64,000 nt of DNA. Origin: Clostridia bacterium. Its GTDB lineage: Bacteria; Bacillota; Clostridia; Christensenellales; UBA1242. The notes below the pieces were generated by a model. It searched no databases, had not been told where the DNA came from, and worked only from the letters and a program-made list of their open reading frames with translations. Numbering within the stretch: position 1 is the first letter of the stretch; every line of letters starts with the position of its first letter. Of the stretch, positions 1 to 64,000 are shown piece after piece. A program made the position numbers and the translations under genes. Where the stretch lies: positions 124,001 to 188,000 of the forward strand of contig JAFTMH010000001.1 of NCBI GenBank assembly GCA_017452445.1, read 5' to 3'.

Positions 1-841
1 CTTGGCATCTTAAAATTTCAAAAACCCCATCACTTGCTTTAATCAAAAATCTCTTTTTGTTTGGCACAACTTCACCAACTTGTGCGTCGGCTTGAATGTC
101 AACAGCAACTTTTGCTTTGTAAACTTTTATTCTGTCTTCGCCCAAGAAGAAATATGCCACAGGGCTTTCAACAAAAGCCCTGACTTTGTTTACCAAACTT
201 TGTGCAGGTTTTGAAAAATCAAGAAGTCCATCTTCTTTTTCAATCAACCTGACAAAAGTTGCCTTTTCGTGATCTTGTGCAGTGCGAACTGCTGTGCCGT
301 TTTCGATTTTATGCAATGTTTCAACCAAGAGTTCTACACCAACATTTGCCAATTTGTCTTGCAAACTTGTGTAGTCATCTTCTGGCAAAATTTCAACTTC
401 TTTTTGCACAAAAATGTCGCCATCGTCCATGCCAATCTCGGTTTTCATAACAGTAACCCCTGTCATTGTGTCGCCATTGAGGATTGCGCTTTGAATTGGT
501 GTTGCCCCACGATATTTAGGCAACATTGATGGGTGAACATTTATGCAAGGATTGATGTCAAGCAAACTCTTTGGCAAAAATTTGCCATAAGAAGCCGTAA
601 CTGCCAAATCATAACCAATCGCTTTGAAATCTTCGATATGTTGTGACAATTTTTCAAATTGATAAACCGGCAATCCGTTTGCCTTTGCAATTTCTACAAT
701 CGCTGGCGAAACCATCTTTTTGCCTCTGCCTGCAGGTTTGTCGTTTTGACAAACTACACCAACAACATCAAAACCGTTGTCAAGCATACCTTTCAAAACA
801 ACCTCTGCAAAATATGGTGTCCCAAAAAACAAAATTTTCAT
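1..841 (-). CDS. fmt: Methionyl-tRNA formyltransferase, 3' end cut by the window edge
   Basis: Transfers a formyl group from 10-formyl-THF to Met-tRNA(fMet) for translation initiation. About 280 N-terminal residues are readable and open from ATG at 841 to the edge. They show the FFGTPYFA start, the HPSMLPKYRGA formyltransferase motif (family form HxSLLPxYRG) and TGVTVMKTEIGMD with the conserved acidic residue. Family length is about 310 aa, so roughly the last 30 aa lie outside. The ATG shares one base with the def stop (TAATG), which couples the two genes; def-fmt pairing is the usual arrangement and supports the call. Confidence 0.95.
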   Translation of the reverse strand, partial: MKILFFGTPYFAEVVLKGMLDNGFDVVGVVCQNDKPAGRGKKMVSPAIVEIAKANGLPVYQFEKLSQHIEDFKAIGYDLAVTASYGKFLPKSLLDINPCINVHPSMLPKYRGATPIQSAILNGDTMTGVTVMKTEIGMDDGDIFVQKEVEILPEDDYTSLQDKLANVGVELLVETLHKIENGTAVRTAQDHEKATFVRLIEKEDGLLDFSKPAQSLVNKVRAFVESPVAYFFLGEDRIKVYKAKVAVDIQADAQVGEVVPNKKRFLIKASDGVFEILRCQ

Positions 842-1317
842 TATTCAACTCCGTGTTGTTTTTTATATTTTTGACCTTCTTCTGTGTGGTCAACAAACAA
901 AATTCCGTCCAAGTGATCAATTTCGTGGCAAATGCAACGAGCAATATAGTCAACTGCTTCAAACTCATATTCTCTGCCGTGACGATCCTGTGCTTTGATT
1001 TTTACATATTGTGGTCTTTCGACATCACAATAAAATCCTGGCACACTCAAACAACCTTCAGTGTCAGAAACCTTGCCTTTTGTTTTGATAATTTGTGGAT
1101 TGATGATTTCGAGATATTCTTTTGGTTCGATTTCAACAATAACTGCTCTTCTCAAAACTCCCACTTGCACTGCAGCAATGCCCACACCTTTCTTTTCAAT
1201 CATTGTTGCTTTCATTTCATCAAGCAAAACTGCCAAACTTTCGTCAAAATCAACGACAGGTTTTGATTTTTTTCTCAATGTAACATTTCCCAAAGTTACA
1301 ATCTTTCTTGTTGCCAT
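841..1317 (-). CDS. def: Peptide deformylase
   Basis: Iron/zinc hydrolase that removes the N-formyl group from new proteins. The 158-aa product has all three family motifs in order: GIAAVQVG, EGCLS (metal-binding Cys) and HEIDH (two metal-binding His and the catalytic Glu). The start at 1317 is chosen because AAGGAG lies 6 nt upstream; an in-frame codon at 1335 would overlap priA and has no such site. It lies between priA and fmt with tight spacing, so the three are probably co-transcribed. Confidence 0.96.
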   Translation of the reverse strand: MATRKIVTLGNVTLRKKSKPVVDFDESLAVLLDEMKATMIEKKGVGIAAVQVGVLRRAVIVEIEPKEYLEIINPQIIKTKGKVSDTEGCLSVPGFYCDVERPQYVKIKAQDRHGREYEFEAVDYIARCICHEIDHLDGILFVDHTEEGQKYKKQHGVE

Positions 1318-1331
1318 AATTTTCTCCTTTG

Positions 1332-3509
1332 TCAACTTAAGTTGTTTGGATTTATCTCAAAGAAAACCGAACTCTTTGTGTTTGGATTTACAGATTCGTA
1401 AACTTCTTTTTCGATTTCGTCTGCTTTGTCCAACTTAAATCTCATCATAATTTGATATCTAAATTTGTTTTTGATTTTGTTGAGCGGTGCTTTCATAACA
1501 TCCAAATAAACAAAATCTTGTGGATATTTTTCTTTTATTTGCTGTATTTGATTGTAACAAACTTTGCATTCTTGTGCAACTGTTGTTTCGTTTTCGTGTG
1601 TAAACAAAATTCGCACAATCCTTGCATAAGGTGGAAAGTTTGTCACCTTTCGCAAATTGACTTCTTTTTTGAAGAACCCTTTGTAATCATAATTTGTCGC
1701 AAAACGATAAACATAATGTCTTGGACTGTAAGTTTGAAGAATCACTCTGCCTTGCTTTGCACTTCTGCCGGCTCTTCCTGCAACCTGAGTGATAAGTTGA
1801 AATGTCCTTTCAATACTTCTAAAATCTGATTGATACAAACTCTGGTCTGCATCAACAATACCCACCAAAAGCACATCTTCAAAATCATGTCCTTTTGCAA
1901 TCATTTGAGTGCCAACCAAAATTGCTGGTTTTGTGTTTTTGAATTCGTTTAAGATTTGACGATGTCCATTTTTCTTTGAAGTGGTGTCATTGTCCATTCG
2001 TAAAACTCTCACACCTGGGACGAGTTTTTGCAATTCTTCAACCACTCTTTCAGTGCCTATCGCCCCTTGTTTGATATCTCGACTTCCACAACTTGGGCAA
2101 ATGTCGAGTGCTTTGTATCTTTTGCCACAATAATGACACTTCAATCTGTCTTCAAATCTGTGATAAACAAGCGACACATCACAATCTGTGCACTTGGCCA
2201 CATATCCACACTGTCTGCATCTTTGAAAAGATGAAAACCCTCTGCGATTGATAAAAATCATTGCCTGTTTTTTCTGTTCGACAATGCTTTTAAGTTCGTA
2301 AATCAGTGGAATGGAAAAAATCTGATTGTTGCCTTGTCGCATTTCCATAAGCATGTCAATCACAACAATCTTTGGCATTTCCATGCCATTGACTCTCACA
2401 GGCATTTCGACAAGTTGACTTTCGCCATCAATTGCCTTTGCATAACTTTCAATTGATGGTGTCGCACTGCCCAAAACAAGTGCACAATTGTTGTAGTTTT
2501 TTCTAAACTCTGCCACCATATGTGTGTCGTATCTAGGATTGCTTTCAGACACATAACTTTGTTCGTGCTCTTCATCAATGATGATAATACCCAAATTTTC
2601 AAGTGGACAGAATATTGCTGATCTTGCACCAACAACCACCTTTGCTTGTCCAAAGAAAATTCGTTTCCACTCATCAAATCTTTCGCCAGCCGAAAGTCCA
2701 CTGTGGATAAGTGCAACATTATCCCCAAATCTTGCTTTGAAGTTGGCAAGCACTTGTGGAGTAAGTGAAATTTCTGGCACAAGCATAACTGCTGTTTTTT
2801 GACAAGCAAGTTGTTTTTCAATCAAGTTCATATAAACTTCGGTCTTTCCGCTTCCGGTAACCCCGTGAAGAAGATAAGTTTTGTTTTCGCAAATGCTGTC
2901 AACTGCTCTTTGCTGAAGTGGTGTAAGTTCTCTTTTGCTGTTTTGGATAATGTCAAACTCTGGCGATCTAAACTCTTGCACTTCTTCAACAATCACAGTG
3001 CCTTTTTTGACAAGTGCAGAAAGTGCGGCGTGTCCAAATTGATTTGAAACATCAGTAAACTTTTGTTGTCCGTTTGCTTGCAAATGTTCAACAATTTCAA
3101 TTTGTTTTACTGCTCTTGAAGAAGGCATTTCAAACTCATCTGCAAGCCTAACTTGCCTTACCACCAATTCTTTAACCTTGTCAGTGCGCATTTCGCTTGG
3201 CAAAAACAATCTTAAAACGCTTGCAAGTTTAAGGTGCAACTTGTCTGCCATATGAAACATAAGTTGCAACATCTCTTTTTTGATAACAGGAAAATTTTCT
3301 ATTTTGCTTGCAATAGGCTTAACTTTGCTTTCGTCATAACTGCACTCGTCACAGATTTCAACAATAAATCCTTGGAGATTGCGAGCACCAAATGGCACCA
3401 TAACCCTCTCTCCAACTTCGACCTGCATATCATCAGGGATTTTATATTCAAAAACTCTGTCCAGCGCCTTTGCATCTTGATCAATGATTATCTTTGCAAA
3501 CAAATCCAC
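1332..3509 (-). CDS. priA: Primosomal replication restart helicase PriA
   Basis: Superfamily 2 DNA helicase that reloads the replisome at collapsed forks. The 725-aa product shows an N-terminal 3' DNA-binding region, Walker A (GVTGSGKTE), the DEEH box (DEEHEQSY), a PriA-type zinc region with CxxC pairs (CRQC, CTDC, CHYC, CPSC) inserted in the helicase core, and the C-terminal helicase motif QVAGRAGR. The start is GTG at 3509 with AAGGGG unusually close upstream. The rpoZ-priA-def-fmt order is typical of Firmicutes. A terminator-like hairpin separates it from rpoZ. Confidence 0.96.
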   Translation of the reverse strand: MDLFAKIIIDQDAKALDRVFEYKIPDDMQVEVGERVMVPFGARNLQGFIVEICDECSYDESKVKPIASKIENFPVIKKEMLQLMFHMADKLHLKLASVLRLFLPSEMRTDKVKELVVRQVRLADEFEMPSSRAVKQIEIVEHLQANGQQKFTDVSNQFGHAALSALVKKGTVIVEEVQEFRSPEFDIIQNSKRELTPLQQRAVDSICENKTYLLHGVTGSGKTEVYMNLIEKQLACQKTAVMLVPEISLTPQVLANFKARFGDNVALIHSGLSAGERFDEWKRIFFGQAKVVVGARSAIFCPLENLGIIIIDEEHEQSYVSESNPRYDTHMVAEFRKNYNNCALVLGSATPSIESYAKAIDGESQLVEMPVRVNGMEMPKIVVIDMLMEMRQGNNQIFSIPLIYELKSIVEQKKQAMIFINRRGFSSFQRCRQCGYVAKCTDCDVSLVYHRFEDRLKCHYCGKRYKALDICPSCGSRDIKQGAIGTERVVEELQKLVPGVRVLRMDNDTTSKKNGHRQILNEFKNTKPAILVGTQMIAKGHDFEDVLLVGIVDADQSLYQSDFRSIERTFQLITQVAGRAGRSAKQGRVILQTYSPRHYVYRFATNYDYKGFFKKEVNLRKVTNFPPYARIVRILFTHENETTVAQECKVCYNQIQQIKEKYPQDFVYLDVMKAPLNKIKNKFRYQIMMRFKLDKADEIEKEVYESVNPNTKSSVFFEINPNNLS

Positions 3510-3521
3510 TACCCCTTGTTG

Positions 3522-3558
3522 AAATAAAAAATTCTACTGCTATATCTAGCAGTAGAAT
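3522..3558 (-). terminator. Intrinsic terminator between rpoZ and priA
   Basis: A perfect 12-bp inverted repeat (3531-3542 with 3547-3558, loop of 4) is followed on the minus strand by a T-run. It lies between the rpoZ stop and the priA start, so it may end rpoZ transcripts or attenuate priA. Confidence 0.75.
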
Positions 3559-3582
3559 TATAACATAAAAACTTTTGTCAAA

Positions 3583-3786
3583 TCAATCATTTAAGTCGCT
3601 TGGTTTAACTTTGCCTTCGTGAATTTCTTCAAGAGCAATACTAATTGATTTTTTGTCAGCAGTTGCAAGTTCTGCTCTGCGAACAGTTTCGATTTCTTTT
3701 GCTCTTTTTGAAGCAAGAATAGAAAGCACATATTTGTTTCCATTTGCCTTTTTTGTAAGTTCGTCAATAGGTGGTTCAATCATCAT
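3583..3786 (-). CDS. rpoZ: RNA polymerase omega subunit
   Basis: Small subunit that helps assemble and stabilise the beta' subunit of RNA polymerase. The 67-aa product has the family pattern: an N-terminal PPIDEL stretch, then KYVLSILASKRAKEI and a Glu-rich helix (ALEEIHEGKV). AGGAG lies 9 nt before the ATG at 3786. It has its own promoter (TTTACT, 17 nt, TAAAAT) just upstream and a strong hairpin downstream. Its position before priA matches other Firmicutes. Confidence 0.92.
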   Translation of the reverse strand: MMIEPPIDELTKKANGNKYVLSILASKRAKEIETVRRAELATADKKSISIALEEIHEGKVKPSDLND

Positions 3787-3817
3787 AATTTCAATCTCCT
3801 AAAATTTAGTCGATTGT

Positions 3818-3846
3818 ATTTTAGCACACACACCAAAAAAAGTAAA
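3818..3846 (-). promoter_or_regulatory. Promoter of rpoZ
   Basis: Minus-strand -35 TTTACT (3841-3846), 17-nt spacer, -10 TAAAAT (3818-3823) preceded by TGC, an extended -10. It lies upstream of the rpoZ ribosome-binding site. Confidence 0.7.
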
Positions 3847-3881
3847 GTCTTTTGGTTGATTTTTGTGCCGAAAATGCCCTT

Positions 3882-4235
3882 TTATCCCACAAATCCTAGC
3901 GAAATTAACAGTGCTCTATTGACTTCTTTCATTTTTTGTTCGTCCACTTGCGAGATTTTTTCTTTCAATCTTCGCTTGTCTAGAGTGCGAATTTGTTCCA
4001 AAAGAATAACCGAATTTTTTGGCAAATGATAAAGTTGACTTGAAAGTTCGATATGTGTTGGAAGTTTTGCTTTTGTCAGTTGGCTTGTGATGGCAGAGAC
4101 AATCACTGTTGGCGAATATTTGTTGCCAACATCATTTTGAATGACCAAAACAGGGCGAACTCCTCCCTGCTCACTGCCCACGACAGGGCTTAGGTCTGCA
4201 AAATATATCTCTCCTCTTTTAACCAAATTTTCCAT
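3882..4235 (-). CDS. MazF/PemK-family endoribonuclease toxin (NdoA-like)
   Basis: Predicted sequence-specific mRNA interferase of a type II toxin-antitoxin locus. The 117-aa product begins with the [20 protein letters not shown] pattern of the MazF fold, followed by RPVLVIQND and a later [16 protein letters not shown] segment; these match the NdoA/EndoA type of Firmicutes. ATG at 4235 fits the family start; an upstream TTG at 4247 is in frame but adds residues the family lacks. The preceding gene ends 5 nt upstream, the position where an antitoxin is expected. Toxicity is inferred from the family. Confidence 0.9.
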
Positions 4236-4240
4236 CAAAC

Positions 4241-4465
4241 CTACCAATTTTGTTTTTGAAAATCAAGCAAATCAACAAACTGCAAATCTTCAAGTTGTTG
4301 ATAGATTTTTTCCATGTTATGCCAACGGAAAAACATCTGCCTCTCTATTCTCAATGTATGTCTGTCAATGCAATTTGTTGTTTGAATTGCATAGTTTTCA
4401 ACAGTGCCAAATTGCTTTTCAATCTGTTTTGCTTTTTCTTCAAGTTTTGCAAATTCTTCTTTCAT
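4241..4465 (-). CDS. 74-aa protein in the antitoxin position of MazF
   Basis: Not recognised. The product is short, charged and predicted mostly helical: a Lys/Glu-rich N-terminal coiled-coil-like stretch ([16 protein letters not shown]), then [23 protein letters not shown] and an acidic C-terminus. It lacks the ribbon-helix-helix or AbrB look of known MazE/EndoAI antitoxins. GGAG lies 8 nt before the ATG at 4465. It is the first gene of a two-gene unit with mazF. An inverted repeat surrounds its -10 box. An antitoxin and autorepressor role is inferred from position only. Confidence 0.75.
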
Positions 4466-4475
4466 AAAACTATCT

Positions 4476-4510
4476 CCACTAAACTGTTTGTTTATACCTA
4501 GTTTGAGTGG
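4476..4510. promoter_or_regulatory. Inverted repeat around the mazF-operon promoter, possible operator
   Basis: The arms CCACTAAACT (4476-4485) and AGTTTGAGTGG (4500-4510) are complementary over 10 bp apart from one inserted base. They flank a minus-strand -10-like TATAAA (4491-4496), and the proximal arm overlaps the ribosome-binding site of the first gene. This layout is typical of self-repressing toxin-antitoxin promoters. Confidence 0.5.
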
Positions 4511-4544
4511 AAAATTATTTTTTATTCTTAGGTAAAATGGCAAC

Positions 4545-4568
4545 AAAAAATGCCAAGATTTCTTGGCA
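4545..4568 (-). terminator. Terminator after acpS
   Basis: Minus-strand hairpin TGCCAAG/CTTGGCA with a 4-nt loop (4551-4568), followed by six T. It ends the tyrS-yigZ-recX-acpS unit. Confidence 0.85.
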
Positions 4569-4580
4569 CTTTCATATTTT

Positions 4581-4931
4581 TTAAGCGATAATTACTATCG
4601 CCCCTACAACTGTTTTTTGATGCGAAATCGAAACTTCAATTTTCGCTGCATTCAACTGTTCAAATCTTTGTTTTGCCTTGCCGTAAAGTTTGATAAACGG
4701 TGCTCCACTTTCTTTGTGACAGAGTTCGATTTCCTTAAACGAAATGTTCCCCGCTTTCACATCAAGAGCCTTGAAAACCGCTTCTTTCACAGCCCAAAGA
4801 CTTGCGACTTTTTGCTTTTTGTCTTGCTTGAATCTTTCGACATAAGCAATCTCGCCTTCAAGAGCAATCTTTGACAGCAATTTGTCTTCATCTTTGATTT
4901 CTGCAACTTCCTGCAAATCAAATCCAATCAT
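4581..4931 (-). CDS. acpS: Holo-acyl-carrier-protein synthase
   Basis: Transfers 4'-phosphopantetheine from CoA to apo-ACP in fatty-acid synthesis. The 116-aa product has the IGFDLQEVAEI start, where the Asp binds Mg, and WAVKEAVFKAL (family WAxKEAxxKAL), plus a C-terminal VSISHQ motif. The start at 4931 is set by AAGGAG 6 nt upstream; a longer frame to 4994 lies inside recX. Its start overlaps the recX stop by 14 bp, so translation is coupled to recX. It is last in the T-box operon. Confidence 0.9.
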   Translation of the reverse strand: MIGFDLQEVAEIKDEDKLLSKIALEGEIAYVERFKQDKKQKVASLWAVKEAVFKALDVKAGNISFKEIELCHKESGAPFIKLYGKAKQRFEQLNAAKIEVSISHQKTVVGAIVIIA

Positions 4932-5553
4932 AATTTTCTCCTTCGTATGAGTTGAACACATTGTTTGTTGCTTGTTGTGCCACGGTATAATCATACCCTT
5001 TTCTCACAAGATGAGCAAGGCACTTTTGCTTGTTTTTTAGGGATTTTTCTCGATTTTTTGCGAATTTTTCAGCCAAAACTGTCGCTTTGAAAATTTCATC
5101 TTCATCTTCGATTTCTGTCAGAAGGTCGTCGATTATTTCTTTTGAAACCCCTTTTTCTCTCAATTTGTTTACAATCGCTCTTTTGCCTTTTGATGCAGTC
5201 AAACTGTCAAAATAATTGCGAGCAAATTTTTCATCATCAACATAACCATAGTCCTTCAACTTTTCAATGGTTGCTGAAATTGTTTGATCATCAAAACCTT
5301 TCTTTTTGAGATAATCTTTTATCCCTTTTTGGCTGACAACATATTTTTCCATATAGCAAACAGCCATATCAAAAGACACTTTTCTGTCGTTTTCTTTTTT
5401 GATTTTTCTAAACTCATCTTCATCAATTTCTTGATCAGTTTTAAGTTTGTAAATCGCCAAAATTTCATCTAAGAAAATACCTTGCCATTGTTCGTCAGCA
5501 TAGAGATGATATCTGTTTGTGCTTGCAATTCTTTTGATTTTTGTGATAATCAT
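4918..5553 (-). CDS. recX: Regulatory protein RecX
   Basis: Modulator of RecA filaments. The 211-aa product shows RecX three-helix repeats: KGIKDYLKKKGFDDQTISATIEKL, then DEKFARNYFDS..KGKRAIVNKLREKGV, and a third repeat near the C-terminus (AHLVRKGYDYTVAQQA). Length fits the family. Its ATG overlaps the YigZ-like stop by 4 bp (ATGA) and its own stop overlaps acpS. This gene sits far from recA in this window and is under the tyrosine T-box transcript. Confidence 0.88.
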   Translation of the reverse strand: MIITKIKRIASTNRYHLYADEQWQGIFLDEILAIYKLKTDQEIDEDEFRKIKKENDRKVSFDMAVCYMEKYVVSQKGIKDYLKKKGFDDQTISATIEKLKDYGYVDDEKFARNYFDSLTASKGKRAIVNKLREKGVSKEIIDDLLTEIEDEDEIFKATVLAEKFAKNREKSLKNKQKCLAHLVRKGYDYTVAQQATNNVFNSYEGENYDWI

Positions 5554-5906
5554 TTAAGCACCTCGCTTGTGGTCTTTGTATACATTCTTACAAGTCCACC
5601 GGCACCAAGTTTGATGCCACCAAAATATCTTACTACAAACACACAAACATCTTTAAGTCCTTTCTTTTGAAGCACCGACAAAATAGGCCTGCCTGCTGTG
5701 CCTCCCGGTTCGCCATCATCAACTGCCTTTTCCAAAAATGGAGAAGCAAGCGAATAGGCATAACAAATATGTGTTGCCTTTTTGTGTTCTGCTCGCAACT
5801 GTTGCAAAGCAGAAGCAACATCTTCTGTGGTTTTGCAAGCAAAAAGATAGCCAATAAACTTTGACTTCTTTTCGATTATTTCGACCTGCTTTTCAAAACC
5901 TTTCAT
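5550..5906 (-). CDS. YigZ/IMPACT (UPF0029) N-terminal-domain protein
   Basis: Family of unknown biochemical role related to the IMPACT regulator. The 118-aa product has the diagnostic DDGEPGGTAGRPIL and VVRYFGGIKLGAGGLVRMY motifs. Bacterial YigZ is normally about 200 aa with a second ferredoxin-like domain; here only the first domain exists and the frame ends cleanly at the recX start, so this is a shortened gene rather than a visible frameshift. AAGGAAAGG precedes the ATG. It follows tyrS by 8 nt. Confidence 0.88.
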   Translation of the reverse strand: MKGFEKQVEIIEKKSKFIGYLFACKTTEDVASALQQLRAEHKKATHICYAYSLASPFLEKAVDDGEPGGTAGRPILSVLQKKGLKDVCVFVVRYFGGIKLGAGGLVRMYTKTTSEVLK

Positions 5907-5914
5907 ACCTTTCC

Positions 5915-7147
5915 TTAAATTGCTTGAACTTTTACAAAACTCTTCTTACCTTTTTTGAGAAGTGCACCATCTGCAACATCTTCAACAGAAACTTGCATAT
6001 CAAATCTTGCAACTCTTTCACCCTTAAATGTGATTGCCCCACCTTGAATAAGCCTTCTTGCTTCGCTCTTTGAAGGTGCAAGATTACACTTAAACACAAG
6101 GTCGCAAATGTTCATTGGAAATTCTGCTTTTTCAACTTCAACAACCGGAGCATCATCGCCACCATCTGTAAACAAGTTTTCACTCATCTTTTGAGCAAGG
6201 ACAGCATCTTCTTCACCACGAACAAATTTTGTAACTTCAAAAGACAAAACTTTCTTTGCTTTTACGATGTCTTCGGCAATCAACTTTTCAACTTCTGGCA
6301 TTGGCACATCTGTAAAGAGAGCAAACATCATCTTTACACAAGCATCTGGTGTTTGGTAAACCCCTTGATAGAAGTCATAAGCAGAAATCTTGTCTCTATC
6401 AATCCAAATTGCCCCTCTTTCTGTTTTTCCCATCTTCTTGCCGTCTGGTGTAAGAAGCAATGGGTTTGTCGCACCAATAAGATTGATGTCAGTGCCATTT
6501 GCAAAGTTGAGTTTTCTTTGAAGTTCGACACCAGCAACAATGTTTCCCCATTGATCTTGACCACCATATTGCAATGTGCAACCATATTCTCTGTTGAGGT
6601 GAACAAAGTCGTATGCTTGCATCAACATATAACCCATTTCAAAGAAAGTCAATCCACCTTCTTCAATTCTCTTTGAGTAGATATCGTTTGAAAGCATTTT
6701 GTTTACATTGAAATGAACACCGATTTCTCTCATAAAATCAATGTAACTGTAATTGTTAAACCAATCAGCATTGTTTACGATGATTGCAGGATTTTCGCCA
6801 TCAAACTTCAAAAACACTTTGAGTGTGTCTTTGATTTTTTCAATGTTGTTTTGGATATCTTCCTTTGTCATCATCTTTCTCATTTCTTGCTTGCCACTTG
6901 GGTCGCCAATGCATGCAGTTGCTCCACCCATCAAAAGAACAACTTTGTGGCCTGCTTGTTGAAATCTTCTCAAAATGCAATATGGCACACAGTGTCCAAT
7001 ATGCAAACTGTCTGCTGTTGGGTCTGTGCCTTCATACAAAGTGATTGGCTCGCCACTTTCAATCCTTTTCTTCAATGCCTCTTCATCTGTGCATTGATAC
7101 AAAAGTCCTCTTTCCTTCAACACGGAAAACAAATTTTTGTCTGTCAT
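5915..7147 (-). CDS. tyrS: Tyrosyl-tRNA synthetase
   Basis: Class I aminoacyl-tRNA synthetase that charges tRNA(Tyr). The 410-aa product shows YEGTDPTADSLHIGH with the HIGH motif, GGQDQWGNIVAG in the tyrosine pocket, and GKKMGKTE as the KMSKS loop. An S4-like RNA-binding domain closes the protein (SKSEARRLIQGGAI). The start at 7147 follows AAGGAG; the longer in-frame ORF to 7228 runs through the T-box terminator and is not coding. It is the first gene of a four-gene unit with yigZ, recX and acpS. Confidence 0.97.
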   Translation of the reverse strand: MTDKNLFSVLKERGLLYQCTDEEALKKRIESGEPITLYEGTDPTADSLHIGHCVPYCILRRFQQAGHKVVLLMGGATACIGDPSGKQEMRKMMTKEDIQNNIEKIKDTLKVFLKFDGENPAIIVNNADWFNNYSYIDFMREIGVHFNVNKMLSNDIYSKRIEEGGLTFFEMGYMLMQAYDFVHLNREYGCTLQYGGQDQWGNIVAGVELQRKLNFANGTDINLIGATNPLLLTPDGKKMGKTERGAIWIDRDKISAYDFYQGVYQTPDACVKMMFALFTDVPMPEVEKLIAEDIVKAKKVLSFEVTKFVRGEEDAVLAQKMSENLFTDGGDDAPVVEVEKAEFPMNICDLVFKCNLAPSKSEARRLIQGGAITFKGERVARFDMQVSVEDVADGALLKKGKKSFVKVQAI

Positions 7148-7157
7148 TTTTCTCTCC

Positions 7158-7393
7158 TTAAACAATAAAAAAGCATGCCTTCCTATTTTTAGGACGAAGC
7201 ATGCTTTCGTGGTACCACCTAAATTCAACTGAAAAAATCAGTCCTTATTATGCCCATTCGTTGACACGGCCGCAAAACTTGATGAAATTGTAATTCGCCA
7301 AACACCTGCCAAGGTTTTTCATCAACCAACCCCTTTCTGTAAGCCCTAGTGCTCAACTACTCGGTTTTTCACCACCATTTTGATTATGTTGAT
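7158..7393 (-). promoter_or_regulatory. Tyrosine T-box leader
   Basis: Minus-strand RNA upstream of tyrS that senses uncharged tRNA(Tyr). Visible parts in order: a GAGTA-type motif in stem I, a specifier region GAATTACAAT with the Tyr codon TAC at 7292-7290, the T-box TAGGTGGTACCACG (7208-7221), and an overlapping terminator hairpin with GCATGC arms and a T-run (7168-7207). With uncharged tRNA the T-box should pair with the acceptor end and open the terminator. Confidence 0.93.
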
Positions 7394-7422
7394 ATTTTAC
7401 AAAGTTTTTGATTGATTGTCAA
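7394..7422 (-). promoter_or_regulatory. Promoter of the T-box-tyrS operon
   Basis: Minus-strand TTGACA (7417-7422), 17-nt spacer, TAAAAT (7394-7399), placed just before the T-box leader. Confidence 0.85.
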
Positions 7423-7461
7423 GAAAAAGTTGCTTTGCATCGGTTTTTCTTTGCAAACATT

Positions 7462-7489
7462 TTGAAGAATTTTTCATATTTGTTAAAAT
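7462..7489 (+). promoter_or_regulatory. Promoter of the NifU-like/GGGtGRT operon
   Basis: Plus-strand TTGAAG (7462-7467), 16-nt spacer, TAAAAT (7484-7489). An AAAGGAG site and the ATG at 7511 follow. Confidence 0.7.
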
Positions 7490-7510
7490 GTAGGTTGAAA
7501 GGAGAAAAAA

Positions 7511-8194
7511 ATGGAAAAACAATGCAACTGCGTAAGAAATATGCCTGGTTATGGTCCATCACCAATTCCACAAGAAGGAAAGTGGGATCAAACTAAGGAA
7601 ATTACACAAATTTCAGGTTTTTCACACGGCTGTGGCACCTGTGCCCCACAACAAGGCACTTGCAAACTCACTCTCAATGTGAAAAACGGAATCATCAAAG
7701 AAGCCCTTGTCGAAACAATTGGCTGCTCTGGTATGACACACTCTGCTGCTATGGCAGGAGAAATCTTGACAGGAAAAACTTTGCTTGAAGCCCTCAACAC
7801 AGACCTTGTGTGTGATGCAATCAACGATGCAATGAAAAACATCTTCTTGCAACTCGTTTATGGAAGAAGTCAATCAGCATTTTCACTTGGTGGTCTTGAA
7901 GTTGGCACTTCTATGGAAGATTTGGGCAAGTTCAAAACAAGTCAAGTTGGCACAATCGTTTCAACAGAAGAAGGTGGAGTAAAATATCTCAACCTTACAG
8001 AAGGATACATCACAAGAATGGCTCTTGATGAAAATGGCGAAACAATTGGTTATGAATATGTAAACCTTGGACTTCTTCTCAAAAACCTTGACGACAAAAC
8101 ATTGTCAAAAGAAGAAGCAATGGCAAAATCTACAAAGCACTACGGCAGATTTGATGAGGCCGCTCGCTATGTAAACCCAAGAGGTGAACAATGA
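7511..8194 (+). CDS. NifU-like iron-sulfur scaffold-related protein, partner of GGGtGRT protein
   Basis: The 227-aa product resembles proteins annotated as iron-sulfur cluster assembly scaffold-like and found beside GGGtGRT proteins in Clostridia; this recall was not checked by search. Cysteines that could bind a metal are visible: CNC near residue 5, HGCGTCAP near residue 40 and IGCSGMTHSAA near residue 72. AAAGGAG lies before the ATG. The stop overlaps the next gene (ATGATG), so the two are translationally coupled. The substrate and pathway are unknown. Confidence 0.7.
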   Translation: MEKQCNCVRNMPGYGPSPIPQEGKWDQTKEITQISGFSHGCGTCAPQQGTCKLTLNVKNGIIKEALVETIGCSGMTHSAAMAGEILTGKTLLEALNTDLVCDAINDAMKNIFLQLVYGRSQSAFSLGGLEVGTSMEDLGKFKTSQVGTIVSTEEGGVKYLNLTEGYITRMALDENGETIGYEYVNLGLLLKNLDDKTLSKEEAMAKSTKHYGRFDEAARYVNPRGEQ

Positions 8195-9180
8195 TGAAAG
8201 AATTTGAAAAATACGAAAACATTCCACAAGTTTTGAAAGCAAACGGCTTTGCAACTTTGGAAGAAGCAAGAGATCTCTGCCTTGCAAATGGCATTGATGT
8301 TGAAAAAACAGTAAAAGACATTCAACCAATCTGCTTTGACAGTGCTGTATGGGCTTACACTCTTGGCACTGCAATCGCCCTCAAATCAAACTGCAAAACT
8401 GCAAGCGAATATGCCGAAAAAATTGGCGAAGGTTTGCAAGCATTCTGCATCAGAGGATCAGTTGCTGACGAAAGACAAATTGGTCTTGGTCACGGAAGAC
8501 TTGCTGGCAGACTTTTGGACGAAGAAACAAAATGTTTCTGCTTCTTGGCCGGCCACGAAAGTTTTGCTGCTGCAGAAGGTGCAATGGGCATCGCTCGCAC
8601 AGCAAACAAAATCAGAAAAGAACCACTCAAAGTTATCCTCAACGGACTTGGCAAAGATGCTGCTTACATTATCGGCAGAATCAACGGCTTCACTTTTGTA
8701 AACACTCGTTTCAACCGTGAAAAACAACAACTTGAAATTTTGGAAGAAATCCCATTTTCAAAAGGCGAAAAAGCAGCCGTAAAGATTTATGGATCTTATG
8801 ATGTAAGCGAAGGTGTGGCAATTATGCAACACGAAGCAGTTGATGTTTCAATCACAGGAAACTCAACAAACCCAACTCGCTTCCAACACCCAGTTGCAGG
8901 CACATACAAAAAGTGGTGCAACGACAATGGCAAAAAGTATTTCTCAGTTGCATCTGGTGGTGGCACAGGCAGAACCTTGCACCCAGACAATATGAGATGT
9001 GGCCCTGCAAGTTATGGTATGACTGACACAATGGGAAGAATGCACTGTGATGCACAATTTGCAGGAAGTTCTTCAGTGCCAGCCCATGTTGCGATGATGG
9101 GCTTTATTGGCATGGGCAACAACCCAATGGTTGGAGCAACTGTTTCCTTGGCAGTAGCCGTATCACTCGCAAAGAAGTAA
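8191..9180 (+). CDS. GGGtGRT-family protein
   Basis: The 329-aa product carries the signature that names the family, SGGGTGRTLHP, at about residues 254-264, and a Gly-rich C-terminus (GFIGMGNNPMVGA). The family (Pfam GGGtGRT, to my knowledge) has no established biochemical function. Other visible features are a GLGHGRLAGRLLDEE segment and Cys residues near the signature (RCGPASYGM). AGGTG precedes the paired ATG codons at 8191/8194. It overlaps the NifU-like gene by 4 bp and is followed by a terminator, which makes a closed two-gene unit. Confidence 0.85.
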   Translation: MMKEFEKYENIPQVLKANGFATLEEARDLCLANGIDVEKTVKDIQPICFDSAVWAYTLGTAIALKSNCKTASEYAEKIGEGLQAFCIRGSVADERQIGLGHGRLAGRLLDEETKCFCFLAGHESFAAAEGAMGIARTANKIRKEPLKVILNGLGKDAAYIIGRINGFTFVNTRFNREKQQLEILEEIPFSKGEKAAVKIYGSYDVSEGVAIMQHEAVDVSITGNSTNPTRFQHPVAGTYKKWCNDNGKKYFSVASGGGTGRTLHPDNMRCGPASYGMTDTMGRMHCDAQFAGSSSVPAHVAMMGFIGMGNNPMVGATVSLAVAVSLAKK

Positions 9181-9211
9181 AAAGCCCAAAAGGGTTGAGC
9201 ATTAAAAAAAT

Positions 9212-9246
9212 AAAGAACGGAAAATCAAATCCGTTCTTTTTTATTC
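9212..9246. terminator. Bidirectional terminator between GGGtGRT and TtcA-like genes
   Basis: Perfect 10-bp stem AAAGAACGGA/TCCGTTCTTT (9212-9221 and 9230-9239) with T-runs on both sides, serving convergent genes. Confidence 0.88.
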
Positions 9247-10125
9247 TTCGTTTTTATTGTTGTTTGTGTTGAACATCTCATTAAACTCAAAATACTTTCC
9301 GCTTTGTTTGTAACCTACAAAAGTGTCCAAGTTGACATTGTGTATGCTTTTGAAGATGTGATTTTCAACTTCTGGAATATCTTTTTTGAGTTGTTTGATA
9401 AGTTTTTTAACTTCCAATCTTGCAGAAGGCGAAATTTCATCATCAGCCAAATTGCACTTTTCCGTGAATCTGCAAGCACATTGCAAAAAAGTCAATTCGT
9501 TTGCATCTCGCCAAGCAATAATGGCATCTTCGTGCACACAATAAAGTGGACGAATAAGTTCCATACCATCAAAGTTTTGCGAACGAAGTTTTGGCAGCAT
9601 TGCTTGAAGTTGTGCCCCATAAAGCATACCCATCACAGTTGTTTCAATCACATCACTATAATGATGTCCCAAAGCAATTTTGTTGCAACCAAGTTTTTTT
9701 GCTTCGTTGTAAAGGTGTCCCCTTCTCATTCTTGCACACAAATAGCAAGGGGATTTTTCAATGTTGACAACATTGTCAAAAATGTCAGTTTCAAAAATGT
9801 TGAGAGGGATTTCAAGTTTTTTCGCATTTTCTTCAATTTGTTTTCTGTTTGCAGGGTTGTAACCAGGATCCATACAAAGAAAAACAAGTTCAAAATTTGT
9901 TTCGCTGTATCGGTGAAGCATTTGCATAAGTTTTGCCAAAAGCCAACTATCTTTGCCACCAGAAACACAAACAGCGACTTTGTCCCCATCATTTACAAGT
10001 TGATAATCTTTAAGTGCTTGAATAAATTTTGACCAAATCCCCTTCTTAAATCGTTTCATAATAGATCGCTCAACAAGTTGGGCTTTGGTAAACACTTTTT
10101 CTTTTTTTTCTGTCTTTTCTTCCAT
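9241..10125 (-). CDS. TtcA-like tRNA 2-thiolation ATPase (PP-loop)
   Basis: The 294-aa product has the PP-loop VCVSGGKDSWLL near residue 60 and the TtcA-type Cys pair CYLCARMRRG, with a further Cys cluster (QCACRFTEKC). TtcA enzymes use an Fe-S cluster to thiolate C32 of tRNA; the exact target here is inferred. The ATG at 10125 has no Shine-Dalgarno. Instead TTGATA-17-TATTAT ends 6 nt before it, which predicts a leaderless mRNA. Upstream in-frame TTG at 10170 is less likely. Confidence 0.82.
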   Translation of the reverse strand: MEEKTEKKEKVFTKAQLVERSIMKRFKKGIWSKFIQALKDYQLVNDGDKVAVCVSGGKDSWLLAKLMQMLHRYSETNFELVFLCMDPGYNPANRKQIEENAKKLEIPLNIFETDIFDNVVNIEKSPCYLCARMRRGHLYNEAKKLGCNKIALGHHYSDVIETTVMGMLYGAQLQAMLPKLRSQNFDGMELIRPLYCVHEDAIIAWRDANELTFLQCACRFTEKCNLADDEISPSARLEVKKLIKQLKKDIPEVENHIFKSIHNVNLDTFVGYKQSGKYFEFNEMFNTNNNKNEE

Positions 10126-10131
10126 AAAGAC

Positions 10132-10160
10132 ATAATACAATTTTTTGCAAAAAATATCAA
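10132..10160 (-). promoter_or_regulatory. Leaderless-type promoter of the TtcA-like gene
   Basis: TTGATA (10155-10160), 17-nt spacer, TATTAT (10132-10137), then six nt and ATG. The +1 position would fall on the A of the start codon. Confidence 0.65.
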
Positions 10161-10178
10161 TTGTTTGCAAGTCAAAGT

Positions 10179-10301
10179 TTACAAATCATCTGCATCTTGC
10201 ACTGGTGTATCGTTTGGATTTTCAGGCACTCCAGTATAAGCACCCAATGGATCATTTTTGCTTTGAAACAAATTTCTCTTTTTGCGGCTTTTCTTTTTCA
10301 T
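10179..10301 (-). CDS. Conserved 40-aa small protein
   Basis: A basic N-terminus (KKKSRKKR) is followed by NDPLGAYTGVP and a C-terminal PVQDADDL. I recall similar very small proteins with this tail in Clostridia genomes, where function is unknown. ATG at 10301 is chosen because the longer frame to 10382 crosses the degV terminator and overlaps degV. No Shine-Dalgarno is visible. The gene sits between degV and the TtcA-like gene. Confidence 0.7.
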   Translation of the reverse strand: MKKKSRKKRNLFQSKNDPLGAYTGVPENPNDTPVQDADDL

Positions 10302-10321
10302 ATTGATAACTTGTGCAAAAA

Positions 10322-10347
10322 ACAAAAAAATAGAGCAAAAATGCCCC
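10322..10347 (-). terminator. Terminator after degV
   Basis: Minus-strand GGGGCA/TGCTCT stem with a 4-nt loop, including G.U pairs, followed by a run of seven T. Confidence 0.65.
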
Positions 10348-10368
10348 ATTTTTTCAATTTTTTTGATA

Positions 10369-11214
10369 TTATTGTCCATCATTGAGATACAAAATGCCTA
10401 AAGTGTTTTCTCCACAGTGGCTTGTGATTGTCGCCCCAGCAACAGTTTCGTAAATGTTTTTGAAGCCCCTTTCTTGCAACGAAGCCTTTGCTGCTGCAAT
10501 CATTTCTTCTGTTGCAGTTGTGTATGTGACAAATGCTGTGCTAAGGTCAGGTGTTGCAAATTCGTCCAATGTGTCTTTGCAATAGCTTGCAATAACCTTG
10601 TCCATATTGCCTCTGTATTTTCTATGGACACCCATTTTGCCTTCTTTCAAAATGATTTGAGGTCTAATTCTCATCAAATTTGCACCCAAAAGAGCAACTG
10701 CCGAACATCTTCCACCTTTGTGCAAATAGTCCAATTTTTCCACAACAAAACTTGCTTGAACTTTGCTTGTGCGAAGTTGAACTTTTTTGTAAATTTCGGC
10801 AGGCTCTACACCTTCGTCTGCAAGTTGTTTTGCATAAATAGCAAGAAGAGCAATGCCTGTTGAAAGAGATTGAGAGTCAACAACAAAAACATTGTCCATT
10901 TCACTTGCAGCATCTTTTGCATGCGAACAAGCACTTGAAATTTGACTTGAAAGACAAATGTGCACAACTGCATCATTTTCTTTAAGCAAACCTTCAAAAA
11001 AGTCATGATATTGTGCCGCATTGATTGCTGCAGTTTTTGGCAAAACCTTTGTTTCTTTCACATAATCAAAAATTTGTTTTGGGCTAATTTCTTCGCCATC
11101 TAAATATTCTTTATCTCCCAAAATGATTGTGTAAGGCATAATGTTGATTTGATATTTTTCCAACAAATCTTTAGGCAAATCAATGGTGCTTTCTGCAGAT
11201 ATAGCAATTTTCAT
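10369..11214 (-). CDS. DegV-family fatty-acid-binding protein
   Basis: The 281-aa product matches the DegV fold, which in Firmicutes (FakB) binds an acyl chain and presents it to the FakA kinase. Visible family features are SAESTIDLP at the N-terminus, SSQISSACSHA, VVDSQSLSTG and KLDYLHKGGR. The start at 11214 follows GGAGGAAGTT. No fakA homologue is present in this window, so whether it acts in exogenous fatty-acid uptake is inferred. It is transcribed alone or with the 40-aa gene if the terminator is read through. Confidence 0.88.
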   Translation of the reverse strand: MKIAISAESTIDLPKDLLEKYQINIMPYTIILGDKEYLDGEEISPKQIFDYVKETKVLPKTAAINAAQYHDFFEGLLKENDAVVHICLSSQISSACSHAKDAASEMDNVFVVDSQSLSTGIALLAIYAKQLADEGVEPAEIYKKVQLRTSKVQASFVVEKLDYLHKGGRCSAVALLGANLMRIRPQIILKEGKMGVHRKYRGNMDKVIASYCKDTLDEFATPDLSTAFVTYTTATEEMIAAAKASLQERGFKNIYETVAGATITSHCGENTLGILYLNDGQ

Positions 11215-11316
11215 AACTTCCTCCAACAGTTTCATTATACTACCTTTTGGCAAAATATAAAAACAAATCAACAAATTCGCCAAAAAGTTGTTAAAAGTTT
11301 TTAATCATTTCCACAA

Positions 11317-11346
11317 AAAAAGAGTGGCAAAATTTGTCACTCTTTT
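11317..11346 (-). terminator. Terminator after the LamG/esterase lipoprotein gene
   Basis: Minus-strand AAAAGAGTG/CACTCTTTT stem followed by seven T. A near-identical hairpin ends tilS. Confidence 0.8.
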
Positions 11347-11364
11347 CGTTTTCTAATTTGATTT

Positions 11365-14300
11365 TTATTCTGCAGTATACATTTGTCCTGTTGTCAATGC
11401 TGCCTTTGTGAATGCAAAATAACTAAAATCTCCAGCAAAGTTTGAAGCAGCAGATGAATAGCCACCCAACAAATGATTCAAACTTGTGTCGTTGAATGTT
11501 CCACCTTGTGTGCCTGTTGTGTAAGTGATAGCACATTCAACTTTGTCGATATAAGCCTTAAATGTTTTTGTTGCAGCATTGTAAACAAGTGCAAAATGGT
11601 GCATTTCGCTTGGATCGTAACTTGCAGGAACTGTGATGTCAATTTGCAAAGTTTTTCCTTCATCTCTAAATCTAAATTGAGCTGCAGATGCATCTGCTGC
11701 AGCCGCAGTTCTTGGTGGCACTGTCAAGAAGCCCGAACCACTTGTGCCAGAGTTTGCAATCATTCCAGCACCAGTTAAAGCGCCTTCTGGACCTGTCAAG
11801 AAATTTCCTGCAACAACTTCAACTGTCCAACTGTAATCATCTGACAAAACAGGCACTTCTGTTGGTGTCAAATATTCTGTTGCCGAACCTGCAGAGATTG
11901 TAAGTTTTCCATCTGCAACAGTTCCCAAAGAAGCAAGTTGGTCTGCCAAAGTTGGGTCTGTAACATCAAGCACATAGTCTGCTTCAACTGGCTCTTGTGG
12001 TGTTTCAGGTTCTTCTTCAGGTGCACCTACAAGTTCGTGAGTATACATTTCGTCTGTTGTCAAAGCAGATTTTGTAAATCCAAAGTAATAGAAATCCCCT
12101 GCAAAGTTTGAAGCATCAGCAGTTGGGTATCCACCCAAGAAGTTTTTCAATCTTGTGTCGTTGAAAGCACTGCCTTGTGAGCCTGTTGTGTAAGTGATTG
12201 CACATTCAACTTTATCGATATATGCTTTGAATGTTTTTGTCTCAGCATTATAAACAAGAGCAAAGTGATGAACTTTGTCTGGATTGTAATCTACAGGCAC
12301 TGCAATATCAAGTTGCAAAGATCTTCCAGTGTCTCTAAATCTAAATTGTGCACCAGTTGTTTGAGCAGACCCAGCATAAGGTGGCACTGTCAAGAAACCA
12401 GAACCATCTATACCAGCATTTGCAATCATACCAGCACCACTTGAGTTGTCTCTGCCGATGTCGCCAGCAACAACTTCGTATGTCCAACTATAATTGTCTG
12501 ACAAGATAACTGCATCATTCATTTCCAAACATTTTGTAGATGAGCCAGCAGCAATTGTAAGTTTTCCGTCTGCAACAGTTCCCAATGTTGAGAAGTCATA
12601 GTCTGATTCTGCATCTGAAACATCCAAAACCAAAGAATCAACTGTTTCAACAACTTCGTGAGTATACATTTCGTCTGTTGTCAAAGCAGATTTTGTAAAT
12701 CCAAAGTAATAGAAGTCTCCAGCAAAATTTGAAGCAGCAGTTGAATAACCTCCCAAGAAGTTTTTCAATTTTGTGTTGTTGAAAGATCCACCCAAAACAC
12801 CAACTGTATATGTAATGTTTGCTTCAACCTTGTCAATATAAGCCTTAAACATTTTTGTTGATGAGTCATAAACAAGTGCAAAATGATGCACTTTTGATGG
12901 GTCATAATCTGTTGGCAAAGTGATGTCAAGTTGCAAAGATTTGCCTTCATCTCTAAATCTAAATTGTGCAGTTTCTGCTGATGGAGCCTCTGAAGGTTTG
13001 TATGGTGGGATTGTCAAAAATCCTGATCCACTTGTGCCAGAGTTTGCAATCATTCCAGCACCAGTTGTGTGGTCTTTGCCAATGTCGCCAGCAACAACTT
13101 CGTATGTCCAACTGTAGTCATCTGACAAAATAACTGATTCTTCAAGTTCAATGAAGTTTGTTGAAGAGCCTTGTGCGATTGTAACCTTTCCGTCAGCAAC
13201 AGTTCCCAATGTCGAGAAGTCGTATTTTGATTCTGTATCTGAAACATTCAAAACAAACGAATCAACTGTTTCTTCTTCCTCAGGTTGTTCTGTTTGACTG
13301 CCAGAACCACCAAATGGATACCAATTGCCAAGTTCTTCATCATAGAAGTATGGTTCGAGACCAGTGTTTACATGGTAAGCCATATTCTTGCCGGCATCAG
13401 CACCAACTTCGTTGTAAGTTTCTTGTTTGTAGTGAGCATTGTCTTTCATATCTTCTGCAGCAACAGCAGCAAGTTTGCCCGAAATCATAACAAAATCTTC
13501 TCTTTCTTTACACAAATCTGTTTGTGCTTTGATGATGCCATCGTGCAATTTTTCGTCACTTTGTCTGTCACCAACTCTGATAATCATTGCTTTTTCGACA
13601 CCTTGTTCTTTCATCTCACCAAGCAATTCTACCAATTTGGCTTTATAAGTGTCAACACTCATACCTTGCACACCATCAGCCTCACCTTGCAACCAAACCA
13701 TATATTTGTGTCTTACTGTATAGCCGTTGTCTGTCAAATAAGTGTTTGCAGCATTAAATCTGTTGATTGTTTCTGTCAAAGCAGCACCGCCTGTTTGCCA
13801 GAAATTGATGCTTTGTCCACCCTGTGCAGCAGAAACCCCAACAATAGGGATTCCCCCTGAATATGTGTAATAACTTTCAGCAAAAGCAGAAACAAGGGAT
13901 CCTGTTTTGATGTTTTCTGAAAGCACCCCACGGTTTTCGTTTACACCGAAAGGTTCGGCAATAGTATACAATTGTGTTGGGTCTGAAACTGCTCTAAATT
14001 CGTAACCGTGTCCTTCTTGCACAACTGGCGCTTGAGAAGCAACACCTCTACCAGCCATATTTGATTGCCCCATAAAAATCACAAGGTCAACAATGTTTTG
14101 TTCTTCAACATTGTCATCTGCTGGCTTACCAAAGTTTCTCATAATGATTTTCCAAGAGTCGGCAGTCTTTTGATAGAGCACATAGTCATCGGTGTCAACA
14201 AAATAGTCACCCACCTTTGCATCAGCAAATTCTGTGCAGCTTAAACCGGATTTCCATATTGTGCCATCAATACCATCTTTTCCGTCGGTACCATCTTTTC

Positions 14301-14619
14301 CGTCAGCACCATCTTTTCCTGGCAATCCTTGAATATTTGAAATCTTCATCCAACCAGTGTCAAGTTTTACATAAATGTCGCAATCGTCTGTATCATAGAA
14401 GAAATCTCCCACAACACCTTGTTCTTCGTTTGTTGCTGTGCCAGAAAACCAAGTTGCACCTGGTTTTCCAGGTTCGCCTTGACTTCCTTGTGGTCCAGTT
14501 TTTCCACAACCTGTGAGTGCAAGTCCACCTGCAAGGATAGTTGCACCAATGATTGCCCCTGCCAATCCTTTTCTAAAAACATTGAAAGGGACTTTCTTTT
14601 TTGATTTGTCTTTTGCCAT
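11365..14619 (-). CDS. Surface lipoprotein with SGNH/SASA esterase domain and three LamG-like repeats
   Basis: Predicted 1084-aa exported lipoprotein. Order: signal segment with lipobox LALTGC (Cys38); two collagen-like Gly-X-Y stretches (about 39-55 and 98-118); a sialate-O-acetylesterase-type SGNH hydrolase domain (about 175-435) with FMGQSNMAGRG (Ser186), WLQGEAD and a late DNAHY; an acidic linker; three concanavalin-like LamG repeats of about 200 aa each (452-655, 660-870, 880-1084). It probably deacetylates a polysaccharide and binds glycans; the substrate is unknown. The start at 14619 follows AAAGGAG. Its promoter contains nine consecutive G, so expression may switch on and off. Confidence 0.85.
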   Translation of the reverse strand: MAKDKSKKKVPFNVFRKGLAGAIIGATILAGGLALTGCGKTGPQGSQGEPGKPGATWFSGTATNEEQGVVGDFFYDTDDCDIYVKLDTGWMKISNIQGLPGKDGADGKDGTDGKDGIDGTIWKSGLSCTEFADAKVGDYFVDTDDYVLYQKTADSWKIIMRNFGKPADDNVEEQNIVDLVIFMGQSNMAGRGVASQAPVVQEGHGYEFRAVSDPTQLYTIAEPFGVNENRGVLSENIKTGSLVSAFAESYYTYSGGIPIVGVSAAQGGQSINFWQTGGAALTETINRFNAANTYLTDNGYTVRHKYMVWLQGEADGVQGMSVDTYKAKLVELLGEMKEQGVEKAMIIRVGDRQSDEKLHDGIIKAQTDLCKEREDFVMISGKLAAVAAEDMKDNAHYKQETYNEVGADAGKNMAYHVNTGLEPYFYDEELGNWYPFGGSGSQTEQPEEEETVDSFVLNVSDTESKYDFSTLGTVADGKVTIAQGSSTNFIELEESVILSDDYSWTYEVVAGDIGKDHTTGAGMIANSGTSGSGFLTIPPYKPSEAPSAETAQFRFRDEGKSLQLDITLPTDYDPSKVHHFALVYDSSTKMFKAYIDKVEANITYTVGVLGGSFNNTKLKNFLGGYSTAASNFAGDFYYFGFTKSALTTDEMYTHEVVETVDSLVLDVSDAESDYDFSTLGTVADGKLTIAAGSSTKCLEMNDAVILSDNYSWTYEVVAGDIGRDNSSGAGMIANAGIDGSGFLTVPPYAGSAQTTGAQFRFRDTGRSLQLDIAVPVDYNPDKVHHFALVYNAETKTFKAYIDKVECAITYTTGSQGSAFNDTRLKNFLGGYPTADASNFAGDFYYFGFTKSALTTDEMYTHELVGAPEEEPETPQEPVEADYVLDVTDPTLADQLASLGTVADGKLTISAGSATEYLTPTEVPVLSDDYSWTVEVVAGNFLTGPEGALTGAGMIANSGTSGSGFLTVPPRTAAAADASAAQFRFRDEGKTLQIDITVPASYDPSEMHHFALVYNAATKTFKAYIDKVECAITYTTGTQGGTFNDTSLNHLLGGYSSAASNFAGDFSYFAFTKAALTTGQMYTAE
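11380..13225 (-). repeat. Three tandem LamG-coding repeats
   Basis: Three units of about 600 bp (roughly 13225-12660, 12650-12040 and 11970-11380) encode homologous LamG-like domains. The first two share long identical stretches, for example around 12037-12092 and 12655-12710, which indicates recent internal duplication. Confidence 0.85.
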
Positions 14620-14677
14620 TTGTTTCTCCTTTTCGTTTTGTTTAGTATCGCTCCGAAATAAACTTTTAGTCATTTTG

Positions 14678-14707
14678 AGTATACCCCCCCCCGAAGCAAA
14701 ATGTCAA
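14678..14707 (-). promoter_or_regulatory. Promoter with G9 tract, likely phase-variable
   Basis: Minus-strand TTGACA (14702-14707), 18-nt spacer, TATACT (14678-14683). The nine spacer bases next to the -10 box are all G (14684-14692). Loss or gain of one G would change the spacer to 17 or 19 nt and alter promoter strength. Confidence 0.75.
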
Positions 14708-14770
14708 ACAAAACAACAGAGTTTGTCAAATTGTTGACACTCTCTTTTTGCCAGCATGTGGACATTTTTC

Positions 14771-14800
14771 AACAAAAAAAGAGTGGCAAAAACCACTCTT
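14771..14800 (-). terminator. Terminator after tilS
   Basis: AAGAGTGG/CCACTCTT stem (14779-14786 and 14793-14800), followed on the minus strand by seven T. Confidence 0.85.
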
Positions 14801-16144
14801 CTATTTTTTCAATTTTTCAACTTTAAGTTTTACGCAAGTTGTTGCACCATCATCAACTCTTACCTTTTCGCTGATTTCAACACCTGCAATCACAAACACT
14901 TCATTTCCATCTGCAAGCACAGGGATAAAATCCCTGATCCTTGATGGCACTTTTCTGTCAATCAAAAATGATTTAAGTTTTTTTGTTCCACCACCAAATT
15001 TTTGGAAAATGTCGCCATCTTCTCTATATCTCCATTTTGCAGTTTTTGGCAATTTTTTGCTGTCAAAATAAAGTGCATCAGGCTCATTCATTTTGTCAGT
15101 GCGGCATCTCTTTGCCACCACTTTGCCATAATTTGTCGCTTCAAATTCTTCAAGTTTGAAACTTCTGTTGAGTTCTGGTTTTTCAACATAAATGTTTTCA
15201 AATGTCACAAAGTCATATTCTTTGCAAACTGTCACATCAAAAGGAAGTCTTACTTTTTTGCCGTTTTCCATGTTGAGTGCCAAATCTCTGATCATGTCAA
15301 TATGCTTTCTTTCAATGTCTTGTTTTACGCCAATCAACGAAAGCACTTTAAAGATAATTCTGCTGTAAATTGCACTGCTTTGATAAAAACAACTGCAAGG
15401 CATTTGCACCAATTTGTCATCAATCAAAAATGAGTTGAAATCAAGGTCTTTTTTGATGTAATCATCATCTTCACAAACTGCCAAAGCAAAATTGTTGATT
15501 GCTTCGATCGCATTTGGCCACTTTTTCAAAATGTCTTTCATCACAACATTGCGCAAATAGTTTCTTGTGTATGCAATGTCTGCGTTGCTAGAATCTTCGA
15601 CATATTCGATGTTGTTGATTGCAGAATATTCTTCAATTTCGTTTTTAGAAACAGGAAGCATCGGTCTGATGTAAATTTTGTCACGCACTGGTTCCATTCC
15701 ACGAGCGCCAGAAACTCCACAGCCTCTAAAAAGATGCATCAAAATTGTTTCTGCTTGATCACTTTGATGATGAGCAAGTGCAACCTTGTCAACAATGTCT
15801 TTTCTTACCAAAGTTTCAAACACGCCATATCTGCCTTCACGAGCAGCTGTTTCAATGCTAAGTTTTTTGTCCCTTGCAAGTTTTGGTGCATCAATCGTAA
15901 ACTTGTAAACTCTCACTCCCATTTCACGACATTTTTGCAAAACAAAATATGCCTCATCATCGCTCTCTTCTCTGATGCCGTGGTTGATGTGAATTGCCAC
16001 AACTTCGATGTCCAACTTTTCTTTATGTTCGTTTAAAAAATGAAGCAAACTCATTGAGTCAATGCCACCACTGACACCAACACCAATCACTTCGCCTGCA
16101 TTTATCAATTTATGTTTTTTAATGAAATCTAAAATCTTTTCCAT
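14801..16144 (-). CDS. tilS: tRNA(Ile)-lysidine synthetase
   Basis: Converts C34 of the CAU-anticodon tRNA(Ile) to lysidine so that it reads AUA. The 447-aa product has the N-type PP-loop GVGVSGGIDSMSLL near residue 25, AIHINHGIR, the AHHQSDQAETILMHLFRGCG motif typical of TilS, and a C-terminal substrate-binding domain. GAGGG precedes the ATG. In many Clostridia tilS follows spoIIE, and here it lies directly downstream of spoIIE with a 96-nt gap that holds its own TATAAT box. Confidence 0.95.
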   Translation of the reverse strand: MEKILDFIKKHKLINAGEVIGVGVSGGIDSMSLLHFLNEHKEKLDIEVVAIHINHGIREESDDEAYFVLQKCREMGVRVYKFTIDAPKLARDKKLSIETAAREGRYGVFETLVRKDIVDKVALAHHQSDQAETILMHLFRGCGVSGARGMEPVRDKIYIRPMLPVSKNEIEEYSAINNIEYVEDSSNADIAYTRNYLRNVVMKDILKKWPNAIEAINNFALAVCEDDDYIKKDLDFNSFLIDDKLVQMPCSCFYQSSAIYSRIIFKVLSLIGVKQDIERKHIDMIRDLALNMENGKKVRLPFDVTVCKEYDFVTFENIYVEKPELNRSFKLEEFEATNYGKVVAKRCRTDKMNEPDALYFDSKKLPKTAKWRYREDGDIFQKFGGGTKKLKSFLIDRKVPSRIRDFIPVLADGNEVFVIAGVEISEKVRVDDGATTCVKLKVEKLKK

Positions 16145-16240
16145 TTGTCCCTCAAAAATCTGTTTAATTATATATCAAAAGGCAGCAAAATTCAATATTT
16201 TTTAACAAAAAAACTAGATTTTTAACGATTTTTTGCAATT

Positions 16241-18535
16241 TTAGAAATCCAAAATTTTTACTACGACAACTGTCATATCATCAACAGCATAACCATTATT
16301 TTGCGAAAGTGCACTCTCAAGCAACAAGTCTGCAAACTCTTGTGGATTTTTTGTTTTTATCGATTTGATTGCTTCTTGCAATTGTTCGTCTGTTTCAAAA
16401 CTGTCGCACACACCATCTGAAAGCAAAATCACAAAATCTTTGCTGCTTGCAACCTGCTTGTTTGTAAGTGGCGAAATCTCTTCAACAATCCCCAAAGGCA
16501 ACGATCCTGTTTGAATTTTTTTGCATTCGTTTTCATTCAAAATGTAAGAGCAAGGTGAGGCCATTTTGACAAAATCCAACATTCCACTTCTCTGATCAAG
16601 CACACACAAATCAAGCGCACTGAAAATTTCTTCTTTGTGCAAAGAAAGCAATTTGTTGACTGTCGACAAAATGATTTCGTTGTCAAACCCTGCTTTATAA
16701 AAATTTTCTACCAAACTGATTGCAAGTTCGCTCACACTTTCTGCCTTGTCGCCGCTTCCCATTCCGTCACTTATGGCAAACAAAATTTTGTCCCCATCAA
16801 GTTTGACAATGCTGTATGTGTCGCCGCTTACATTTGATCCACTTTTTGTCTTTTGGCTGATTGCAAAAAGGCAATCAAATTTGGGTGCTGTCTTGATGTT
16901 GACAATTGTATAACCTGGTCTTGAACACTCAAACATGTCACAAACTTGCATCTTGCAATTGCACACTTTTGAAACAACGTCCACAATGCGAGGTTTTGTG
17001 CAATCTTCATTTCGCACCACAACCGAAACTTCTTGCGTCCAAACATCTTTTTCATAAACAATTGCATCAATGCAAATGATGTTGTAATAAGTCAACTCGT
17101 CCAAAATTTTGTTTTCAAGTGTTGTGTCAAAAGATATGTTTGTTTCGACTTCTTTTGCAAGTTTGCCCATGATTTTTGAAACCCCTTGCAATTGATCTGC
17201 AACAATCATCTTGCTTGTGTCAACATCTTTGACCATGCCGATATATTTTTTGTATTGTGATGTAAGTGTGTTGATACTGCCTAAAATTCCGTTTGTTTGC
17301 TTGCAACGAGAAGTCAAAAAACTTGGCATATCCAAAACTGTCGCCTTGCCCTTTTCATAAGCCACGGTCACAAGTTGATCAAACACTTGATCGGTTTTGT
17401 CAGCAAAAGTGCGCAAGCAGTGACTACGCTCTGGACAATACGAGCAAATTTTGTCGCAAATTTCTTGTTTGAGCACAACTTTTGCATCTTCAAAATTCAT
17501 ACCTCGTTTTATCATGTTGCGATAAATCATATTCATATCATTAAAAATTTCTGACAAATTGCCAAGTCTTTTATACAAGATTTCACGATTTCGATTTACA
17601 ACATTTTTCATTGCCAATCTATCTTTTGACAAATTGAAAATTGCAGCAAAATTGTCATAAACTTTTTTCGGCAAAACCATAAAAACCACACACGCAATCA
17701 CAAGTGGCAATGCTTCGACAACAGAAAATGTTGCATAAAGTCTGAAATAAAACCCAATCACCACTTCCACACAAGCAAGTGCTACAACCATAAAAATACG
17801 AAACCGTTTTTTAAACAACAAAACAGCAACAGCCCAAATGACAAATGGTGTAACAAAAAGTGGATTGTTTGTCGCAATCAACGATCCAATGCCTGCAGTT
17901 GATGCAACAAGCAGTGTGAGAAATGGCGAAGCGCAATAAGCAAACACCAACAAAACAAAGCCAACAAACAGCTTCAAAAAACTGAAAGTTGCAATGTTTG
18001 TGATTGCAAGTCCACTGCACAAAACTGCAATGATGCAAAACAGCGACACAATTTCAAAGTTTGTAAGTTTGTTTGTAAAACCTCTTATGATGATCGCTTC
18101 AAACAAACCGATACACACAAACATAAACAACACCGAAAGCAACAACGAAATTGCACAAACAAGTGGCGAAACACCACCCAAAATGTCAAACACCAAGTTT
18201 GCAGTTTGCCCCACAAGTGCATACACCCCAAACTCCCACTTACGCATGTTTTTCTTGCACAACACATGCACGAAATAAGGAAACAAAATTGCAAAAGATT
18301 GCACCAACAAGCAAATTGAAAATTCTAGCGTTGCACTGTGTGCCACCCCTGCCAATATGTATGTCGGCACAACCAACCACACTTTTTGATTTGCCCAAAC
18401 AAGTGCATACATCATTCCGATTGCAAATGGAAAAATAATGCAGTTTACACTTGCATTAAACAAAACATAAAAAACAACAAAAAAACATATTATTTTGCCG
18501 ATTATTTGCATAATTTTACTCGAATTTGTCTTCAT
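16241..18535 (-). CDS. spoIIE: Stage II sporulation protein E (SpoIIE) phosphatase
   Basis: Membrane PP2C-type phosphatase that dephosphorylates SpoIIAA to activate sigma-F in the forespore and takes part in septation. The 764-aa product has about ten N-terminal membrane segments (to about residue 300), a central region with a CxxCxxxxxC cluster (CSYCPERSHC), and a C-terminal PP2C domain from about 570 with SGDTYS, AISDGMGSGDKA and LLSDGVCD. AGAGG lies before ATG 18535. Its presence indicates descent from spore-formers. It is followed by tilS. Confidence 0.93.
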   Translation of the reverse strand: MKTNSSKIMQIIGKIICFFVVFYVLFNASVNCIIFPFAIGMMYALVWANQKVWLVVPTYILAGVAHSATLEFSICLLVQSFAILFPYFVHVLCKKNMRKWEFGVYALVGQTANLVFDILGGVSPLVCAISLLLSVLFMFVCIGLFEAIIIRGFTNKLTNFEIVSLFCIIAVLCSGLAITNIATFSFLKLFVGFVLLVFAYCASPFLTLLVASTAGIGSLIATNNPLFVTPFVIWAVAVLLFKKRFRIFMVVALACVEVVIGFYFRLYATFSVVEALPLVIACVVFMVLPKKVYDNFAAIFNLSKDRLAMKNVVNRNREILYKRLGNLSEIFNDMNMIYRNMIKRGMNFEDAKVVLKQEICDKICSYCPERSHCLRTFADKTDQVFDQLVTVAYEKGKATVLDMPSFLTSRCKQTNGILGSINTLTSQYKKYIGMVKDVDTSKMIVADQLQGVSKIMGKLAKEVETNISFDTTLENKILDELTYYNIICIDAIVYEKDVWTQEVSVVVRNEDCTKPRIVDVVSKVCNCKMQVCDMFECSRPGYTIVNIKTAPKFDCLFAISQKTKSGSNVSGDTYSIVKLDGDKILFAISDGMGSGDKAESVSELAISLVENFYKAGFDNEIILSTVNKLLSLHKEEIFSALDLCVLDQRSGMLDFVKMASPCSYILNENECKKIQTGSLPLGIVEEISPLTNKQVASSKDFVILLSDGVCDSFETDEQLQEAIKSIKTKNPQEFADLLLESALSQNNGYAVDDMTVVVVKILDF

Positions 18536-18570
18536 ATCAAACCTCTTTTTCAATTGTAATTTCAACAACA

Positions 18571-18604
18571 AAAAAACGACAGAAAAAATTTGTCGCTTTT
18601 TGTT
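18571..18604 (-). terminator. Terminator-like hairpin between cwlD and spoIIE
   Basis: Minus-strand GCGACA...TGTCGTT stem with an A/T-rich loop, followed by seven T. Confidence 0.6.
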
Positions 18605-18630
18605 TTGAATTATCTTTTTTTGTAGAAGTT

Positions 18631-19326
18631 TTACAAACTCTCAAAATATTTCAAAATCCCGCAAAAAATTGCATAACACATTTGTTGTTGATATTCTTTG
18701 TCTTGCAACAAAAGTTCTTCTTTATCGTTTGACAAAAAACCACATTCAATCAAAATGCTCGGCTTGTCTGCACAGTTTAAAATGTAATAATCCCCCACTT
18801 TTGCTTTTGAGTTGCGCACTTGCATTGTTTCAAAAAAAATCTCTTGCACAGCATTTGCCAGCATCTGACCTTGCACACTTTCTTTGGCATAAAAAACATT
18901 TGCACCACAAACAGATTTGTCGGCAAAACTGTTCATATGAATGCTCACCACCAAATCTGCTTTGCTTTTTTCGATAATCTCTTTTCGCTTTTCCATTTCG
19001 CTTCGCTTTTTGTTTGAAGCAAGTGGCGAATAAAGCCCCGACAAATCACTTCTCGTCAAAACAACCTTCCAGCCATACTCTTGACAAATTTGTTTTAAGG
19101 TTTGCGCAAACTGCAGGTTGAGTTCGTTTTCTGTTATGCCTGTTTGCGAGCCGACTGCACCACCATCAACTCCACCGTGTCCAGCATCGACAACTATTGC
19201 AAATTGTGGTTTTGGCGACATTGTTTTCTTTGCCCCTACAACGCCCAACACGCCGGTTGCCATTGTCAAAACGACCAAAACACAAACCAAAAACTTTTTC
19301 TTTAACACAACAAACACATTTTTCAT
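18631..19326 (-). CDS. cwlD: N-acetylmuramoyl-L-alanine amidase, CwlD-like
   Basis: Amidase_3-type zinc hydrolase; CwlD makes muramic-lactam in spore cortex, needed for germination. The 231-aa product has an N-terminal membrane segment (about residues 10-30), VDAGHGGVDGGA with a zinc His, the zinc Glu in ITENELNLQ, SIHMNSF and the catalytic region ILIECGFLSN. The neighbour spoIIE supports a sporulation role over general autolysis. No Shine-Dalgarno is visible; a TATAGT box ends 5 nt before the ATG, so a leaderless mRNA is possible. Confidence 0.87.
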   Translation of the reverse strand: MKNVFVVLKKKFLVCVLVVLTMATGVLGVVGAKKTMSPKPQFAIVVDAGHGGVDGGAVGSQTGITENELNLQFAQTLKQICQEYGWKVVLTRSDLSGLYSPLASNKKRSEMEKRKEIIEKSKADLVVSIHMNSFADKSVCGANVFYAKESVQGQMLANAVQEIFFETMQVRNSKAKVGDYYILNCADKPSILIECGFLSNDKEELLLQDKEYQQQMCYAIFCGILKYFESL

Positions 19327-19331
19327 ATAAA

Positions 19332-19337
19332 ACTATA
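19332..19337 (-). promoter_or_regulatory. Leaderless-type -10 box of cwlD
   Basis: Minus-strand TATAGT, five nt, then ATG at 19326. No good -35 box is visible, and no ribosome-binding site lies between. Confidence 0.45.
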
Positions 19338-19428
19338 TGATTTAACCTGCGAAAAATATGAAAAATCGCAAATTTTCAACAAAAAATATAAAATATTTTT
19401 CAAAATGATAAAAATATTTAAAAATCGC

Positions 19429-19457
19429 TTGAAATCTTTTTTTCTTTTTGATAGAAT
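19429..19457 (+). promoter_or_regulatory. Promoter of the 19494 Nudix-like gene
   Basis: TTGAAA (19429-19434), 17-nt spacer, TAGAAT (19452-19457), with a conventional AAGGAGG leader following. Confidence 0.75.
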
Positions 19458-19493
19458 GGCTGAGCCAAAAAACAAAAAAGGAGGATTTGGAAT

Positions 19494-19997
19494 ATGGTAA
19501 AAATAACTTGGTTTGATGGAGAAGTTCCACAAAACCTTGAGACTAGACAAGTTTATGGTTTGGTCTTTTCTGCAGATGGCAGAATTCTTTTGAAAGTCGA
19601 ACTTAAGAAGGGCAAAAAAGTGTTCTCGTTTGGTGGTGGCACCCCTGAAACTTTTGATGCTGACAGAGTGGCAACACTTCGCAGAGAAATGGTTGAAGAA
19701 CTCAACACAACTTTGCAAGAAGAAGTTGTTATGGTTGGTTATCAAGAAATTGATGGCGATGGCGACAGACCAACTTATGCACAAGTAAGAATGACAGCAT
19801 TGATTGACGAAATTGGTCCAGTGAAACCTGACCCAGACAATGGCGAAACTTATGAAAGAATGCTCACTACACCAGAAAGAGCAAAAACTTTGCTTGGTTG
19901 GGGCGAAGTTGCAGACAAGCAAATTGATGCAGCATTCAAACTTGCCAAACAACACTTCAACTTCAAAACAATTTCAACTGTTGAAGAATATGTCTAA
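19494..19997 (+). CDS. Nudix-like hydrolase, degenerate box
   Basis: The 167-aa product has a Nudix-type core: VYGLVFSADGRILL, FGGGTPE, then RREMVEEL. The canonical box GX5EX7REUXEEXGU is imperfect, because four extra residues separate the first Glu from the REMVEE helix and the late Gly is replaced by Asn. It may still hydrolyse a nucleoside diphosphate derivative or may have lost activity. AAGGAGG lies 8 nt before the ATG. It is a single-gene unit with its own promoter and a strong terminator. Confidence 0.72.
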   Translation: MVKITWFDGEVPQNLETRQVYGLVFSADGRILLKVELKKGKKVFSFGGGTPETFDADRVATLRREMVEELNTTLQEEVVMVGYQEIDGDGDRPTYAQVRMTALIDEIGPVKPDPDNGETYERMLTTPERAKTLLGWGEVADKQIDAAFKLAKQHFNFKTISTVEEYV

Positions 19998-20003
19998 ACA
20001 AAA

Positions 20004-20030
20004 AAACAACACTTTCGAGTGTTGTTTTTT
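20004..20030 (+). terminator. Terminator after the Nudix-like gene
   Basis: Perfect 10-bp stem AAACAACACT/AGTGTTGTTT closed by a TTCG tetraloop and followed by a T-run. Confidence 0.93.
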
Positions 20031-20035
20031 ATTGC

Positions 20036-20065
20036 TTGACTTTTTGTGCGCAAAGGTGGTTTAAT
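20036..20065 (+). promoter_or_regulatory. Leaderless-type promoter of the SH3-like membrane protein
   Basis: TTGACT (20036-20041), 18-nt spacer, TTTAAT (20060-20065), then six nt and ATG at 20072. AAAGGTGG lies inside the spacer, 12 nt before the ATG, too far for an ideal ribosome-binding site and upstream of the predicted start. Confidence 0.6.
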
Positions 20066-20071
20066 TTCTAT

Positions 20072-20743
20072 ATGAAAAAATTGTTTGCAACCTTTCTTTT
20101 GATGTTTGCTGTGTTGAGCGTTGTTATGCCGATTTCTTCGGCATATGCTCTTTCTGACCAACAATATTGCATTGTTGCAAACAAGGCAGTGTTATACGAA
20201 TTGCCATCGTTTTCGTCAACAAAACTTGCGACAATCTCATTAAACGCAAAAGTTGACATTCAATTTGATGGCGACAGTGAAAAGATTTATTCTGACGGAA
20301 CATACTCTTTCTACAAAGTTTTGCAATACGACAATGGCGAAACCAAACTTGATGGTTATGTTTTGGCAGATTTGATAGTAAAACAAAAACACACAGTCAA
20401 GACAATACCAAACTTCAATGCAAAAACAAATGCCCCTTGCATAGTGTATTATGCAAATGGCGAAGAATTTGAAGAAAGTGAAATATCTTTACCAAAAAAA
20501 CACAAACTTTTCCTTTATGAAGGGTTTGACAAAAACAAAACTTTTATTGCCGTTTGTTTTGTTTATGAAAATGATGTGATTTATGGCTTTTTGCAAAAAG
20601 ATTACATCAGTCCAAACGGAGTAAACCCAATAATCATCACCTGCATCACCCTTGTGATTGCTCTGCTTGGCATCATCTTTGCTTGGTTGTTTATGAAAAA
20701 CAAAAAGTCAAAGAAAGCAAAAATCAACATCGTAAAAAAATGA
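20072..20743 (+). CDS. Secreted/membrane-anchored SH3-like protein
   Basis: The 223-aa product has a cleavable signal peptide (KKLFATFLLMFAVLSVV, probable cleavage after SAYA). A bacterial SH3-like module follows (about 28-110), with the pattern ANKAVLYELPSFSSTKLATI and DGYVLADLI. A second extracellular part is followed by one C-terminal membrane helix (IIITCITLVIALLGIIFAWLF) and a Lys-rich cytoplasmic tail. It is probably anchored facing the cell wall. The function is unknown. No close neighbour shares its transcription unit. Confidence 0.75.
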   Translation: MKKLFATFLLMFAVLSVVMPISSAYALSDQQYCIVANKAVLYELPSFSSTKLATISLNAKVDIQFDGDSEKIYSDGTYSFYKVLQYDNGETKLDGYVLADLIVKQKHTVKTIPNFNAKTNAPCIVYYANGEEFEESEISLPKKHKLFLYEGFDKNKTFIAVCFVYENDVIYGFLQKDYISPNGVNPIIITCITLVIALLGIIFAWLFMKNKKSKKAKINIVKK

Positions 20744-20803
20744 CACTGTTTGTTGAATTAAACTCTTTTTTGCAATACACTTAAAGCAAAAAGGAGTTTT
20801 TTT

Positions 20804-21325
20804 ATGACAATAGATTTCAATATGCTTGAAAATTTGGAAAAAATGCAAGGAGCTACAACAAACCAACCTAGCGCAGATCCTTCCACTCCAACCCCACCTG
20901 CACCATCTGCTGGCGAAAACTGTTTTCTTGACGGCTGGACAACAATCTATGACAAAAACAGCCTAGATGCAACAATCAATCTTGGCTTTGCGTCAGGTAT
21001 CCCTGGTGGGACGGGAAATTTGACAAACTTGCCTGACTTGACACCTTACAAAATGTTGAGAATAAAATGGCACGCTTCCGACTCTTCAAAATATTATTAT
21101 ATCGACATAACCGACAAGGCAGACAACCACCACCGTTTGCAAATGTGCAACACAACCGGCATGACATTTTTCACTGTCAGCATTGCGATTGCAACTCGAA
21201 ACGAAAAGTCAATCATGAATGTTGGCACTTGCACTAGAGTTGTTATGTCAACCAGCAAATATCCAACCACAACAACTTATACAAACACTTCTGTTTGTTA
21301 TATTGAAAAAATTGATGTCAAATGA
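20804..21325 (+). CDS. Orphan 173-aa protein, possibly phage-tail-derived
   Basis: Not recognised with confidence. A short helical N-terminus (MLENLEKMQ) is followed by a Pro/Thr/Ser-rich linker (about residues 26-43) and a beta-rich C-terminal domain beginning near CFLDGWTTIYDKNSL. That domain style (YKMLRIKWHA, HHRLQM, CYIEKIDVK) resembles small receptor or tail-fibre domains in Firmicutes prophages, but no other phage gene is nearby. AAGGAG precedes the ATG. A terminator follows directly. Confidence 0.65.
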   Translation: MTIDFNMLENLEKMQGATTNQPSADPSTPTPPAPSAGENCFLDGWTTIYDKNSLDATINLGFASGIPGGTGNLTNLPDLTPYKMLRIKWHASDSSKYYYIDITDKADNHHRLQMCNTTGMTFFTVSIAIATRNEKSIMNVGTCTRVVMSTSKYPTTTTYTNTSVCYIEKIDVK

Positions 21326-21350
21326 TTTTGCAAGGTTTGCTTTCAACAAA

Positions 21351-21375
21351 AAAACACGGAAATCCGTGTTTTTTT
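21351..21375. terminator. Bidirectional terminator between orphan and alpha/beta hydrolase
   Basis: AAAACACGG/CCGTGTTTT stem with a 4-nt loop (21351-21372) and T-runs on both strands. Confidence 0.88.
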
Positions 21376-22316
21376 TATTTTTCATAAATCGTTGTGTGCT
21401 TCCTTAAAAAATCTATGATTGATTTTTCATACTCAACCCCTGCTTTTGCATAACACGCACAGTGCCCAGCATCTTCAACAACAACTTTTGCCCTAAGAGT
21501 GCTTGGGGTTGCTTCATACAAAATGTTTTGATTTTCCGGTGGCACAAAATTGTCCTGTTTGCCATGCACAAACAAAACAGGAATTTTAGATTTTTTCAAC
21601 TGCGCCGTTGCATCAACAACTGCAATGTCAAAATTGTGCACCCGTTTTAGATAACTATACAAATGTCCCTTAAACAACTTCAAAACTTTGGCTTTTGACA
21701 AAACATCTGCAATTTGTTTTTTTCCAAATGCAAAAGCAGAATCCGAAATCGCACCAACCACATTGTAAGGCAAATCTTCGCCAACTGTGCAACAAACAGC
21801 TGTTGCGCCCATTGAAAGTCCAAACAAAACGATTTTGTTTTCAGGGTTTTTGTCGCTCAGTGTTTTGCACCACTGCACGATGTCAAGTCGGTCATTCCAA
21901 CCAAAACCCACACACTCACCTTCGCTCTGCCCATGCGCACGATTTTCGGTAACAAGCACATTAAATTTTTTTTGCAGAAAAAACTTGCAATAAGGTTGCA
22001 TCTCTTTGTAATTTGCGCCATACCCATGCACAACGATAGCAGTCTTGTTTGAATTGTTTTCAAAATAATGCCCAACCAGCTGCAATCCATCAACACTTTT
22101 GATTTCCATTTTTTGAAAGGAGACCTTATCCCACCAACACAAATCAATGCCCAAATCTTTGAGTTGTTGTTGCAAGTTTTTCTTTTCAACTCGTTTCTTT
22201 AAAGTTTTTCTTCCAAACGAAACCTTAAAAATCAGTTTGCCAATCGCTAGATAATAAATCATGCCCAAAATCACAAACAAAACAATTGCCAAAACTATCC
22301 ATGCAAAAACTTTCAT
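21375..22316 (-). CDS. Membrane-anchored alpha/beta hydrolase
   Basis: The 313-aa product has one N-terminal membrane helix (about residues 4-25) and an alpha/beta-hydrolase fold with the oxyanion HGYGAN, nucleophile elbow GLSMGA, GKQDNFVP carrying the acid and AGHCAC carrying the His. This is the YqkD/BAAT-like peptidase or esterase style of Firmicutes; the substrate is unknown. GAGG precedes ATG 22316. The upstream gene ends 7 nt away, so the two form an operon. Confidence 0.85.
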   Translation of the reverse strand: MKVFAWIVLAIVLFVILGMIYYLAIGKLIFKVSFGRKTLKKRVEKKNLQQQLKDLGIDLCWWDKVSFQKMEIKSVDGLQLVGHYFENNSNKTAIVVHGYGANYKEMQPYCKFFLQKKFNVLVTENRAHGQSEGECVGFGWNDRLDIVQWCKTLSDKNPENKIVLFGLSMGATAVCCTVGEDLPYNVVGAISDSAFAFGKKQIADVLSKAKVLKLFKGHLYSYLKRVHNFDIAVVDATAQLKKSKIPVLFVHGKQDNFVPPENQNILYEATPSTLRAKVVVEDAGHCACYAKAGVEYEKSIIDFLRKHTTIYEK

Positions 22317-22323
22317 ACAGGCC

Positions 22324-23253
22324 TCAATCAACCACAGTTTTCACCGGTTCGCCCGTTGCAGCATCTTGATAGGTCAACCAATAACCAAACCTGCTGTCAT
22401 TTTCTTTGTCAAGTGGCAACCACACCGGAAACCCTGACAATTCTTCAGGTGGATTTTCTTCATATATTGCAGGCACGCCATAACAAACATACTTTACTTG
22501 TCCCAAAGGATCATACAGCAAACCAAACACATAAAAATCTCCGTCATCTTCGTAATCAACCTTAACCCACTTGCTGTCCGGCATCAACCTTTGCAAATTT
22601 GTTTCTGATGGAAATTTTTCAAACAATTTGTCAATTTGAGGTTTCAATCTTTGAAAAAATTCTATTTCGCCTTCCTTTGTTTCGTTTGTCGATGACGCTT
22701 CCATTTCTGTTGATTGCGTTGTCGCCTTTTCTTGGTTGTGCTCTAAAAAATATTTCTTATAAACACAAGTTTCACAATCGCACTTGTCGCACTCTTTGTC
22801 AATTTGTTTTTCTATTTCTTGTTGCTCTTCTTCGTCAAACCCCACCGAATGTTGGTCAAGCACTTTGGTTGCATTTTGCAAAGAGTTGTCCCTCGCAATT
22901 TCTGCCACTATGTTTCCATAAATGTTGTCTTGGTTTCCTTCGCTTGTGCCAAACAAAATTGGTGTAGCAATCGCATTTTGAAAATTTACCACGGCGCACG
23001 AAAATTTGGTTGGAAATTGATTTAGGTCAATAAAAAATTCATAAAGCATAAATGACTTGTAAGTCAAACCTGCTTTATAAACTTTTTTGTCAATATAAAA
23101 GCCAAGCGAAGAAATGCCTTCAAGTTCTCTGTCAAAATTATACAATCTGACCAGACCTTTCAGTCCACTTTCAACTTCTTCGATTGTCAAAACTGCTTTT
23201 TTGTTTGATTTTTCTGCAACATCACTAAGCACAATGCTTTTTCTTTTCAACAT
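22324..23253 (-). CDS. Conserved Clostridia-type hypothetical protein
   Basis: The 309-aa product has an N-terminal beta-rich domain (about 1-130), an acidic middle with a Cys-rich stretch (CDKCDCETCVYKK near residue 165) and a C-terminal domain with FYVFGLLYDP, VKYVCYGVPAIY and FGYWLTYQDAATGEP. I recall this C-terminal domain in uncharacterised proteins of spore-forming Clostridia. AGGAG precedes ATG 23253; a GTG at 23259 is in frame but overlaps that site. It is co-transcribed with the alpha/beta hydrolase. No function is assigned. Confidence 0.75.
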   Translation of the reverse strand: MLKRKSIVLSDVAEKSNKKAVLTIEEVESGLKGLVRLYNFDRELEGISSLGFYIDKKVYKAGLTYKSFMLYEFFIDLNQFPTKFSCAVVNFQNAIATPILFGTSEGNQDNIYGNIVAEIARDNSLQNATKVLDQHSVGFDEEEQQEIEKQIDKECDKCDCETCVYKKYFLEHNQEKATTQSTEMEASSTNETKEGEIEFFQRLKPQIDKLFEKFPSETNLQRLMPDSKWVKVDYEDDGDFYVFGLLYDPLGQVKYVCYGVPAIYEENPPEELSGFPVWLPLDKENDSRFGYWLTYQDAATGEPVKTVVD

Positions 23254-23334
23254 ATCCACTCCTACAATATCTTATTATAGGATATGCTTTGTCTTGCAGA
23301 AATTTTTTTGTTGTCGATTTTTGTCGCAAAAACT

Positions 23335-25305
23335 CTATTTTTGTGCTTTCAATTTGGCTTCTACAAATCTTGCAAGGTTTTTTACTGTAAAACCTGCTTT
23401 TGCAAGCACATCTTCGCCAAGCCCACTCTTTTGATAAGTGTCGATGCCAAACACTTCACAGTTTTTGCCAAACACTTTATACCACTTTGTGTCGTTGCTT
23501 GCTTCAATCACAAGCACCAATTTTGCTTCTTTGCTGATAATCTTGTTTTTGTAAGCTGTTGGTTGTTTTTCAAAAACTTCGATTGATGGCATTGAAACAA
23601 CATTGACTTCGTATTTTTTTGAAAGTTCTTTTTCAAGCTTGCAGGCAAGTGGAACTTCGCTTCCGGTTGCAACCAAAACAATGTCCGGTTTTGCAGAATT
23701 GTTTGTAAGCAAATAACCACCTTGCAAAGCGCCGTGATAAGAAGTGTCTTCAACCTTTTCAACATCTTGCTTCGAAAGCAAGAATGTCACTGGCAAATAA
23801 TCCTTGACTGCAACAGTATAACCAGCAACCAACTCTTTGTAGTCACATGGTCTAAACACAATGTTGTCGATAATGCTTCTCAACTGCGAAAGTTGTTCGA
23901 TCGGTTGATGTGCTGGACCATTTTGCCCAACAGCAATTGAGTCGTGTGTCAAAAAGTTGAGCACAGGCAACTTCATCATGCTTCTCAAACGATATGCTGG
24001 ATAGGCATAGTTTGAAAATGCTAAAAAACCAGATTCAAAAGTGATAAAATCGTCATACAACGCAATACCGTTGCATACAGCACTCATTGCGTGTTCTCTT
24101 ATGCCAAAATGTATATTTTTGCCTCGTCTATAACCTGCAGAAAAGTTTCCTGCGTTGTCCACATAAGTTTCTGTCAAAGGTGCAACATCGGCAGTGCCTC
24201 CAATAAGTTGTGGGCATTGATAAGCCAATTCGCTCAAAGCATAATGGTTGATGTGTTTTGTGCTGCTGCCAGCATATTTTGCAGTGTTGCGCAAAATTCT
24301 TTCAAAGTTGATTTTCTTGCGATCAAAAAACGCCAAAAAACTCTTGTAAAGTTGTGGGTGTGTGCTTGAATACATAGCCAAGTTTTGATTCCACTTTTCG
24401 TGATTGAGTTTGCCCCTTCTGGTGCTAGCCATACAAAATTCTCTCACATCACTTGGGATATAGAAGCTTTCTTTAACCTTCAATTCTTTCTTAAAGCTTG
24501 CCAACTCTTGTGGTGACAAAACTGCATTGTGCACAGCTGAAGTGCCTTCTTGTTGTGTGCCAACGCCAATTGTTGTGTGAAAAATAATGAGTGTTGGTTT
24601 TTTGCTCTTTTTTGCTTTTGCAATTGCTTTTGTGCAACTTGCATACGAATTGCCCTTTTTGACTTTGATGACATTCCAACCCATAGAATAAAACTTAAAC
24701 GCCAAATTTTCTCTGTTTGACAAATTTAAAGGTCCGTCAATAGTCACATCATTTTTGTCATAAAGCAAAATGAGTTTGTTGAGTTTGAGTGCCCCTGCCA
24801 AACTTGCCGCTTCCAAAGCAACACCTTCCATCAAATCGCCATCGCCTGCAAAGCAATATGTGTAGTTGTTGATAATGTCAGAGCCAACAGTGTTGAAACG
24901 CTCTTCCATGATTGATTCTGCAATTGCCATGCCGACAGCATTTGCAACCCCTTGTCCCAAAGGTCCTGTCGAAACTTCAACCCCTTCGGTCACTCCATAT
25001 TCTGGGTGTCCTGGTGTTTTTGATCCATATTGTCTAAACTCTTTCAAATCTTGCAAACTTACATCAAAGCCAAACATAGAAAGCAATGTGTAATAAAGTG
25101 GACTTGCATGACCTGCCGACAAAACCAATCTGTCTCTGTTTAAGAAATCCGGATCAGAGATGTCAAAGTTGTAGTGATCTTTAAACAACGCAAAAAGAAT
25201 GGAAGATGCACCAAGTGTAACCCCCAAATGTCCCGATTTTGCATTTGTGATTGTTTCTGCAGAAATTGCTTTTAAATAGTTTTGTGTCTTTTGAACGATA
25301 TTCAT
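23335..25305 (-). CDS. tkt: Transketolase
   Basis: Thiamine-diphosphate enzyme of the non-oxidative pentose phosphate pathway. The 656-aa product shows SAGHASPLYY, STGPLGQGVANAVGMA, the ThDP motif GDGDLMEG, the pyrimidine-domain GIREHAM and a C-terminal VVSMPSIEVFE segment. Domain order and length fit full transketolase, not the split type. GGGAG precedes the ATG, which overlaps the stop of the upstream kinase-like gene by 4 bp (ATGA). Confidence 0.96.
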   Translation of the reverse strand: MNIVQKTQNYLKAISAETITNAKSGHLGVTLGASSILFALFKDHYNFDISDPDFLNRDRLVLSAGHASPLYYTLLSMFGFDVSLQDLKEFRQYGSKTPGHPEYGVTEGVEVSTGPLGQGVANAVGMAIAESIMEERFNTVGSDIINNYTYCFAGDGDLMEGVALEAASLAGALKLNKLILLYDKNDVTIDGPLNLSNRENLAFKFYSMGWNVIKVKKGNSYASCTKAIAKAKKSKKPTLIIFHTTIGVGTQQEGTSAVHNAVLSPQELASFKKELKVKESFYIPSDVREFCMASTRRGKLNHEKWNQNLAMYSSTHPQLYKSFLAFFDRKKINFERILRNTAKYAGSSTKHINHYALSELAYQCPQLIGGTADVAPLTETYVDNAGNFSAGYRRGKNIHFGIREHAMSAVCNGIALYDDFITFESGFLAFSNYAYPAYRLRSMMKLPVLNFLTHDSIAVGQNGPAHQPIEQLSQLRSIIDNIVFRPCDYKELVAGYTVAVKDYLPVTFLLSKQDVEKVEDTSYHGALQGGYLLTNNSAKPDIVLVATGSEVPLACKLEKELSKKYEVNVVSMPSIEVFEKQPTAYKNKIISKEAKLVLVIEASNDTKWYKVFGKNCEVFGIDTYQKSGLGEDVLAKAGFTVKNLARFVEAKLKAQK

Positions 25306-25778
25306 ATTGTTCTCCCAATTGCGTCAAGCACCTTGTCGCAAACGAAATTTAAATCAGTTTTTCTCACTTCCACACAAATTGTGCAAAGTTGTTTAAGGTT
25401 GTTTGTGTGCTCTTGAAAGCAAATCACATTTGCAACTTGTGCATGTTTTGAAACAAATTCTTTGCCAAGTTTGACAAACACAATCAAACTGTGTTTTTTG
25501 AAAATGTCAAAATTGTGGACAAGTGTGTCATAGTCAATCGAAACAACCACATCTTCAAACGAAGCGATATGCTTTAGCGCTCGCTTTTCGCATTTGTCCA
25601 AATATTCTTTTGTGGAAAGTTCTTTAAGTCTGTCTTTGTCAATAAGTTCGTATTCTACCAATTCTTTGGCATCACAAAACATCATGTGTAAATTTTGCGA
25701 AAGCATCTTGCCCAAATCTTGAGAAAAGCTGTCGCAAAGCGAAACAATGACTATTTTGTTGAAAACTTGCTCATTCAT
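25302..25778 (-). CDS. Shikimate-kinase-like protein lacking the P-loop
   Basis: The 158-aa product follows the layout of shikimate kinases: a beta strand (KIVIVSL), a helix, a FCDAKELVEYELI segment in place of the DxD..IE region, KEYLDKCEKRALKHI in place of the GExxFRxxE region, and a late VVSID and FVKL strand. The glycine-rich GxxGxGKS loop is replaced by SLCDSFSQDLG, so ATP binding of the usual kind seems lost. It is coupled to tkt by a 4-bp overlap. A leaderless-type promoter lies upstream. The assignment is by pattern only. Confidence 0.5.
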   Translation of the reverse strand: MNEQVFNKIVIVSLCDSFSQDLGKMLSQNLHMMFCDAKELVEYELIDKDRLKELSTKEYLDKCEKRALKHIASFEDVVVSIDYDTLVHNFDIFKKHSLIVFVKLGKEFVSKHAQVANVICFQEHTNNLKQLCTICVEVRKTDLNFVCDKVLDAIGRTI

Positions 25779-25784
25779 ATCTTT

Positions 25785-25813
25785 ATTTTAGCATAAACTT
25801 GTTTTATTGTAAA
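25785..25813 (-). promoter_or_regulatory. Leaderless-type promoter of the kinase-like/tkt operon
   Basis: Minus-strand TTTACA, 17-nt spacer ending in TGC (extended -10), TAAAAT (25785-25790), six nt, then ATG at 25778. Confidence 0.65.
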
Positions 25814-25835
25814 AAGTTTTTTTATGCAATAAAAA

Positions 25836-25866
25836 AATAAAATGTCAAAAACACTTTATTTTTTTG
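25836..25866 (-). terminator. Probable terminator after the MBL-fold gene
   Basis: A/T-rich 11-bp stem with one mismatch and a 4-5 nt loop at the end of the gene, followed on the minus strand by a T-run. Confidence 0.5.
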
Positions 25867-26938
25867 CTAAAACTGAAAATTTTGATTGATTTTTCTTCGA
25901 ATTTAATTCAACAAACATGCAAACAAGCAAAAATATTGCCACGCTAAAAAACTCAATTTCAAAATGATAAGCCAATGTTTTTATGTAAAAATTTCCGTTT
26001 TCTTGCACTGCAACAACAATCATTCCGACGGTTTTTGTGTTGAACAGTTTGCTTACTCCTGCTTCTTTCAATCTGTTTAAAACCTCTTCATGTGGATAAC
26101 TTTTGTTTTGTGCACTCACAAAAGCATATGTTGGCGAAATTGCTTGCAAAAATTCTGCCGATGTGCTGGTGTTTGAACCATGATGCGCAACAAGCAAAAA
26201 GTCAACTTTCAAAGTTTTGTTTTCATCAGACAATCTTTCGAGCAATTCTCTTTCTCTGTTTGTTGTTGCATCACCCGTAAACAAAAATGTCTTTTCGGCA
26301 TATGTGATTGAAACAAAAGGGCTGTAATCATTTGTCTGGCTATACTTGTCAAAATCTGGTGCATAAAAACAAATCTCGGTCAAGTCATCAATAAAGATTG
26401 TGTGATTTTTGACAAACTGCACAGTGCAATTTGGCTCGCTGCTAATGGCATTTGTCACCCTTTCATAAACCAAAGTGTCCACTCTGTTGAAATCATGTTC
26501 GCTTTCTTCGTTTTTGGCAAGTTGTTTTGGCCTATAAATATTGTCAACTTGATATTTGTCAAGAAGAGCCTCAGTCCCACCAATGTGATCTTCGTCACTG
26601 TGCGACAGCACCAAATATTTGATTTTTGAGATTTTGTTTTTGGACAATATGTAATCGACAGACGAAATAAAATCTTCTTCGCTTTCTCCACTGCCGGTGT
26701 CAATCAGCATAGCTGTTTTGTTTGGCAAAATCACCAAACTTGCATTTGCTTGTCCCACATCAAGATAATAAACTTGCAGTGGCTGCGTCCAAATTTTGCC
26801 AAAGCCATTTGCATAAAACTGAATATTTGCTTGATTTGCAAGCACAAACAAAAAGAAAACAACAAAAACAATGGCAACAAACACATTTGTTGTTGTCTTT
26901 TTGCTTGTAAAATGTTTTTCTTTTTGCAATTTTATCAT
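25856..26938 (-). CDS. ComEC-like metallo-beta-lactamase-fold membrane protein
   Basis: The 360-aa product has an N-terminal membrane helix (about 18-36), then an MBL domain with YYLDVGQANASLV, the metal motif HSDEDH (His113, Asp115, Asp117, His118), FTGDA and VAHHGSNTS, and a second membrane helix near the C-terminus. These match the ComEC C-terminal hydrolase domain without its competence channel. It may be an extracellular nuclease or phosphodiesterase; the substrate is unknown. It starts 1 nt after the patatin stop, so both are co-transcribed. Confidence 0.85.
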   Translation of the reverse strand: MIKLQKEKHFTSKKTTTNVFVAIVFVVFFLFVLANQANIQFYANGFGKIWTQPLQVYYLDVGQANASLVILPNKTAMLIDTGSGESEEDFISSVDYILSKNKISKIKYLVLSHSDEDHIGGTEALLDKYQVDNIYRPKQLAKNEESEHDFNRVDTLVYERVTNAISSEPNCTVQFVKNHTIFIDDLTEICFYAPDFDKYSQTNDYSPFVSITYAEKTFLFTGDATTNRERELLERLSDENKTLKVDFLLVAHHGSNTSTSAEFLQAISPTYAFVSAQNKSYPHEEVLNRLKEAGVSKLFNTKTVGMIVVAVQENGNFYIKTLAYHFEIEFFSVAIFLLVCMFVELNSKKNQSKFSVLAKK

Positions 26939-26939
26939 T

Positions 26940-27788
26940 TTAAATAAACTCTATCTCTTCTTTGTCAATTTGTTTAAATTTTTTCTTTTTTGCCTTGCCT
27001 TCAAACAGTTTCACAATTTGAGGCATTGCATCAATGGCGTTTTTGTAACCTTCTTCAACCATTTCGTCAAGTCCTTCAAGTTGAGTCGGTTTGAAACGGC
27101 GATTGTCTGTGCCGATCATCACATCAGCACACTCATAACCTTTGACGGCATTGCTCTTCATAAGCACTCTGATTGTGCAACCAAGCACATCTAAAACCTT
27201 TTTGCTGTCTGTGCCATAAGTGCGTGTGCTGTTGCAATCGACAGCAACAACATAGTCGCAATCGAAATATCTTGGTATGTTTGCAGGGATTGTGTTTTGA
27301 AGTCCACCATCTGCCAACAATCTGTCGTCAAATTCAACTGGGTGAAAAAATCCGGGCACACAACAACTGCCTGCAACTGCTTTTGCAAGATTGCCGTGAC
27401 TTATGCAAACTTGATTTGTGCTTTTAAGGTCAACTGCAATCGCTGAAAATGGAGTTTTGAGATCTTCGATGTTGATATCACCAAAAGCATCAATCAACAG
27501 TTTTTGAATCCCATCAGTTTTTGAAGTCATAAACGCAATTTTGCTTGTGCGAATGTCTTTCACTTTTACACTTTTTGCAAGATTGTAAATTTCATCAAAT
27601 GACATGCCAGAAGCATAAGCAGCACCCATAATGCTGCCAACGCTTGTCCCACACACATAATCAAACTTGATGCCATATTGCTCAAATGCCTTTATTACGC
27701 CAATGTGCGACATTCCTCTTGCTGCACCACCACCAAAAGCAATGCCCACTTTTGGTTTTCTTTTCATCAAACTAAATATACTTTTCAT
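26940..27788 (-). CDS. Patatin-like phospholipase
   Basis: Serine acyl hydrolase with a Ser-Asp dyad. The 282-aa product shows the oxyanion GGGAARG (19-25), the nucleophile GTSVGS (Ser49) and the Asp of LLADGGLQN (Asp160), as in the RssA/YlbK type. A Lys-rich tail follows. The ATG at 27788 has no Shine-Dalgarno; an extended -10 TGATATAAT ends 6 nt before it, so a leaderless mRNA is predicted. It faces the SPOR-like gene across a short shared intergenic region and leads into the MBL-fold gene. Confidence 0.9.
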   Translation of the reverse strand: MKSIFSLMKRKPKVGIAFGGGAARGMSHIGVIKAFEQYGIKFDYVCGTSVGSIMGAAYASGMSFDEIYNLAKSVKVKDIRTSKIAFMTSKTDGIQKLLIDAFGDINIEDLKTPFSAIAVDLKSTNQVCISHGNLAKAVAGSCCVPGFFHPVEFDDRLLADGGLQNTIPANIPRYFDCDYVVAVDCNSTRTYGTDSKKVLDVLGCTIRVLMKSNAVKGYECADVMIGTDNRRFKPTQLEGLDEMVEEGYKNAIDAMPQIVKLFEGKAKKKKFKQIDKEEIEFI

Positions 27789-27794
27789 GTGATG

Positions 27795-27800
27795 ATTATA
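27795..27800 (-). promoter_or_regulatory. Leaderless-type extended -10 box of the patatin gene
   Basis: Minus-strand TGATATAAT with the hexamer at 27800-27795, then six nt and ATG at 27788. No clear -35 box is visible. Confidence 0.6.
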
Positions 27801-27870
27801 TCAAATAAACGCAAAAAATAAAAATATTTTTTATCTCTGCAATCTGCGAATATCAAACCTGCTTTAAAAA

Positions 27871-27876
27871 TATAAT
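27871..27876 (+). promoter_or_regulatory. Leaderless-type -10 box of the SPOR-like gene
   Basis: A consensus TATAAT is followed by five nt and the ATG at 27882, with no ribosome-binding site possible between them. Confidence 0.6.
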
Positions 27877-27881
27877 GTTGT

Positions 27882-28607
27882 ATGAAAAAGTTTTCTATTT
27901 TAAGTTTGTTGATTTTTGTGCTTGGATTTGGAATTTGTCTGTCATGCAGTTGGTTTTTCTCTTCTGCAATTTTGTCTGCAAACTTTTCAACTGCCACCAA
28001 CAAAGTCGCCGTTGAAAAACAAACGCTTTATGCCATTTGCATAAACAGATGCTCCAACCCCACTCAACTTGATGAAGAAATATCAACTTTGCAAAATCAA
28101 AATGGTGCAGGTTTTGTTTTTGAAAAAGATGGCCAGTTTTTGCTTTTGGCAAGTTTATATCAAAATCAATCAGATGCCGAAAAAGTAAAAAACAATCTTG
28201 TGGCAAGTGGAACAAATTGTTCGGTCGAAAAACTCACGGTTTCTGCAAAAAGCATTTCCGGAAACTTCACTTCACAGCAAAAAGACATCTTGTCGCAGTG
28301 TTTAAAAATCAACCTGCAAACCTTTAAAGATTTGTATGATGTGGCCATAAGTTTGGACACAAAAGTTTTTGACAAACCTAAAGCAAAACTCGAATGCAAC
28401 AACATCTTTGCAAAATTGATTGCAGTCAAAACAAACTTTGAAACTTTTTTTGAAACAGACCTTTCAAAAACATCTTTCAAAGAAATAAAATCTGCACTAG
28501 AAAAGACCGAATCTTGTTTAAGCAAACTGATTGGTGAAAATTTTGAAAATGCAGGGCAAACATTTTCTTCATTAATTAAATTGACATATTTTAAAATATT
28601 ATTTTAA
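27882..28607 (+). CDS. Membrane-anchored SPOR-like protein
   Basis: The 241-aa product has an N-terminal membrane helix (about 5-28). A region at about 48-120 follows that resembles the SPOR peptidoglycan-binding fold: ICINRCSNPTQLDEEIST, then GAGFVFEKDGQFLLLASLYQNQSDAEKVKNNL and a short strand. The rest is helical with no recognised domain. It is predicted to sit in the membrane facing the wall. The assignment rests on pattern only. Its start appears leaderless. A very A/T-rich stretch follows. Confidence 0.65.
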   Translation: MKKFSILSLLIFVLGFGICLSCSWFFSSAILSANFSTATNKVAVEKQTLYAICINRCSNPTQLDEEISTLQNQNGAGFVFEKDGQFLLLASLYQNQSDAEKVKNNLVASGTNCSVEKLTVSAKSISGNFTSQQKDILSQCLKINLQTFKDLYDVAISLDTKVFDKPKAKLECNNIFAKLIAVKTNFETFFETDLSKTSFKEIKSALEKTESCLSKLIGENFENAGQTFSSLIKLTYFKILF

Positions 28608-28797
28608 TAATTAAAAAATATTTAATAAATTGTTAAATTAATATTATTAAAAATGCCAAAAATGCCGATTTTTCGCACGAATAATTGTTTTTTTATATTA
28701 TTTATTATTATTTTTTTATTATTATTTTTATTAAATAAATTGCAGAAAATTGTTTTTTTGTTTTTATCATTTTATTAATAATTATTTCAACAAAAAA
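28608..28797. other. Very A/T-rich intergenic stretch
   Basis: About 190 bp made almost entirely of A and T with short TTATT/AATAA repeats. No ORF, promoter or strong hairpin is seen inside it. It separates the convergent SPOR-like gene and dnaE. Confidence 0.8.
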
Positions 28798-28814
28798 GAG
28801 GTCAAACTGACCTC
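28790..28814 (-). terminator. Terminator after dnaE
   Basis: GAGGTCA/TGACCTC stem (28798-28804 and 28808-28814), followed on the minus strand by six T. Confidence 0.85.
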
Positions 28815-28818
28815 ATTT

Positions 28819-31800
28819 TTATTGAACAACAATGTTTTCATTTCCAATAATGCCACTAAGTTCGTTGACAAGATAGTTGTTTATCTTGACTGTTTGTTGA
28901 TAAACAAAAACCTTGTTTGAAGATGAACATTTGATCACAACTTGCGTTTCGCCCGGATATGAAGCGATCGAGTTTTTAACCTTGCTATATATGTCTGGGT
29001 TTTTTGTGTCAAATCTCAAACACAATCTTTCTTTTGTTGGTTGTGATTGAGTTGTTTTTGCATCATCTTCTCTCCACAAAAAGATTGATTCGCCAACTGC
29101 AGTTGGTGCCATACCGTCTCTGATTGAAATGCGTCCTCTGATTGTCACCAAATTGTCTTCTTCAAGCAAATCTCTGCATTTGATGTATGCATTTGAGAAG
29201 AATGTCACTTCCATTGTGCCCTTCAAATCTTCCAACTTGATATAGCACAAATCTTTGCCTGTTTTTGTGCGCTTTTTGTTTACTTCGGTGATAATTCCAC
29301 CACAAACAAAAGTTTGCCCGTCAACAAGGTTTGTTTCGATTTCTTTTTCAATTTCGTCATTGTCAAAATCTTCTGCTGATTCCATTTCCTCTTCTTCTTG
29401 GATAAGCATGTCAGAAGAAAGGTTGAAATCTGCAAACTTTTGCACATAATCTTGAAGTGGGTGTCCTGACATATAAACACCAATAATGTCTCTTTCATGT
29501 TTGAGCAATGTTTTTTTGTTGAATTCCTTGATATCAGGATATTCAACAGAGTCATCAATCACTACATCAGCAAAAGCATCGTCAAAGAATGAAAATTGAC
29601 CAAGTTGACTGTTCTTTTTGTCTTTTACTGCTCTTTCAACAAGTTTTTCATAAACTGCCATATATTGCGAGCGAGCCTTGCCAAAACAGTCAAATGCTCC
29701 ACTCAAAATCAAACATTCGATTGCTTTTTTGTTTATGCCGATTGCAACAGCACGAGAAATAAAGTCTTCAAAACTCTTAAATTCGCCATTGTCCTTTCTT
29801 TCTTGAATAATGCTGTCAGTAAGTGCAATGCCGACATGTTTCAAACCACCAAGTCCAAAACGGATTGCGTTGTTTTCTGTCGCAAAATAAGACATACTCT
29901 TGTTGATATGTGGTGGCAAAACTTCAATTTCTTCAGTGCGAGCAAACGAAACATATTTTTTGATGTCGTCTGCGTTTGTGATACGATCGTTTAAAATCGC
30001 AGTAATAAATTCTGTTTCGTAATAACACTTCAAATACGCTGTTTGATATGTTACATGCGAATAAGCCGCAGCGTGTGATTTGTTGAAGGCATACTTGGCA
30101 AATTCTTTCATCTGGTTGAAAATCTTGTCAGCAACATCTTTGTCGTGACCAAGTTTTACGGCACCTGCAATACTCTTCTTGCCTGCAGGATCTTCCCAAC
30201 CATTGATAAATTTTTCTCTTTCTTTGTCGATTTTGTCGACTTGTTTTTTACCCATGATACGGCGAATGTTGTCCGCCTGTCCCATGCTGTAACCACCCAT
30301 AACTTGCACGATTTTCATAACTTGTTCTTGATAAACAATACAGCCATAGGTTACATCCAAAATCCCTTCGAGGCATGGATCATCATAAACAATGCCCTCT
30401 GGGTTGTGTTTGTTTTTAACGAAAGTTGGGATAAAGTCCATAGGACCTGGACGATAAAGCGAAACGCCCGCAATAATATCGTCAAGACAGGTTGGTTTAA
30501 GCTCTTTCATAAACTTCTTAAACCCAGCACTTTCAAGTTGGAAAACTGCATCGGTGCGACCTTGTGCAATCATTTCAAAAACTTTAGGATCATCATAAGT
30601 CATGTCTGGGCTGTAAAAATCAATCTTAACCCCATGATTTTCATAAATATAGTCACACGCCTTCTTAATGTCGGTCAAGGTTCTAAGTCCCAAGAAGTCC
30701 ATTTTAAGAAGTCCCAAGTGCTCAAGCTCGATCATGTTGTATTGAGTCACTCTCTGTCCTTCGGAAATGGCAACCGGCACATAATTTGCAACGGCTTCTG
30801 GTGCAATCAAAACACCGCAAGCGTGAGTTGACATATTTCTTGGCACACCTTCAAGTTTGATGGCCATATCAGCAATACGCTTTACATCTTCGTTGTTGTC
30901 ATAAAGTTCTCTAAGTTCTGGAATGATAAACTTGTCATTTTCTGGCTTGCCTGTTGTGCCGAAATAATATTTCAAAACAGGTGGCTTTTTGATGCCTTCT
31001 GGCAATTTCCCAGGAATAAGTTTTGTGATTTTGACAACATCTGAGTTTGGAATACGCAAAACTCTGCCTACATCTCGAATAGCATTTTTTGCTTGCATAC
31101 AACCAAATGTCACAATGTTTGCAACATGGTCTTCACCGTATCTTCTTTTTGCATATTCGATAACCTCGCCTCTTCGATCCATACAGAAGTCGACATCGAA
31201 GTCAGGCATAGAAACTCTTTCTTTGTTGATAAATCTTTCAAAAAACAAACTATACTTGATTGGGTCAATTCTGGTGATGCCCGAGCAGTATGCTACCAAA
31301 CTTCCGGCACCGCTTCCTCTTCCTGGACCAACAGGAATGCCCACTGACATTGCATAGTTGATATAATCCCACACAATCAAAAAGTATTCGACAAAGCCTT
31401 GCTCTTTGATGATGCCAAGTTCCATTTCAAGACGATCAATGTGCTCTTGTGTAACTTCTTTGTAGTTGCGATACAACCCTTCATAAGAAATTCTTCTCAA
31501 AAACTCATAAGTTTCTTCGCCTGTTGTTGGTCTGTAATCTGGAATGTGGTTTTTTGATGCCGGCAATTTGTATCTTTGATCAACTTCAAAAATTTCTGCC
31601 AACGATTTTGTTTGAATTGTTACATCACACTTGTCAGCAATTTCAAGTGTTGTTTCAAGCGCTTCTTCAAATCCAGGCAACGCTTCCAACATTTCTTCAT
31701 AGGTTTTGAGATAAAACTCATCTGTTGAAAACTTCATTCTGTCTGGGTCGTCCAAAAACTTGCCCATTTGCACGCACATCAAAACATCTTGCATTTCGGC

Positions 31801-32433
31801 ATCATCTTTGTTGAGATAATGCACATCGTTTGTGGCAACCATTTTGATGCCATGCTTTTTTGACATTTCTGCCAAATATTGATTGACCAACTTTTGTTCT
31901 GGGATTCCGTGATCTTGAATTTCAAGATAAAAGTCGCCCGGAGCAAACATTTGGTTGAGTTTAAGAATCAAATTTTCTGCTTCGTCAAATCTGCGTTGCA
32001 AAATAAATTGTGGGATATGCCCTGCCAAACAAGCAGAAAGACAAATCACCCCTTCGCTGTGTTCTTCCAAAACTTTATAGTCGATTCTTGGCTTATAATA
32101 ATATCCTTCACAAAACGCAATTTCGTTGAGTTTGAGAAGATTGTGAAAACCTTCATCATTTTTTGCAAGCAAAACGAGGTGGGCCATATCGTCCTTGCCT
32201 TGTTTGCGATGCAAGTCGTTGCACACATAAAATTCGCAACCCAAAATAGGTTTGATCCCTGCCTTGATGCATTCTTCAAAAAACTGCAAAGTGCCATACA
32301 TATTTCCGTGATCAGTGATGGCTACGGCACGAGTCCCACGCTCTTTTGTGATGTCAACGAGTTTTCCAATTCTTGCAATGCCGTCCAAAAGTGAGTATTC
32401 AGTGTGGACATGCAAGTGAACAAATTCTCCCAT
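28819..32433 (-). CDS. dnaE: DNA polymerase III alpha subunit (DnaE type)
   Basis: Replicative or lagging-strand polymerase. The 1204-aa product opens with a PHP domain (FVHLHVHTEYSLLDG). The C-family core follows, with GPGRGSGAGSLVAYCSGI and PDFDVDFCMDRRGEVIEY carrying the catalytic Asp residues, then FNKSHAAAYSHVTYQTAYLK, a helix-hairpin-helix region and an OB fold near residues 1000-1080. It lacks an exonuclease insertion, so it is not PolC. GGAGG precedes the ATG, which shares one base with the whiA stop. Confidence 0.97.
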   Translation of the reverse strand: MGEFVHLHVHTEYSLLDGIARIGKLVDITKERGTRAVAITDHGNMYGTLQFFEECIKAGIKPILGCEFYVCNDLHRKQGKDDMAHLVLLAKNDEGFHNLLKLNEIAFCEGYYYKPRIDYKVLEEHSEGVICLSACLAGHIPQFILQRRFDEAENLILKLNQMFAPGDFYLEIQDHGIPEQKLVNQYLAEMSKKHGIKMVATNDVHYLNKDDAEMQDVLMCVQMGKFLDDPDRMKFSTDEFYLKTYEEMLEALPGFEEALETTLEIADKCDVTIQTKSLAEIFEVDQRYKLPASKNHIPDYRPTTGEETYEFLRRISYEGLYRNYKEVTQEHIDRLEMELGIIKEQGFVEYFLIVWDYINYAMSVGIPVGPGRGSGAGSLVAYCSGITRIDPIKYSLFFERFINKERVSMPDFDVDFCMDRRGEVIEYAKRRYGEDHVANIVTFGCMQAKNAIRDVGRVLRIPNSDVVKITKLIPGKLPEGIKKPPVLKYYFGTTGKPENDKFIIPELRELYDNNEDVKRIADMAIKLEGVPRNMSTHACGVLIAPEAVANYVPVAISEGQRVTQYNMIELEHLGLLKMDFLGLRTLTDIKKACDYIYENHGVKIDFYSPDMTYDDPKVFEMIAQGRTDAVFQLESAGFKKFMKELKPTCLDDIIAGVSLYRPGPMDFIPTFVKNKHNPEGIVYDDPCLEGILDVTYGCIVYQEQVMKIVQVMGGYSMGQADNIRRIMGKKQVDKIDKEREKFINGWEDPAGKKSIAGAVKLGHDKDVADKIFNQMKEFAKYAFNKSHAAAYSHVTYQTAYLKCYYETEFITAILNDRITNADDIKKYVSFARTEEIEVLPPHINKSMSYFATENNAIRFGLGGLKHVGIALTDSIIQERKDNGEFKSFEDFISRAVAIGINKKAIECLILSGAFDCFGKARSQYMAVYEKLVERAVKDKKNSQLGQFSFFDDAFADVVIDDSVEYPDIKEFNKKTLLKHERDIIGVYMSGHPLQDYVQKFADFNLSSDMLIQEEEEMESAEDFDNDEIEKEIETNLVDGQTFVCGGIITEVNKKRTKTGKDLCYIKLEDLKGTMEVTFFSNAYIKCRDLLEEDNLVTIRGRISIRDGMAPTAVGESIFLWREDDAKTTQSQPTKERLCLRFDTKNPDIYSKVKNSIASYPGETQVVIKCSSSNKVFVYQQTVKINNYLVNELSGIIGNENIVVQ

Positions 32434-33398
32434 TATTCCTCCAAAGTGCTAGCAATTTTCATAATTTTTCTAAATCTGTGGTTGAGACCACTTCTTGTAA
32501 GTTTGATTGTGGAAAGTTTGAGAAGTTCGTCCAAACTTTCTTCTTGGTTTGCCAATCTCAAAACTGCAACTTCTTGCAAATCTTCTGACAAACTTTCAAG
32601 ACCAATTGTCTTGATGATTGTGTTGATTGCAGCAACTTGCTTCAAACTTGCTTCAACCGTTTTGTTGATGTTTGCGTTGATGCAATTTACTTGTCTGTTG
32701 ACTTTGTTTCTAAGTTCTCTAGTCACAATTTCGTTGCTCAAATCAAGCACAGCCTTGTTTGCGCCCAAAAGCGCCAACAAATCTTGAATTGTGTTTACAT
32801 CTTTGACATAAAGCACAAACGCATTTTTTCTTTCAAAAATTTTGCCAATAATGTTGTATTCTGCCAAAATGCTAGAAAATTCAAGCAAAAATTGATGACT
32901 TTGCGAAACAAATTCCATATGATAACCAGAGCCACAACTTTGCACCGAGTCAGAAGAGAGTTTGATGCTTGAAGTGCTCGAACCAATGTAAACACCTCTG
33001 ATAAACGCACGCTTTGCTTCATCTTCGTGCAAAATGTTTTTGTCGATGTCAAACTTGAAAGTCATGCCATCTTCGCCATAGTCAATAACCCCGGCGTCAA
33101 GCAAAAGTTGTCTAAATTTTTCAACTTCAAATGCAATTTCGTAGTAAGTGTTTTTGTTGATGCTGTAGTTTTCACCAATTTCGGCTTCAACATTGTCGCC
33201 ATAAAGTTTTTTGATTATCTTTTGACAATAACCAAAAAGTTTTTCAACATCAGAAACAATTTTGATATAGATTTTGTTTCCACTTTTTGAAATTGCTCCA
33301 CACGAATGAAAAAGACCTGCCAAAAAAGCTATGGCGCAAGCGTCATCTTCGATTTCGGCAGAAAGTATTTCTTCTTTAGATTCTCTTGAAAAACTCAT
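32433..33398 (-). CDS. whiA: WhiA sporulation/cell-division regulator
   Basis: DNA-binding protein with an N-terminal LAGLIDADG-like fold and a C-terminal helix-turn-helix. The 321-aa product has SFSRESKEEI at the start, FLAGLFHSCGAISK, FIRGVYIGSSTSS, and NCINANINKTVEASLKQVAAI with a later TRSGLNHRFRKI helix-turn-helix end. WhiA is conserved in Gram-positive bacteria even when non-sporulating. It lies between the PHP gene and dnaE with TAATG overlaps on both sides. Confidence 0.93.
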   Translation of the reverse strand: MSFSRESKEEILSAEIEDDACAIAFLAGLFHSCGAISKSGNKIYIKIVSDVEKLFGYCQKIIKKLYGDNVEAEIGENYSINKNTYYEIAFEVEKFRQLLLDAGVIDYGEDGMTFKFDIDKNILHEDEAKRAFIRGVYIGSSTSSIKLSSDSVQSCGSGYHMEFVSQSHQFLLEFSSILAEYNIIGKIFERKNAFVLYVKDVNTIQDLLALLGANKAVLDLSNEIVTRELRNKVNRQVNCINANINKTVEASLKQVAAINTIIKTIGLESLSEDLQEVAVLRLANQEESLDELLKLSTIKLTRSGLNHRFRKIMKIASTLEE

Positions 33399-34162
33399 TA
33401 GTTTCCTCTTTTCTTATGAAATTTTGGCAATTTGTCCACATTTGCCACTTGTGCAAGTGGAATGTTGTATTTGTAAATCAAATTGAGGCCATTGTTTACT
33501 TCACCAACATGCTCTGGTCTGTGTGCATCAGAGTCAACAATAAATTTGACCCCTTCGTCACGCATAATCTCAATTTCTTCTTCAGTGAAATTGATTCTCT
33601 TTCCATTGAGTTCGACATAAACCCCTTTTTGTTTTGCCATTTTTGCAACAGCAAGTGTATCTGTTTGCATGCCATAATTGAGATGTGTAATCACATCAAT
33701 TGGATATTTGTCTAATGCCTTCAAAAAGGCAGCAGTGTTTCTGTTTATTCTTTCTTTGCTAGGCTTGAAAACCTTGTCAAAAGCATTTGCCCAATTAAGC
33801 AAAAATTTATCTTTCAAAGTTGGGTTTGAAATCACTTTGTGATAGCCCATAAGCAAAATGTCCAAATATTGAAAATCTTCTTCCTTGATGTCAACTTCGC
33901 CGTCCAAAGAAATAAGGTTGGATTCTACACCCAACAAAATGTCAACACCTGTGATTTCTTTTGCATTGAGAATGTCTTCTTGAAGTTGTGGAAGATTTTT
34001 TCTTTTGATGCCAAAAAGTTGATGATTAAAACCGTGATCTGTTATGGCAATTTGCTTCAACCCTTTGTCAGCAGCAACAGATGCGTTTTCCAACACTGTA
34101 CCTTTGCCATGGTTGTTTCTAGAATATGTTGTATGTGTGTGATAATCTCCGTATAAAAGCAT
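33398..34162 (-). CDS. PHP-domain phosphoesterase
   Basis: The 254-aa product has PHP metal motifs: GDYHTHTTYS, AITDHGFNH, ITHLNYGM and a late VDSDAHRPEHVG. These are typical of the YcdX/histidinol-phosphatase-like hydrolases. The substrate is unknown; histidine-biosynthesis neighbours are absent, so histidinol phosphatase activity is not supported. AAGGAG precedes ATG 34162. Its stop shares one base with the whiA start, so PHP, WhiA and DnaE appear translationally linked. Confidence 0.88.
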   Translation of the reverse strand: MLLYGDYHTHTTYSRNNHGKGTVLENASVAADKGLKQIAITDHGFNHQLFGIKRKNLPQLQEDILNAKEITGVDILLGVESNLISLDGEVDIKEEDFQYLDILLMGYHKVISNPTLKDKFLLNWANAFDKVFKPSKERINRNTAAFLKALDKYPIDVITHLNYGMQTDTLAVAKMAKQKGVYVELNGKRINFTEEEIEIMRDEGVKFIVDSDAHRPEHVGEVNNGLNLIYKYNIPLAQVANVDKLPKFHKKRGN

Positions 34163-34179
34163 AAAAACTCCTTGATAAC

Positions 34180-34208
34180 ATTTTAACAAATCACAGTGTT
34201 TTTTACAA
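34180..34208 (-). promoter_or_regulatory. Promoter of the PHP-whiA-dnaE operon
   Basis: Minus-strand TTGTAA (34203-34208), 17-nt spacer, TAAAAT (34180-34185). Confidence 0.65.
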
Positions 34209-34224
34209 ACAACTTTGCAACCAT

Positions 34225-34255
34225 TTCAAAAAAATAACCTTTTGCAAGATTATTT
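34225..34255 (-). terminator. Probable terminator after dtd
   Basis: AAATAATC/GGTTATTT stem (34232-34239 and 34248-34255) overlapping the dtd stop, followed by seven T. Confidence 0.6.
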
Positions 34256-34690
34256 TTCAACAATCACTGTAAAAGGTCCGTCGTTTGTTTGGGTGATTTT
34301 CATATCACCGCCAAAAACACCAAGTTTGATTGGCACATTTTCAACATTTTTTATCATTTCAGCACATTGAAGATACATTTTTTCGGCTCTTTCAGGAAGT
34401 TCTGCTCCACTAAAACTAGGACGATTTCCTTTTTCACAATCTCCTGCCAAAGTAAATTGCGAAACAAACAACACTTCTCCACCTACATCTTTGACTGAAA
34501 GATTTGTTTTTCCATTTTCATCTTCAAAAATACGCAAGTTTGCAACCTTTTTTGCAAAATAAGGCAATTTGCTTTCTTCATCATCTCTTTCAACGCAAAA
34601 AAAGACAACCAAACCCTTGCCAATGCTTGAAACAACTTGTCCATCTACTTTAAGTTCTGCCTGTGACACAACTTGAATCACTGCTTTCAT
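34250..34690 (-). CDS. dtd: D-aminoacyl-tRNA deacylase
   Basis: Removes D-amino acids (and Gly from tRNA(Ala)) to keep translation faithful. The 146-aa product has the family length and both motifs: SQFTLAGD and the Gly-cisPro motif NDGPFTV near the C-terminus. AGGAG precedes the ATG. It follows murB by 9 nt, so the two are probably one transcript. Confidence 0.94.
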   Translation of the reverse strand: MKAVIQVVSQAELKVDGQVVSSIGKGLVVFFCVERDDEESKLPYFAKKVANLRIFEDENGKTNLSVKDVGGEVLFVSQFTLAGDCEKGNRPSFSGAELPERAEKMYLQCAEMIKNVENVPIKLGVFGGDMKITQTNDGPFTVIVEK

Positions 34691-34699
34691 ATCTTTCTC

Positions 34700-35584
34700 C
34701 TATTCCACTACAATAATTTCTCTGCAAAGCGAAATGCCACATTTGGCACATTCAACCTCTGCAAGTTTGACCAAATCTAAAAAATCTTTGCTTGTTGCGT
34801 TGTCCACATTCACAACAAAACCAGCATGTTTTTTGGATATCTCTGCTCCACCTATTTTAACACCTTTCAGCCCCAAATTGTCAATCAATTTTGCAGGATA
34901 AACAATCTCTCCGTCTTTTTCACATCTCTTGAAAACACTTCCAAGTGATGGATAGTTGAGTGGTTGCGTTTTCTGTTTTTGGGTAAAGTTTTCAAAACAA
35001 ACTTTTTCTACCAAATTTGGCAGTTCTTTTTTTAGTTGCAATTTTACCCACAAAATGGTTTTATTGTCAAAATTTGCCCATCTATAGCCAAATTTTAGTG
35101 CATTTTTGTCAATTTTTTGCAGTTTTCCATCTTCAAAACACACAACACTCTCAATCAACTCACTTATCTCATGCCCAAAACAACCTGCATTCATTTTTGT
35201 CAGGCCGCCTATTGTTGCAGGTATGCCATAAGACCACTCAAACCCACTCAAACCCCATTCGATCAGTTTTTTGTGAAGCACAAAAAGATTTGCACCTGCC
35301 CCACACCAAACACAATCTCCCACTTTTTTAATTTTGCAAAAGTGCTTAAGCGAAATCACCACCCCATCAAACCCATTGTCAGAAAACAAAACATTGCTCC
35401 CATTTCCAACAACAAAGGTTTTGAGATTGTTTGCACAAGCAATCTTAAACACCGTTTTTACTTCTGCAACATTTTTAGGAAACACAACAAATCTAGCATT
35501 GCCACCAATTTTGACAGTTGAAAAGTCCTTTAGCGAAGCATTTTCAATTGTTTCAATATCATCAAACATATTTTCTTTAAACAT
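34700..35584 (-). CDS. murB: UDP-N-acetylenolpyruvoylglucosamine reductase
   Basis: FAD enzyme that reduces UDP-GlcNAc-enolpyruvate in peptidoglycan synthesis. The 294-aa product has GNGSNVLFSDNGFDGVVI, GIPATIGGLTKMNAGCFG, the Tyr-Arg of FGYRWA, SLGSVFKR with the catalytic Ser and a final Glu in CREIIVVE, as in type II MurB. Two Met codons at 35584 and 35569 are possible starts and neither has a Shine-Dalgarno. Extended -10-like TGCATAAAT lies just before the first. dtd follows. Confidence 0.93.
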   Translation of the reverse strand: MFKENMFDDIETIENASLKDFSTVKIGGNARFVVFPKNVAEVKTVFKIACANNLKTFVVGNGSNVLFSDNGFDGVVISLKHFCKIKKVGDCVWCGAGANLFVLHKKLIEWGLSGFEWSYGIPATIGGLTKMNAGCFGHEISELIESVVCFEDGKLQKIDKNALKFGYRWANFDNKTILWVKLQLKKELPNLVEKVCFENFTQKQKTQPLNYPSLGSVFKRCEKDGEIVYPAKLIDNLGLKGVKIGGAEISKKHAGFVVNVDNATSKDFLDLVKLAEVECAKCGISLCREIIVVE

Positions 35585-35631
35585 ATTTGAAATTTATGCA
35601 TACACAAACCATTTTGCCATTGTTTTTGCAA

Positions 35632-35660
35632 AAAAAAATCCCTTTTCGGGGATTTTTTTT
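35632..35660 (-). terminator. Terminator of the ribosomal protein cluster
   Basis: AAAATCCC/GGGATTTT stem with loop TTTTCG and T-runs, 20 nt after the rplQ stop. It can work on both strands. Confidence 0.88.
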
Positions 35661-35681
35661 ATATATCAAATAATAGTCAGA

Positions 35682-36191
35682 TTAGATCAATTCAACAATT
35701 GCCATTTCTGCTGCATCGCCACGACGCATGCCAAGTTTGATAACTCTTGTATAGCCACCACCTTGACCAACTTGTTTAGCTCTTTCAGCATATTTTGGTG
35801 CATAAACATTGAAGATCTTTTCAAGCAATGGGTGATTGATGCCTTCTACACGAGCTTGGAAAGCTGTGATAGATTCTTTAGGTTGTCTTTGTTCTTGCAA
35901 ATCATAAACATAACCCATAATCTTTCTTCTAGCAGCAAGTTTCTTTGGACCGTCGTTAAGGAATTCTTTCTTAACTTTCTTTCCATCTTCACCTTTTACT
36001 TCTTTTACAACTTTTGTTGTATCTTCATAAGAGTTGATTGCCAAAGTAAGAATCTTTTCTGCTTGTCTAGCAGTAGATTTTGCTTTTGCCAATGTTGTTT
36101 CAATTTTTCCATTCCAGAGAAGTGTTGAAACTTGTCCACGAAGCAATGCATCTCTTTCTTTTGAAGGTCTGCCCAATTTATCGTTAGCCAT
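35682..36191 (-). CDS. rplQ: 50S ribosomal protein L17, extended
   Basis: Last gene of the cluster. The 169-aa product has the L17 ends, RPSKERDALLRGQVSTLL and GGGYTRVIKLGMRRGDAAEMA, but it is about 45 aa longer than the usual 116-127. The extra residues lie in the middle: a Lys/Glu-rich part (KEVKGEDGKKVKKE) and a helical part. It binds 23S rRNA near the exit tunnel in known ribosomes. It follows rpoA by 20 nt, and a terminator follows it. Confidence 0.95.
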   Translation of the reverse strand: MANDKLGRPSKERDALLRGQVSTLLWNGKIETTLAKAKSTARQAEKILTLAINSYEDTTKVVKEVKGEDGKKVKKEFLNDGPKKLAARRKIMGYVYDLQEQRQPKESITAFQARVEGINHPLLEKIFNVYAPKYAERAKQVGQGGGYTRVIKLGMRRGDAAEMAIVELI

Positions 36192-36211
36192 ATTTGTGCT
36201 CCTTTTTAATA

Positions 36212-37165
36212 TTATTCTTCATCTTTACGGAGACTGAAACCGTAACTTTCGAGTTTTTGAATTACTTCTTCAACACTCTTTGCACCAAGGTTTCTTACCT
36301 TAAACATGTCACTCTTTGACTTTTTAAGGAGATCTTGGATTGTGTTGATACCTGCTCTCTTCAAGCAGTTGTAAGAACGAACAGAGAGATCCATTTCTTC
36401 AATAGGAAGTTCCATAAGCTTCACTTGTTTGTCTTCTTCCTTAGACACCAAAATTGACATGTCGCCAATTTGTGAGCAAAGTTCGATAAACAAATTTACA
36501 TGTTCGTTGACAATTTTGCCTGCAAGTGAAACAATTTCTCTAGCTGAAGTTGTTCCATCTGTAGTAACTTCAAGAGTCAACTTGTCATAGTCAATGCTTT
36601 GTCCAACACGAGTTGCATCAACAGCAAAGTTTACTTTCTTTACTGGTGAGAAAATGCTGTCAACAGCGATAAAGTCGATGTTGTCATATTTGCTCTTGTT
36701 GTCTTCGCTTGTTACATAGCCACGACCATTTCCGATCATAACATCAAGATCAAACACAGCACCATCATCAATTGTGCAAATGTGAAGGTCTGGATTCAAA
36801 ATTTCTACTTGATCGTTTGGTTCGAAATCTCTTGCTGTAACTTCACCAGCAGTGTTTTTTCTCAATCTCAAGTATGTGACAAAGTTGTTGTCTTGGTTTG
36901 CACACTTAACTGCCAAACCTTTCAAGTTCAAAACGATGTCAACAACATCTTCAGTAACCCCACGGATTGTTGAAAATTCGTGAGCAACACCTGCAATTCT
37001 GAATGCGATAACAGCAGATCCTGGAAGTGATGAAAGAAGAGTTCTTCTCATGCAGTTTCCAAGAGTGATACCATATCCTTTTTCAAGTGGTTCTACAACA
37101 AATCTTGCAAAATATCCACCATCTGTTTCTTCACAAGTGATTCTTGGTTTTTCCATTTCAATCAT
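36212..37165 (-). CDS. rpoA: RNA polymerase alpha subunit
   Basis: Assembles the polymerase and contacts UP elements and activators. The 317-aa product has the N-terminal dimer domain (GYGITLGNCMRRTLLSSLPG) and a C-terminal domain with the two helix-hairpin-helix-like parts (LSVRSYNCLKRAGINTIQDLL, NLGAKSVEEVIQKLES). GGGGG lies before the ATG at 37165. It lies between rpsD and rplQ as in nearly all bacteria. Confidence 0.98.
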   Translation of the reverse strand: MIEMEKPRITCEETDGGYFARFVVEPLEKGYGITLGNCMRRTLLSSLPGSAVIAFRIAGVAHEFSTIRGVTEDVVDIVLNLKGLAVKCANQDNNFVTYLRLRKNTAGEVTARDFEPNDQVEILNPDLHICTIDDGAVFDLDVMIGNGRGYVTSEDNKSKYDNIDFIAVDSIFSPVKKVNFAVDATRVGQSIDYDKLTLEVTTDGTTSAREIVSLAGKIVNEHVNLFIELCSQIGDMSILVSKEEDKQVKLMELPIEEMDLSVRSYNCLKRAGINTIQDLLKKSKSDMFKVRNLGAKSVEEVIQKLESYGFSLRKDEE

Positions 37166-37183
37166 ATTAAATCCCCCTAATTA

Positions 37184-37804
37184 TTATCTCGAATACAATT
37201 CGACAATAAGTTGTTCCTTAATATCTGTGTCAATATCTTCTCTTTCAGGAAGAGCAAGAATTTTTCCAGTCAAAGTTTCTGTGTTGAATTCCAACCATTT
37301 TGGCATAACAATCTTCATTCCCTTGAGATCTTTAAACATTTCAAGGTCTTGTTTGCTTTCTTTGATTGTAACAACATCGCCAACTTTAACTCTGTAAGAT
37401 GCGATTGTAACTCTCTTTCCATTTACACAAATGTGTCCATGGTTTACGATTTGACGACATTCAGCTCTTGAAGCGCCAATTCCCATACGGTAAACAACAT
37501 TGTCAAGTCTTCTTTCGATGAGAGACAACATATTTGCACCTGTAACGCCTTTTGCTTTTACAGCATCTTCATAATATTTTCTAAATTGCTTTTCCAAAAT
37601 ACCGTACATTCTCTTAACTTTTTGCTTTTCACGAAGTTGAAGTCCGTATTCTGTAACTCTCTTTCTTGATGCACCATGTTGTCCAGGGATAACTGGTCTT
37701 CTTTCCATAGCACACTTCTTAGATGTACATCTTTCACCTTTAAGGAAAAGTTTGCGTCCTTCTCTTCTACATTGACGGCAATCTGGTTCAATAGTTCTTG
37801 CCAT
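37184..37804 (-). CDS. rpsD: 30S ribosomal protein S4
   Basis: Primary 16S-binding protein. The 206-aa product has an N-terminal zinc-type Cys set (CRQC, then CTSKKC), the S4 RNA-binding fold RLDNVVYRMGIGASRAECRQIVNHGHICVNG and a C-terminal YSR. It sits 15 nt after rpsK and 18 nt before rpoA. Confidence 0.98.
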   Translation of the reverse strand: MARTIEPDCRQCRREGRKLFLKGERCTSKKCAMERRPVIPGQHGASRKRVTEYGLQLREKQKVKRMYGILEKQFRKYYEDAVKAKGVTGANMLSLIERRLDNVVYRMGIGASRAECRQIVNHGHICVNGKRVTIASYRVKVGDVVTIKESKQDLEMFKDLKGMKIVMPKWLEFNTETLTGKILALPEREDIDTDIKEQLIVELYSR

Positions 37805-37819
37805 TTTTCATTTCTCCTT

Positions 37820-38227
37820 TTATACTCTTCTTCTTTTTGGAGGTCTGCAACCGTTATGTGCGATTGGAGAAACATCCTTAATAAGTGTTACATTGAAACC
37901 AAGAGTTGAAAGGCAACGGATTGCGCTTTCTCTACCATTTCCTGGTCCTTTAACATAAACTTCAACAGATTTCATACCGTTGTCAAGTGCAACCTTTGCA
38001 GCTTCTTCAACACATGTTTGTGCAGCAAATGGTGTGCTCTTTTTTGAACCTTTAAGTCCAAGTTTTCCAGATGAGCATGAAGAAATAACATTACCTTCCA
38101 TATCTGTGAAAACGATAATGTTGTTATTGAAAGAGGTTGTAATATGAACTTGACCTTTATCAATATTTCTACTTACTCTTTTTCTAGTCTTAACAGCTTT
38201 TTTCTTTGCAGATTTTACGTTTGCCAT
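37820..38227 (-). CDS. rpsK: 30S ribosomal protein S11
   Basis: Platform protein of the small subunit. The 135-aa product shows [42 protein letters not shown] and the basic end [10 protein letters not shown], all typical of S11. It is 11 nt after rpsM. Confidence 0.98.
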
Positions 38228-38238
38228 ATTCTTACCTC

Positions 38239-38616
38239 TTACTTACCTTTTTTAGCGCTTCCGCTAACGATTTTCTTAGGACCTTTTCTTGTTCTAGCGT
38301 TGTTTTTTGTGCTTTGTCCACGAACTGGAAGTCCTTTTCTGTGACGAATACCACGGTAGCAACCGATTTCGTTGAGTTTCTTGATATTCATACTAACTTT
38401 AGATTTAAGTTCACCTTCTACCATGAGGTTGTGTTCGATATAGTTACGAAGTTTAGCAATATCATCTTCAGAAAGATCTTTTACTCTGATATCCATAGAG
38501 ATACCTGTTTCTTTACAGATGTTTCTTGATGTTTCTACACCAATTCCGTAAATATAAGTCAAACCATATTCCAATCTCTTTTCTCTTGGAAGGTCAACAC
38601 CAGCAATTCTTGCCAT
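38239..38616 (-). CDS. rpsM: 30S ribosomal protein S13
   Basis: Head protein that contacts P-site tRNA and L5. The 125-aa product begins [25 protein letters not shown] and ends with the basic [25 protein letters not shown] pattern. It is 17 nt after rpmJ. Confidence 0.98.
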
Positions 38617-38633
38617 TTGATTGTTCTCCTTTT

Positions 38634-38750
38634 TTAACCTTGTGTTTGTTTATGTTTTGCACTCTTTGGGCAAATAACCATAACTTTTCCGTTTCTTTTG
38701 ATAACTTTACATTGATCACACATTGGTTTAACCGATGCTCTGACTTTCAT
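38634..38750 (-). CDS. rpmJ: 50S ribosomal protein L36, zinc type
   Basis: Translated by hand: 38 aa, [20 protein letters not shown] then [18 protein letters not shown]. Cys11, Cys14, Cys27 and His33 form the zinc site. It lies 13 nt after infA in the usual order. Confidence 0.97.
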
Positions 38751-38763
38751 TTTATGCTCCTTT

Positions 38764-38985
38764 TTAACCCTTGTCTCTCCAAGTAATTCTTCCCTTGGAA
38801 AGGTCATACGGGCTCATTTCAATTTTTACTTTGTCGCCTTCAATAATTCTAATGAAGTTTTGTCTTAATTTTCCAGAAATGTATGCTGTGATGACATGTC
38901 CGTTTGAAAGTGTAACCAAAAATGTCATGCTTGGCAAAACTTCTGTTACGACTCCTTCAAATTCAATTACATCTTCTTTAGACAT
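38764..38985 (-). CDS. infA: Translation initiation factor IF-1
   Basis: Single OB-fold protein that blocks the A site during initiation. The 73-aa product shows [44 protein letters not shown] and GRITWR. The start overlaps the KOW-domain gene by 19 bp. Confidence 0.97.
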
Positions 38986-39245
38986 AAAGACTCCTTTTCT
39001 TTTAAAAAATTTCTTATTCCCGCATTAATGTTTTCCTGTCCAGTTGCGAGTTTTTCTACATCAAACCCACTTTTTGAAGCCTTCTGAACATGTTTAAGGC
39101 TTTTCTTTTTCGGTTTAGTCAATTTAAGTCGCTTTCCATCTACAAGCCAACAAAAGTTGTTTTCGATTTTAGCCACAACAAAAATCTGATTTTTTTCTTT
39201 TCCAGCAGTCGCTACAACCACATCACCTTGCATAATGTTCATCAT
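38967..39245 (-). CDS. KOW-domain RNA-binding protein (L14e-like)
   Basis: The 92-aa product has an N-terminal KOW/SH3-like strand set ([33 protein letters not shown]) and a Lys-rich helix ([13 protein letters not shown]). Small proteins of this type are found between map and infA in many Firmicutes and are annotated as L14E/L6E/L27E-like RNA-binding proteins; their role is not settled. GGAG lies 4-7 nt before the paired ATG at 39245/39242. It overlaps map by 23 bp and infA by 19 bp, an unusually tight nest. Confidence 0.88.
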
Positions 39246-39993
39246 CTAGCTCCAAGGTAAGGATTTCCAAGCCACTTCTTGTGAAAAGAACTGTGTTTTC
39301 ATAATGTGCCGAAGGTCTTCTATCTCTAGTTACAATCCCCCAGCCATCACTCAACATACCAATTTCTTTCTTGCCCGCATTGATCATTGGTTCGATCGCA
39401 AGCACTGCATTTTCGGTAATGACAGGTCCATCTGTAGGTTTTCCAAAATTCAAAACCGATGGTGCTTCGTGCATTCTTCTTCCTATGCCATGTCCACAAA
39501 GTTCTCGAACAACCGAAAATCCGTTTGACTCTGCGTGAGTTTGAATTGCGTTTGAAAGTTTGCCAATTCGATCACCAACTCGCAAATTTTCAATACCCTT
39601 GAAAAAACACTCTTTGGTAACCTTCATCAACTTTTCTTTCTCGGCATCAATTTCACCGACAGCATAAGTTCTTGCAGCATCTCCGTGATAACCCTTGTAT
39701 GCAACAACAATATCAATGCTGACAATATCGCCTTCTTGCAATATGATGTCTGGACTTGGGATCCCATGCACAACCATTTCATTGACTGAAATGCATGTTG
39801 CAGCAGGAAAACCTTCATATCCAAGACATGCAGGCGAACCACCACTATCTATTATAAACTTTTCTATAGATTTGTCAATATCAAAAGTAGAAACACCCGG
39901 TTTGATCAGTCCTTTTGCAAAGACCAATGCATTTCGAGTGATTTCACAAGCCTTTTTTATCAACACAATCTCATCAGGTCTCTTTTGAATCAC
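39223..39993 (-). CDS. map: Methionine aminopeptidase, type I
   Basis: Removes the initiator Met after deformylation. The 256-aa product has metal ligands in IDIVVAYKGYHGDAARTY (two Asp), GHGIG (His), and later Glu residues in AIEPMINAG and HYENTVL. The start is GTG at 39993, overlapping the adk stop by 4 bp (GTGA). With def and fmt in the same window it covers N-terminal Met processing. Confidence 0.97.
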   Translation of the reverse strand: MIQKRPDEIVLIKKACEITRNALVFAKGLIKPGVSTFDIDKSIEKFIIDSGGSPACLGYEGFPAATCISVNEMVVHGIPSPDIILQEGDIVSIDIVVAYKGYHGDAARTYAVGEIDAEKEKLMKVTKECFFKGIENLRVGDRIGKLSNAIQTHAESNGFSVVRELCGHGIGRRMHEAPSVLNFGKPTDGPVITENAVLAIEPMINAGKKEIGMLSDGWGIVTRDRRPSAHYENTVLFTRSGLEILTLELDDEHYAR

Positions 39994-40613
39994 TTCAATT
40001 TTCCTTTTAAAAAGTTTTTCACAGGTTCATAGGTCGCATCAGGATCATCTTGCCCTTTAACGACAAATAACCTATCAGCGTAGAAGTTTATGAGTGGTGT
40101 TGTTTCTCTTTCATAAACTTCCAGACGAGTCTTAATTGATTCCCAGTTATCGTCATCTCTTTGAATCAATGGTGTATTGCATTTTTCGCAATCAGGTTTA
40201 GAATAAGTAGTTGTGCTGTAAATTTCACCACAATTTGGGCACACTCTTCTACTTAAACAACGACGCTTGATTTCGTCAAGCGGAACGTCCAACAAAATTA
40301 CATTGTCAATGTCAGAGATTTCCTGAAGAGCAAGTGCTTGCTCTTTGCTACGAGGAAATCCATCAAGAATAAATCCACCTGCACACTCTTCAGATTGAAG
40401 TTTGTTCTTGATGACTTCGACAGTAACTTCCAACGGAACGAGCACACCTTTGTCCATATAAGATTTTGCCAAAAGTCCAATTTCAGTTCCGTTTTTTATA
40501 TTTTCACGGAAAAGGTCGCCAGGTGAGATATGTTTGAAACCGAAGTCTCTAGCGATCTTTTTTGCCAAGGTGCCTTTTCCAGAAAACTGAGCACCAATCA
40601 ATATGATTTTCAT
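39990..40613 (-). CDS. adk: Adenylate kinase
   Basis: Interconverts AMP, ATP and ADP. The 207-aa product has P-loop GAQFSGKGT, a variant of GxPGxGKGT in which Gln-Phe replaces the usual Pro-Gly region. It also has FILDGFPRSKEQA and a zinc LID with CPNC and CEKC pairs, typical of Gram-positive enzymes. AAGGAG precedes ATG 40613. It lies between secY and map as usual. Confidence 0.96.
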   Translation of the reverse strand: MKIILIGAQFSGKGTLAKKIARDFGFKHISPGDLFRENIKNGTEIGLLAKSYMDKGVLVPLEVTVEVIKNKLQSEECAGGFILDGFPRSKEQALALQEISDIDNVILLDVPLDEIKRRCLSRRVCPNCGEIYSTTTYSKPDCEKCNTPLIQRDDDNWESIKTRLEVYERETTPLINFYADRLFVVKGQDDPDATYEPVKNFLKGKLK

Positions 40614-40682
40614 AAATTCTCCTTGCAAGGTTCATATTGTTGGAAAGGGGAAACAAGTATCCTCGCCTCCCTTTTCAAATTT

Positions 40683-41978
40683 TTAATCCAAAAATCCCTT
40701 ATAGTTTCTCATAAGCATTTGAGCATTAAGACCTTTGTCAAATTCCAACGCAACTGAAACCATGATCATAAGTCCTGTTGTGCTAAATGCGTTTACCAAT
40801 GTGATGATTGTTGTGTCATTGATCGCCTTAAATGCCAATGATGGGATCAAAGCAATCAAAGCCAAGAACATCGCACTAAACAAAGTGATTCTGTTTGAAA
40901 TTCTTTTCAAATGATCGGCAGTTGTTTTTCCAGGTCTGATACCAGGAATGAAACCACCTTGTTGTTGCAATCTTCTGCTGATATCTTCTGTGTCGAAGGT
41001 AATTTGTGCATAGAAGAATGCAAATGCAAAGATGAGCAAAGCCAAAAGCACGATATAAACCCAAGAGCTTGAACCCATGTAAGTTTGATACCAATAATAT
41101 GCATTACTGTTTGGCCAGAAAATGCTCATAATAAGTTGTGGCAATGTCAAAAGTGTAGATGCAAAGATGATTGGCATAACGCCTGATGCATTCATCTTGA
41201 TTGGGATAAATGAATCTTGACCACCATACATCTTTCTGCCTTTGATTTGTTTTGCGTATTTTACATTAACTCTTCTTTCTGATGAATCAACAAAAACGAT
41301 AAGTCCAAAAATAGCAACCAAAGCCACGAGATAAATGATAATACCCCAAAGGTTTTCAATGTTTTCGCCAACTTGACCAATAGCCGCAGCAAGACCAGAA
41401 CCTGCTGATGACAAGATACCTACAAAGATAAGCAAGCTCATGCCATTTCCGATTCCGATTTGTGTGATCTTTTCACCAAGCCAAACTGTAAACATTGCGC
41501 CAGCAGTCAAAATCAAAACGATTCCTGTGGCAATCAACCATGTTGGAAGTCCAAGCAAATCAGTTTGAATGTTGCTTCTATGAGACAACACAATACCAAG
41601 CGCTTGAGCAAGTGCAAGCACAAGTGCTGCGATGCGTGTATAGAAAGAAATCTTTCTTCTTCCATCTTCACCTTGTCTTGACAAATTTTGCAATGAAGGG
41701 ACTGCAACTGTCAACAATTGAATAACAATTGATGCGGTAATGTATGGAGAAACACCCAACGCCAGGATAGATCCGTTTGACAATGCGTCACCGCTGAGCA
41801 TATTCATAAGTGAGAAGAATGTTGTTCCTTTCGATTCTTCGCCTACAGCTTGTGACAAGTCAAAACCAGGACACACCAAAGCACAGCCTACTCTGTACAA
41901 CACGAGCAAACCCAATGTGATGAGAATTTTCTTTCTAAGGTCTTTTACCTTGAAAGCATTTATGAGAGTCTTAAACAT
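40683..41978 (-). CDS. secY: Protein translocase channel SecY
   Basis: Central pore of the Sec translocon, with about ten membrane helices over 431 aa. Visible family pieces are ILITLGLLVLYRVGCALVCPG, FSLMNMLSGDALSNGSILALGVSPYITASIV, the plug region and GGFIPGIRPGKTTADHL. It starts 3 nt after rplO. A 69-nt gap with a 6-bp inverted repeat separates it from adk. Confidence 0.98.
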   Translation of the reverse strand: MFKTLINAFKVKDLRKKILITLGLLVLYRVGCALVCPGFDLSQAVGEESKGTTFFSLMNMLSGDALSNGSILALGVSPYITASIVIQLLTVAVPSLQNLSRQGEDGRRKISFYTRIAALVLALAQALGIVLSHRSNIQTDLLGLPTWLIATGIVLILTAGAMFTVWLGEKITQIGIGNGMSLLIFVGILSSAGSGLAAAIGQVGENIENLWGIIIYLVALVAIFGLIVFVDSSERRVNVKYAKQIKGRKMYGGQDSFIPIKMNASGVMPIIFASTLLTLPQLIMSIFWPNSNAYYWYQTYMGSSSWVYIVLLALLIFAFAFFYAQITFDTEDISRRLQQQGGFIPGIRPGKTTADHLKRISNRITLFSAMFLALIALIPSLAFKAINDTTIITLVNAFSTTGLMIMVSVALEFDKGLNAQMLMRNYKGFLD

Positions 41979-41981
41979 AAA

Positions 41982-42431
41982 TTACTCCTCGATTTCGATT
42001 TTTCCGCCTGCTTTTTCAATTTTTTCGATTGCAGATTTAGTTGCTTTTGCAGCTTTGATTGTAAGTGGCTTTGTAATTTCGCCATTACCCAAAACTTTGA
42101 GTCCGTAAGGAGCTCTCTTTCCAACTACTCTGTATTCGTACAAAAGCTCTTCTGTAACTACAGTGTTTGCTTCAAAAATTTCAAGATCACCAACATTTAC
42201 TGTTGCGTAAACTTTACGGTTGTTGTAGTTGTTGAAACCACGGATAGGAAGCTTTCTGATAAGAGGAATGTTTCCACCTTCAAATCCAGCTTTTACACCG
42301 CCGCCACTTCTAGCCCATTGACCTTTGTGACCTTTACCAGATGTTTTGCCAATACCAGAACCGATACCACGACCAACTCTTACTTTTTTGGTTGTTGCGC
42401 CTTCAGCAGGTTTAAGATTTTCCAATTTCAT
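41982..42431 (-). CDS. rplO: 50S ribosomal protein L15
   Basis: The 149-aa product has the Gly-rich basic N-terminus ([20 protein letters not shown]) and the [14 protein letters not shown] core of L15. It is 11 nt after rpmD. Confidence 0.98.
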
Positions 42432-42442
42432 ATTCTCTCTCC

Positions 42443-42631
42443 TTACTCTTCAACCACTTCAACGAGGTGCTTAACATGGAAAAGGCTTCCACGAATGCTT
42501 TCGTTGTCTGGTAAAATTCTAGTTTGATTAAGTTTCTTAAATCCAAGTGCTTCCAAAACCTTTGATTGGTTTTTGTTGTAACCGATAGCACTCTTAACCC
42601 AAGTAACTTTCAATGTTTTGTTTTCTTTCAT
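42443..42631 (-). CDS. rpmD: 50S ribosomal protein L30
   Basis: 62 aa with [20 protein letters not shown] and [20 protein letters not shown], typical of short bacterial L30. It is 12 nt after rpsE. Confidence 0.96.
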
Positions 42632-42643
42632 GTCGCCCTCCGA

Positions 42644-43192
42644 TTAAATTTCCTCAGGCTTTTTGCCACGACGAGCGGCAATTTCTTCTCTTGTCTTAAG
42701 AGAAAGAAGCCCATTCAATGTTGCTCTAACAACATTGATTCTGTTTGTTGAACCATGAATCTTTGTCACAATGTTCTTTACGCCAGCTGTTTCCAAAACT
42801 GCTCTCGCAGCACCACCGGCAATAACTCCGTGACCTTCTTCAGCTGGGATCATAAGAATTTTTGTTGTGCTGAATTGTCCTACAGTTTCGTGTGGGATAG
42901 TTCCGTCAACAAGTGAAATCTTCTTCATGTTTTTCTTTGCAACAACTGTTGCTTTGTCGATTGCGTTTGGAACTTCGTTAGCTTTGCCAATTCCCATTCC
43001 AACATTTCCCTTGCCGTCACCGATAACAACAAGAGCAGAGAATCTCATGGTTCTTCCACCTTTAACAACCTTTGTTACACGACGAACATGAACAAGTCTT
43101 TTGTCCATTCCATCGTCTTCTTTCTTAACAGGTCTTTCACGACGGTTGTTTTGAGGCTTATCTGTCTTATTTTTCTTAATTTCTTCTGCCAT
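42644..43192 (-). CDS. rpsE: 30S ribosomal protein S5
   Basis: Fidelity and translocation protein of the small subunit. The 182-aa product has an N-terminal Lys/Arg-rich extension, VTKVVKGGRTMRFSALVVIG, GKANEVPNAIDKA and IPAEEGHGVIAGGAARAVLE. It is 9 nt after rplR. Confidence 0.98.
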   Translation of the reverse strand: MAEEIKKNKTDKPQNNRRERPVKKEDDGMDKRLVHVRRVTKVVKGGRTMRFSALVVIGDGKGNVGMGIGKANEVPNAIDKATVVAKKNMKKISLVDGTIPHETVGQFSTTKILMIPAEEGHGVIAGGAARAVLETAGVKNIVTKIHGSTNRINVVRATLNGLLSLKTREEIAARRGKKPEEI

Positions 43193-43201
43193 GACTTCCT
43201 C

Positions 43202-43570
43202 CTAAAATTTGAGTCCTGCGGCTCTTGCACCGTCAGCGACTGCTTGAACTCGTCCTGTGTAAAGGTATCCACCTCTATCAAAAACGACTTCTTCAATTTT
43301 CTTTGCTTGTGCTCTTTTAGCAACAACTTCACCTACAATTCTTGCAGCTTCAGTTTTTGTTTTATCTTTGATAAGTTCTGCAACTTCTTTGTCAAGAGTT
43401 GAAGCAGAAGCGATTGTAACGCCCTTAGAGTCATCAATGATTTGAGCATAGATATTGTTAAGACTTCTGTAAACATTAAGTCTTGGTCTTTCAGTTGTTC
43501 CTACAATAGTTTTTCTAACTCTTGCGTGACGAACAAGTCTGTCTTGGTTTTTATCTTTAACAGTAATCAT
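43202..43570 (-). CDS. rplR: 50S ribosomal protein L18
   Basis: 5S rRNA-binding protein. The 122-aa product shows [29 protein letters not shown] and [20 protein letters not shown]. It is 14 nt after rplF. Confidence 0.98.
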
Positions 43571-43584
43571 TTCCTAATCTCCTC

Positions 43585-44127
43585 TTACTTCTTGCCCTTA
43601 CCAGCAGCCTTACCAACTTTTCTAACCAATTTTTCGCCATCAACATGAATGCCGTAGCCGTGATATGGTTCATAAGGTCTTTTTGTTCTAACATTTGCGC
43701 AGAATTGACCAACTTTTTGCTTGTCAATACCAGAAACAACGATTTCTGTTACTGATGGGCAAGCCACTTTCAAGTCTGCAGGGATTTCAATTTCAACTTG
43801 GTGAGAAAGTCCAAGGTTCATAACAAGCTTGTTTCCTGAAACTTGAGCTTTGTAACCTACACCGGCAATAACAAGTTTCTTTTCCCAGCCCTTTGTTACG
43901 CCAACAACCATGTTGTTTGCGAGAGCTCTTGCAAGACCTTGCTTTGCATTGTATTCTGCTTTGTCGTATGTGAAGTGGATTTCGTTGTCTTTAACTTCAG
44001 TCTTGATATTTCTATCAATTTCTTGAGACAATGTTCCTTTTGGTCCTGTAACTGTGATTACATCTCCGTTACGAGCAAAAGTAACTCCGTTTTCAAGTTT
44101 GATTGGTTTATTTCCTATTCTTGACAT
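43585..44127 (-). CDS. rplF: 50S ribosomal protein L6
   Basis: The 180-aa product shows SRIGNKPI at the start, VTVTGPKGTLSQ-like strands and the late KRPYEPYHGYGIHVDGE motif near the sarcin-ricin contact. It is 12 nt after rpsH. Confidence 0.98.
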   Translation of the reverse strand: MSRIGNKPIKLENGVTFARNGDVITVTGPKGTLSQEIDRNIKTEVKDNEIHFTYDKAEYNAKQGLARALANNMVVGVTKGWEKKLVIAGVGYKAQVSGNKLVMNLGLSHQVEIEIPADLKVACPSVTEIVVSGIDKQKVGQFCANVRTKRPYEPYHGYGIHVDGEKLVRKVGKAAGKGKK

Positions 44128-44139
44128 TTCGGCCTCCTC

Positions 44140-44538
44140 TTACCATACATAAGCGATAACTTCGCCACCAACATTCAAAGAACGAGCAACTTTGTCAGTT
44201 ACGATACCTTTGTTTGTTGAAATGATAGCGATGCCAAGTCCGCTTATAACTTTTGGAAGGTTTTCTTTTGTTGAATAAATTCTAAGACCAGGTTTTGAAA
44301 TTCTCTTCAATCCTTGGATAACGCTTTGTCCTTCAGCATCGTACTTGATAGCAATTTCGATGTTTTTGAATGAACCAGCATCTACGAGTTTATATTCAGC
44401 AATGTATCCTTCTTCCAAAAGGATTTTTGTAATTTCCAATTTTTCTTTTGATGCAGGAATTTCAACAGTCTTGTGTTTTGCGCTAATGGCATTACGAAGA
44501 CGAGTCAACATATCTGCGATTGGGTCTGTAACAAACAT
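44140..44538 (-). CDS. rpsH: 30S ribosomal protein S8
   Basis: The 132-aa product begins [13 protein letters not shown] and ends with [21 protein letters not shown], a standard S8 pattern. It is 10 nt after rpsN. Confidence 0.98.
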
Positions 44539-44548
44539 ATTTCCCTCC

Positions 44549-44734
44549 TTACCAACTTGACTTTTTCACGCCAGGAATTTCCCCGCGGTTAGCCATTTCT
44601 CTAAAACAGATTCTGCAAATTCCATATTTGCGAAGAACAGCGTGTGGTCTTCCACAGATAGAGCAACGAGTATATTCTCTTGATGCATACTTTGGTGTTC
44701 TTTTTTGTTTTGCAACCAATGATTTCTTAGCCAT
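44549..44734 (-). CDS. rpsN: 30S ribosomal protein S14, zinc type
   Basis: 61 aa with [10 protein letters not shown] and [10 protein letters not shown], giving the four zinc Cys of the short S14Z form, and ending PGVKKSSW. The zinc form alone is present here; no Cys-free copy is in the window. Confidence 0.98.
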
Positions 44735-44745
44735 TTGAATTCCTC

Positions 44746-45294
44746 CTATCTAGCGAAAGGCATACCAAGTGCCTTCAACAATGCTTTTGCTTCTTCATTT
44801 GTCTTTGCTGTTGTGATGAAAGTAATGTCAAGTCCTCTGATCTTTTCTACTTTGTCGTATGAAATTTCAGGGAAAATGAGTTGTTCTTTAACGCCCATAG
44901 AATAGTTTCCTCTTCCGTCAAATGACTTGTCAGAAACGCCTCTGAAGTCTCTAACTCTTGGAAGAGCAATTGCTACAAGTCTGTCGAAGAATTCGTACAT
45001 TCTTGTTCCACGAAGTGTAACCTTTGCACCAATCTTCATTCCTGCTCTAACTTTAAAGTTTGAAATAGCTTTCTTAGCTTTTGTAGCAACAGGCTTTTGT
45101 CCAGCAATCAAAGTCAATTCTTCAACAGCTGTGTTGAAGCTCTTTGAATTGTCTTTAACATCACCAAGTCCCATGTTGAGAACAATCTTAACAAGTTTTG
45201 GAACTTCGTTTACATTTTTGTATCCAAATTCTTTTACAAGAGCTGGAACAATTTCTTCTTTGTAAAGTTTTGCTGTTTGGTTTTGTTCTTTCAT
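44746..45294 (-). CDS. rplE: 50S ribosomal protein L5
   Basis: 5S rRNA-binding protein contacting S13. The 182-aa product shows [57 protein letters not shown] and [15 protein letters not shown]. It is 11 nt after rplX. Confidence 0.98.
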
Positions 45295-45305
45295 TCTACA
45301 CCACC

Positions 45306-45737
45306 TTAGGCTTCTGCTTTAGCAGTTGTTTTTTTTGTCGACTTTTGTTCTGCAGTTTTTTCTTCTGCTTTTGCAATGTTTTTCTTTGCTTCTTTCTTTG
45401 TTGCTTTTACAAATTCTTTGTCAAGAGAAGCAGCACACTTTTTGCAAGTTCTTACTTTCTTTCCATCAATTTCGTTGTGAGCAACTCTTGTAGCCTTTCC
45501 ACAAACTGGACAAACTACCATAACATTTGAAGCTTCGATTGGAGCACTTTTCTTTACGATTGCACTCTTTTCATCTTGCTTTCTTGCTTTTTGGTGTTTT
45601 GTCACAATGTTGAGTCCGTCTACCAATACTCTGTTATCTTTTGGGAAAACTTCAACAACTTTGCCAGTTTTTCCTTTTTCTTTTCCAGCGATAACAACAA
45701 CATTATCACCTTTCTTAACTGTCATACTCATCGTCAT
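45306..45737 (-). CDS. rplX: 50S ribosomal protein L24, with zinc ribbon and C-terminal tail
   Basis: Early assembly protein with a KOW domain ([21 protein letters not shown]). The 143-aa product is longer than the usual 100-105 aa. CPVC and CKKC form a zinc-ribbon pair near residues 80 and 100, and a Lys/Ala/Glu-rich tail of about 35 aa follows. The start could be ATG 45737 or the next Met codon (45731), which has the better spacing to AAGGAG. Confidence 0.95.
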
Positions 45738-45746
45738 TTTCTCCTT

Positions 45747-46115
45747 TTAAATAACTTCTGGTGCGAGAGAAATAATTTTCATGTAACCTTTGTCACGAAG
45801 TTCTCTTGCAATAGGTCCAAACACACGAGTACCCTTAGGTTGTTTTTGGTTGTCGATAATAACTGCTGCATTATCGTCAAAACGGATGTGTGAACCGTCA
45901 GCTCTGTTCAAACCTTTTGTTGTTCTTACAACAACGGCTTTAACAACATCACCTTTCTTTACACTGCCACCAGGGATAGCTTTCTTAACAGAAGCTACGA
46001 TAACATCACCGATGTTTCCGTTTCTTCTAAAAGATCCACCAAGAACTCTGATACACATAAGTTCTTTAGCGCCTGTATTGTCAGCAACTTTAAGTCTTGT
46101 TTGAGGTTGTACCAT
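45747..46115 (-). CDS. rplN: 50S ribosomal protein L14
   Basis: The 122-aa product shows [23 protein letters not shown] and [23 protein letters not shown], the standard L14 pattern. It is 14 nt after rpsQ. Confidence 0.98.
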
Positions 46116-46129
46116 AATTCACACCTTCC

Positions 46130-46390
46130 TTACTTAGCTTTTTCTACGATCTTAACAACTCTGTGGTATTTGTCTTTTGAAAGTGGACGAGTTTCCATAA
46201 TCAAAACTGTATCGCCAATTCCACATTGATTGTTTTCGTCGTGTGCTTTGAATTTTTTTGTTTTCTTTACGACTTTTCCAATTTTTGGAGCTTTTACCAT
46301 ATAAGTAACAGCAACAACGACTGTTTTATCCATTGTGCCTGCGTTTACAACAAGACCTTGTCTTGCGTTTCTCAAGTTTCTATCTTCCAT
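46130..46390 (-). CDS. rpsQ: 30S ribosomal protein S17
   Basis: The 86-aa product has the OB-fold pieces [46 protein letters not shown]. It overlaps rpmC by 11 bp. Confidence 0.97.
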
Positions 46391-46595
46391 TGTTGCTTCC
46401 TCCGTTTGCTATTTCTTTTTCTCTAATAGCTGTTTGAACTCTAGCAATTTCCTTTCTTACATTTCTGATTGCAAGTGGATTTGCCAAATTTCTAGTAGCA
46501 TTTGAAAAACGAAGATTAAAGAGTTCGTTTTTAAGTTCTTTAAGTCTTGCGTTCAATTGTTCAAGAGAAAGAGTTCTAATTTCTTCATTCTTCAT
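46380..46595 (-). CDS. rpmC: 50S ribosomal protein L29
   Basis: 71 aa with the two-helix L29 pattern, [20 protein letters not shown] and [20 protein letters not shown] 46595 is used because GGTGAG lies upstream inside the end of rplP; the genes overlap by 11 bp. Confidence 0.96.
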
Positions 46596-47022
46596 TCTTC
46601 TCACCGCCTTCTACTACAGCAGTTTCTTTTTTGATAAACTTAGTTTTGCAAGGAAGTTTGTTTCCAGCAAGTCTCAATGCTTCTCTAGCAACTTCTTCAC
46701 TTACACCTTCGATTTCAAAAAGAACTCTGTTTGGTTTTACAACAGCAACCCAGAATTCTGGATTTCCTTTACCTGAACCCATACGAGTTTCTGCAGGTTT
46801 CTTTGTTACAGGTTTGTCTGGGAAAATCTTGATCCAAACTTTTCCGCCTCTCTTGATGTATCTTGTAAGTGCGATACGAGCAGCTTCGATTTGGTTAGAT
46901 TTGATCCAGCAAGGTTCTGTAGCGATCATACCGTAAGTACCATAAGCAAGTGTATTGCCTCTAGTTGCCTTACCAGTCATTCTGCCACGCATAACCTTTC
47001 TTCTTTTTACTCTTTTAGGCAT
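46585..47022 (-). CDS. rplP: 50S ribosomal protein L16
   Basis: The 145-aa product begins [17 protein letters not shown] and contains [20 protein letters not shown] and [21 protein letters not shown] further Met two codons upstream (47028) is possible. It overlaps the rpsC end. Confidence 0.98.
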
Positions 47023-47692
47023 TAACATTGTTCTTGTCCTCCTTTACGGTTTGTTTAGACAAAATTTCGCCTTTATAAATCCAGCATTTGATTCCAAGTT
47101 TGCCATAGTTTGTGTATGCAGCTGATGTAGCATAGTCAATGTCAGCACGAAGAGTATGAAGTGGAAGAGATCCTTCCATATACTTTTCAGTTCTTCCCAT
47201 TGTGTTAGCACCATCGATAACACCACTAATTTGAACCTTGCAACCTTTTGCTCCAGCTTTCATTACTCTTTGAATACCTTGTTTCAAAGCTCTTCTCCAA
47301 GCAACACGCTTTTCAAGTTGTTGAGCAATTGAGTCAGCAACAAGTTTTGCGTCAAGGTCTGGTTTTTTGATTTCTTTAACATTCAATACAAGTGCTTTAA
47401 CTGGACGAACAAGTTTGTTGAGATCTTTCTTAATTGCTTCGATTCCAGCACCCTTTGTTCCGATAATCATACCAGGTTTGCCTGTATAAATGTTGATTTC
47501 AAGTCTGTTTTCTGTTCTTTTAATTTCAACTTGTGAAATTCCAGAAGCAGCATGTTTTTTCTTGAAGTATTCTCTTACTTCGTGATCTTCTTTAAGATTT
47601 GCGGCAAAATCTTGTTTGTTGGCATACCAAGTTGATTGCCAATCTTTGTTGACACCAATTCTAAGTCCAATTGGATTAACTTTTTGTCCCAT
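47015..47692 (-). CDS. rpsC: 30S ribosomal protein S3
   Basis: The 225-aa product has [17 protein letters not shown], the KH domain ([17 protein letters not shown]) and the late [21 protein letters not shown]. Its ATG shares one base with the rplV stop. Confidence 0.98.
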
Positions 47693-48087
47693 TATTTTGC
47701 CTCCTTCAACTCGTCAAGAATCACTGTGATATGACAAGTTCTTTTCAAAATTCTATCTGCTCTTCCTCTAGCTCTAAAAGAAATTCTCTTCATGATTGGG
47801 CCAGGTGTTGAATAACATTCTGCAACATAGAGGTTGTCTGCTGAAAGACCTTTGTTGTTTTCAGCGTTTGCAATTGCACTCTTCAAAACTTTCAATGCTT
47901 CAGCAGCGCCTGCTTGTGGCATATATGTCAAGATTGCAACAGCTTCATTTGCTTTCTTTCCTCTTACATTGTCAAGAACAATTCTAACCTTTGATGAACT
48001 CATGCGAATATCTTTTGCAGTTGCGAAAGGACGATTGTCTTTGTTTGCGGCTCTTTTTTCAGCCTTTTGTCTAATTCTTGTAGCCAT
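47692..48087 (-). CDS. rplV: 50S ribosomal protein L22
   Basis: Exit-tunnel protein. The 131-aa product shows ATAKDIRMSSSKVRIVLDNVRG, a globular core, and the long loop with GPIMKRISFRARGRADRI. It is 10 nt after rpsS. Confidence 0.98.
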   Translation of the reverse strand: MATRIRQKAEKRAANKDNRPFATAKDIRMSSSKVRIVLDNVRGKKANEAVAILTYMPQAGAAEALKVLKSAIANAENNKGLSADNLYVAECYSTPGPIMKRISFRARGRADRILKRTCHITVILDELKEAK

Positions 48088-48097
48088 ACTTCACCTC

Positions 48098-48376
48098 TTA
48101 ACCTCTTTTTGCAGTTTGTTTTTGACCTGCATGTCCTTTAAAGGTTCTTGTCAAAGAGAATTCGCCAAGTTTGTGTCCAACCATGTCAGCTGTAACATAA
48201 ACTGGGATGTGCTTTTTGCCGTTATGAACTGCAAATGTAAATCCTACAAATTCTGGGTAGATTGTTGAAGTTCTAGACCAAGTCTTAATAGGTTTTTTAA
48301 CACCGCTTTCAGCCATTTCATTAACTTTCTTCAAAAGTTTTGGGCTTACATAAGGCTTCTTCAATTCTTTACTCAT
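48098..48376 (-). CDS. rpsS: 30S ribosomal protein S19
   Basis: The 92-aa product shows [40 protein letters not shown] and a basic C-terminus. It is 11 nt after rplB. Confidence 0.98.
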
Positions 48377-48387
48377 CTCTTCGCCTC

Positions 48388-49215
48388 CTAATTAACTCTC
48401 TTAACCATCAAACGGTTAGATTTGTTTTTCTTCTTTCTTGTCTTCAAACCAAGAGCAGGTTTACCCCATGGAGTAACTGGTGATTTCATACCAACAGGGC
48501 TCTTACCTTCACCACCACCGTGTGGGTGATCGTTAGGGTTCATAACAACACCACGAACTGTTGGACGAACGCCCATATGTCTTGTTCTACCAGCTTTGCC
48601 GATAGAAACGAGTTCGTGATCAAGATTTCCTACTGTACCGATTGTTGCACGGCAAGCAAGAAGAACTTTTCTCATTTCGCCTGAAGGAAGTCTCAATGTT
48701 GCATACTTGCCTTCTTTAGCCATAAGTTGAACTTCAGCACCAGCAGAACGAGCCATTTGGCCACCTTTCTTTGGTTCAAGTTCGATGTTGTGGATAAGTG
48801 AACCTACAGGAATGTCTGAAATTGGAAGGTTGTTTCCAACTCTGATTTCAACACCAGAACCACTCATGAGGATATCCCCAACTTTAAGTCCTACAGGAGC
48901 AATAATGTATCTCTTTTCACCATCTTTGTATGAAAGGAGTGCAATGTATGCTGTTCTGTTTGGATCATATTCGATTGCAACAACCTTTGCAGGAATGTTG
49001 TCTTTGTTTCTCTTGAAGTCGATAATACGATACTTCTTTCTGTTTCCACCGCCTTGGTGACGAACAGTAATTCTACCTTGTGCGTTTCTTCCAGCATGTT
49101 TTTTCTTAACTGCAAGGAGAGACTTTTCAGGTTCTTTCTTTGTCAATTCTTCAGTAGAAAGTTTAGAATAAAATCTTCTTCCGGCTGAAGTTGGATTACT
49201 TTTTACGATAGCCAT
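48388..49215 (-). CDS. rplB: 50S ribosomal protein L2
   Basis: Peptidyl-transferase-centre protein. The 275-aa product shows [34 protein letters not shown] and the conserved [18 protein letters not shown] loop with the functional His. It is 13 nt after rplW. Confidence 0.99.
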
Positions 49216-49228
49216 TTTCTCCTCCTAA

Positions 49229-49531
49229 TTAAGACAAGCTTTCAAAGAATGCGATTGGCTTAGATGCTTCTGTAAGAGTAACAACTGCTTTCTTGTAGTC
49301 GCTAGTCTTGCCAACTGTTCTTCCTTGCTTTGTGTTTTGTGATTTTTTGTGGCCCTTAACATTGATTGTGTTAACTTTTGCCACTTCAACATTAAACATT
49401 GTTTCAACTGCTTGAGCAATTTCAACTTTGTTTGCTTTCTTGTTTACTACAAAACTGTAAATTTTGTTTTGAATTCCACTGTAGCTCTTTTCTGTGAGAA
49501 GTGGTCTAATGATTACTTCGTTAGCTTCCAT
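49229..49531 (-). CDS. rplW: 50S ribosomal protein L23
   Basis: Exit-tunnel docking site for trigger factor and SRP. The 100-aa product shows IIRPLLTEKSYSGI, VEIAQAVETMFNVEVAKVNTI and the extended loop. Its ATG shares one base with the rplD stop (TAATG). Confidence 0.97.
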   Translation of the reverse strand: MEANEVIIRPLLTEKSYSGIQNKIYSFVVNKKANKVEIAQAVETMFNVEVAKVNTINVKGHKKSQNTKQGRTVGKTSDYKKAVVTLTEASKPIAFFESLS

Positions 49532-50154
49532 TATGCGTTAGCCTCCTCTAAGTATTTGATTGCAGATTCTGTCAAAACAACATTTTTGTTTGAAACAACT
49601 TCATAAACATTGAGAAGTTCTACGCTAACTGTATCCAAGTTTGGAATGTTGTTTACTGCTTTAAGTTCGTTTTCAGAGTTTTGAGCTGAAACAACCAAAA
49701 CTGATCCGTCAAACTTAAATGCATTCAAGAAGCTTTGAGCATCTTTTGTCTTTGCAGAAGCAATTTCAAACTTGTCAAGAACTGTGATTTCGTTTTGTGC
49801 AAGTTTTTGGCTAAGCGCTGACAAGAGAGCTGTTCTCTTTGCTTGCTTGTTGACTTTCTTTGAAAAATCTCTTGGCTTTGGAGCAAATACAACTCCACCA
49901 CCTGTAAAATGTGGTCCCTTTGTAGAACCTTGTCTAGCACGGCCTGTTCCTTTTTGTCTGAAAGGCTTTGCTGCGTGTCCTCTTACTTCACTTCTTGTAA
50001 GTGTGCTTTTGTTGCCTTGTCTTTGGTTTGCATTGTAAGCAACTACAACTTCGTGAATGAGAGATTCGTTATATTCAACGCCGAACACTTCTTGGTTCAA
50101 TTCAACTGATCCAACTTCTTCGGCCTTCATATTAAATACTTTAACTTGTGCCAT
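49531..50154 (-). CDS. rplD: 50S ribosomal protein L4
   Basis: The 207-aa product shows GNKSTLTRSEVRGHAAKPFR and QKGTGRARQGSTKGPHFTGGG, the long tunnel loop. In E. coli L4 represses its own S10 operon through the leader; the leader here is also structured, so it could be the regulator. It is 11 nt after rplC. Confidence 0.98.
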   Translation of the reverse strand: MAQVKVFNMKAEEVGSVELNQEVFGVEYNESLIHEVVVAYNANQRQGNKSTLTRSEVRGHAAKPFRQKGTGRARQGSTKGPHFTGGGVVFAPKPRDFSKKVNKQAKRTALLSALSQKLAQNEITVLDKFEIASAKTKDAQSFLNAFKFDGSVLVVSAQNSENELKAVNNIPNLDTVSVELLNVYEVVSNKNVVLTESAIKYLEEANA

Positions 50155-50165
50155 TTCCTCTCTCC

Positions 50166-50786
50166 TTATTTAGCCTTTACAGATTCTCTGATTGTAAGGA
50201 TTGATCCTTTTGCACCAGGAACATTGCCCTTAATCAAAAGCAAGTTTCTTTCTGCATCGACTTTAACGATTTCCAAGTTTTGAATGGTAACTCTTTCGTT
50301 TCCGTATTGTCCAGGCATATGTCTGTTTTTGAATACTCTAGATGGTGATGAGTTTGCACCCAAAGAACCAACTTCTCTGTGAACAGGGCCTGTACCGTGA
50401 GTCATTTTAAGTCTGTGTTGATTCCATCTTTTGATAACACCTGAGAAACCATGTCCCTTTGTGATACCGATTACATCAACTTTGTCTTTTTCTGTGAAGA
50501 TGTCAGCCTTAACAACTGATCCAACTTCCAAACCATCAATGTTGAATTCTCTCAAAACTTTGTGTGGAGCAACTCCAGCCTTGTCGAAAATTCCTTTTTC
50601 AGGTTTTGTTACATTTTTCTTCTTTTGGTCAAATGCACAAACAAGTGCTTCATAACCATCAACTTCTGTTGTCTTCTTTTGAACTACTGTCATAGGACCA
50701 GCTTCAACAACAGTTACAGGTACAACCAAGCCGTCATCAGTAAAGACTTGTGTCATTCCGAGTTTTTTACCTAATATCGCTTTCAC
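50166..50786 (-). CDS. rplC: 50S ribosomal protein L3
   Basis: The 206-aa product shows KAILGKKLGMTQVF, VIGITKGHGFSGVIKRW and SSPSRVFKNRHMPGQYGNE, typical L3. It is 16 nt after rpsJ. Confidence 0.98.
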   Translation of the reverse strand: MKAILGKKLGMTQVFTDDGLVVPVTVVEAGPMTVVQKKTTEVDGYEALVCAFDQKKKNVTKPEKGIFDKAGVAPHKVLREFNIDGLEVGSVVKADIFTEKDKVDVIGITKGHGFSGVIKRWNQHRLKMTHGTGPVHREVGSLGANSSPSRVFKNRHMPGQYGNERVTIQNLEIVKVDAERNLLLIKGNVPGAKGSILTIRESVKAK

Positions 50787-50802
50787 TTCGCTTTACCTCC
50801 TC

Positions 50803-51111
50803 TTACAACTTGATGTTAATCTCAACACCTGCAGGCAATTCGAGTTTCATAAGAGCGTCAATAGCCTTGTTTGTTGGATTATAAATATCAATCAATCTTT
50901 TGTGGGTTTTGCTTTCAAATTGTTCTCTACTATCTTTATACTTGTGAGGAGAACGGATCACAGTTACCACTTCTCTATCTGTTGGAAGTGGAATTGGGCC
51001 TGAAACCTTTGCACCATTTTTGCCAGCTGTGTCAATAATTCTCTTGCAAGCTTCATCAATGAGTGTGTGTTCATAGGCTCTAAGTTTAATTCTCATTTTT
51101 TGTGTTGCCAT
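50803..51111 (-). CDS. rpsJ: 30S ribosomal protein S10
   Basis: First gene of the cluster. The 102-aa product shows [40 protein letters not shown] and [21 protein letters not shown] precedes the ATG. About 260 nt of structured leader separate it from its promoter. Confidence 0.98.
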
Positions 51112-51375
51112 TTTTTAATCTTACCTCCTGTAATAGCAAATCCGTAATGTTGCATTTTTCTAAACTGACTTTTATGTATTCTTAAGCTTTCAACTTGTTC
51201 CCACAACAAATTTGCCACCGTCGAACACTAGTCCGTGTGTGTCGTGCTGACCGACTTAAAAAAATGTCATTCCGGGCGCCCTGGCTCGTTGACCAGAACT
51301 AGGTCCTCGCAAATTCTCCAATCACTGCTAGATGTAAGTGTTGGTAACCTTGCGAATCGCCCCATAAATAACAGC
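51112..51375 (-). promoter_or_regulatory. Structured S10-operon leader with possible attenuator
   Basis: Minus-strand 5' leader of rpsJ. Stems visible in transcription order: GCGA/TCGC; CCAA.CACT with AGTG.TTGG; GACC/GGTC around TAGTTCT; then a GTCA/TGAC-closed hairpin with a GGGCGCCC core (51266-51293) and seven T (51264-51258). The GACC/GGTC stem and the last hairpin share bases, so they exclude each other, as in attenuation. Confidence 0.6.
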
Positions 51376-51381
51376 ATTTGT

Positions 51382-51410
51382 ATTATACCAGCAAAAGCAA
51401 CCTTTGTCAA
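51382..51410 (-). promoter_or_regulatory. Promoter of the S10-spc-alpha cluster
   Basis: Perfect consensus on the minus strand: TTGACA (51405-51410), 17-nt spacer with TGG before the -10, TATAAT (51382-51387). Confidence 0.93.
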
Positions 51411-52085
51411 TAGATTTTTGAAAGAAAAAACACCAATTTCAAAAAACTTTTTTTAGGGCAATTTTATCCCTCGATTTTGCCCTTATAAATATATATAAAA
51501 TATAAGCTAAAACGAAGAGATAATTTTCATATATATAAGCCTCCCACAAACACCCATTTGCAAACCTTGCAACATAAACAGCCAACCTTCTTTACAACCA
51601 TCTAAAACAGCCACATCAATTTCAAACAACAACCTATTTAGTCGTAAAGAAATAAATAAAGTTGAATATCGCATAAATGGCAAAAACAAGCAAAAACAAC
51701 CCCTTTTAATGCAAAAACAAGCAAAATAAGGGCATTTTTGCATATTTTGATAGTTTTTTCTTAATATTGGGCAAATTCGCAAATGTTGCAAAATTGCTGA
51801 TATTTTGCACATTTCCAACAATATATACATATTTGACAGACACTTACAATTGCAAAAACACAAATATTTTTCAAAACTAAAAACACGCAAAAACACCGAT
51901 TTTTTGCACCTATTTTTTATAACAAAATTTTATCAATTTTTGAAGACAAATTTTATGCAAATTCCACCCCTTAAAACCCTTTCATTTTTGCCCCCGTTTT
52001 TGCTCTAAATTTTGCTCATATTACACCTTCAATTTTCATAGAAAAACAACCTGTTTTTTATGCAACATTTTACATATTTTTTTGA
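51411..52085. other. 675-bp A/T-rich region with no supported gene
   Basis: It lies between the ribosomal promoter and the divergent 398-aa gene. It is rich in A/T and repeats short GCAAAAAC-like words around 51680-51730 and 51840-51890. The only long frame on the minus strand lacks a ribosome-binding site and has an implausible Cys/Phe/Leu-rich product. Confidence 0.65.
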
Positions 52086-52091
52086 TCACTA

Positions 52092-52120
52092 TTGCAATCA
52101 AATTGTAAAAATGTTATACT
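52092..52120 (+). promoter_or_regulatory. Promoter of the 398-aa orphan
   Basis: TTGCAA (52092-52097), 17-nt spacer, TATACT (52115-52120). Confidence 0.75.
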
Positions 52121-52141
52121 TGTTTTATAAGGAGAAAAAGT

Positions 52142-53338
52142 ATGACACATGCAGAAATATTTAGCCAATTGCAAGCTAACTTTCAAGATTTTTTTGATCT
52201 TTCTGCTCCCTGCAAGCGAGATAGTTATTATTTAGACATTTGCTATGACGACCTTTGCAAATTTATATGTATTGGATACAAAAATTTTACTTCAAAAAAA
52301 TTAGAAAAAGACGACCCATTTACAAAATCATTGGCAAGCCGAATGTTGTTGTTTTTAACTTCTGATGCATCAGAATTGGAAAGCAAATCAAAAATTAGAG
52401 ACAGAATAAATCTTTTAAGCAACCAAAATAACGATGAAATTTTTAGAATTTCTTCATGTTCAGAAGACAAAGAATCTGTTCTCGTTTTGCGCGATGGAAT
52501 AAAAAAATCGTATACATTTTTTATTGACTGGGAAACAGGAAGATTGTTTGTAAAAGTCAAAGGCAGAGAAACCGACTTCAACAACAGACAAAATGATGGT
52601 TACAGCATGCAGACATATTGTCTTGCAGAATCTATAGATCTTGAACATTTGTCATACGACAGAAAATCAAAATCTTGGGGAACCCCACAAGAAACCGAAG
52701 AAGATTCTTTGGACAACCTTATTGTTTGCGACAGATTTGACACAAAACATATGGACAATAATAACATACACCCAAACAATTTGGACAAACTAAAAACTTC
52801 ATCACCTGCAGAATTGCAATTGTTTGAAAAATATTTTTCACAACAAGTCTACGGCAACAGTCCACATTTCCATTTTTATTCTGAAATGTTGAGTTTAAGC
52901 CTGAAAAGCAACAATGCTTCACTAGCAATGGAGCCATACAAACTTGCAATATATTTGCAAGATTTAGCAAGGGCCGCAGAAAGACCAGACCTAGCCACCT
53001 CTGATATTTTGAAATATCCTTTGTGCATGCCATATCTTGATATTGCTCTTGGAAGACTTCTTTATGAAAACGAAAACTTCCTTGATACTGCAAAAGCCCT
53101 TGTCTCTGCATACAGCAGAAGCAGCAACAACACCAAAATCACCGAATTGTTTGCCCACTTAGACAAACTTGTGCCAACAAGCAACTCTCCTATCAGCAAA
53201 GTAGCAGGTCATATGGCTGTTGTTTCAGAAGTTTTAACCCACTTGCCTCCAAAAGGACAAGTTGAATTGATCGAAGCTTTTGAAGATGGTTACAAAAAAA
53301 CCAACCAAAAAGAAAAAGGCAAGTCAAATTCAATGTAA
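52142..53338 (+). CDS. 398-aa protein of unknown function
   Basis: Not recognised. It has no signal peptide or membrane helix. The N-terminal part (about 1-170) alternates beta and helix with an FFIDWETGRLFVKVKGRETDF segment; the C-terminal part (about 210-380) is helical and TPR-like (PYLDIALGRLLYENENFLDTAKALVSAY). AAGGAG precedes the ATG. It is transcribed alone away from the ribosomal cluster, with its own promoter and strong terminator. The long upstream A/T-rich gap could indicate acquired DNA, but this is only a suggestion. Confidence 0.75.
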   Translation: MTHAEIFSQLQANFQDFFDLSAPCKRDSYYLDICYDDLCKFICIGYKNFTSKKLEKDDPFTKSLASRMLLFLTSDASELESKSKIRDRINLLSNQNNDEIFRISSCSEDKESVLVLRDGIKKSYTFFIDWETGRLFVKVKGRETDFNNRQNDGYSMQTYCLAESIDLEHLSYDRKSKSWGTPQETEEDSLDNLIVCDRFDTKHMDNNNIHPNNLDKLKTSSPAELQLFEKYFSQQVYGNSPHFHFYSEMLSLSLKSNNASLAMEPYKLAIYLQDLARAAERPDLATSDILKYPLCMPYLDIALGRLLYENENFLDTAKALVSAYSRSSNNTKITELFAHLDKLVPTSNSPISKVAGHMAVVSEVLTHLPPKGQVELIEAFEDGYKKTNQKEKGKSNSM

Positions 53339-53340
53339 CA

Positions 53341-53370
53341 AAAAAGCATACAAAACCTGTATGCTTTTTT
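53341..53370. terminator. Bidirectional terminator after the 398-aa orphan
   Basis: 12-bp perfect stem AAAAAGCATACA/TGTATGCTTTTT with a 5-nt loop, shared with the convergent HAD gene. Confidence 0.93.
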
Positions 53371-53380
53371 TATTTCAATC

Positions 53381-53995
53381 TCATTGAGCATCGTTTATGA
53401 CTTTGTCAATTCTTGAAATGTCTTTTTCTGGATCTAAAAATCTCAAAGTTTTTATGCCATACTTTTCTGCTTCCTGCAAGTTTCTAACAGTGTCGTCTAC
53501 AAACAAGGTTTCTTCTGCAACAAGACCAAAAGTTTTCAGCAAATAATCAAAAACTTTGCCTTCTTTTTTCACCATACCCACTCGACAAGAATACACAATG
53601 CCATCAAACATATCTTCCCAATTGTCAACAGCCTGCTTCATATAAGTTATTGTATCTTCAACAATGTCGGACAAAAGAAAAACTTTGTAACCCCTATCTC
53701 GCAAACTGTCAATATAGTCCAATGTTTGTTGATACGGTGGAATAAGATACTTCAAATTTTCCACATCCAAAATAGCCTTAACTTCTTTCTCATATTGTGG
53801 AAAAACTGACACGGCATATTCTTCAAACTCTTTGGAAGTTATTTCACCCTTTGACAACTGCACCCATTGCGAAGACTTAAACAACTCATTAAATTTCTGC
53901 TGCAAAGGTTTGTCAAAATTAAACCAATCTAAATAAGTTTCAAAAGAATATTTAACAATTACACCGCCATTGTCAAAAACAATATTTTTAATCAT
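53381..53995 (-). CDS. HAD-superfamily phosphatase (YihX-like)
   Basis: The 204-aa product has motif I NIVFDNGGVIV (nucleophile Asp), motif II FLLSD near residue 110, a Lys near VKKEGKVFDYLL and motif IV TLFVDDTVRN. The FDxGG form of motif I and length match HAD-IA enzymes such as YihX (glucose-1-phosphatase-like). The substrate is unknown. GGAG precedes ATG 53995. It follows the Nudix gene by 33 nt and is probably co-transcribed. Confidence 0.85.
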   Translation of the reverse strand: MIKNIVFDNGGVIVKYSFETYLDWFNFDKPLQQKFNELFKSSQWVQLSKGEITSKEFEEYAVSVFPQYEKEVKAILDVENLKYLIPPYQQTLDYIDSLRDRGYKVFLLSDIVEDTITYMKQAVDNWEDMFDGIVYSCRVGMVKKEGKVFDYLLKTFGLVAEETLFVDDTVRNLQEAEKYGIKTLRFLDPEKDISRIDKVINDAQ

Positions 53996-54028
53996 ACATT
54001 CTCCATATTTTTGCAAAAAATCGTCATT

Positions 54029-54541
54029 TTATATCTTTTTCAAGGTTGCAACTACCCAATCTTTATATTCTTTTGAATGGTTGCAAAACTCATCAGCATA
54101 AATCAATTTTTCAAAAACTTCAAAATCAAGCCATTTAACTTGTTCAACTTCCTCTTCCTGCAATGTTATTTGATTTTCTTCTACATCAATTTTAAGCAAA
54201 TAAACTTGCGACAACTCCCAACTTCGTTGGTTGACAATTTCTTTCAAAAACACAAAATCACTTTCTTCGACTTCAATCCCCAACTCTTCTTTAACCTCTC
54301 TGACACAAGTTGAAAGTTGACTTTCACCCGCATCCACATGCCCACCTGCAGACATATCCCATTTAAGTGGACCATGTTTTTTAAGTCGTGATCTTTGTTG
54401 CACAAGCACCTGACCTTTGCTGTTTTTCAACCAAATCCATACTGCCTTGTGATACACTCCCGGATTTTCACTGTGACAAAACTGTCTGCTTTCAACTCCC
54501 AGCAAATTTCCATTTATATCAAAAACATCAAGCATTTCCAT
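54029..54541 (-). CDS. Nudix hydrolase (isopentenyl-diphosphate-isomerase-like group)
   Basis: The 170-aa product contains a complete Nudix box (GGHVDAGE, then REVKEELGI) near residue 75. The N-terminus MLDVFDINGNLLG and YHKAVWIWLKNSKGQVLVQQRS match the Idi-like YfcD/YqjD type of Nudix proteins. It probably acts on a nucleoside diphosphate derivative; the missing isomerase residues make true Idi activity uncertain. AGGGG precedes the ATG. The HAD gene follows. Confidence 0.85.
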   Translation of the reverse strand: MEMLDVFDINGNLLGVESRQFCHSENPGVYHKAVWIWLKNSKGQVLVQQRSRLKKHGPLKWDMSAGGHVDAGESQLSTCVREVKEELGIEVEESDFVFLKEIVNQRSWELSQVYLLKIDVEENQITLQEEEVEQVKWLDFEVFEKLIYADEFCNHSKEYKDWVVATLKKI

Positions 54542-54560
54542 AAAACACCCCTATATTTTT

Positions 54561-54588
54561 ATTATAACATATATAGTCGTATTTTCAA
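54561..54588 (-). promoter_or_regulatory. Promoter of the Nudix-HAD operon
   Basis: Minus-strand TTGAAA (54583-54588), 16-nt spacer ending TGT, TATAAT (54561-54566). Confidence 0.75.
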
Positions 54589-54596
54589 AAAAAATA

Positions 54597-54624
54597 AAAA
54601 GTGTGCAAAAATACACACTTTTTG
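54597..54624 (-). terminator. Terminator after the tandem lipoprotein genes
   Basis: AAAAAGTGTG/CACACTTTTT stem, followed on the minus strand by A/T-rich sequence with a T-run. Confidence 0.8.
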
Positions 54625-54627
54625 TTG

Positions 54628-56055
54628 TTAATTAAGTGGCCATACAACGAAAACCCTGTTAAGCCCACTTGTCACTCCAGCAAAATCACCTATCACGACT
54701 TCATTATCTGTAGTGAAATATCCATCTACTTCCACCATCAAGTTTTTGTCAACTGCCTTAAATCTCACTTGATTGAAGGTTTTGTTGTAAATCAAATCCT
54801 TAAATCTTAAATCTGAATCGGCAACTTTAATTTCTTTTGTGTCAATGTTGTAAACTACGATATCTTCATCATCTGCGACAAACACTTTGTTATTGCATTT
54901 GACAACTTTATAATATTTCTCAATCCCATCACCAACACCGGTTTCCAAAATAATATTTTTCTCTGCAATTGTATACAACCAAGGTTGTTGCTCGTCATAA
55001 ACAATCTTGGCTAGAGTCGTTCTCAACAAACTTTCGTCTGTGTCAGGATCCATCCAATAGTCATTTGTTGTAAAATAACTTACATTGCCTTTTTTGCCTA
55101 AATGATATTCGCCAGAATAGATTCGAGTCGCTACAAAGTCATTATCTTCAAGTTCAATTTCAACAAACTCTTCGTTTTCATTTAGATAATAAGTTTTGTC
55201 GTTGTCTACCTTATACAAAATCTGATTTTGTCCAAGATTGTATGATTTCATATATCCAGATGACAAATATTTAATTTCTCCGGAAGTGTTTATATACTTC
55301 GAGCAATCACTATTATACACATTTCCATATATGTCCATACCACCCAAACTTCCGAGAGATTCAAGTTCGGTTGGATTTAGTTTAATTTCAACTTCTCCAC
55401 TTTCAAAATCAAATTCAAACACATATTCTTTTGAATACATATCATTAGTCCTAGCCACAAACCAACATGGCTTGGTTGTTTTTCTGATTGCATATGTGTT
55501 TAAGTTGTTGTCCATCAACTCGTTGATTTGTCTTGAAATTTGCTCAAAACTAAACATTTTGCCTGTTTTGTTGTCCATAATAAAACAAGATACTTGCTTG
55601 TAAGTGATCCCCATATGCTTATATTTTTCAGAATATGCCATACAGTTTTTTTCAAACACATATCGGAATTCATCTGCATTTATATATTCAAAATCGGGAT
55701 CTGTTGTGTAACCCAAAATCGAAATGTTGTCATAAACATCAAGATGAACCAAACGAGCATCTTGTTGTTTTTCGGCACCATGCTTATCCTTAAATGAAAT
55801 CTTTTCAATTTCGCCTTCTTCTGTTACACCTGCAAGTTTTGTATCATGTTTGGCAGAATTTGCAACAACCATTCCACCTGCACCCATTTGTGCAAAAGCA
55901 ACAGAACCAAGTCCAACATATTCGTTAAGGTCTTCAATTTGATACCCGTCCCATGCCAAACCTTGCAAGTTGTCACTTTTGCAACCAGTTGCACACAAAG
56001 GAAGCATACAAACAAAAACAAACATCATACAAATTGACATTGCAATCTTTTTCAT
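54628..56055 (-). CDS. Lipoprotein of unknown function, paralogue A
   Basis: The 475-aa product has a lipoprotein signal (KKIAMSICMMFVFVCMLPLC) with lipobox CATGC, so it should be anchored outside the cell. The mature part is beta-rich with repeats of about 40-50 aa (for example NKTGKMFSF, GEVEIKL, NKVFVADDEDIVVYNID), suggesting a propeller-like fold; no enzyme motif is seen. It is 56% or less like its neighbour by eye but follows the same order of motifs. It overlaps that gene by 4 bp. Confidence 0.8.
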   Translation of the reverse strand: MKKIAMSICMMFVFVCMLPLCATGCKSDNLQGLAWDGYQIEDLNEYVGLGSVAFAQMGAGGMVVANSAKHDTKLAGVTEEGEIEKISFKDKHGAEKQQDARLVHLDVYDNISILGYTTDPDFEYINADEFRYVFEKNCMAYSEKYKHMGITYKQVSCFIMDNKTGKMFSFEQISRQINELMDNNLNTYAIRKTTKPCWFVARTNDMYSKEYVFEFDFESGEVEIKLNPTELESLGSLGGMDIYGNVYNSDCSKYINTSGEIKYLSSGYMKSYNLGQNQILYKVDNDKTYYLNENEEFVEIELEDNDFVATRIYSGEYHLGKKGNVSYFTTNDYWMDPDTDESLLRTTLAKIVYDEQQPWLYTIAEKNIILETGVGDGIEKYYKVVKCNNKVFVADDEDIVVYNIDTKEIKVADSDLRFKDLIYNKTFNQVRFKAVDKNLMVEVDGYFTTDNEVVIGDFAGVTSGLNRVFVVWPLN

Positions 56056-57557
56056 TGTTCACCTCCTTGCAAGTTTTCCAAATCCAAAACAGTATAAACT
56101 TTGTCAAGTCCAACAACATGCCCTACATATTCTCCAACAATGGCAGTTGTTTGATTGAAATACCCGTTCACTTTTTGACCTGCAGCATCTTCTGCAACAA
56201 ATTTAACAATGTTGTATGTTTTGTTGTAAGACAAAGTTTTGAAAGTAAGTTCGCTTTCCACCGTTTGCAAATGTTCGGTTTCAATGTTGTAAGCAAACAC
56301 TTCGCCTTTTTCTACCAAATAAACAAATGACTTCGTTCCAGAGATTGTTGCATTTGAGTCAGAATGTCCATTTTCGTAAACAACTTTTGTTTCGGTTGTA
56401 TATTTCCAAGGTTGGCCTTCTTCCAAAGTTGCAGTCAAAATAGAAGTTGTATACAAGACTTCTCCCTCTTCTTGGTCATATCTTGAAGATTGCTTTGCGA
56501 AGAGCATTTTGTTTCCCACATTTGCAAGCCATTCAGCACCTCTCACACCCACACTGGTATATTTTACTGAAGTTGGCAACAAGTCGCCAGTTAACTCAAT
56601 TTCAACAAATTCTCCAAGACGATTGAGATAGTATGTTTTATCATCTTTTTGCTTATAAAAAACATCATTTGCACACAATTGGTATGTAGCACCTGCCTCC
56701 AATTGAACAAACTTTCCATCAACTTTTTGATAATATGTCCAAGTGCTGTTGAAAAGGTTTCCAAAACGATCACCCTTTACCACTTGTTCTCTGCCATGAC
56801 CAGAAAAATTAAGCATTTGTTCGCCATTCATTCTATAAACAATTTCAAGGTTTTTATCTTTGAAATTTATTTGAAAAACATTATACTCACATTTCCCAGA
56901 TTCTGCTCCATATACATCTGCACCAACCATCAAAAACTCTTCATCAACAGGACACTTGTCATCAACCAAAGTGTGTGAATTCAAAAAAGTTATCGTGCCC
57001 AACATACCTAAACTTTCTGCAGCAATTGCTTTATAAATCTCTCTTGTGTCGTAGATTTTCCCGGTTTTATTGTCAAGAATAAACAAATATGTCTCTGATT
57101 CATCTTCCCAATAAGTTCTTTCATAGCCATAATGAAAAATACCTTCTTCGCTTGCCACTGCATATTTATATTTGTTTTGTGCAACAAATTCGCAGGATTG
57201 GTCAGTAGTAAACGACAAAAACGAAAATCTTGTATATGCATCAAAGTGGCGAAGTTTTGCTTTTTGTTTAGTTACATCACCATCTTCATCTTCAAATTTA
57301 ACTTCCTCAAACTTGCCGTCTTTCTTCTTTCCTCCAAGTTTGACATTGTCGTGCTTTTTATTTGCAGAAACAACACTGCCCGAGCCATCTTCTGCAAAAG
57401 AAACAGCTCCTATGCTTTCATAATTTTTGTAACCTACGATTGTAAGCCCGTCCCAGTTTAACTTGCTCTTTCCACCACATCCGGTCATAAGAAGTGGAGA
57501 CAAAGCAACAAACACAAAAAGCATACACAAAGCAAAACTTGTTGCAAACTTTTTCAT
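56052..57557 (-). CDS. Lipoprotein of unknown function, paralogue B
   Basis: The 501-aa product has a signal peptide ending in lipobox LMTGC. It shares with paralogue A the opening WDGxxI, GSGxVVxANxKHD, the HxDAYxxxSxLxxTTD stretch, NKTGK and the final strand VVGLDKVYTVL versus VTSGLNRVFVVWPL. Together they look like a tandem duplication. AAAGGAG precedes the ATG. A TTGACA box (57602-57607) with a nearby GACAAT gives a possible promoter. The ligand and role are unknown. Confidence 0.8.
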   Translation of the reverse strand: MKKFATSFALCMLFVFVALSPLLMTGCGGKSKLNWDGLTIVGYKNYESIGAVSFAEDGSGSVVSANKKHDNVKLGGKKKDGKFEEVKFEDEDGDVTKQKAKLRHFDAYTRFSFLSFTTDQSCEFVAQNKYKYAVASEEGIFHYGYERTYWEDESETYLFILDNKTGKIYDTREIYKAIAAESLGMLGTITFLNSHTLVDDKCPVDEEFLMVGADVYGAESGKCEYNVFQINFKDKNLEIVYRMNGEQMLNFSGHGREQVVKGDRFGNLFNSTWTYYQKVDGKFVQLEAGATYQLCANDVFYKQKDDKTYYLNRLGEFVEIELTGDLLPTSVKYTSVGVRGAEWLANVGNKMLFAKQSSRYDQEEGEVLYTTSILTATLEEGQPWKYTTETKVVYENGHSDSNATISGTKSFVYLVEKGEVFAYNIETEHLQTVESELTFKTLSYNKTYNIVKFVAEDAAGQKVNGYFNQTTAIVGEYVGHVVGLDKVYTVLDLENLQGGEQ

Positions 57558-57644
57558 ATAAACTCCTTTATCTGGTTTTATTGTCCCCCACCGAAAATTT
57601 TTGTCAATAACAATCCTTTATTATGGGTGAAATGGAATTATTTT

Positions 57645-58856
57645 TTACAATTTATATCCATTTTTTTCAAGCAATGCTTGTGCTGTTGCGACCGAATCTG
57701 CACCTTCTTTGTTTTTGATTGGAGCAAACTCTTTTTCTCTTTCTACGACAAAAGGCAAACAATCTTTTGCATACTCAAACAAATCAAGCGAAAAGAGTTC
57801 AAACTTGTGAGCATTTGGTTGTTCTGGATTTAGCAAATTGCCATTTTCGTCAATGTAAGGAACTTTCTTTGTAACTATATGCACAGGCAACTTTTGATCC
57901 TTAAATTTATAAAGCAAATCAATGTCGTATAAATAATTGAGCACATTGCCGTATTTGTAAACCAAATCACCTGTTTCATCTCTTTGTTTTGTCATTTCTT
58001 CGGTCATATCACCATAGTCAATCATAGATGGTCTGCCGTTCTTTTTGCAGAACAATCCCACCTTTTCAGTGTCAACAGTTTTCTTCACAACCTTGGCACC
58101 AATTTCGTAACCACCATCAATCACAGCACCAAGAAAAACTGGGTCAGCAATGCCTTGCAAAACATTGTCTACCCCAAACATATTTATCCACTTTATGTCG
58201 TATTTTTCGAGCATTTCTCTGGCTTGATTATCCTTCAAAAGCGAACTAAACCAGCCACCATTTCCGTTTGGAGAAGTAGCAACTTTCCCCTTTTCTTCAA
58301 GCAAAATTTTGCCATCAAAATCTACACAAGGAGCCATCTCTTGCACATAAAAACAAACATAATCTTTGTTATATCCAAAGTAGTCGTGCTCTTTCAAAAA
58401 GTCGACTGTAATCTCGTGATTTTTCTCACTTGTCATAATGAAAAATGGTATCCATTTTCCACATTTTTCAACAACTTTAAGCAATGTTTCAAAGTGTGTT
58501 TGAAAGATAAAAACATCTTTTGTTTTGCCTATATTGAACACTCCTTTTGGTTTGTCAGAACCAAGTCTTGTGCCCATTCCACCTGCCAAAAGCACGGCTG
58601 CTAATTGCTGATTTTCAAGCACTTCTAAACCAATTTTTTCAAATTTTTCTCTATTTTTTTCAATCTCTGCAATCTCCATTCCTTTGATTGGAGACACTGT
58701 TTTCGGATCACTTTTCGCCTCGGTTTCTTCTACCTGCAAATAAGAAAAATCAAGGTTTTCTATCTGCTTGTAAAGGGCATCTTTTTCCTCTTTTGTAAGT
58801 TCGTTTTCAAATCTCAACAATTGTTGTTGACCATATTTTTCCAACTTATTTTTCAT
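57645..58856 (-). CDS. UDP-sugar pyrophosphorylase, UAP1/UGPase family
   Basis: Forms UDP-sugar from UTP and sugar-1-phosphate. The 403-aa product has the UTP loop LAGGMGTRLGSDKPKGVFNI, PNGNGGWFSSL, INMFGVDNVLQ and a C-terminal KFELFSLDLFEYA. The motif set is the eukaryote-like UDPGP/UAP family rather than bacterial GalU or GlmU. UDP-GlcNAc, UDP-GalNAc or UDP-Glc could be the product. AGGAG precedes ATG 58856. It stands alone between the lipoproteins and tRNA-Asn. Confidence 0.88.
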   Translation of the reverse strand: MKNKLEKYGQQQLLRFENELTKEEKDALYKQIENLDFSYLQVEETEAKSDPKTVSPIKGMEIAEIEKNREKFEKIGLEVLENQQLAAVLLAGGMGTRLGSDKPKGVFNIGKTKDVFIFQTHFETLLKVVEKCGKWIPFFIMTSEKNHEITVDFLKEHDYFGYNKDYVCFYVQEMAPCVDFDGKILLEEKGKVATSPNGNGGWFSSLLKDNQAREMLEKYDIKWINMFGVDNVLQGIADPVFLGAVIDGGYEIGAKVVKKTVDTEKVGLFCKKNGRPSMIDYGDMTEEMTKQRDETGDLVYKYGNVLNYLYDIDLLYKFKDQKLPVHIVTKKVPYIDENGNLLNPEQPNAHKFELFSLDLFEYAKDCLPFVVEREKEFAPIKNKEGADSVATAQALLEKNGYKL

Positions 58857-58884
58857 AACAAAACTCTCCTTTTTGTCTATTATA

Positions 58885-58913
58885 AGTTTACCCCTGACAC
58901 GACAAATAGTCAA
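58885..58913 (-). promoter_or_regulatory. Promoter of the UDP-sugar pyrophosphorylase gene
   Basis: Minus-strand TTGACT (58908-58913), 17-nt spacer, TAAACT (58885-58890). A TATAAT at 58879-58884 overlaps and could serve instead. Confidence 0.65.
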
Positions 58914-59017
58914 CAAAATAACATAAATATCTCGCTTATTTCTTGTCGTAGTTTGCAACAAAAAAACATATTCAACCAAATATGTTTCTGTGAAAAAATA
59001 TTTTCTTTTCTAAAAAT

Positions 59018-59026
59018 TGTGGATAA
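59018..59026 (-). other. DnaA-box match, intergenic
   Basis: Minus-strand TTATCCACA, a perfect 9-mer, between tRNA-Asn and the pyrophosphorylase gene. Confidence 0.4.
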
Positions 59027-59049
59027 GTGGACAATCTAAATAAAATAAA

Positions 59050-59077
59050 AAAATAAAGCACACTCTTTTGAGTGTGC
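59050..59077 (-). terminator. Terminator after tRNA-Asn
   Basis: GCACACTC/GAGTGTGC stem with a 4-nt loop (59058-59077), then an A/T-rich tail with T-runs on the minus strand. Confidence 0.85.
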
Positions 59078-59081
59078 CTTG

Positions 59082-59156
59082 TGGCTCCGGAAATAGGATT
59101 CGAACCTACGACCTTGCGGTTAACAGCCGCCTGCTCCACCGCTGAGCTATTCCGGA
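59082..59156 (-). tRNA. tRNA-Asn (anticodon GTT)
   Basis: 75 nt including an encoded CCA. Acceptor arms TCCGGAA/TTCCGGA pair fully, the D arm has AGCTCAGC, the anticodon loop is CTGTTAA with GTT, and the T loop is GGTTCGAATCC. Confidence 0.98.
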
Positions 59157-59176
59157 ATATCAACGGTTACTGTCAT

Positions 59177-59205
59177 ATTATACTCTAAAACACATTATAT
59201 GTCAA
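59177..59205 (-). promoter_or_regulatory. Promoter of tRNA-Asn
   Basis: Perfect consensus on the minus strand: TTGACA (59200-59205), 17-nt spacer, TATAAT (59177-59182). Confidence 0.9.
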
Positions 59206-59246
59206 TAAATTTAGTCAAAAAAATTAAACTTTTTCAATTTTTTGCA

Positions 59247-59278
59247 ACAAAAAAGACACGGAAATCCGTGTCTTTTTC
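59247..59278 (-). terminator. Terminator after the ABC transporter gene
   Basis: AAAGACACGG/CCGTGTCTTT stem with a 4-nt loop, followed by T-runs. Confidence 0.85.
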
Positions 59279-59291
59279 TATTTGCATTTTC

Positions 59292-61136
59292 TTAGATGTT
59301 TTCTGCCAAGAACATAAGTCTAAATTGTTCGTTTCTATCAAACAATTCTTCAAATGTGCCTTCGTCTACAATTTTTCCTTCACTTAAGAAGAAGATTTTG
59401 TCGACATTTTTGATGGTAGAAAGTCTGTGGGCAACAATAACAATTGTGCTTTTTCCTTTCATCATATCGATGCTTTTCTTAACTTCTTCTTGTGCAAAGT
59501 TGTCAAGCGAACTTGTGCTTTCGTCAAAGATGATAATGTTTGATTTTCTAAGCATTGCTCTTGCAATAGCAAGTCTTTGCTTTTGTCCACCAGAAAGTTT
59601 GATACCACTTTCGCCAACCTTTGTTTCGATACCTTTTGGCAACGAACTTACAAACTCTTCAAGTGATGCTTTTTTGATTGAATCCAAAATTTCTTCATCA
59701 GTCGCATCTGCTTTTGCAAGCAACAAGTTTTCTTTGATTGTCATATCAAATATGTAAGGAAATTGGTTTACAAGTGAGATTGTTCTTCTAAGTGTTTCTT
59801 TGTCAAAATCATTGATGTCAACACCGTCAATAAGCACTTCGCCGGCATCAGCAACATACATTTTTGACATCAAATTAAGGATTGTTGACTTTCCACTTCC
59901 AGACTTTCCAACGAAAGCAACGGTTGTGTTTGGTTCGACCTTAAATGACAAGTTGTCGAAGATTTTGTTCTCTGAAATAAGGGTTTTTGAAGCCTTTTTT
60001 CTTGATTTTTTCTTCTTTTTTCGCTTCTTTTGATCTTCTTCTTGTTCTTGTGGAGTCTTGTATTCATACTCCTTAAATGTGTAAGAAACTCCCTTAAATT
60101 CGATGTTTCCAACAACATTTTCTCTGTTTATTTTACCAAATTTTTCTGTTACAAATTCATCTTCATCAAACAAAGCAAACATTCTTTCGTGGCTTACTTT
60201 GATGTCCACAATCCAGTTTGAGATTGCCCCAAAGTTCCAAATAAGTCTTGAAAGTGATCCCCTGTTTGAGTAGATAACCATAAATGCACCAAGTGTTAAA
60301 GTTCCTTTGTCCATAAGGGTAATACCCAAAATGCAAACCAAAACACCCACGATTTCGCTGATAAAGTTTCTTGTTGAATAGAAAGTCATATCGGCAATTT
60401 CGTATTTTGTTCTCGCATTTCTATAATCTTCATAGTTTTTACGAGACACTTGACTCAATTTTTCTTCCAAGCCAAGTGATTTGATGTCCTTTTCACTTCT
60501 GACAATTTCAGTTGTGAGAGAGTGAATTTTGTCGTTCTTGATTCGCAAGTTTCGCTTGTTTTTTCTTCTGAATTTTACTCTATACAATTCGAGTATAACT
60601 CCAACAGCCATCGCTCCCAAGAAGACAAGTGTAACCCAGAAGTTGAGTGTCGCAATGTAAACCAACATAATTACATTTGTGATAATATCTGTCACAACAT
60701 CAACCATATCAGCCAAACATTCGACGATTCTCTCTGGATCGTTTACAATTCTTTGCACAAATGTGCCTGTTTCGTGGTCATTGAATGTCTTAGAATTCAA
60801 CTTAAACGACTGTTTTGCCAAATCCAAGTTGAGTTCTGCCATAATCTTTGCTGCAGTTTTTGAATAAATCCAACCAGAAGCATACCAGCAACCCCTTTGC
60901 ACAGCCATAAGAGCCAAGCAATACAAGCAATATCGTATACCTAGCGAGTAGTTTGCAACGGAGTCGGAGATAACTTCAATCGCATTTGCAGCAGTGATTG
61001 TCATCAAAATGCTACAAGCACTGGCCACCAAATAGACAAAAATGTACAGCGAAATGCCAAGTTTGTGTCTGGACAAATAAGACAACAAATTCAGCTTTTT
61101 CTGCTTTTTTGCCTTGTTTTTTGTGTTCTTTTTCAT
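59292..61136 (-). CDS. ABC exporter, fused membrane and ATPase domains
   Basis: The 614-aa half-transporter has a Lys-rich start, six membrane helices (about 30-320) and a nucleotide-binding domain with Walker A GKSGSGKST (about 405-413), signature LSGGQ, Walker B IIIFDEST and the H-loop AHR. It is a homodimeric or heterodimeric exporter of lipid, peptide or drug type; the substrate is not predictable. A strongly basic insert (DQKKRKKKKKSRKK, about 362-384) lies just before the first ATPase strands, which is unusual. GGAGG precedes the ATG. Confidence 0.93.
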   Translation of the reverse strand: MKKNTKNKAKKQKKLNLLSYLSRHKLGISLYIFVYLVASACSILMTITAANAIEVISDSVANYSLGIRYCLYCLALMAVQRGCWYASGWIYSKTAAKIMAELNLDLAKQSFKLNSKTFNDHETGTFVQRIVNDPERIVECLADMVDVVTDIITNVIMLVYIATLNFWVTLVFLGAMAVGVILELYRVKFRRKNKRNLRIKNDKIHSLTTEIVRSEKDIKSLGLEEKLSQVSRKNYEDYRNARTKYEIADMTFYSTRNFISEIVGVLVCILGITLMDKGTLTLGAFMVIYSNRGSLSRLIWNFGAISNWIVDIKVSHERMFALFDEDEFVTEKFGKINRENVVGNIEFKGVSYTFKEYEYKTPQEQEEDQKKRKKKKKSRKKASKTLISENKIFDNLSFKVEPNTTVAFVGKSGSGKSTILNLMSKMYVADAGEVLIDGVDINDFDKETLRRTISLVNQFPYIFDMTIKENLLLAKADATDEEILDSIKKASLEEFVSSLPKGIETKVGESGIKLSGGQKQRLAIARAMLRKSNIIIFDESTSSLDNFAQEEVKKSIDMMKGKSTIVIVAHRLSTIKNVDKIFFLSEGKIVDEGTFEELFDRNEQFRLMFLAENI

Positions 61137-61155
61137 AATCCTCCTTTTTTAGAAC

Positions 61156-61190
61156 GCTACCATAGTAGCATATACATTTGAGTTTGTCAA
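61156..61190 (-). promoter_or_regulatory. Promoter of the ABC exporter with palindrome at the -10 box
   Basis: Minus-strand TTGACA (61185-61190), 17-nt spacer ending TGC, TACTAT (61162-61167). The palindrome GCTAC-CATA-GTAGC (61156-61169) covers the -10 box and could be an operator. Confidence 0.7.
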
Positions 61191-61206
61191 CAACTATTTT
61201 TAATAA

Positions 61207-61240
61207 AAAATAAAACCCAATTATTTTTGGGTTTTATTTT
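61207..61240 (-). terminator. Terminator after the 129-aa gene
   Basis: Long stem AAAATAAAACCCAA/TTGGGTTTTATTTT with a 6-nt loop, overlapping the stop region of the gene. Confidence 0.8.
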
Positions 61241-61623
61241 TTGTCAAATCCTAGTGCTGAAACAATGCCTCTAAAATCCTCTTTGCCTTTCAAAATCTGA
61301 AATCTTCTTGTCTTTCCATCAACAGTTTTGAACACAAATGAATTTACTTGCACCTTTGCAGAAGCGATGTTTTCTTTTTTTATAGACGATCCATCTTGGT
61401 AAAACAATGTCTTTTGTTTGTAAGGAACAACAATCAAACTGTCGCCCATCACAGAAAATGCATAGTCACAATCGCTTCGATTTTGCATAGTAAAACCCAA
61501 AAACACTGTCAAAAAAGACCACTTGCTGACATTGTTGATTGTGCCCACACCAACCAAACCACCATCAGCGATGCCTTTTTCGATAATTTCTTGTTTAATT
61601 TTTTCGTAAACTTTTTTGTTCAT
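61234..61623 (-). CDS. 129-aa protein, PH-like fold possible
   Basis: Not recognised with certainty. A helical N-terminus (MNKKVYEKIKQEIIEKG) is followed by strands such as AFSVMGDSLIVVPYKQKTLFY, ASAKVQVNSFVFKTVDGKTRRFQIL and a closing helix, a layout like bacterial PH domains. AAGGAG precedes ATG 61623. It has a strong consensus promoter, and its leader holds a DnaA-box match. Confidence 0.7.
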   Translation of the reverse strand: MNKKVYEKIKQEIIEKGIADGGLVGVGTINNVSKWSFLTVFLGFTMQNRSDCDYAFSVMGDSLIVVPYKQKTLFYQDGSSIKKENIASAKVQVNSFVFKTVDGKTRRFQILKGKEDFRGIVSALGFDKK

Positions 61624-61642
61624 TAAAACAAACTCCTTATAT

Positions 61643-61651
61643 TGTGGATAA
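61643..61651 (-). other. DnaA-box match in the leader of the 129-aa gene
   Basis: Minus-strand TTATCCACA, perfect 9-mer, between the promoter and the ribosome-binding site. Confidence 0.45.
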
Positions 61652-61667
61652 CTCTCCACTCGCTGTC

Positions 61668-61696
61668 ATTATAGCACTGCAATAAATCGATGTCAA
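61668..61696 (-). promoter_or_regulatory. Promoter of the 129-aa gene
   Basis: Minus-strand TTGACA (61691-61696), 17-nt spacer ending TGC, TATAAT (61668-61673), full consensus. Confidence 0.88.
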
Positions 61697-61731
61697 GACA
61701 AAAACCTTGACAATTTCAAAATTCTGCAAAA

Positions 61732-61757
61732 TAAAAAAACAGCATAACTGCTGTTTT
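61732..61757 (-). terminator. Terminator after the 175-aa gene
   Basis: AAAACAGCA/TGCTGTTTT stem with a 4-nt loop, then a T-run on the minus strand. Confidence 0.85.
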
Positions 61758-61771
61758 CATAAAAATTGTTG

Positions 61772-62299
61772 TTATTTGTTTAATTGTTTCATAACAGTTT
61801 CGTGAAAATGTGGCATAGAAAATTGATCTACACACCCATAATTAAGATGTATTCCTGTTTCAATTTCTCGTTCGCAAGCATAAAATTGTGATTGTCCTGT
61901 TGTGGCAGAAACACCCAATTCATAAATAAAAATTCTCACTGGACAATCTTCTGGTTTTTCAGTTTCTTTGAAAGCAATTGCAATCGCACAAGCATCAAGA
62001 GTCCTTGACACAAATGCTGATGGAAAGTGCACAAATATAACATTCCATTCACTGCTTTTTTTAATATCTCCGGTGATCCTCACTGGTGGAAACTCCCACT
62101 CTTTGAAACCACCCTCATATTTTTCACCAGTTTCCATATAATGAGTGTCTGCAACAGCCCAATTGTATGCTTCCTTTTCAATAAATATTTGCACATTGTT
62201 TGGATTTGGTGCAATTGTCTTAATAAAAAACTTTTTATTTTCAGGATTTTTGAAAAAACCTTCCAACAGTTGCTGTGTAAGATAATAATTTAATGTCAT
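61772..62299 (-). CDS. 175-aa hypothetical protein
   Basis: Not recognised. It is soluble, with no signal peptide or membrane helix; alternating strands and helices include FFIKTIAPNPNNVQIFIEK, EWNVIFVHFPSAFVSRTLDACAIAIAF and a His-rich end (PHFHETV). AAGGAGG lies before the ATG. It is transcribed alone, divergent from the P-loop protein gene. Confidence 0.7.
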   Translation of the reverse strand: MTLNYYLTQQLLEGFFKNPENKKFFIKTIAPNPNNVQIFIEKEAYNWAVADTHYMETGEKYEGGFKEWEFPPVRITGDIKKSSEWNVIFVHFPSAFVSRTLDACAIAIAFKETEKPEDCPVRIFIYELGVSATTGQSQFYACEREIETGIHLNYGCVDQFSMPHFHETVMKQLNK

Positions 62300-62316
62300 A
62301 CTTCCTCCTTACTTAC

Positions 62317-62345
62317 AAAATACCACACTGCATAGATTATGTCAA
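62317..62345 (-). promoter_or_regulatory. Promoter of the 175-aa gene
   Basis: Minus-strand TTGACA (62340-62345), 17-nt spacer, TATTTT (62317-62322). Confidence 0.7.
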
Positions 62346-62370
62346 TCAAATAATAATTTTTACAAAAGGG

Positions 62371-62400
62371 TTGCATTTACTTTGTTTGTTTTGCTATAAT
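62371..62400 (+). promoter_or_regulatory. Leaderless-type promoter of the P-loop protein
   Basis: TTGCAT (62371-62376), 18-nt spacer ending TGC, TATAAT (62395-62400), then six nt and ATG at 62407. Confidence 0.7.
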
Positions 62401-62406
62401 GCAACC

Positions 62407-63045
62407 ATGAAAATAAACAGAATCAAAAACATAGACGACATCAAAATTAATTTTGAAGATTTTCCAAGCAAATCAAACATTGTTCTTGTTATGGGATTGT
62501 CTGGAAGTGGAAAAAGTTATCTTTCAAATCAATTAGCAGAGAAGCATAATGCAACTTGTTTTCAACTAGAATGGCTTATCCATGCAAAACACACCAGCGA
62601 AGAATGTAAATATATCCTTGACACTTTTTTGCAACAGCACCCAGAGATTATTGAAAATGTGGACAACAAGTGGAATAACTGCAAAAGCGAAGACCAAAAC
62701 GACCTTCTCAAAGAATACATAAACAAATTTTTCTTACACTTTCTTGAAATGCGAGATCCAAACAAACTTTATGTTGTGGAAAGTTTGCAACTTTTTACTT
62801 TGATTGACTTTGAACTCATCAAAGATTATCCAATAATCGTGAAAGGCACATCAAGTTTCAAATCCTTGAAACAAAGATTAAAGAGAGACTTGGCAAAACC
62901 AAAAAACAAAAAAATATCTGCAAAGATCAAATACTTCTTCAAAGCACTCAACCAGAGCAGATTATATCAATTTAAACATCGCAAAGTGTTAAACAAATTC
63001 TTAAAAAGACACAACGAATACACAAAAAATAAAACAGTGGCATAA
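62407..63045 (+). CDS. P-loop NTPase, nucleotide-kinase-like
   Basis: The 212-aa product has a Walker A GLSGSGKS (residues 30-37) in a KSNIVLVMG setting and a later YVVESLQLFTL strand and basic helices (KSLKQRLKRDLAK). The fold looks like small kinases or zeta-type ATPases; the substrate is unknown. ATG 62407 is used, since upstream in-frame codons precede the promoter. No Shine-Dalgarno exists; the -10 box ends 6 nt upstream, as in other leaderless candidates here. A terminator overlaps the stop. Confidence 0.8.
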   Translation: MKINRIKNIDDIKINFEDFPSKSNIVLVMGLSGSGKSYLSNQLAEKHNATCFQLEWLIHAKHTSEECKYILDTFLQQHPEIIENVDNKWNNCKSEDQNDLLKEYINKFFLHFLEMRDPNKLYVVESLQLFTLIDFELIKDYPIIVKGTSSFKSLKQRLKRDLAKPKNKKISAKIKYFFKALNQSRLYQFKHRKVLNKFLKRHNEYTKNKTVA

Positions 63046-63061
63046 CAACCACTGTTTTTTA
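63033..63061 (+). terminator. Terminator after the P-loop protein gene
   Basis: AACAGTGG/CCACTGTT stem overlapping the stop codon, followed by six T. Confidence 0.85.
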
Positions 63062-63109
63062 TTGTCGCAACAATATAATTTTTCAAAAATAAAATCTTTA
63101 TATAAAACA

Positions 63110-63206
63110 AAAAAGCACCCTCATGCGGATGCTTTGATGATAAATGTCTAAAGCGAACTTGCTTGCAAGGGTGAGCGATGACATTTATGTAAAACTTAAA
63201 TAAAAA
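63110..63206 (-). ncRNA. Candidate small RNA downstream of 5S
   Basis: On the minus strand, ATAAATGTC (63189-63180 side) pairs with GACATTTAT (63148-63139 side). This encloses a more GC-rich loop with a CTTGC/GCAAG stem, and is followed by a 9-bp terminator hairpin (AAAGCATCC/GGGTGCTTT) and six T. No ORF fits it. The promoter is not visible, so read-through from rRNA is possible. Confidence 0.4.
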
Positions 63207-63235
63207 GAAAAAACTGACCTCATGCAGTCAGTTTT
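63200..63235 (-). terminator. Terminator after 5S rRNA
   Basis: AAAACTGAC/GTCAGTTTT stem (63210-63218 and 63227-63235), followed by a T-rich tail. Confidence 0.85.
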
Positions 63236-63240
63236 AACAT

Positions 63241-63359
63241 TAACCAGCAGTGTTCTATTTTTCCGGACCGTCTCCAGCCAAGTATTTTCGACGATGAGAA
63301 GCTTAACTTCTGTGTTCGGGATGAGAACAGGTGGACCTTCTCTCTATCGCCACTGGTTA
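63241..63359 (-). rRNA. rrf: 5S ribosomal RNA
   Basis: Minus-strand sequence with terminal helix TAACCAG/CTGGTTA and the conserved 5S core (CCGAACACAGAAGTTAAGC). Exact ends are estimated from the helix. Confidence 0.95.
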
Positions 63360-63363
63360 TGGT

Positions 63364-63393
63364 ATAATAACACTTTTTATCTTGCGATGTCAA
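63364..63393 (-). promoter_or_regulatory. Possible separate promoter of 5S rRNA
   Basis: Minus-strand TTGACA (63388-63393), 18-nt spacer, TATTAT (63364-63369), ending a few nt before the mature 5S start. Confidence 0.5.
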
Positions 63394-63411
63394 GTGGTAT
63401 TAACAAATAAT

Positions 63412-63464
63412 TTTGAATATTGCCATTTTTGAAAAAAGGAGGATAGGAATTGGCAATATTCAAA
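63412..63464 (-). other. 14-bp hairpin in the 23S-5S spacer
   Basis: Perfect inverted repeat TTTGAATATTGCCA (63412-63425) and its complement (63451-63464) with a 25-nt loop. The minus-strand loop contains CCTCCTTT, like the anti-Shine-Dalgarno of 16S rRNA. It is probably an rRNA processing stem. Confidence 0.7.
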
Positions 63465-63529
63465 CAGAGATATAAAGTTCTCTGACAACTACATATTCAG
63501 AAGAGAGTTATTAAAATAGTCTAATAAAT

Positions 63530-64000
<471 letters not shown>

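Follow-up and report, generated by a model that had tools for sequence, protein, structure and literature searches.

Background

In Mycobacterium and other Actinobacteria, a high-GC lineage, a larger share of genes than in the genome studied here has leaderless mRNAs, the -10 element lying at such a distance that +1 falls on the start codon; GTG starts are also used, and Shine-Dalgarno (SD) genes exist alongside. Leaderless genes have also been described in Lactobacillales and Mycoplasma, and in Clostridium they make up a few percent. According to the part of the survey by Zheng et al. 2011 (PMC3160421) used here, TA-led genes have no SD but a TANNNT motif some 12 bp upstream of their start codons, Firmicute cases occur in 56 of 209 genomes (mean 4.2%) and are concentrated in Lactobacillales and Mycoplasma, and Actinobacteria orthologues change their initiation signal with evolutionary distance. 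In solventogenic clostridia, a 5' UTR below 6 bp is described for only a small share of transcripts, 2-3% by mapped starts (PMC9045289).

The genes described below resemble the TA-led genes, as that part of the survey presents them, in having a box, no SD and coexisting SD genes, and in the TAtAAT form with a preceding TG found in several low-GC genomes. Unlike the Firmicute cases in the same part of PMC3160421 (Lactobacillales, Mycoplasma), the present lineage consists of uncultured gut Clostridia. In the open-access literature, nothing was found that joins leaderless genes with Christensenellales, or leaderless genes with metagenome-assembled genomes and Shine-Dalgarno.

Sequences and scoring

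The source is a Clostridia bacterium of a small-genome gut lineage (genome 1.107 Mb), and the window is the whole 64-kb stretch that was analysed. From 444 kb of the same genome, 497 candidate ATGs, 158 GTGs and 493 TTGs were scored, together with 346 genes scored for SD or leaderless layout. Nx denotes x nt between the end of the -10 hexamer and ATG. Expected counts of strict boxes were taken from internal ATGs, and 60 dinucleotide shuffles served as a second control, both on the 444-kb sample. Genes were called by a home-made, coding-only gene finder whose predicted starts are uncertain; its start was 117 nt too late for gene 25778 and seven codons too late for gene 27788. Orthologue counts for genes 10125, 19326, 27882 and 62407 include the window's own locus; orthologue counts in general are not independent, because orthologues share ancestry.

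Candidate genes in the window

Genes are named by their start positions. The five genes with conserved boxes and their promoter elements are as follows.

9241..10125, minus strand, ATG at 10125: TtcA/TilS-like PP-loop gene (PF01171; NF007972 below its cut-off), read as leaderless
10132..10137, minus strand: -10 TATTAT of gene 10125, N6
10155..10160, minus strand: -35 TTGATA of gene 10125, spacer 17, TTG conserved here in the orthologue logo
18631..19326, minus strand, ATG at 19326: CwlD-like amidase gene (PF01520; TIGR02883 below its cut-off), read as leaderless
19332..19337, minus strand: -10 TATAGT of gene 19326, N5
25302..25778, minus strand, ATG at 25778: shikimate-kinase-like protein without P-loop motif, read as leaderless from box conservation
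25785..25790, minus strand: -10 TAAAAT of gene 25778, N6, preceded by a conserved TGn
25808..25813, minus strand: -35 TTTACA of gene 25778, spacer 17, from the sequence and the orthologue logo
23335-25305: transketolase, following gene 25778
26940..27788, minus strand, ATG at 27788: RssA-like patatin gene (PF01734), read as leaderless
27795..27800, minus strand: -10 TATAAT of gene 27788, N6, from the sequence and the orthologue logo
27882..28607, plus strand: membrane or secreted protein, divergent from 27788, read as leaderless from box conservation
27871..27876, plus strand: -10 TATAAT of gene 27882, N5

Two further candidates and murB complete the set.

20072..20743, plus strand, ATG at 20072: secreted-looking protein, weak leaderless candidate (TTTAAT N6)
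20060..20065, plus strand: poor -10 TTTAAT of gene 20072, N6, with TTGACT 18 nt upstream at 20036-20041
62407..63045, plus strand: P-loop protein, an accessory gene and candidate with a good promoter and without conservation
62395..62400, plus strand: -10 TATAAT of gene 62407, N6, with TTGCAT 18 nt upstream at 62371-62376
34700..35584, minus strand: murB, with no SD and no TATAAT box; the CATA box conserved upstream of it lies at 35595-35598 in this copy

When the upstream sequences were re-read, the hexamers and spacings given by the first-pass annotation were exact in all seven candidate genes. Its statement that they lack an SD site holds, by the scoring used here, for six; gene 20072 is ambiguous (SD score 5), with the SD-like AAAGGTGG at 20052-20059, just before the box and unusually far from ATG. 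The coexistence of two initiation modes, also claimed there, is borne out: an SD match of at least 6 was found in 145 of the 346 sampled genes and a leaderless layout in 26, the 16S anti-SD is intact, and AGGAG-type sites stand upstream of many other genes in the window.

It is highly probable that leaderless transcription from sigma-A-type promoters explains this gene set. Ordinary promoters of this type, some with an extended TGn -10, would drive these genes; the -10 box ends 5-7 nt before ATG, so RNA polymerase would begin at the first base of the start codon, giving a leaderless mRNA. Ribosomes would take its 5'-terminal AUG without Shine-Dalgarno pairing, and the same cells would translate many other genes by the usual Shine-Dalgarno route. 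Promoter architecture, spacing and conservation are seen in the sequence, and from them we infer the 5' end and the translation step.

Spacing statistics

Strict -10 boxes at N6 precede 16 of the 497 candidate ATGs, against 0.47 expected; the counts are 7 against 2.0 at N7 and 4 against 1.6 at N5. In the shuffles, 2.3 +/- 1.3 genes (maximum 7) were obtained for these 16, and the observed 20 genes at N5-6 and 26 at N5-7 compare with 5.2 +/- 2.3 (maximum 11) and 7.8 +/- 3.0 (maximum 15), respectively. The spacing distribution has two parts, with 27 observed against 4.2 expected at N5-7, 14 against 8.2 at N8-14, and 81 against 13.3 at N15-24. The spike at N6 belongs to ATG (16/497) alone in this genome, unlike in Actinobacteria, which also use GTG starts; leaderless GTG and TTG starts were rejected, as they show no spike there (1/158 and 2/493). 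TTG at N7 reaches a raw count of 6/493, which counts against the leaderless reading.

If AT-rich upstream DNA simply yields TANNNT often, the true promoters would lie farther upstream and the genes would have non-SD leaders. The loose pattern fits such a view: the count proposed by the first-pass annotation, TANNNT at N5-6 without SD, gave 28 against 19.4 +/- 4.2 in shuffles (maximum 29), an enrichment, though a weak one, and at N5-7 it gave 34 against 29.7 +/- 5.6. Genes 20072 and 62407 are likewise not strong. The strict boxes, however, spike at a single spacing, N6, and the spacing is conserved among orthologues. In the whole genome TATAAT-N6-ATG occurs 40 times, against 7 for the reversed pattern and 13 for TATAAT at N9. 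Over 25 genomes of the genus, this one included, there are 1047 occurrences against 290 reversed (above control in 25/25) and 614 at N9 (N6 higher in 24/25). Set against the reversed pattern, the excess in the genus looks larger than it is: at N9 the motif already stands at 614 against 337. We regard an origin by chance or composition as very improbable. As the loose pattern is barely above the shuffles, the enrichment rests on near-consensus boxes; these are above chance at N5-7.

In small samples from five other genomes of the genus, the observed and expected N6 counts were 2/0.5, 3/0.1, 4/0.6, 4/0.1 and 5/0.2. A 100-kb sample from one other family (54 genes, one N6 match) is too small to profile.

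Independent signs among the sampled candidates

A pyrimidine stands at -1 in 24 of the 26 sampled leaderless candidates, compared with 77 of 145 SD genes (p=1.3e-4); it is expected there if the A of ATG is +1. A -35 match of at least 4/6 is found in 16/26 (19% of shuffles), and TGn precedes the -10 in 13/26. A same-strand gap of at most 40 nt occurs in 1/25 candidates against 61/135, the position of a gene that starts an operon. As a group, and in silico, the candidates show the marks of genes with their own promoters, namely first position in the transcription unit and a -35 element.

Some spacings of 5-7 and the known variation of RNA polymerase start-site choice by a base or two would suit a leader of 1-5 nt, with the start site slipping around ATG, instead of a strictly leaderless mRNA. 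Against this, the base at -1, directly before ATG, is almost always a pyrimidine when the box stands at N5 or N6: a pyrimidine occurs there in 18/18, 13/13 and 28/28 orthologues at N6 and in 10/10 at N5. Among the gene 10125 orthologues with an N7 box it occurs in 3/5, which counts against the leaderless reading. We judge the slipping start to be unlikely.

Slightly less likely still is that the genes are SD genes with short leaders, transcribed from the upstream ATG and translated from a second ATG 12-21 nt later, in which GGAG(G) at the extreme 5' end would act as Shine-Dalgarno. An SD-led start lies slightly downstream in 6 of the 26 candidates, and four of these six, in which ATGGAG... is followed 12-15 nt later by another ATG, probably are genes of this short-leader type: ATGGAGGATAAGATG, ATGGAGGCACTTATG, ATGGAGAGAGGTATG and ATGGAGGTAATTTTTATG. 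In the other 20, among them 10125, 19326 and 27788, the three window genes of the set, the 60 nt downstream contain no SD-led start.

Conservation in orthologues

For gene 25778, a TA...T box with at most 2 mismatches to TATAAT lies at N5-N7 in 51/51 distinct upstream regions; in 2 of these regions a different candidate start has, in addition, an SD match of 5. A box with at most 1 mismatch is present in 29 of the first 30 loci. In the larger set, N6 is found in 47/49, TGn in 48/49 and the -1 pyrimidine in 48/49; the box-to-ATG spacing is kept within the genus while the proteins diverge. The shikimate kinase P-loop is GxxGxGK[ST]; it was not found in this protein, which has an SLCDxFS-like sequence at its place in an alignment of 14. 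Its relation to solved shikimate kinases is weak (best E=0.00056).

For gene 10125, a box with at most 1 mismatch at N6 or N7 occurs in 18/20 loci of at least 60% identity, and the other two have TAATAT at N6; of the 30 loci retrieved, the five most distant (33-36% identity) are probably paralogous and were excluded. For the patatin gene 27788, one clade (22 species) has the leaderless layout, and species across the tree from it mostly have an SD-led start. The boxes of this gene are at N6 in 18/20 and at N7 in 2/20, with the ATG-to-core distance varying from 11 to 14 codons. One patatin locus labelled leaderless by the script has stops in frame, lies inside the SD side of the tree and was not counted. 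The divergent gene 27882, without a Pfam or NCBIfam match, has 15 copies in the 30 patatin loci, 13 of them with the box (10 at N5, 3 at N6).

The box of gene 19326 is present in 23/30 loci (19 at N5, 4 at N6); among the seven boxless loci, SD matches of 6 and 4 occur in one locus each. MurB, put forward earlier as a weaker eighth case, was rejected: it has no -10 box of its own at N5-7, a box with at most 1 mismatch occurs in 4/30 loci, and 29/30 orthologues carry a different box, CATA, 13-16 nt upstream of ATG. It is possible, if less than even, that the CwlD-like gene and murB use other sigmas, for example of sporulation, each with its own box near ATG. CwlD-like orthologues share TTTTGTTaTa and aATAAAATAcaAT, murB orthologues share TCATATAT without a visible -35, and spoIIE is present in the window; neither box, however, was tied to any sigma factor here.

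Weak members of the set are 20072, with its poor hexamer and GGTGG nearby, and 62407. The latter is rare (3/61 genomes, own included), the box is absent from both other copies, and it was rejected as a conserved leaderless case.

Discussion

The claim that +1 falls on the A of ATG is supported at the level of sequence by spacing, the -1 pyrimidine, the -35 element, first-in-operon position and conservation within the genus. The leaderless share is estimated, by sequence only, at 4-7% of the sampled genes, compared with the 2-3% mapped in solventogenic clostridia (PMC9045289). The arrangement had been called unusual for Clostridia; it is less so than claimed, since about 4-7% resembles other Firmicutes with leaderless genes in the part of PMC3160421 considered. 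Being near published Firmicute values, the kind is already known, and the lineage is the new part.

Leaderless initiation may be an old, order-wide habit and no stray feature, in which core genes rich in tRNA/rRNA modification and repair would remain leaderless throughout the genus (25778 even at about 25-30% protein identity), other genes would switch between leaderless and SD starts in single events, and the set may form a regulon favoured when normal initiation is impaired; we offer this as speculation that is rather improbable as a whole. The matter also bears on annotation, as the coding-only gene finder used here misplaced the starts of 25778 and 27788. Related species appear to keep the leaderless start at some genes and to have it replaced by an ordinary leader at others. 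Since the same gene would be leaderless in one clade and mostly SD-led in another, how and why initiation modes switch is directly testable, and this reduced gut clostridial lineage, with its many sequenced relatives, is suited to studying such switching.

Enrichment of the -10 box at the start codon

The source genome comprises 1.107 Mb in 5 contigs and is 99.27% complete; the window lies on contig 5 (124001-188000). Together with 19 further stretches of 20 kb it forms a 444-kb sample, in which a simple coding-potential gene finder called 346 genes. Genes are named here by their ATG position in the window, and leaderless-type genes are those having a TATAAT-like -10 box 5 to 7 nt before the ATG (N5 to N7) and no Shine-Dalgarno (SD) site. 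The strict box has the form TA....T and departs from TATAAT at one position at most. The looser box (TA...T, at most two mismatches, N5-7) was used for the 51 upstream regions of gene 25778 and the 60-row patatin tree.

The first-pass annotation had proposed seven leaderless genes, and all seven hexamers and their ATG spacings were exact on re-check. In the sample, the strict box is found at N6 before 16 of 497 candidate ATGs against 0.47 expected, at N7 before 7 against 2.0 and at N5 before 4 against 1.6, with the expectation for each spacing derived from 6333 internal ATGs. In 60 dinucleotide shuffles of the upstream regions, the 16 genes with strict N6 boxes compare with 2.3 +/- 1.3 (maximum 7), the 20 at N5-6 with 5.2 +/- 2.3, and the 26 at N5-7 with 7.8 +/- 3.0. 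The count suggested in the earlier annotation, loose TANNNT against shuffles, gave a weak excess at N5-6 (28 versus 19.4 +/- 4.2) and likewise at N5-7 (34 versus 29.7 +/- 5.6). Judged by these counts, the enrichment resides in near-consensus boxes and not in loose TANNNT. Over the whole genome TATAAT-N6-ATG occurs 40 times, the reversed pattern 7 times and the identical motif at N9 13 times. Small samples of five further genomes of the genus contained 2, 3, 4, 4 and 5 strict N6 boxes against 0.5, 0.1, 0.6, 0.1 and 0.2. The binned box counts of the own genome are 27 against 4.2 expected at N5-7, 14 against 8.2 at N8-14 and 81 against 13.3 at N15-24. The promoters thus fall into two classes: the first sits at the ATG, the second has space for a leader.

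Independent signs of a start at the ATG

With +1 on the A of the ATG, start-site preference makes a pyrimidine expected at -1. It is present in 24 of the 26 leaderless-type genes versus 77 of the 145 genes whose SD match is at least 6 (p=1.3e-4). At least 4 positions of a -35 element match TTGACA in 16/26 leaderless-type genes versus 19% of shuffles, the extended -10 element TGn precedes the box in 13/26, and a same-strand neighbour lies within 40 nt in 1/25 versus 61/135. The N6 spike of ATG starts (16/497) has no counterpart at GTG (1/158) or TTG (2/493) starts in the own-genome sample; the box at N7 of TTG starts (6/493) is a raw count without a computed expectation. The anti-SD GGATCACCTCC was found in the genome. 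A frame of 349 residues with three matches to S1 points to a short S1 protein.

Conservation across the genus

Six genes and the relatives of murB were searched for in 61 genomes of the genus, including the own genome, and the upstream regions of at most the 30 best matches were read. Those of 27882 were taken from the patatin loci; for the patatin gene 27788 a second 30 loci were added to the first 30, which yielded extra copies of 25778. Four features of the window are referred to below.

16241-18571 (-), SpoIIE
18631-19326 (-), CwlD-like amidase (19326)
25302-25778 (-), shikimate-kinase-like gene (25778)
35595-35598 (-), CATA of the TCATATAT-like box upstream of murB

Gene 25778, the best conserved of the leaderless-type genes, was found in 60 of the 61 genomes. 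Using the looser box, 49 of 51 distinct upstream regions are leaderless (47 N6, 1 N5, 1 N7), with TGn in 48/49 and a pyrimidine at -1 in 48/49; in the other two, TATGAT likewise stands at N6, but an alternative candidate start has an SD match of 5. The strict box is present in 29 of the first 30 loci (28 N6, 1 N5), the box is kept down to about 25-30% protein identity, and the upstream logo reads TTTGtAA, TTTGTGaTAAAAT, N6 and ATG in that order. In the window the gene directly precedes transketolase. The P-loop of shikimate kinase is a glycine-rich motif, and 25778 has SLCDxFS where this loop is expected. It thus resembles a shikimate kinase whose P-loop has been lost, and is possibly a catalytically dead relative retained for another role.

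For the TtcA/TilS-like gene 10125, 20 loci share at least 60% identity. The strict box is present in 18 of them (13 N6, 5 N7), TAATAT stands at N6 in the remaining two, and 3/20 also show an SD match of 4-5 for an alternative candidate start. Among five loci at 56-59%, three combine an SD match (4-5) with TATAAT farther upstream and two are ambiguous; these counts omit the five most distant loci. The box was found in 13/15 copies of 27882 (10 N5, 3 N6) and in 23/30 loci read for 19326 (19 N5, 4 N6). Gene 62407 occurs in only 3/61 genomes, and its two non-own copies are without the box.

Short frames (about 50-120 residues) matching approximately residues 1-55 of the CwlD-like protein occur in same-genus genomes, in several of them on the full gene's contig and sometimes more than once (e.g. 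genome, contig and positions G016:C7:30928-31080 and G160:C4:43768-43920). SpoIIE and the CwlD-like amidase in the window and YunB elsewhere all lie within a 1.1-Mb genome, which possibly belongs to an endospore-forming organism of very small genome size.

No SD precedes the ATG of murB. In 29/30 loci a TCATATAT-like box has its CATA 13-16 nt before the ATG (23 at 13), with no -35 visible; CATA at -15..-13 is found at 12/346 sampled starts.

Predicted change of initiation mode in the patatin gene

In 27788 the box spacing is 6 in 18/20 and 7 in 2/20, while the distance from the ATG to the conserved core GxAFGGG varies from 11 to 14 codons; the predicted promoter tracks the ATG rather than the protein core. 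The named relatives of the gene are uncultured gut Clostridia. Their titles indicate rabbit ('Lapin') and deer samples as well as others, and they include 'uncultured Christensenella sp.' and Candidatus Caccopulliclostridium gallistercoris, the latter genus being placed in Clostridia incertae sedis by NCBI. The order in question may be Christensenellales.

A quick tree of 60 orthologues, labelled leaderless by the looser box and an SD match below 5, separates 22 leaderless rows from the rest by a branch with SH-aLRT 96. On the opposite side of this branch are 30 SD-led rows, 6 with weak SD (4), 1 with neither and 1 false leaderless call, locus L214, which was rejected as a leaderless row. For the first 30 orthologues, a careful tree with the stricter box (20 leaderless, 9 SD and 1 unlabelled, locus L046 with a two-mismatch box) puts the SD group on one side of a branch with support 98/92. 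A single mode change, in either direction, explains the pattern. Switching of initiation mode per se is not new, since Zheng et al. 2011 (PMC3160421) report Actinobacteria orthologues that differ in initiation signal.

Spread beyond the genus

TATAAT-N6-ATG was compared with its reversed pattern at increasing taxonomic distance. Within the genus (25 genomes) the counts are 1047 to 290 (ratio 3.6; 25/25 above the control). Among the order's other families (187 genomes) they are 6049 to 2669 (2.27; 179/187 above), among the class's other orders (14 genomes) 668 to 382 (1.75), and among the phylum's other classes (the first 100 of 383 genomes) 3124 to 2685 (1.16; 70/100 above). The reversed control is lenient, as the motif at N9 already gives 614 to 337 (ratio 1.8) in the 25 genus genomes. 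Compared directly, N6 and N9 give 1047 to 614 in the genus (N6 higher in 24/25) and 575 to 391 in 16 genomes from other families of the order (12/16). Because the control is lenient and the N9 comparison gives a smaller difference, the order-wide excess is suggestive and not proven.

Gene functions and share of leaderless-type genes

A profile scan covered 20 of the 23 leaderless-type candidates outside the window, 8 of these having no match at 1e-20. Matches that pass the cut-offs of the respective profiles include MnmE, MiaB, TlyA, Der, uracil-DNA glycosylase and YunB; those that fall short of them include TadA, a TrhP-like U32 protein, PcrA and D-Ala-D-Ala ligase. Several of the annotated genes are RNA modification genes; the annotation covers candidates alone and no enrichment is claimed.

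Of the 346 genes in the sample, about 4-7% are predicted to be leaderless-type after subtraction of chance (4.2 from internal ATGs or 7.8 from shuffles), with or without subtraction of four short-leader cases. This falls inside the Firmicute range given by Zheng et al. (mean 4.2%, range 2.4-16.6; PMC3160421), and is somewhat higher than the mapped 2-3% reported for solventogenic clostridia (PMC9045289).

An SD-led start lies 12-51 nt downstream in 6 of the 26 candidates. Four of these six, located in the sampled stretches (L006:11205, L006:3687, L011:2794 and L014:19019), have a TATAAT-like box, ATGGAG(G/A)... and a second ATG after 12-15 nt. These four are more likely short-leader SD genes than leaderless ones, and their mRNAs would start with the Shine-Dalgarno itself.
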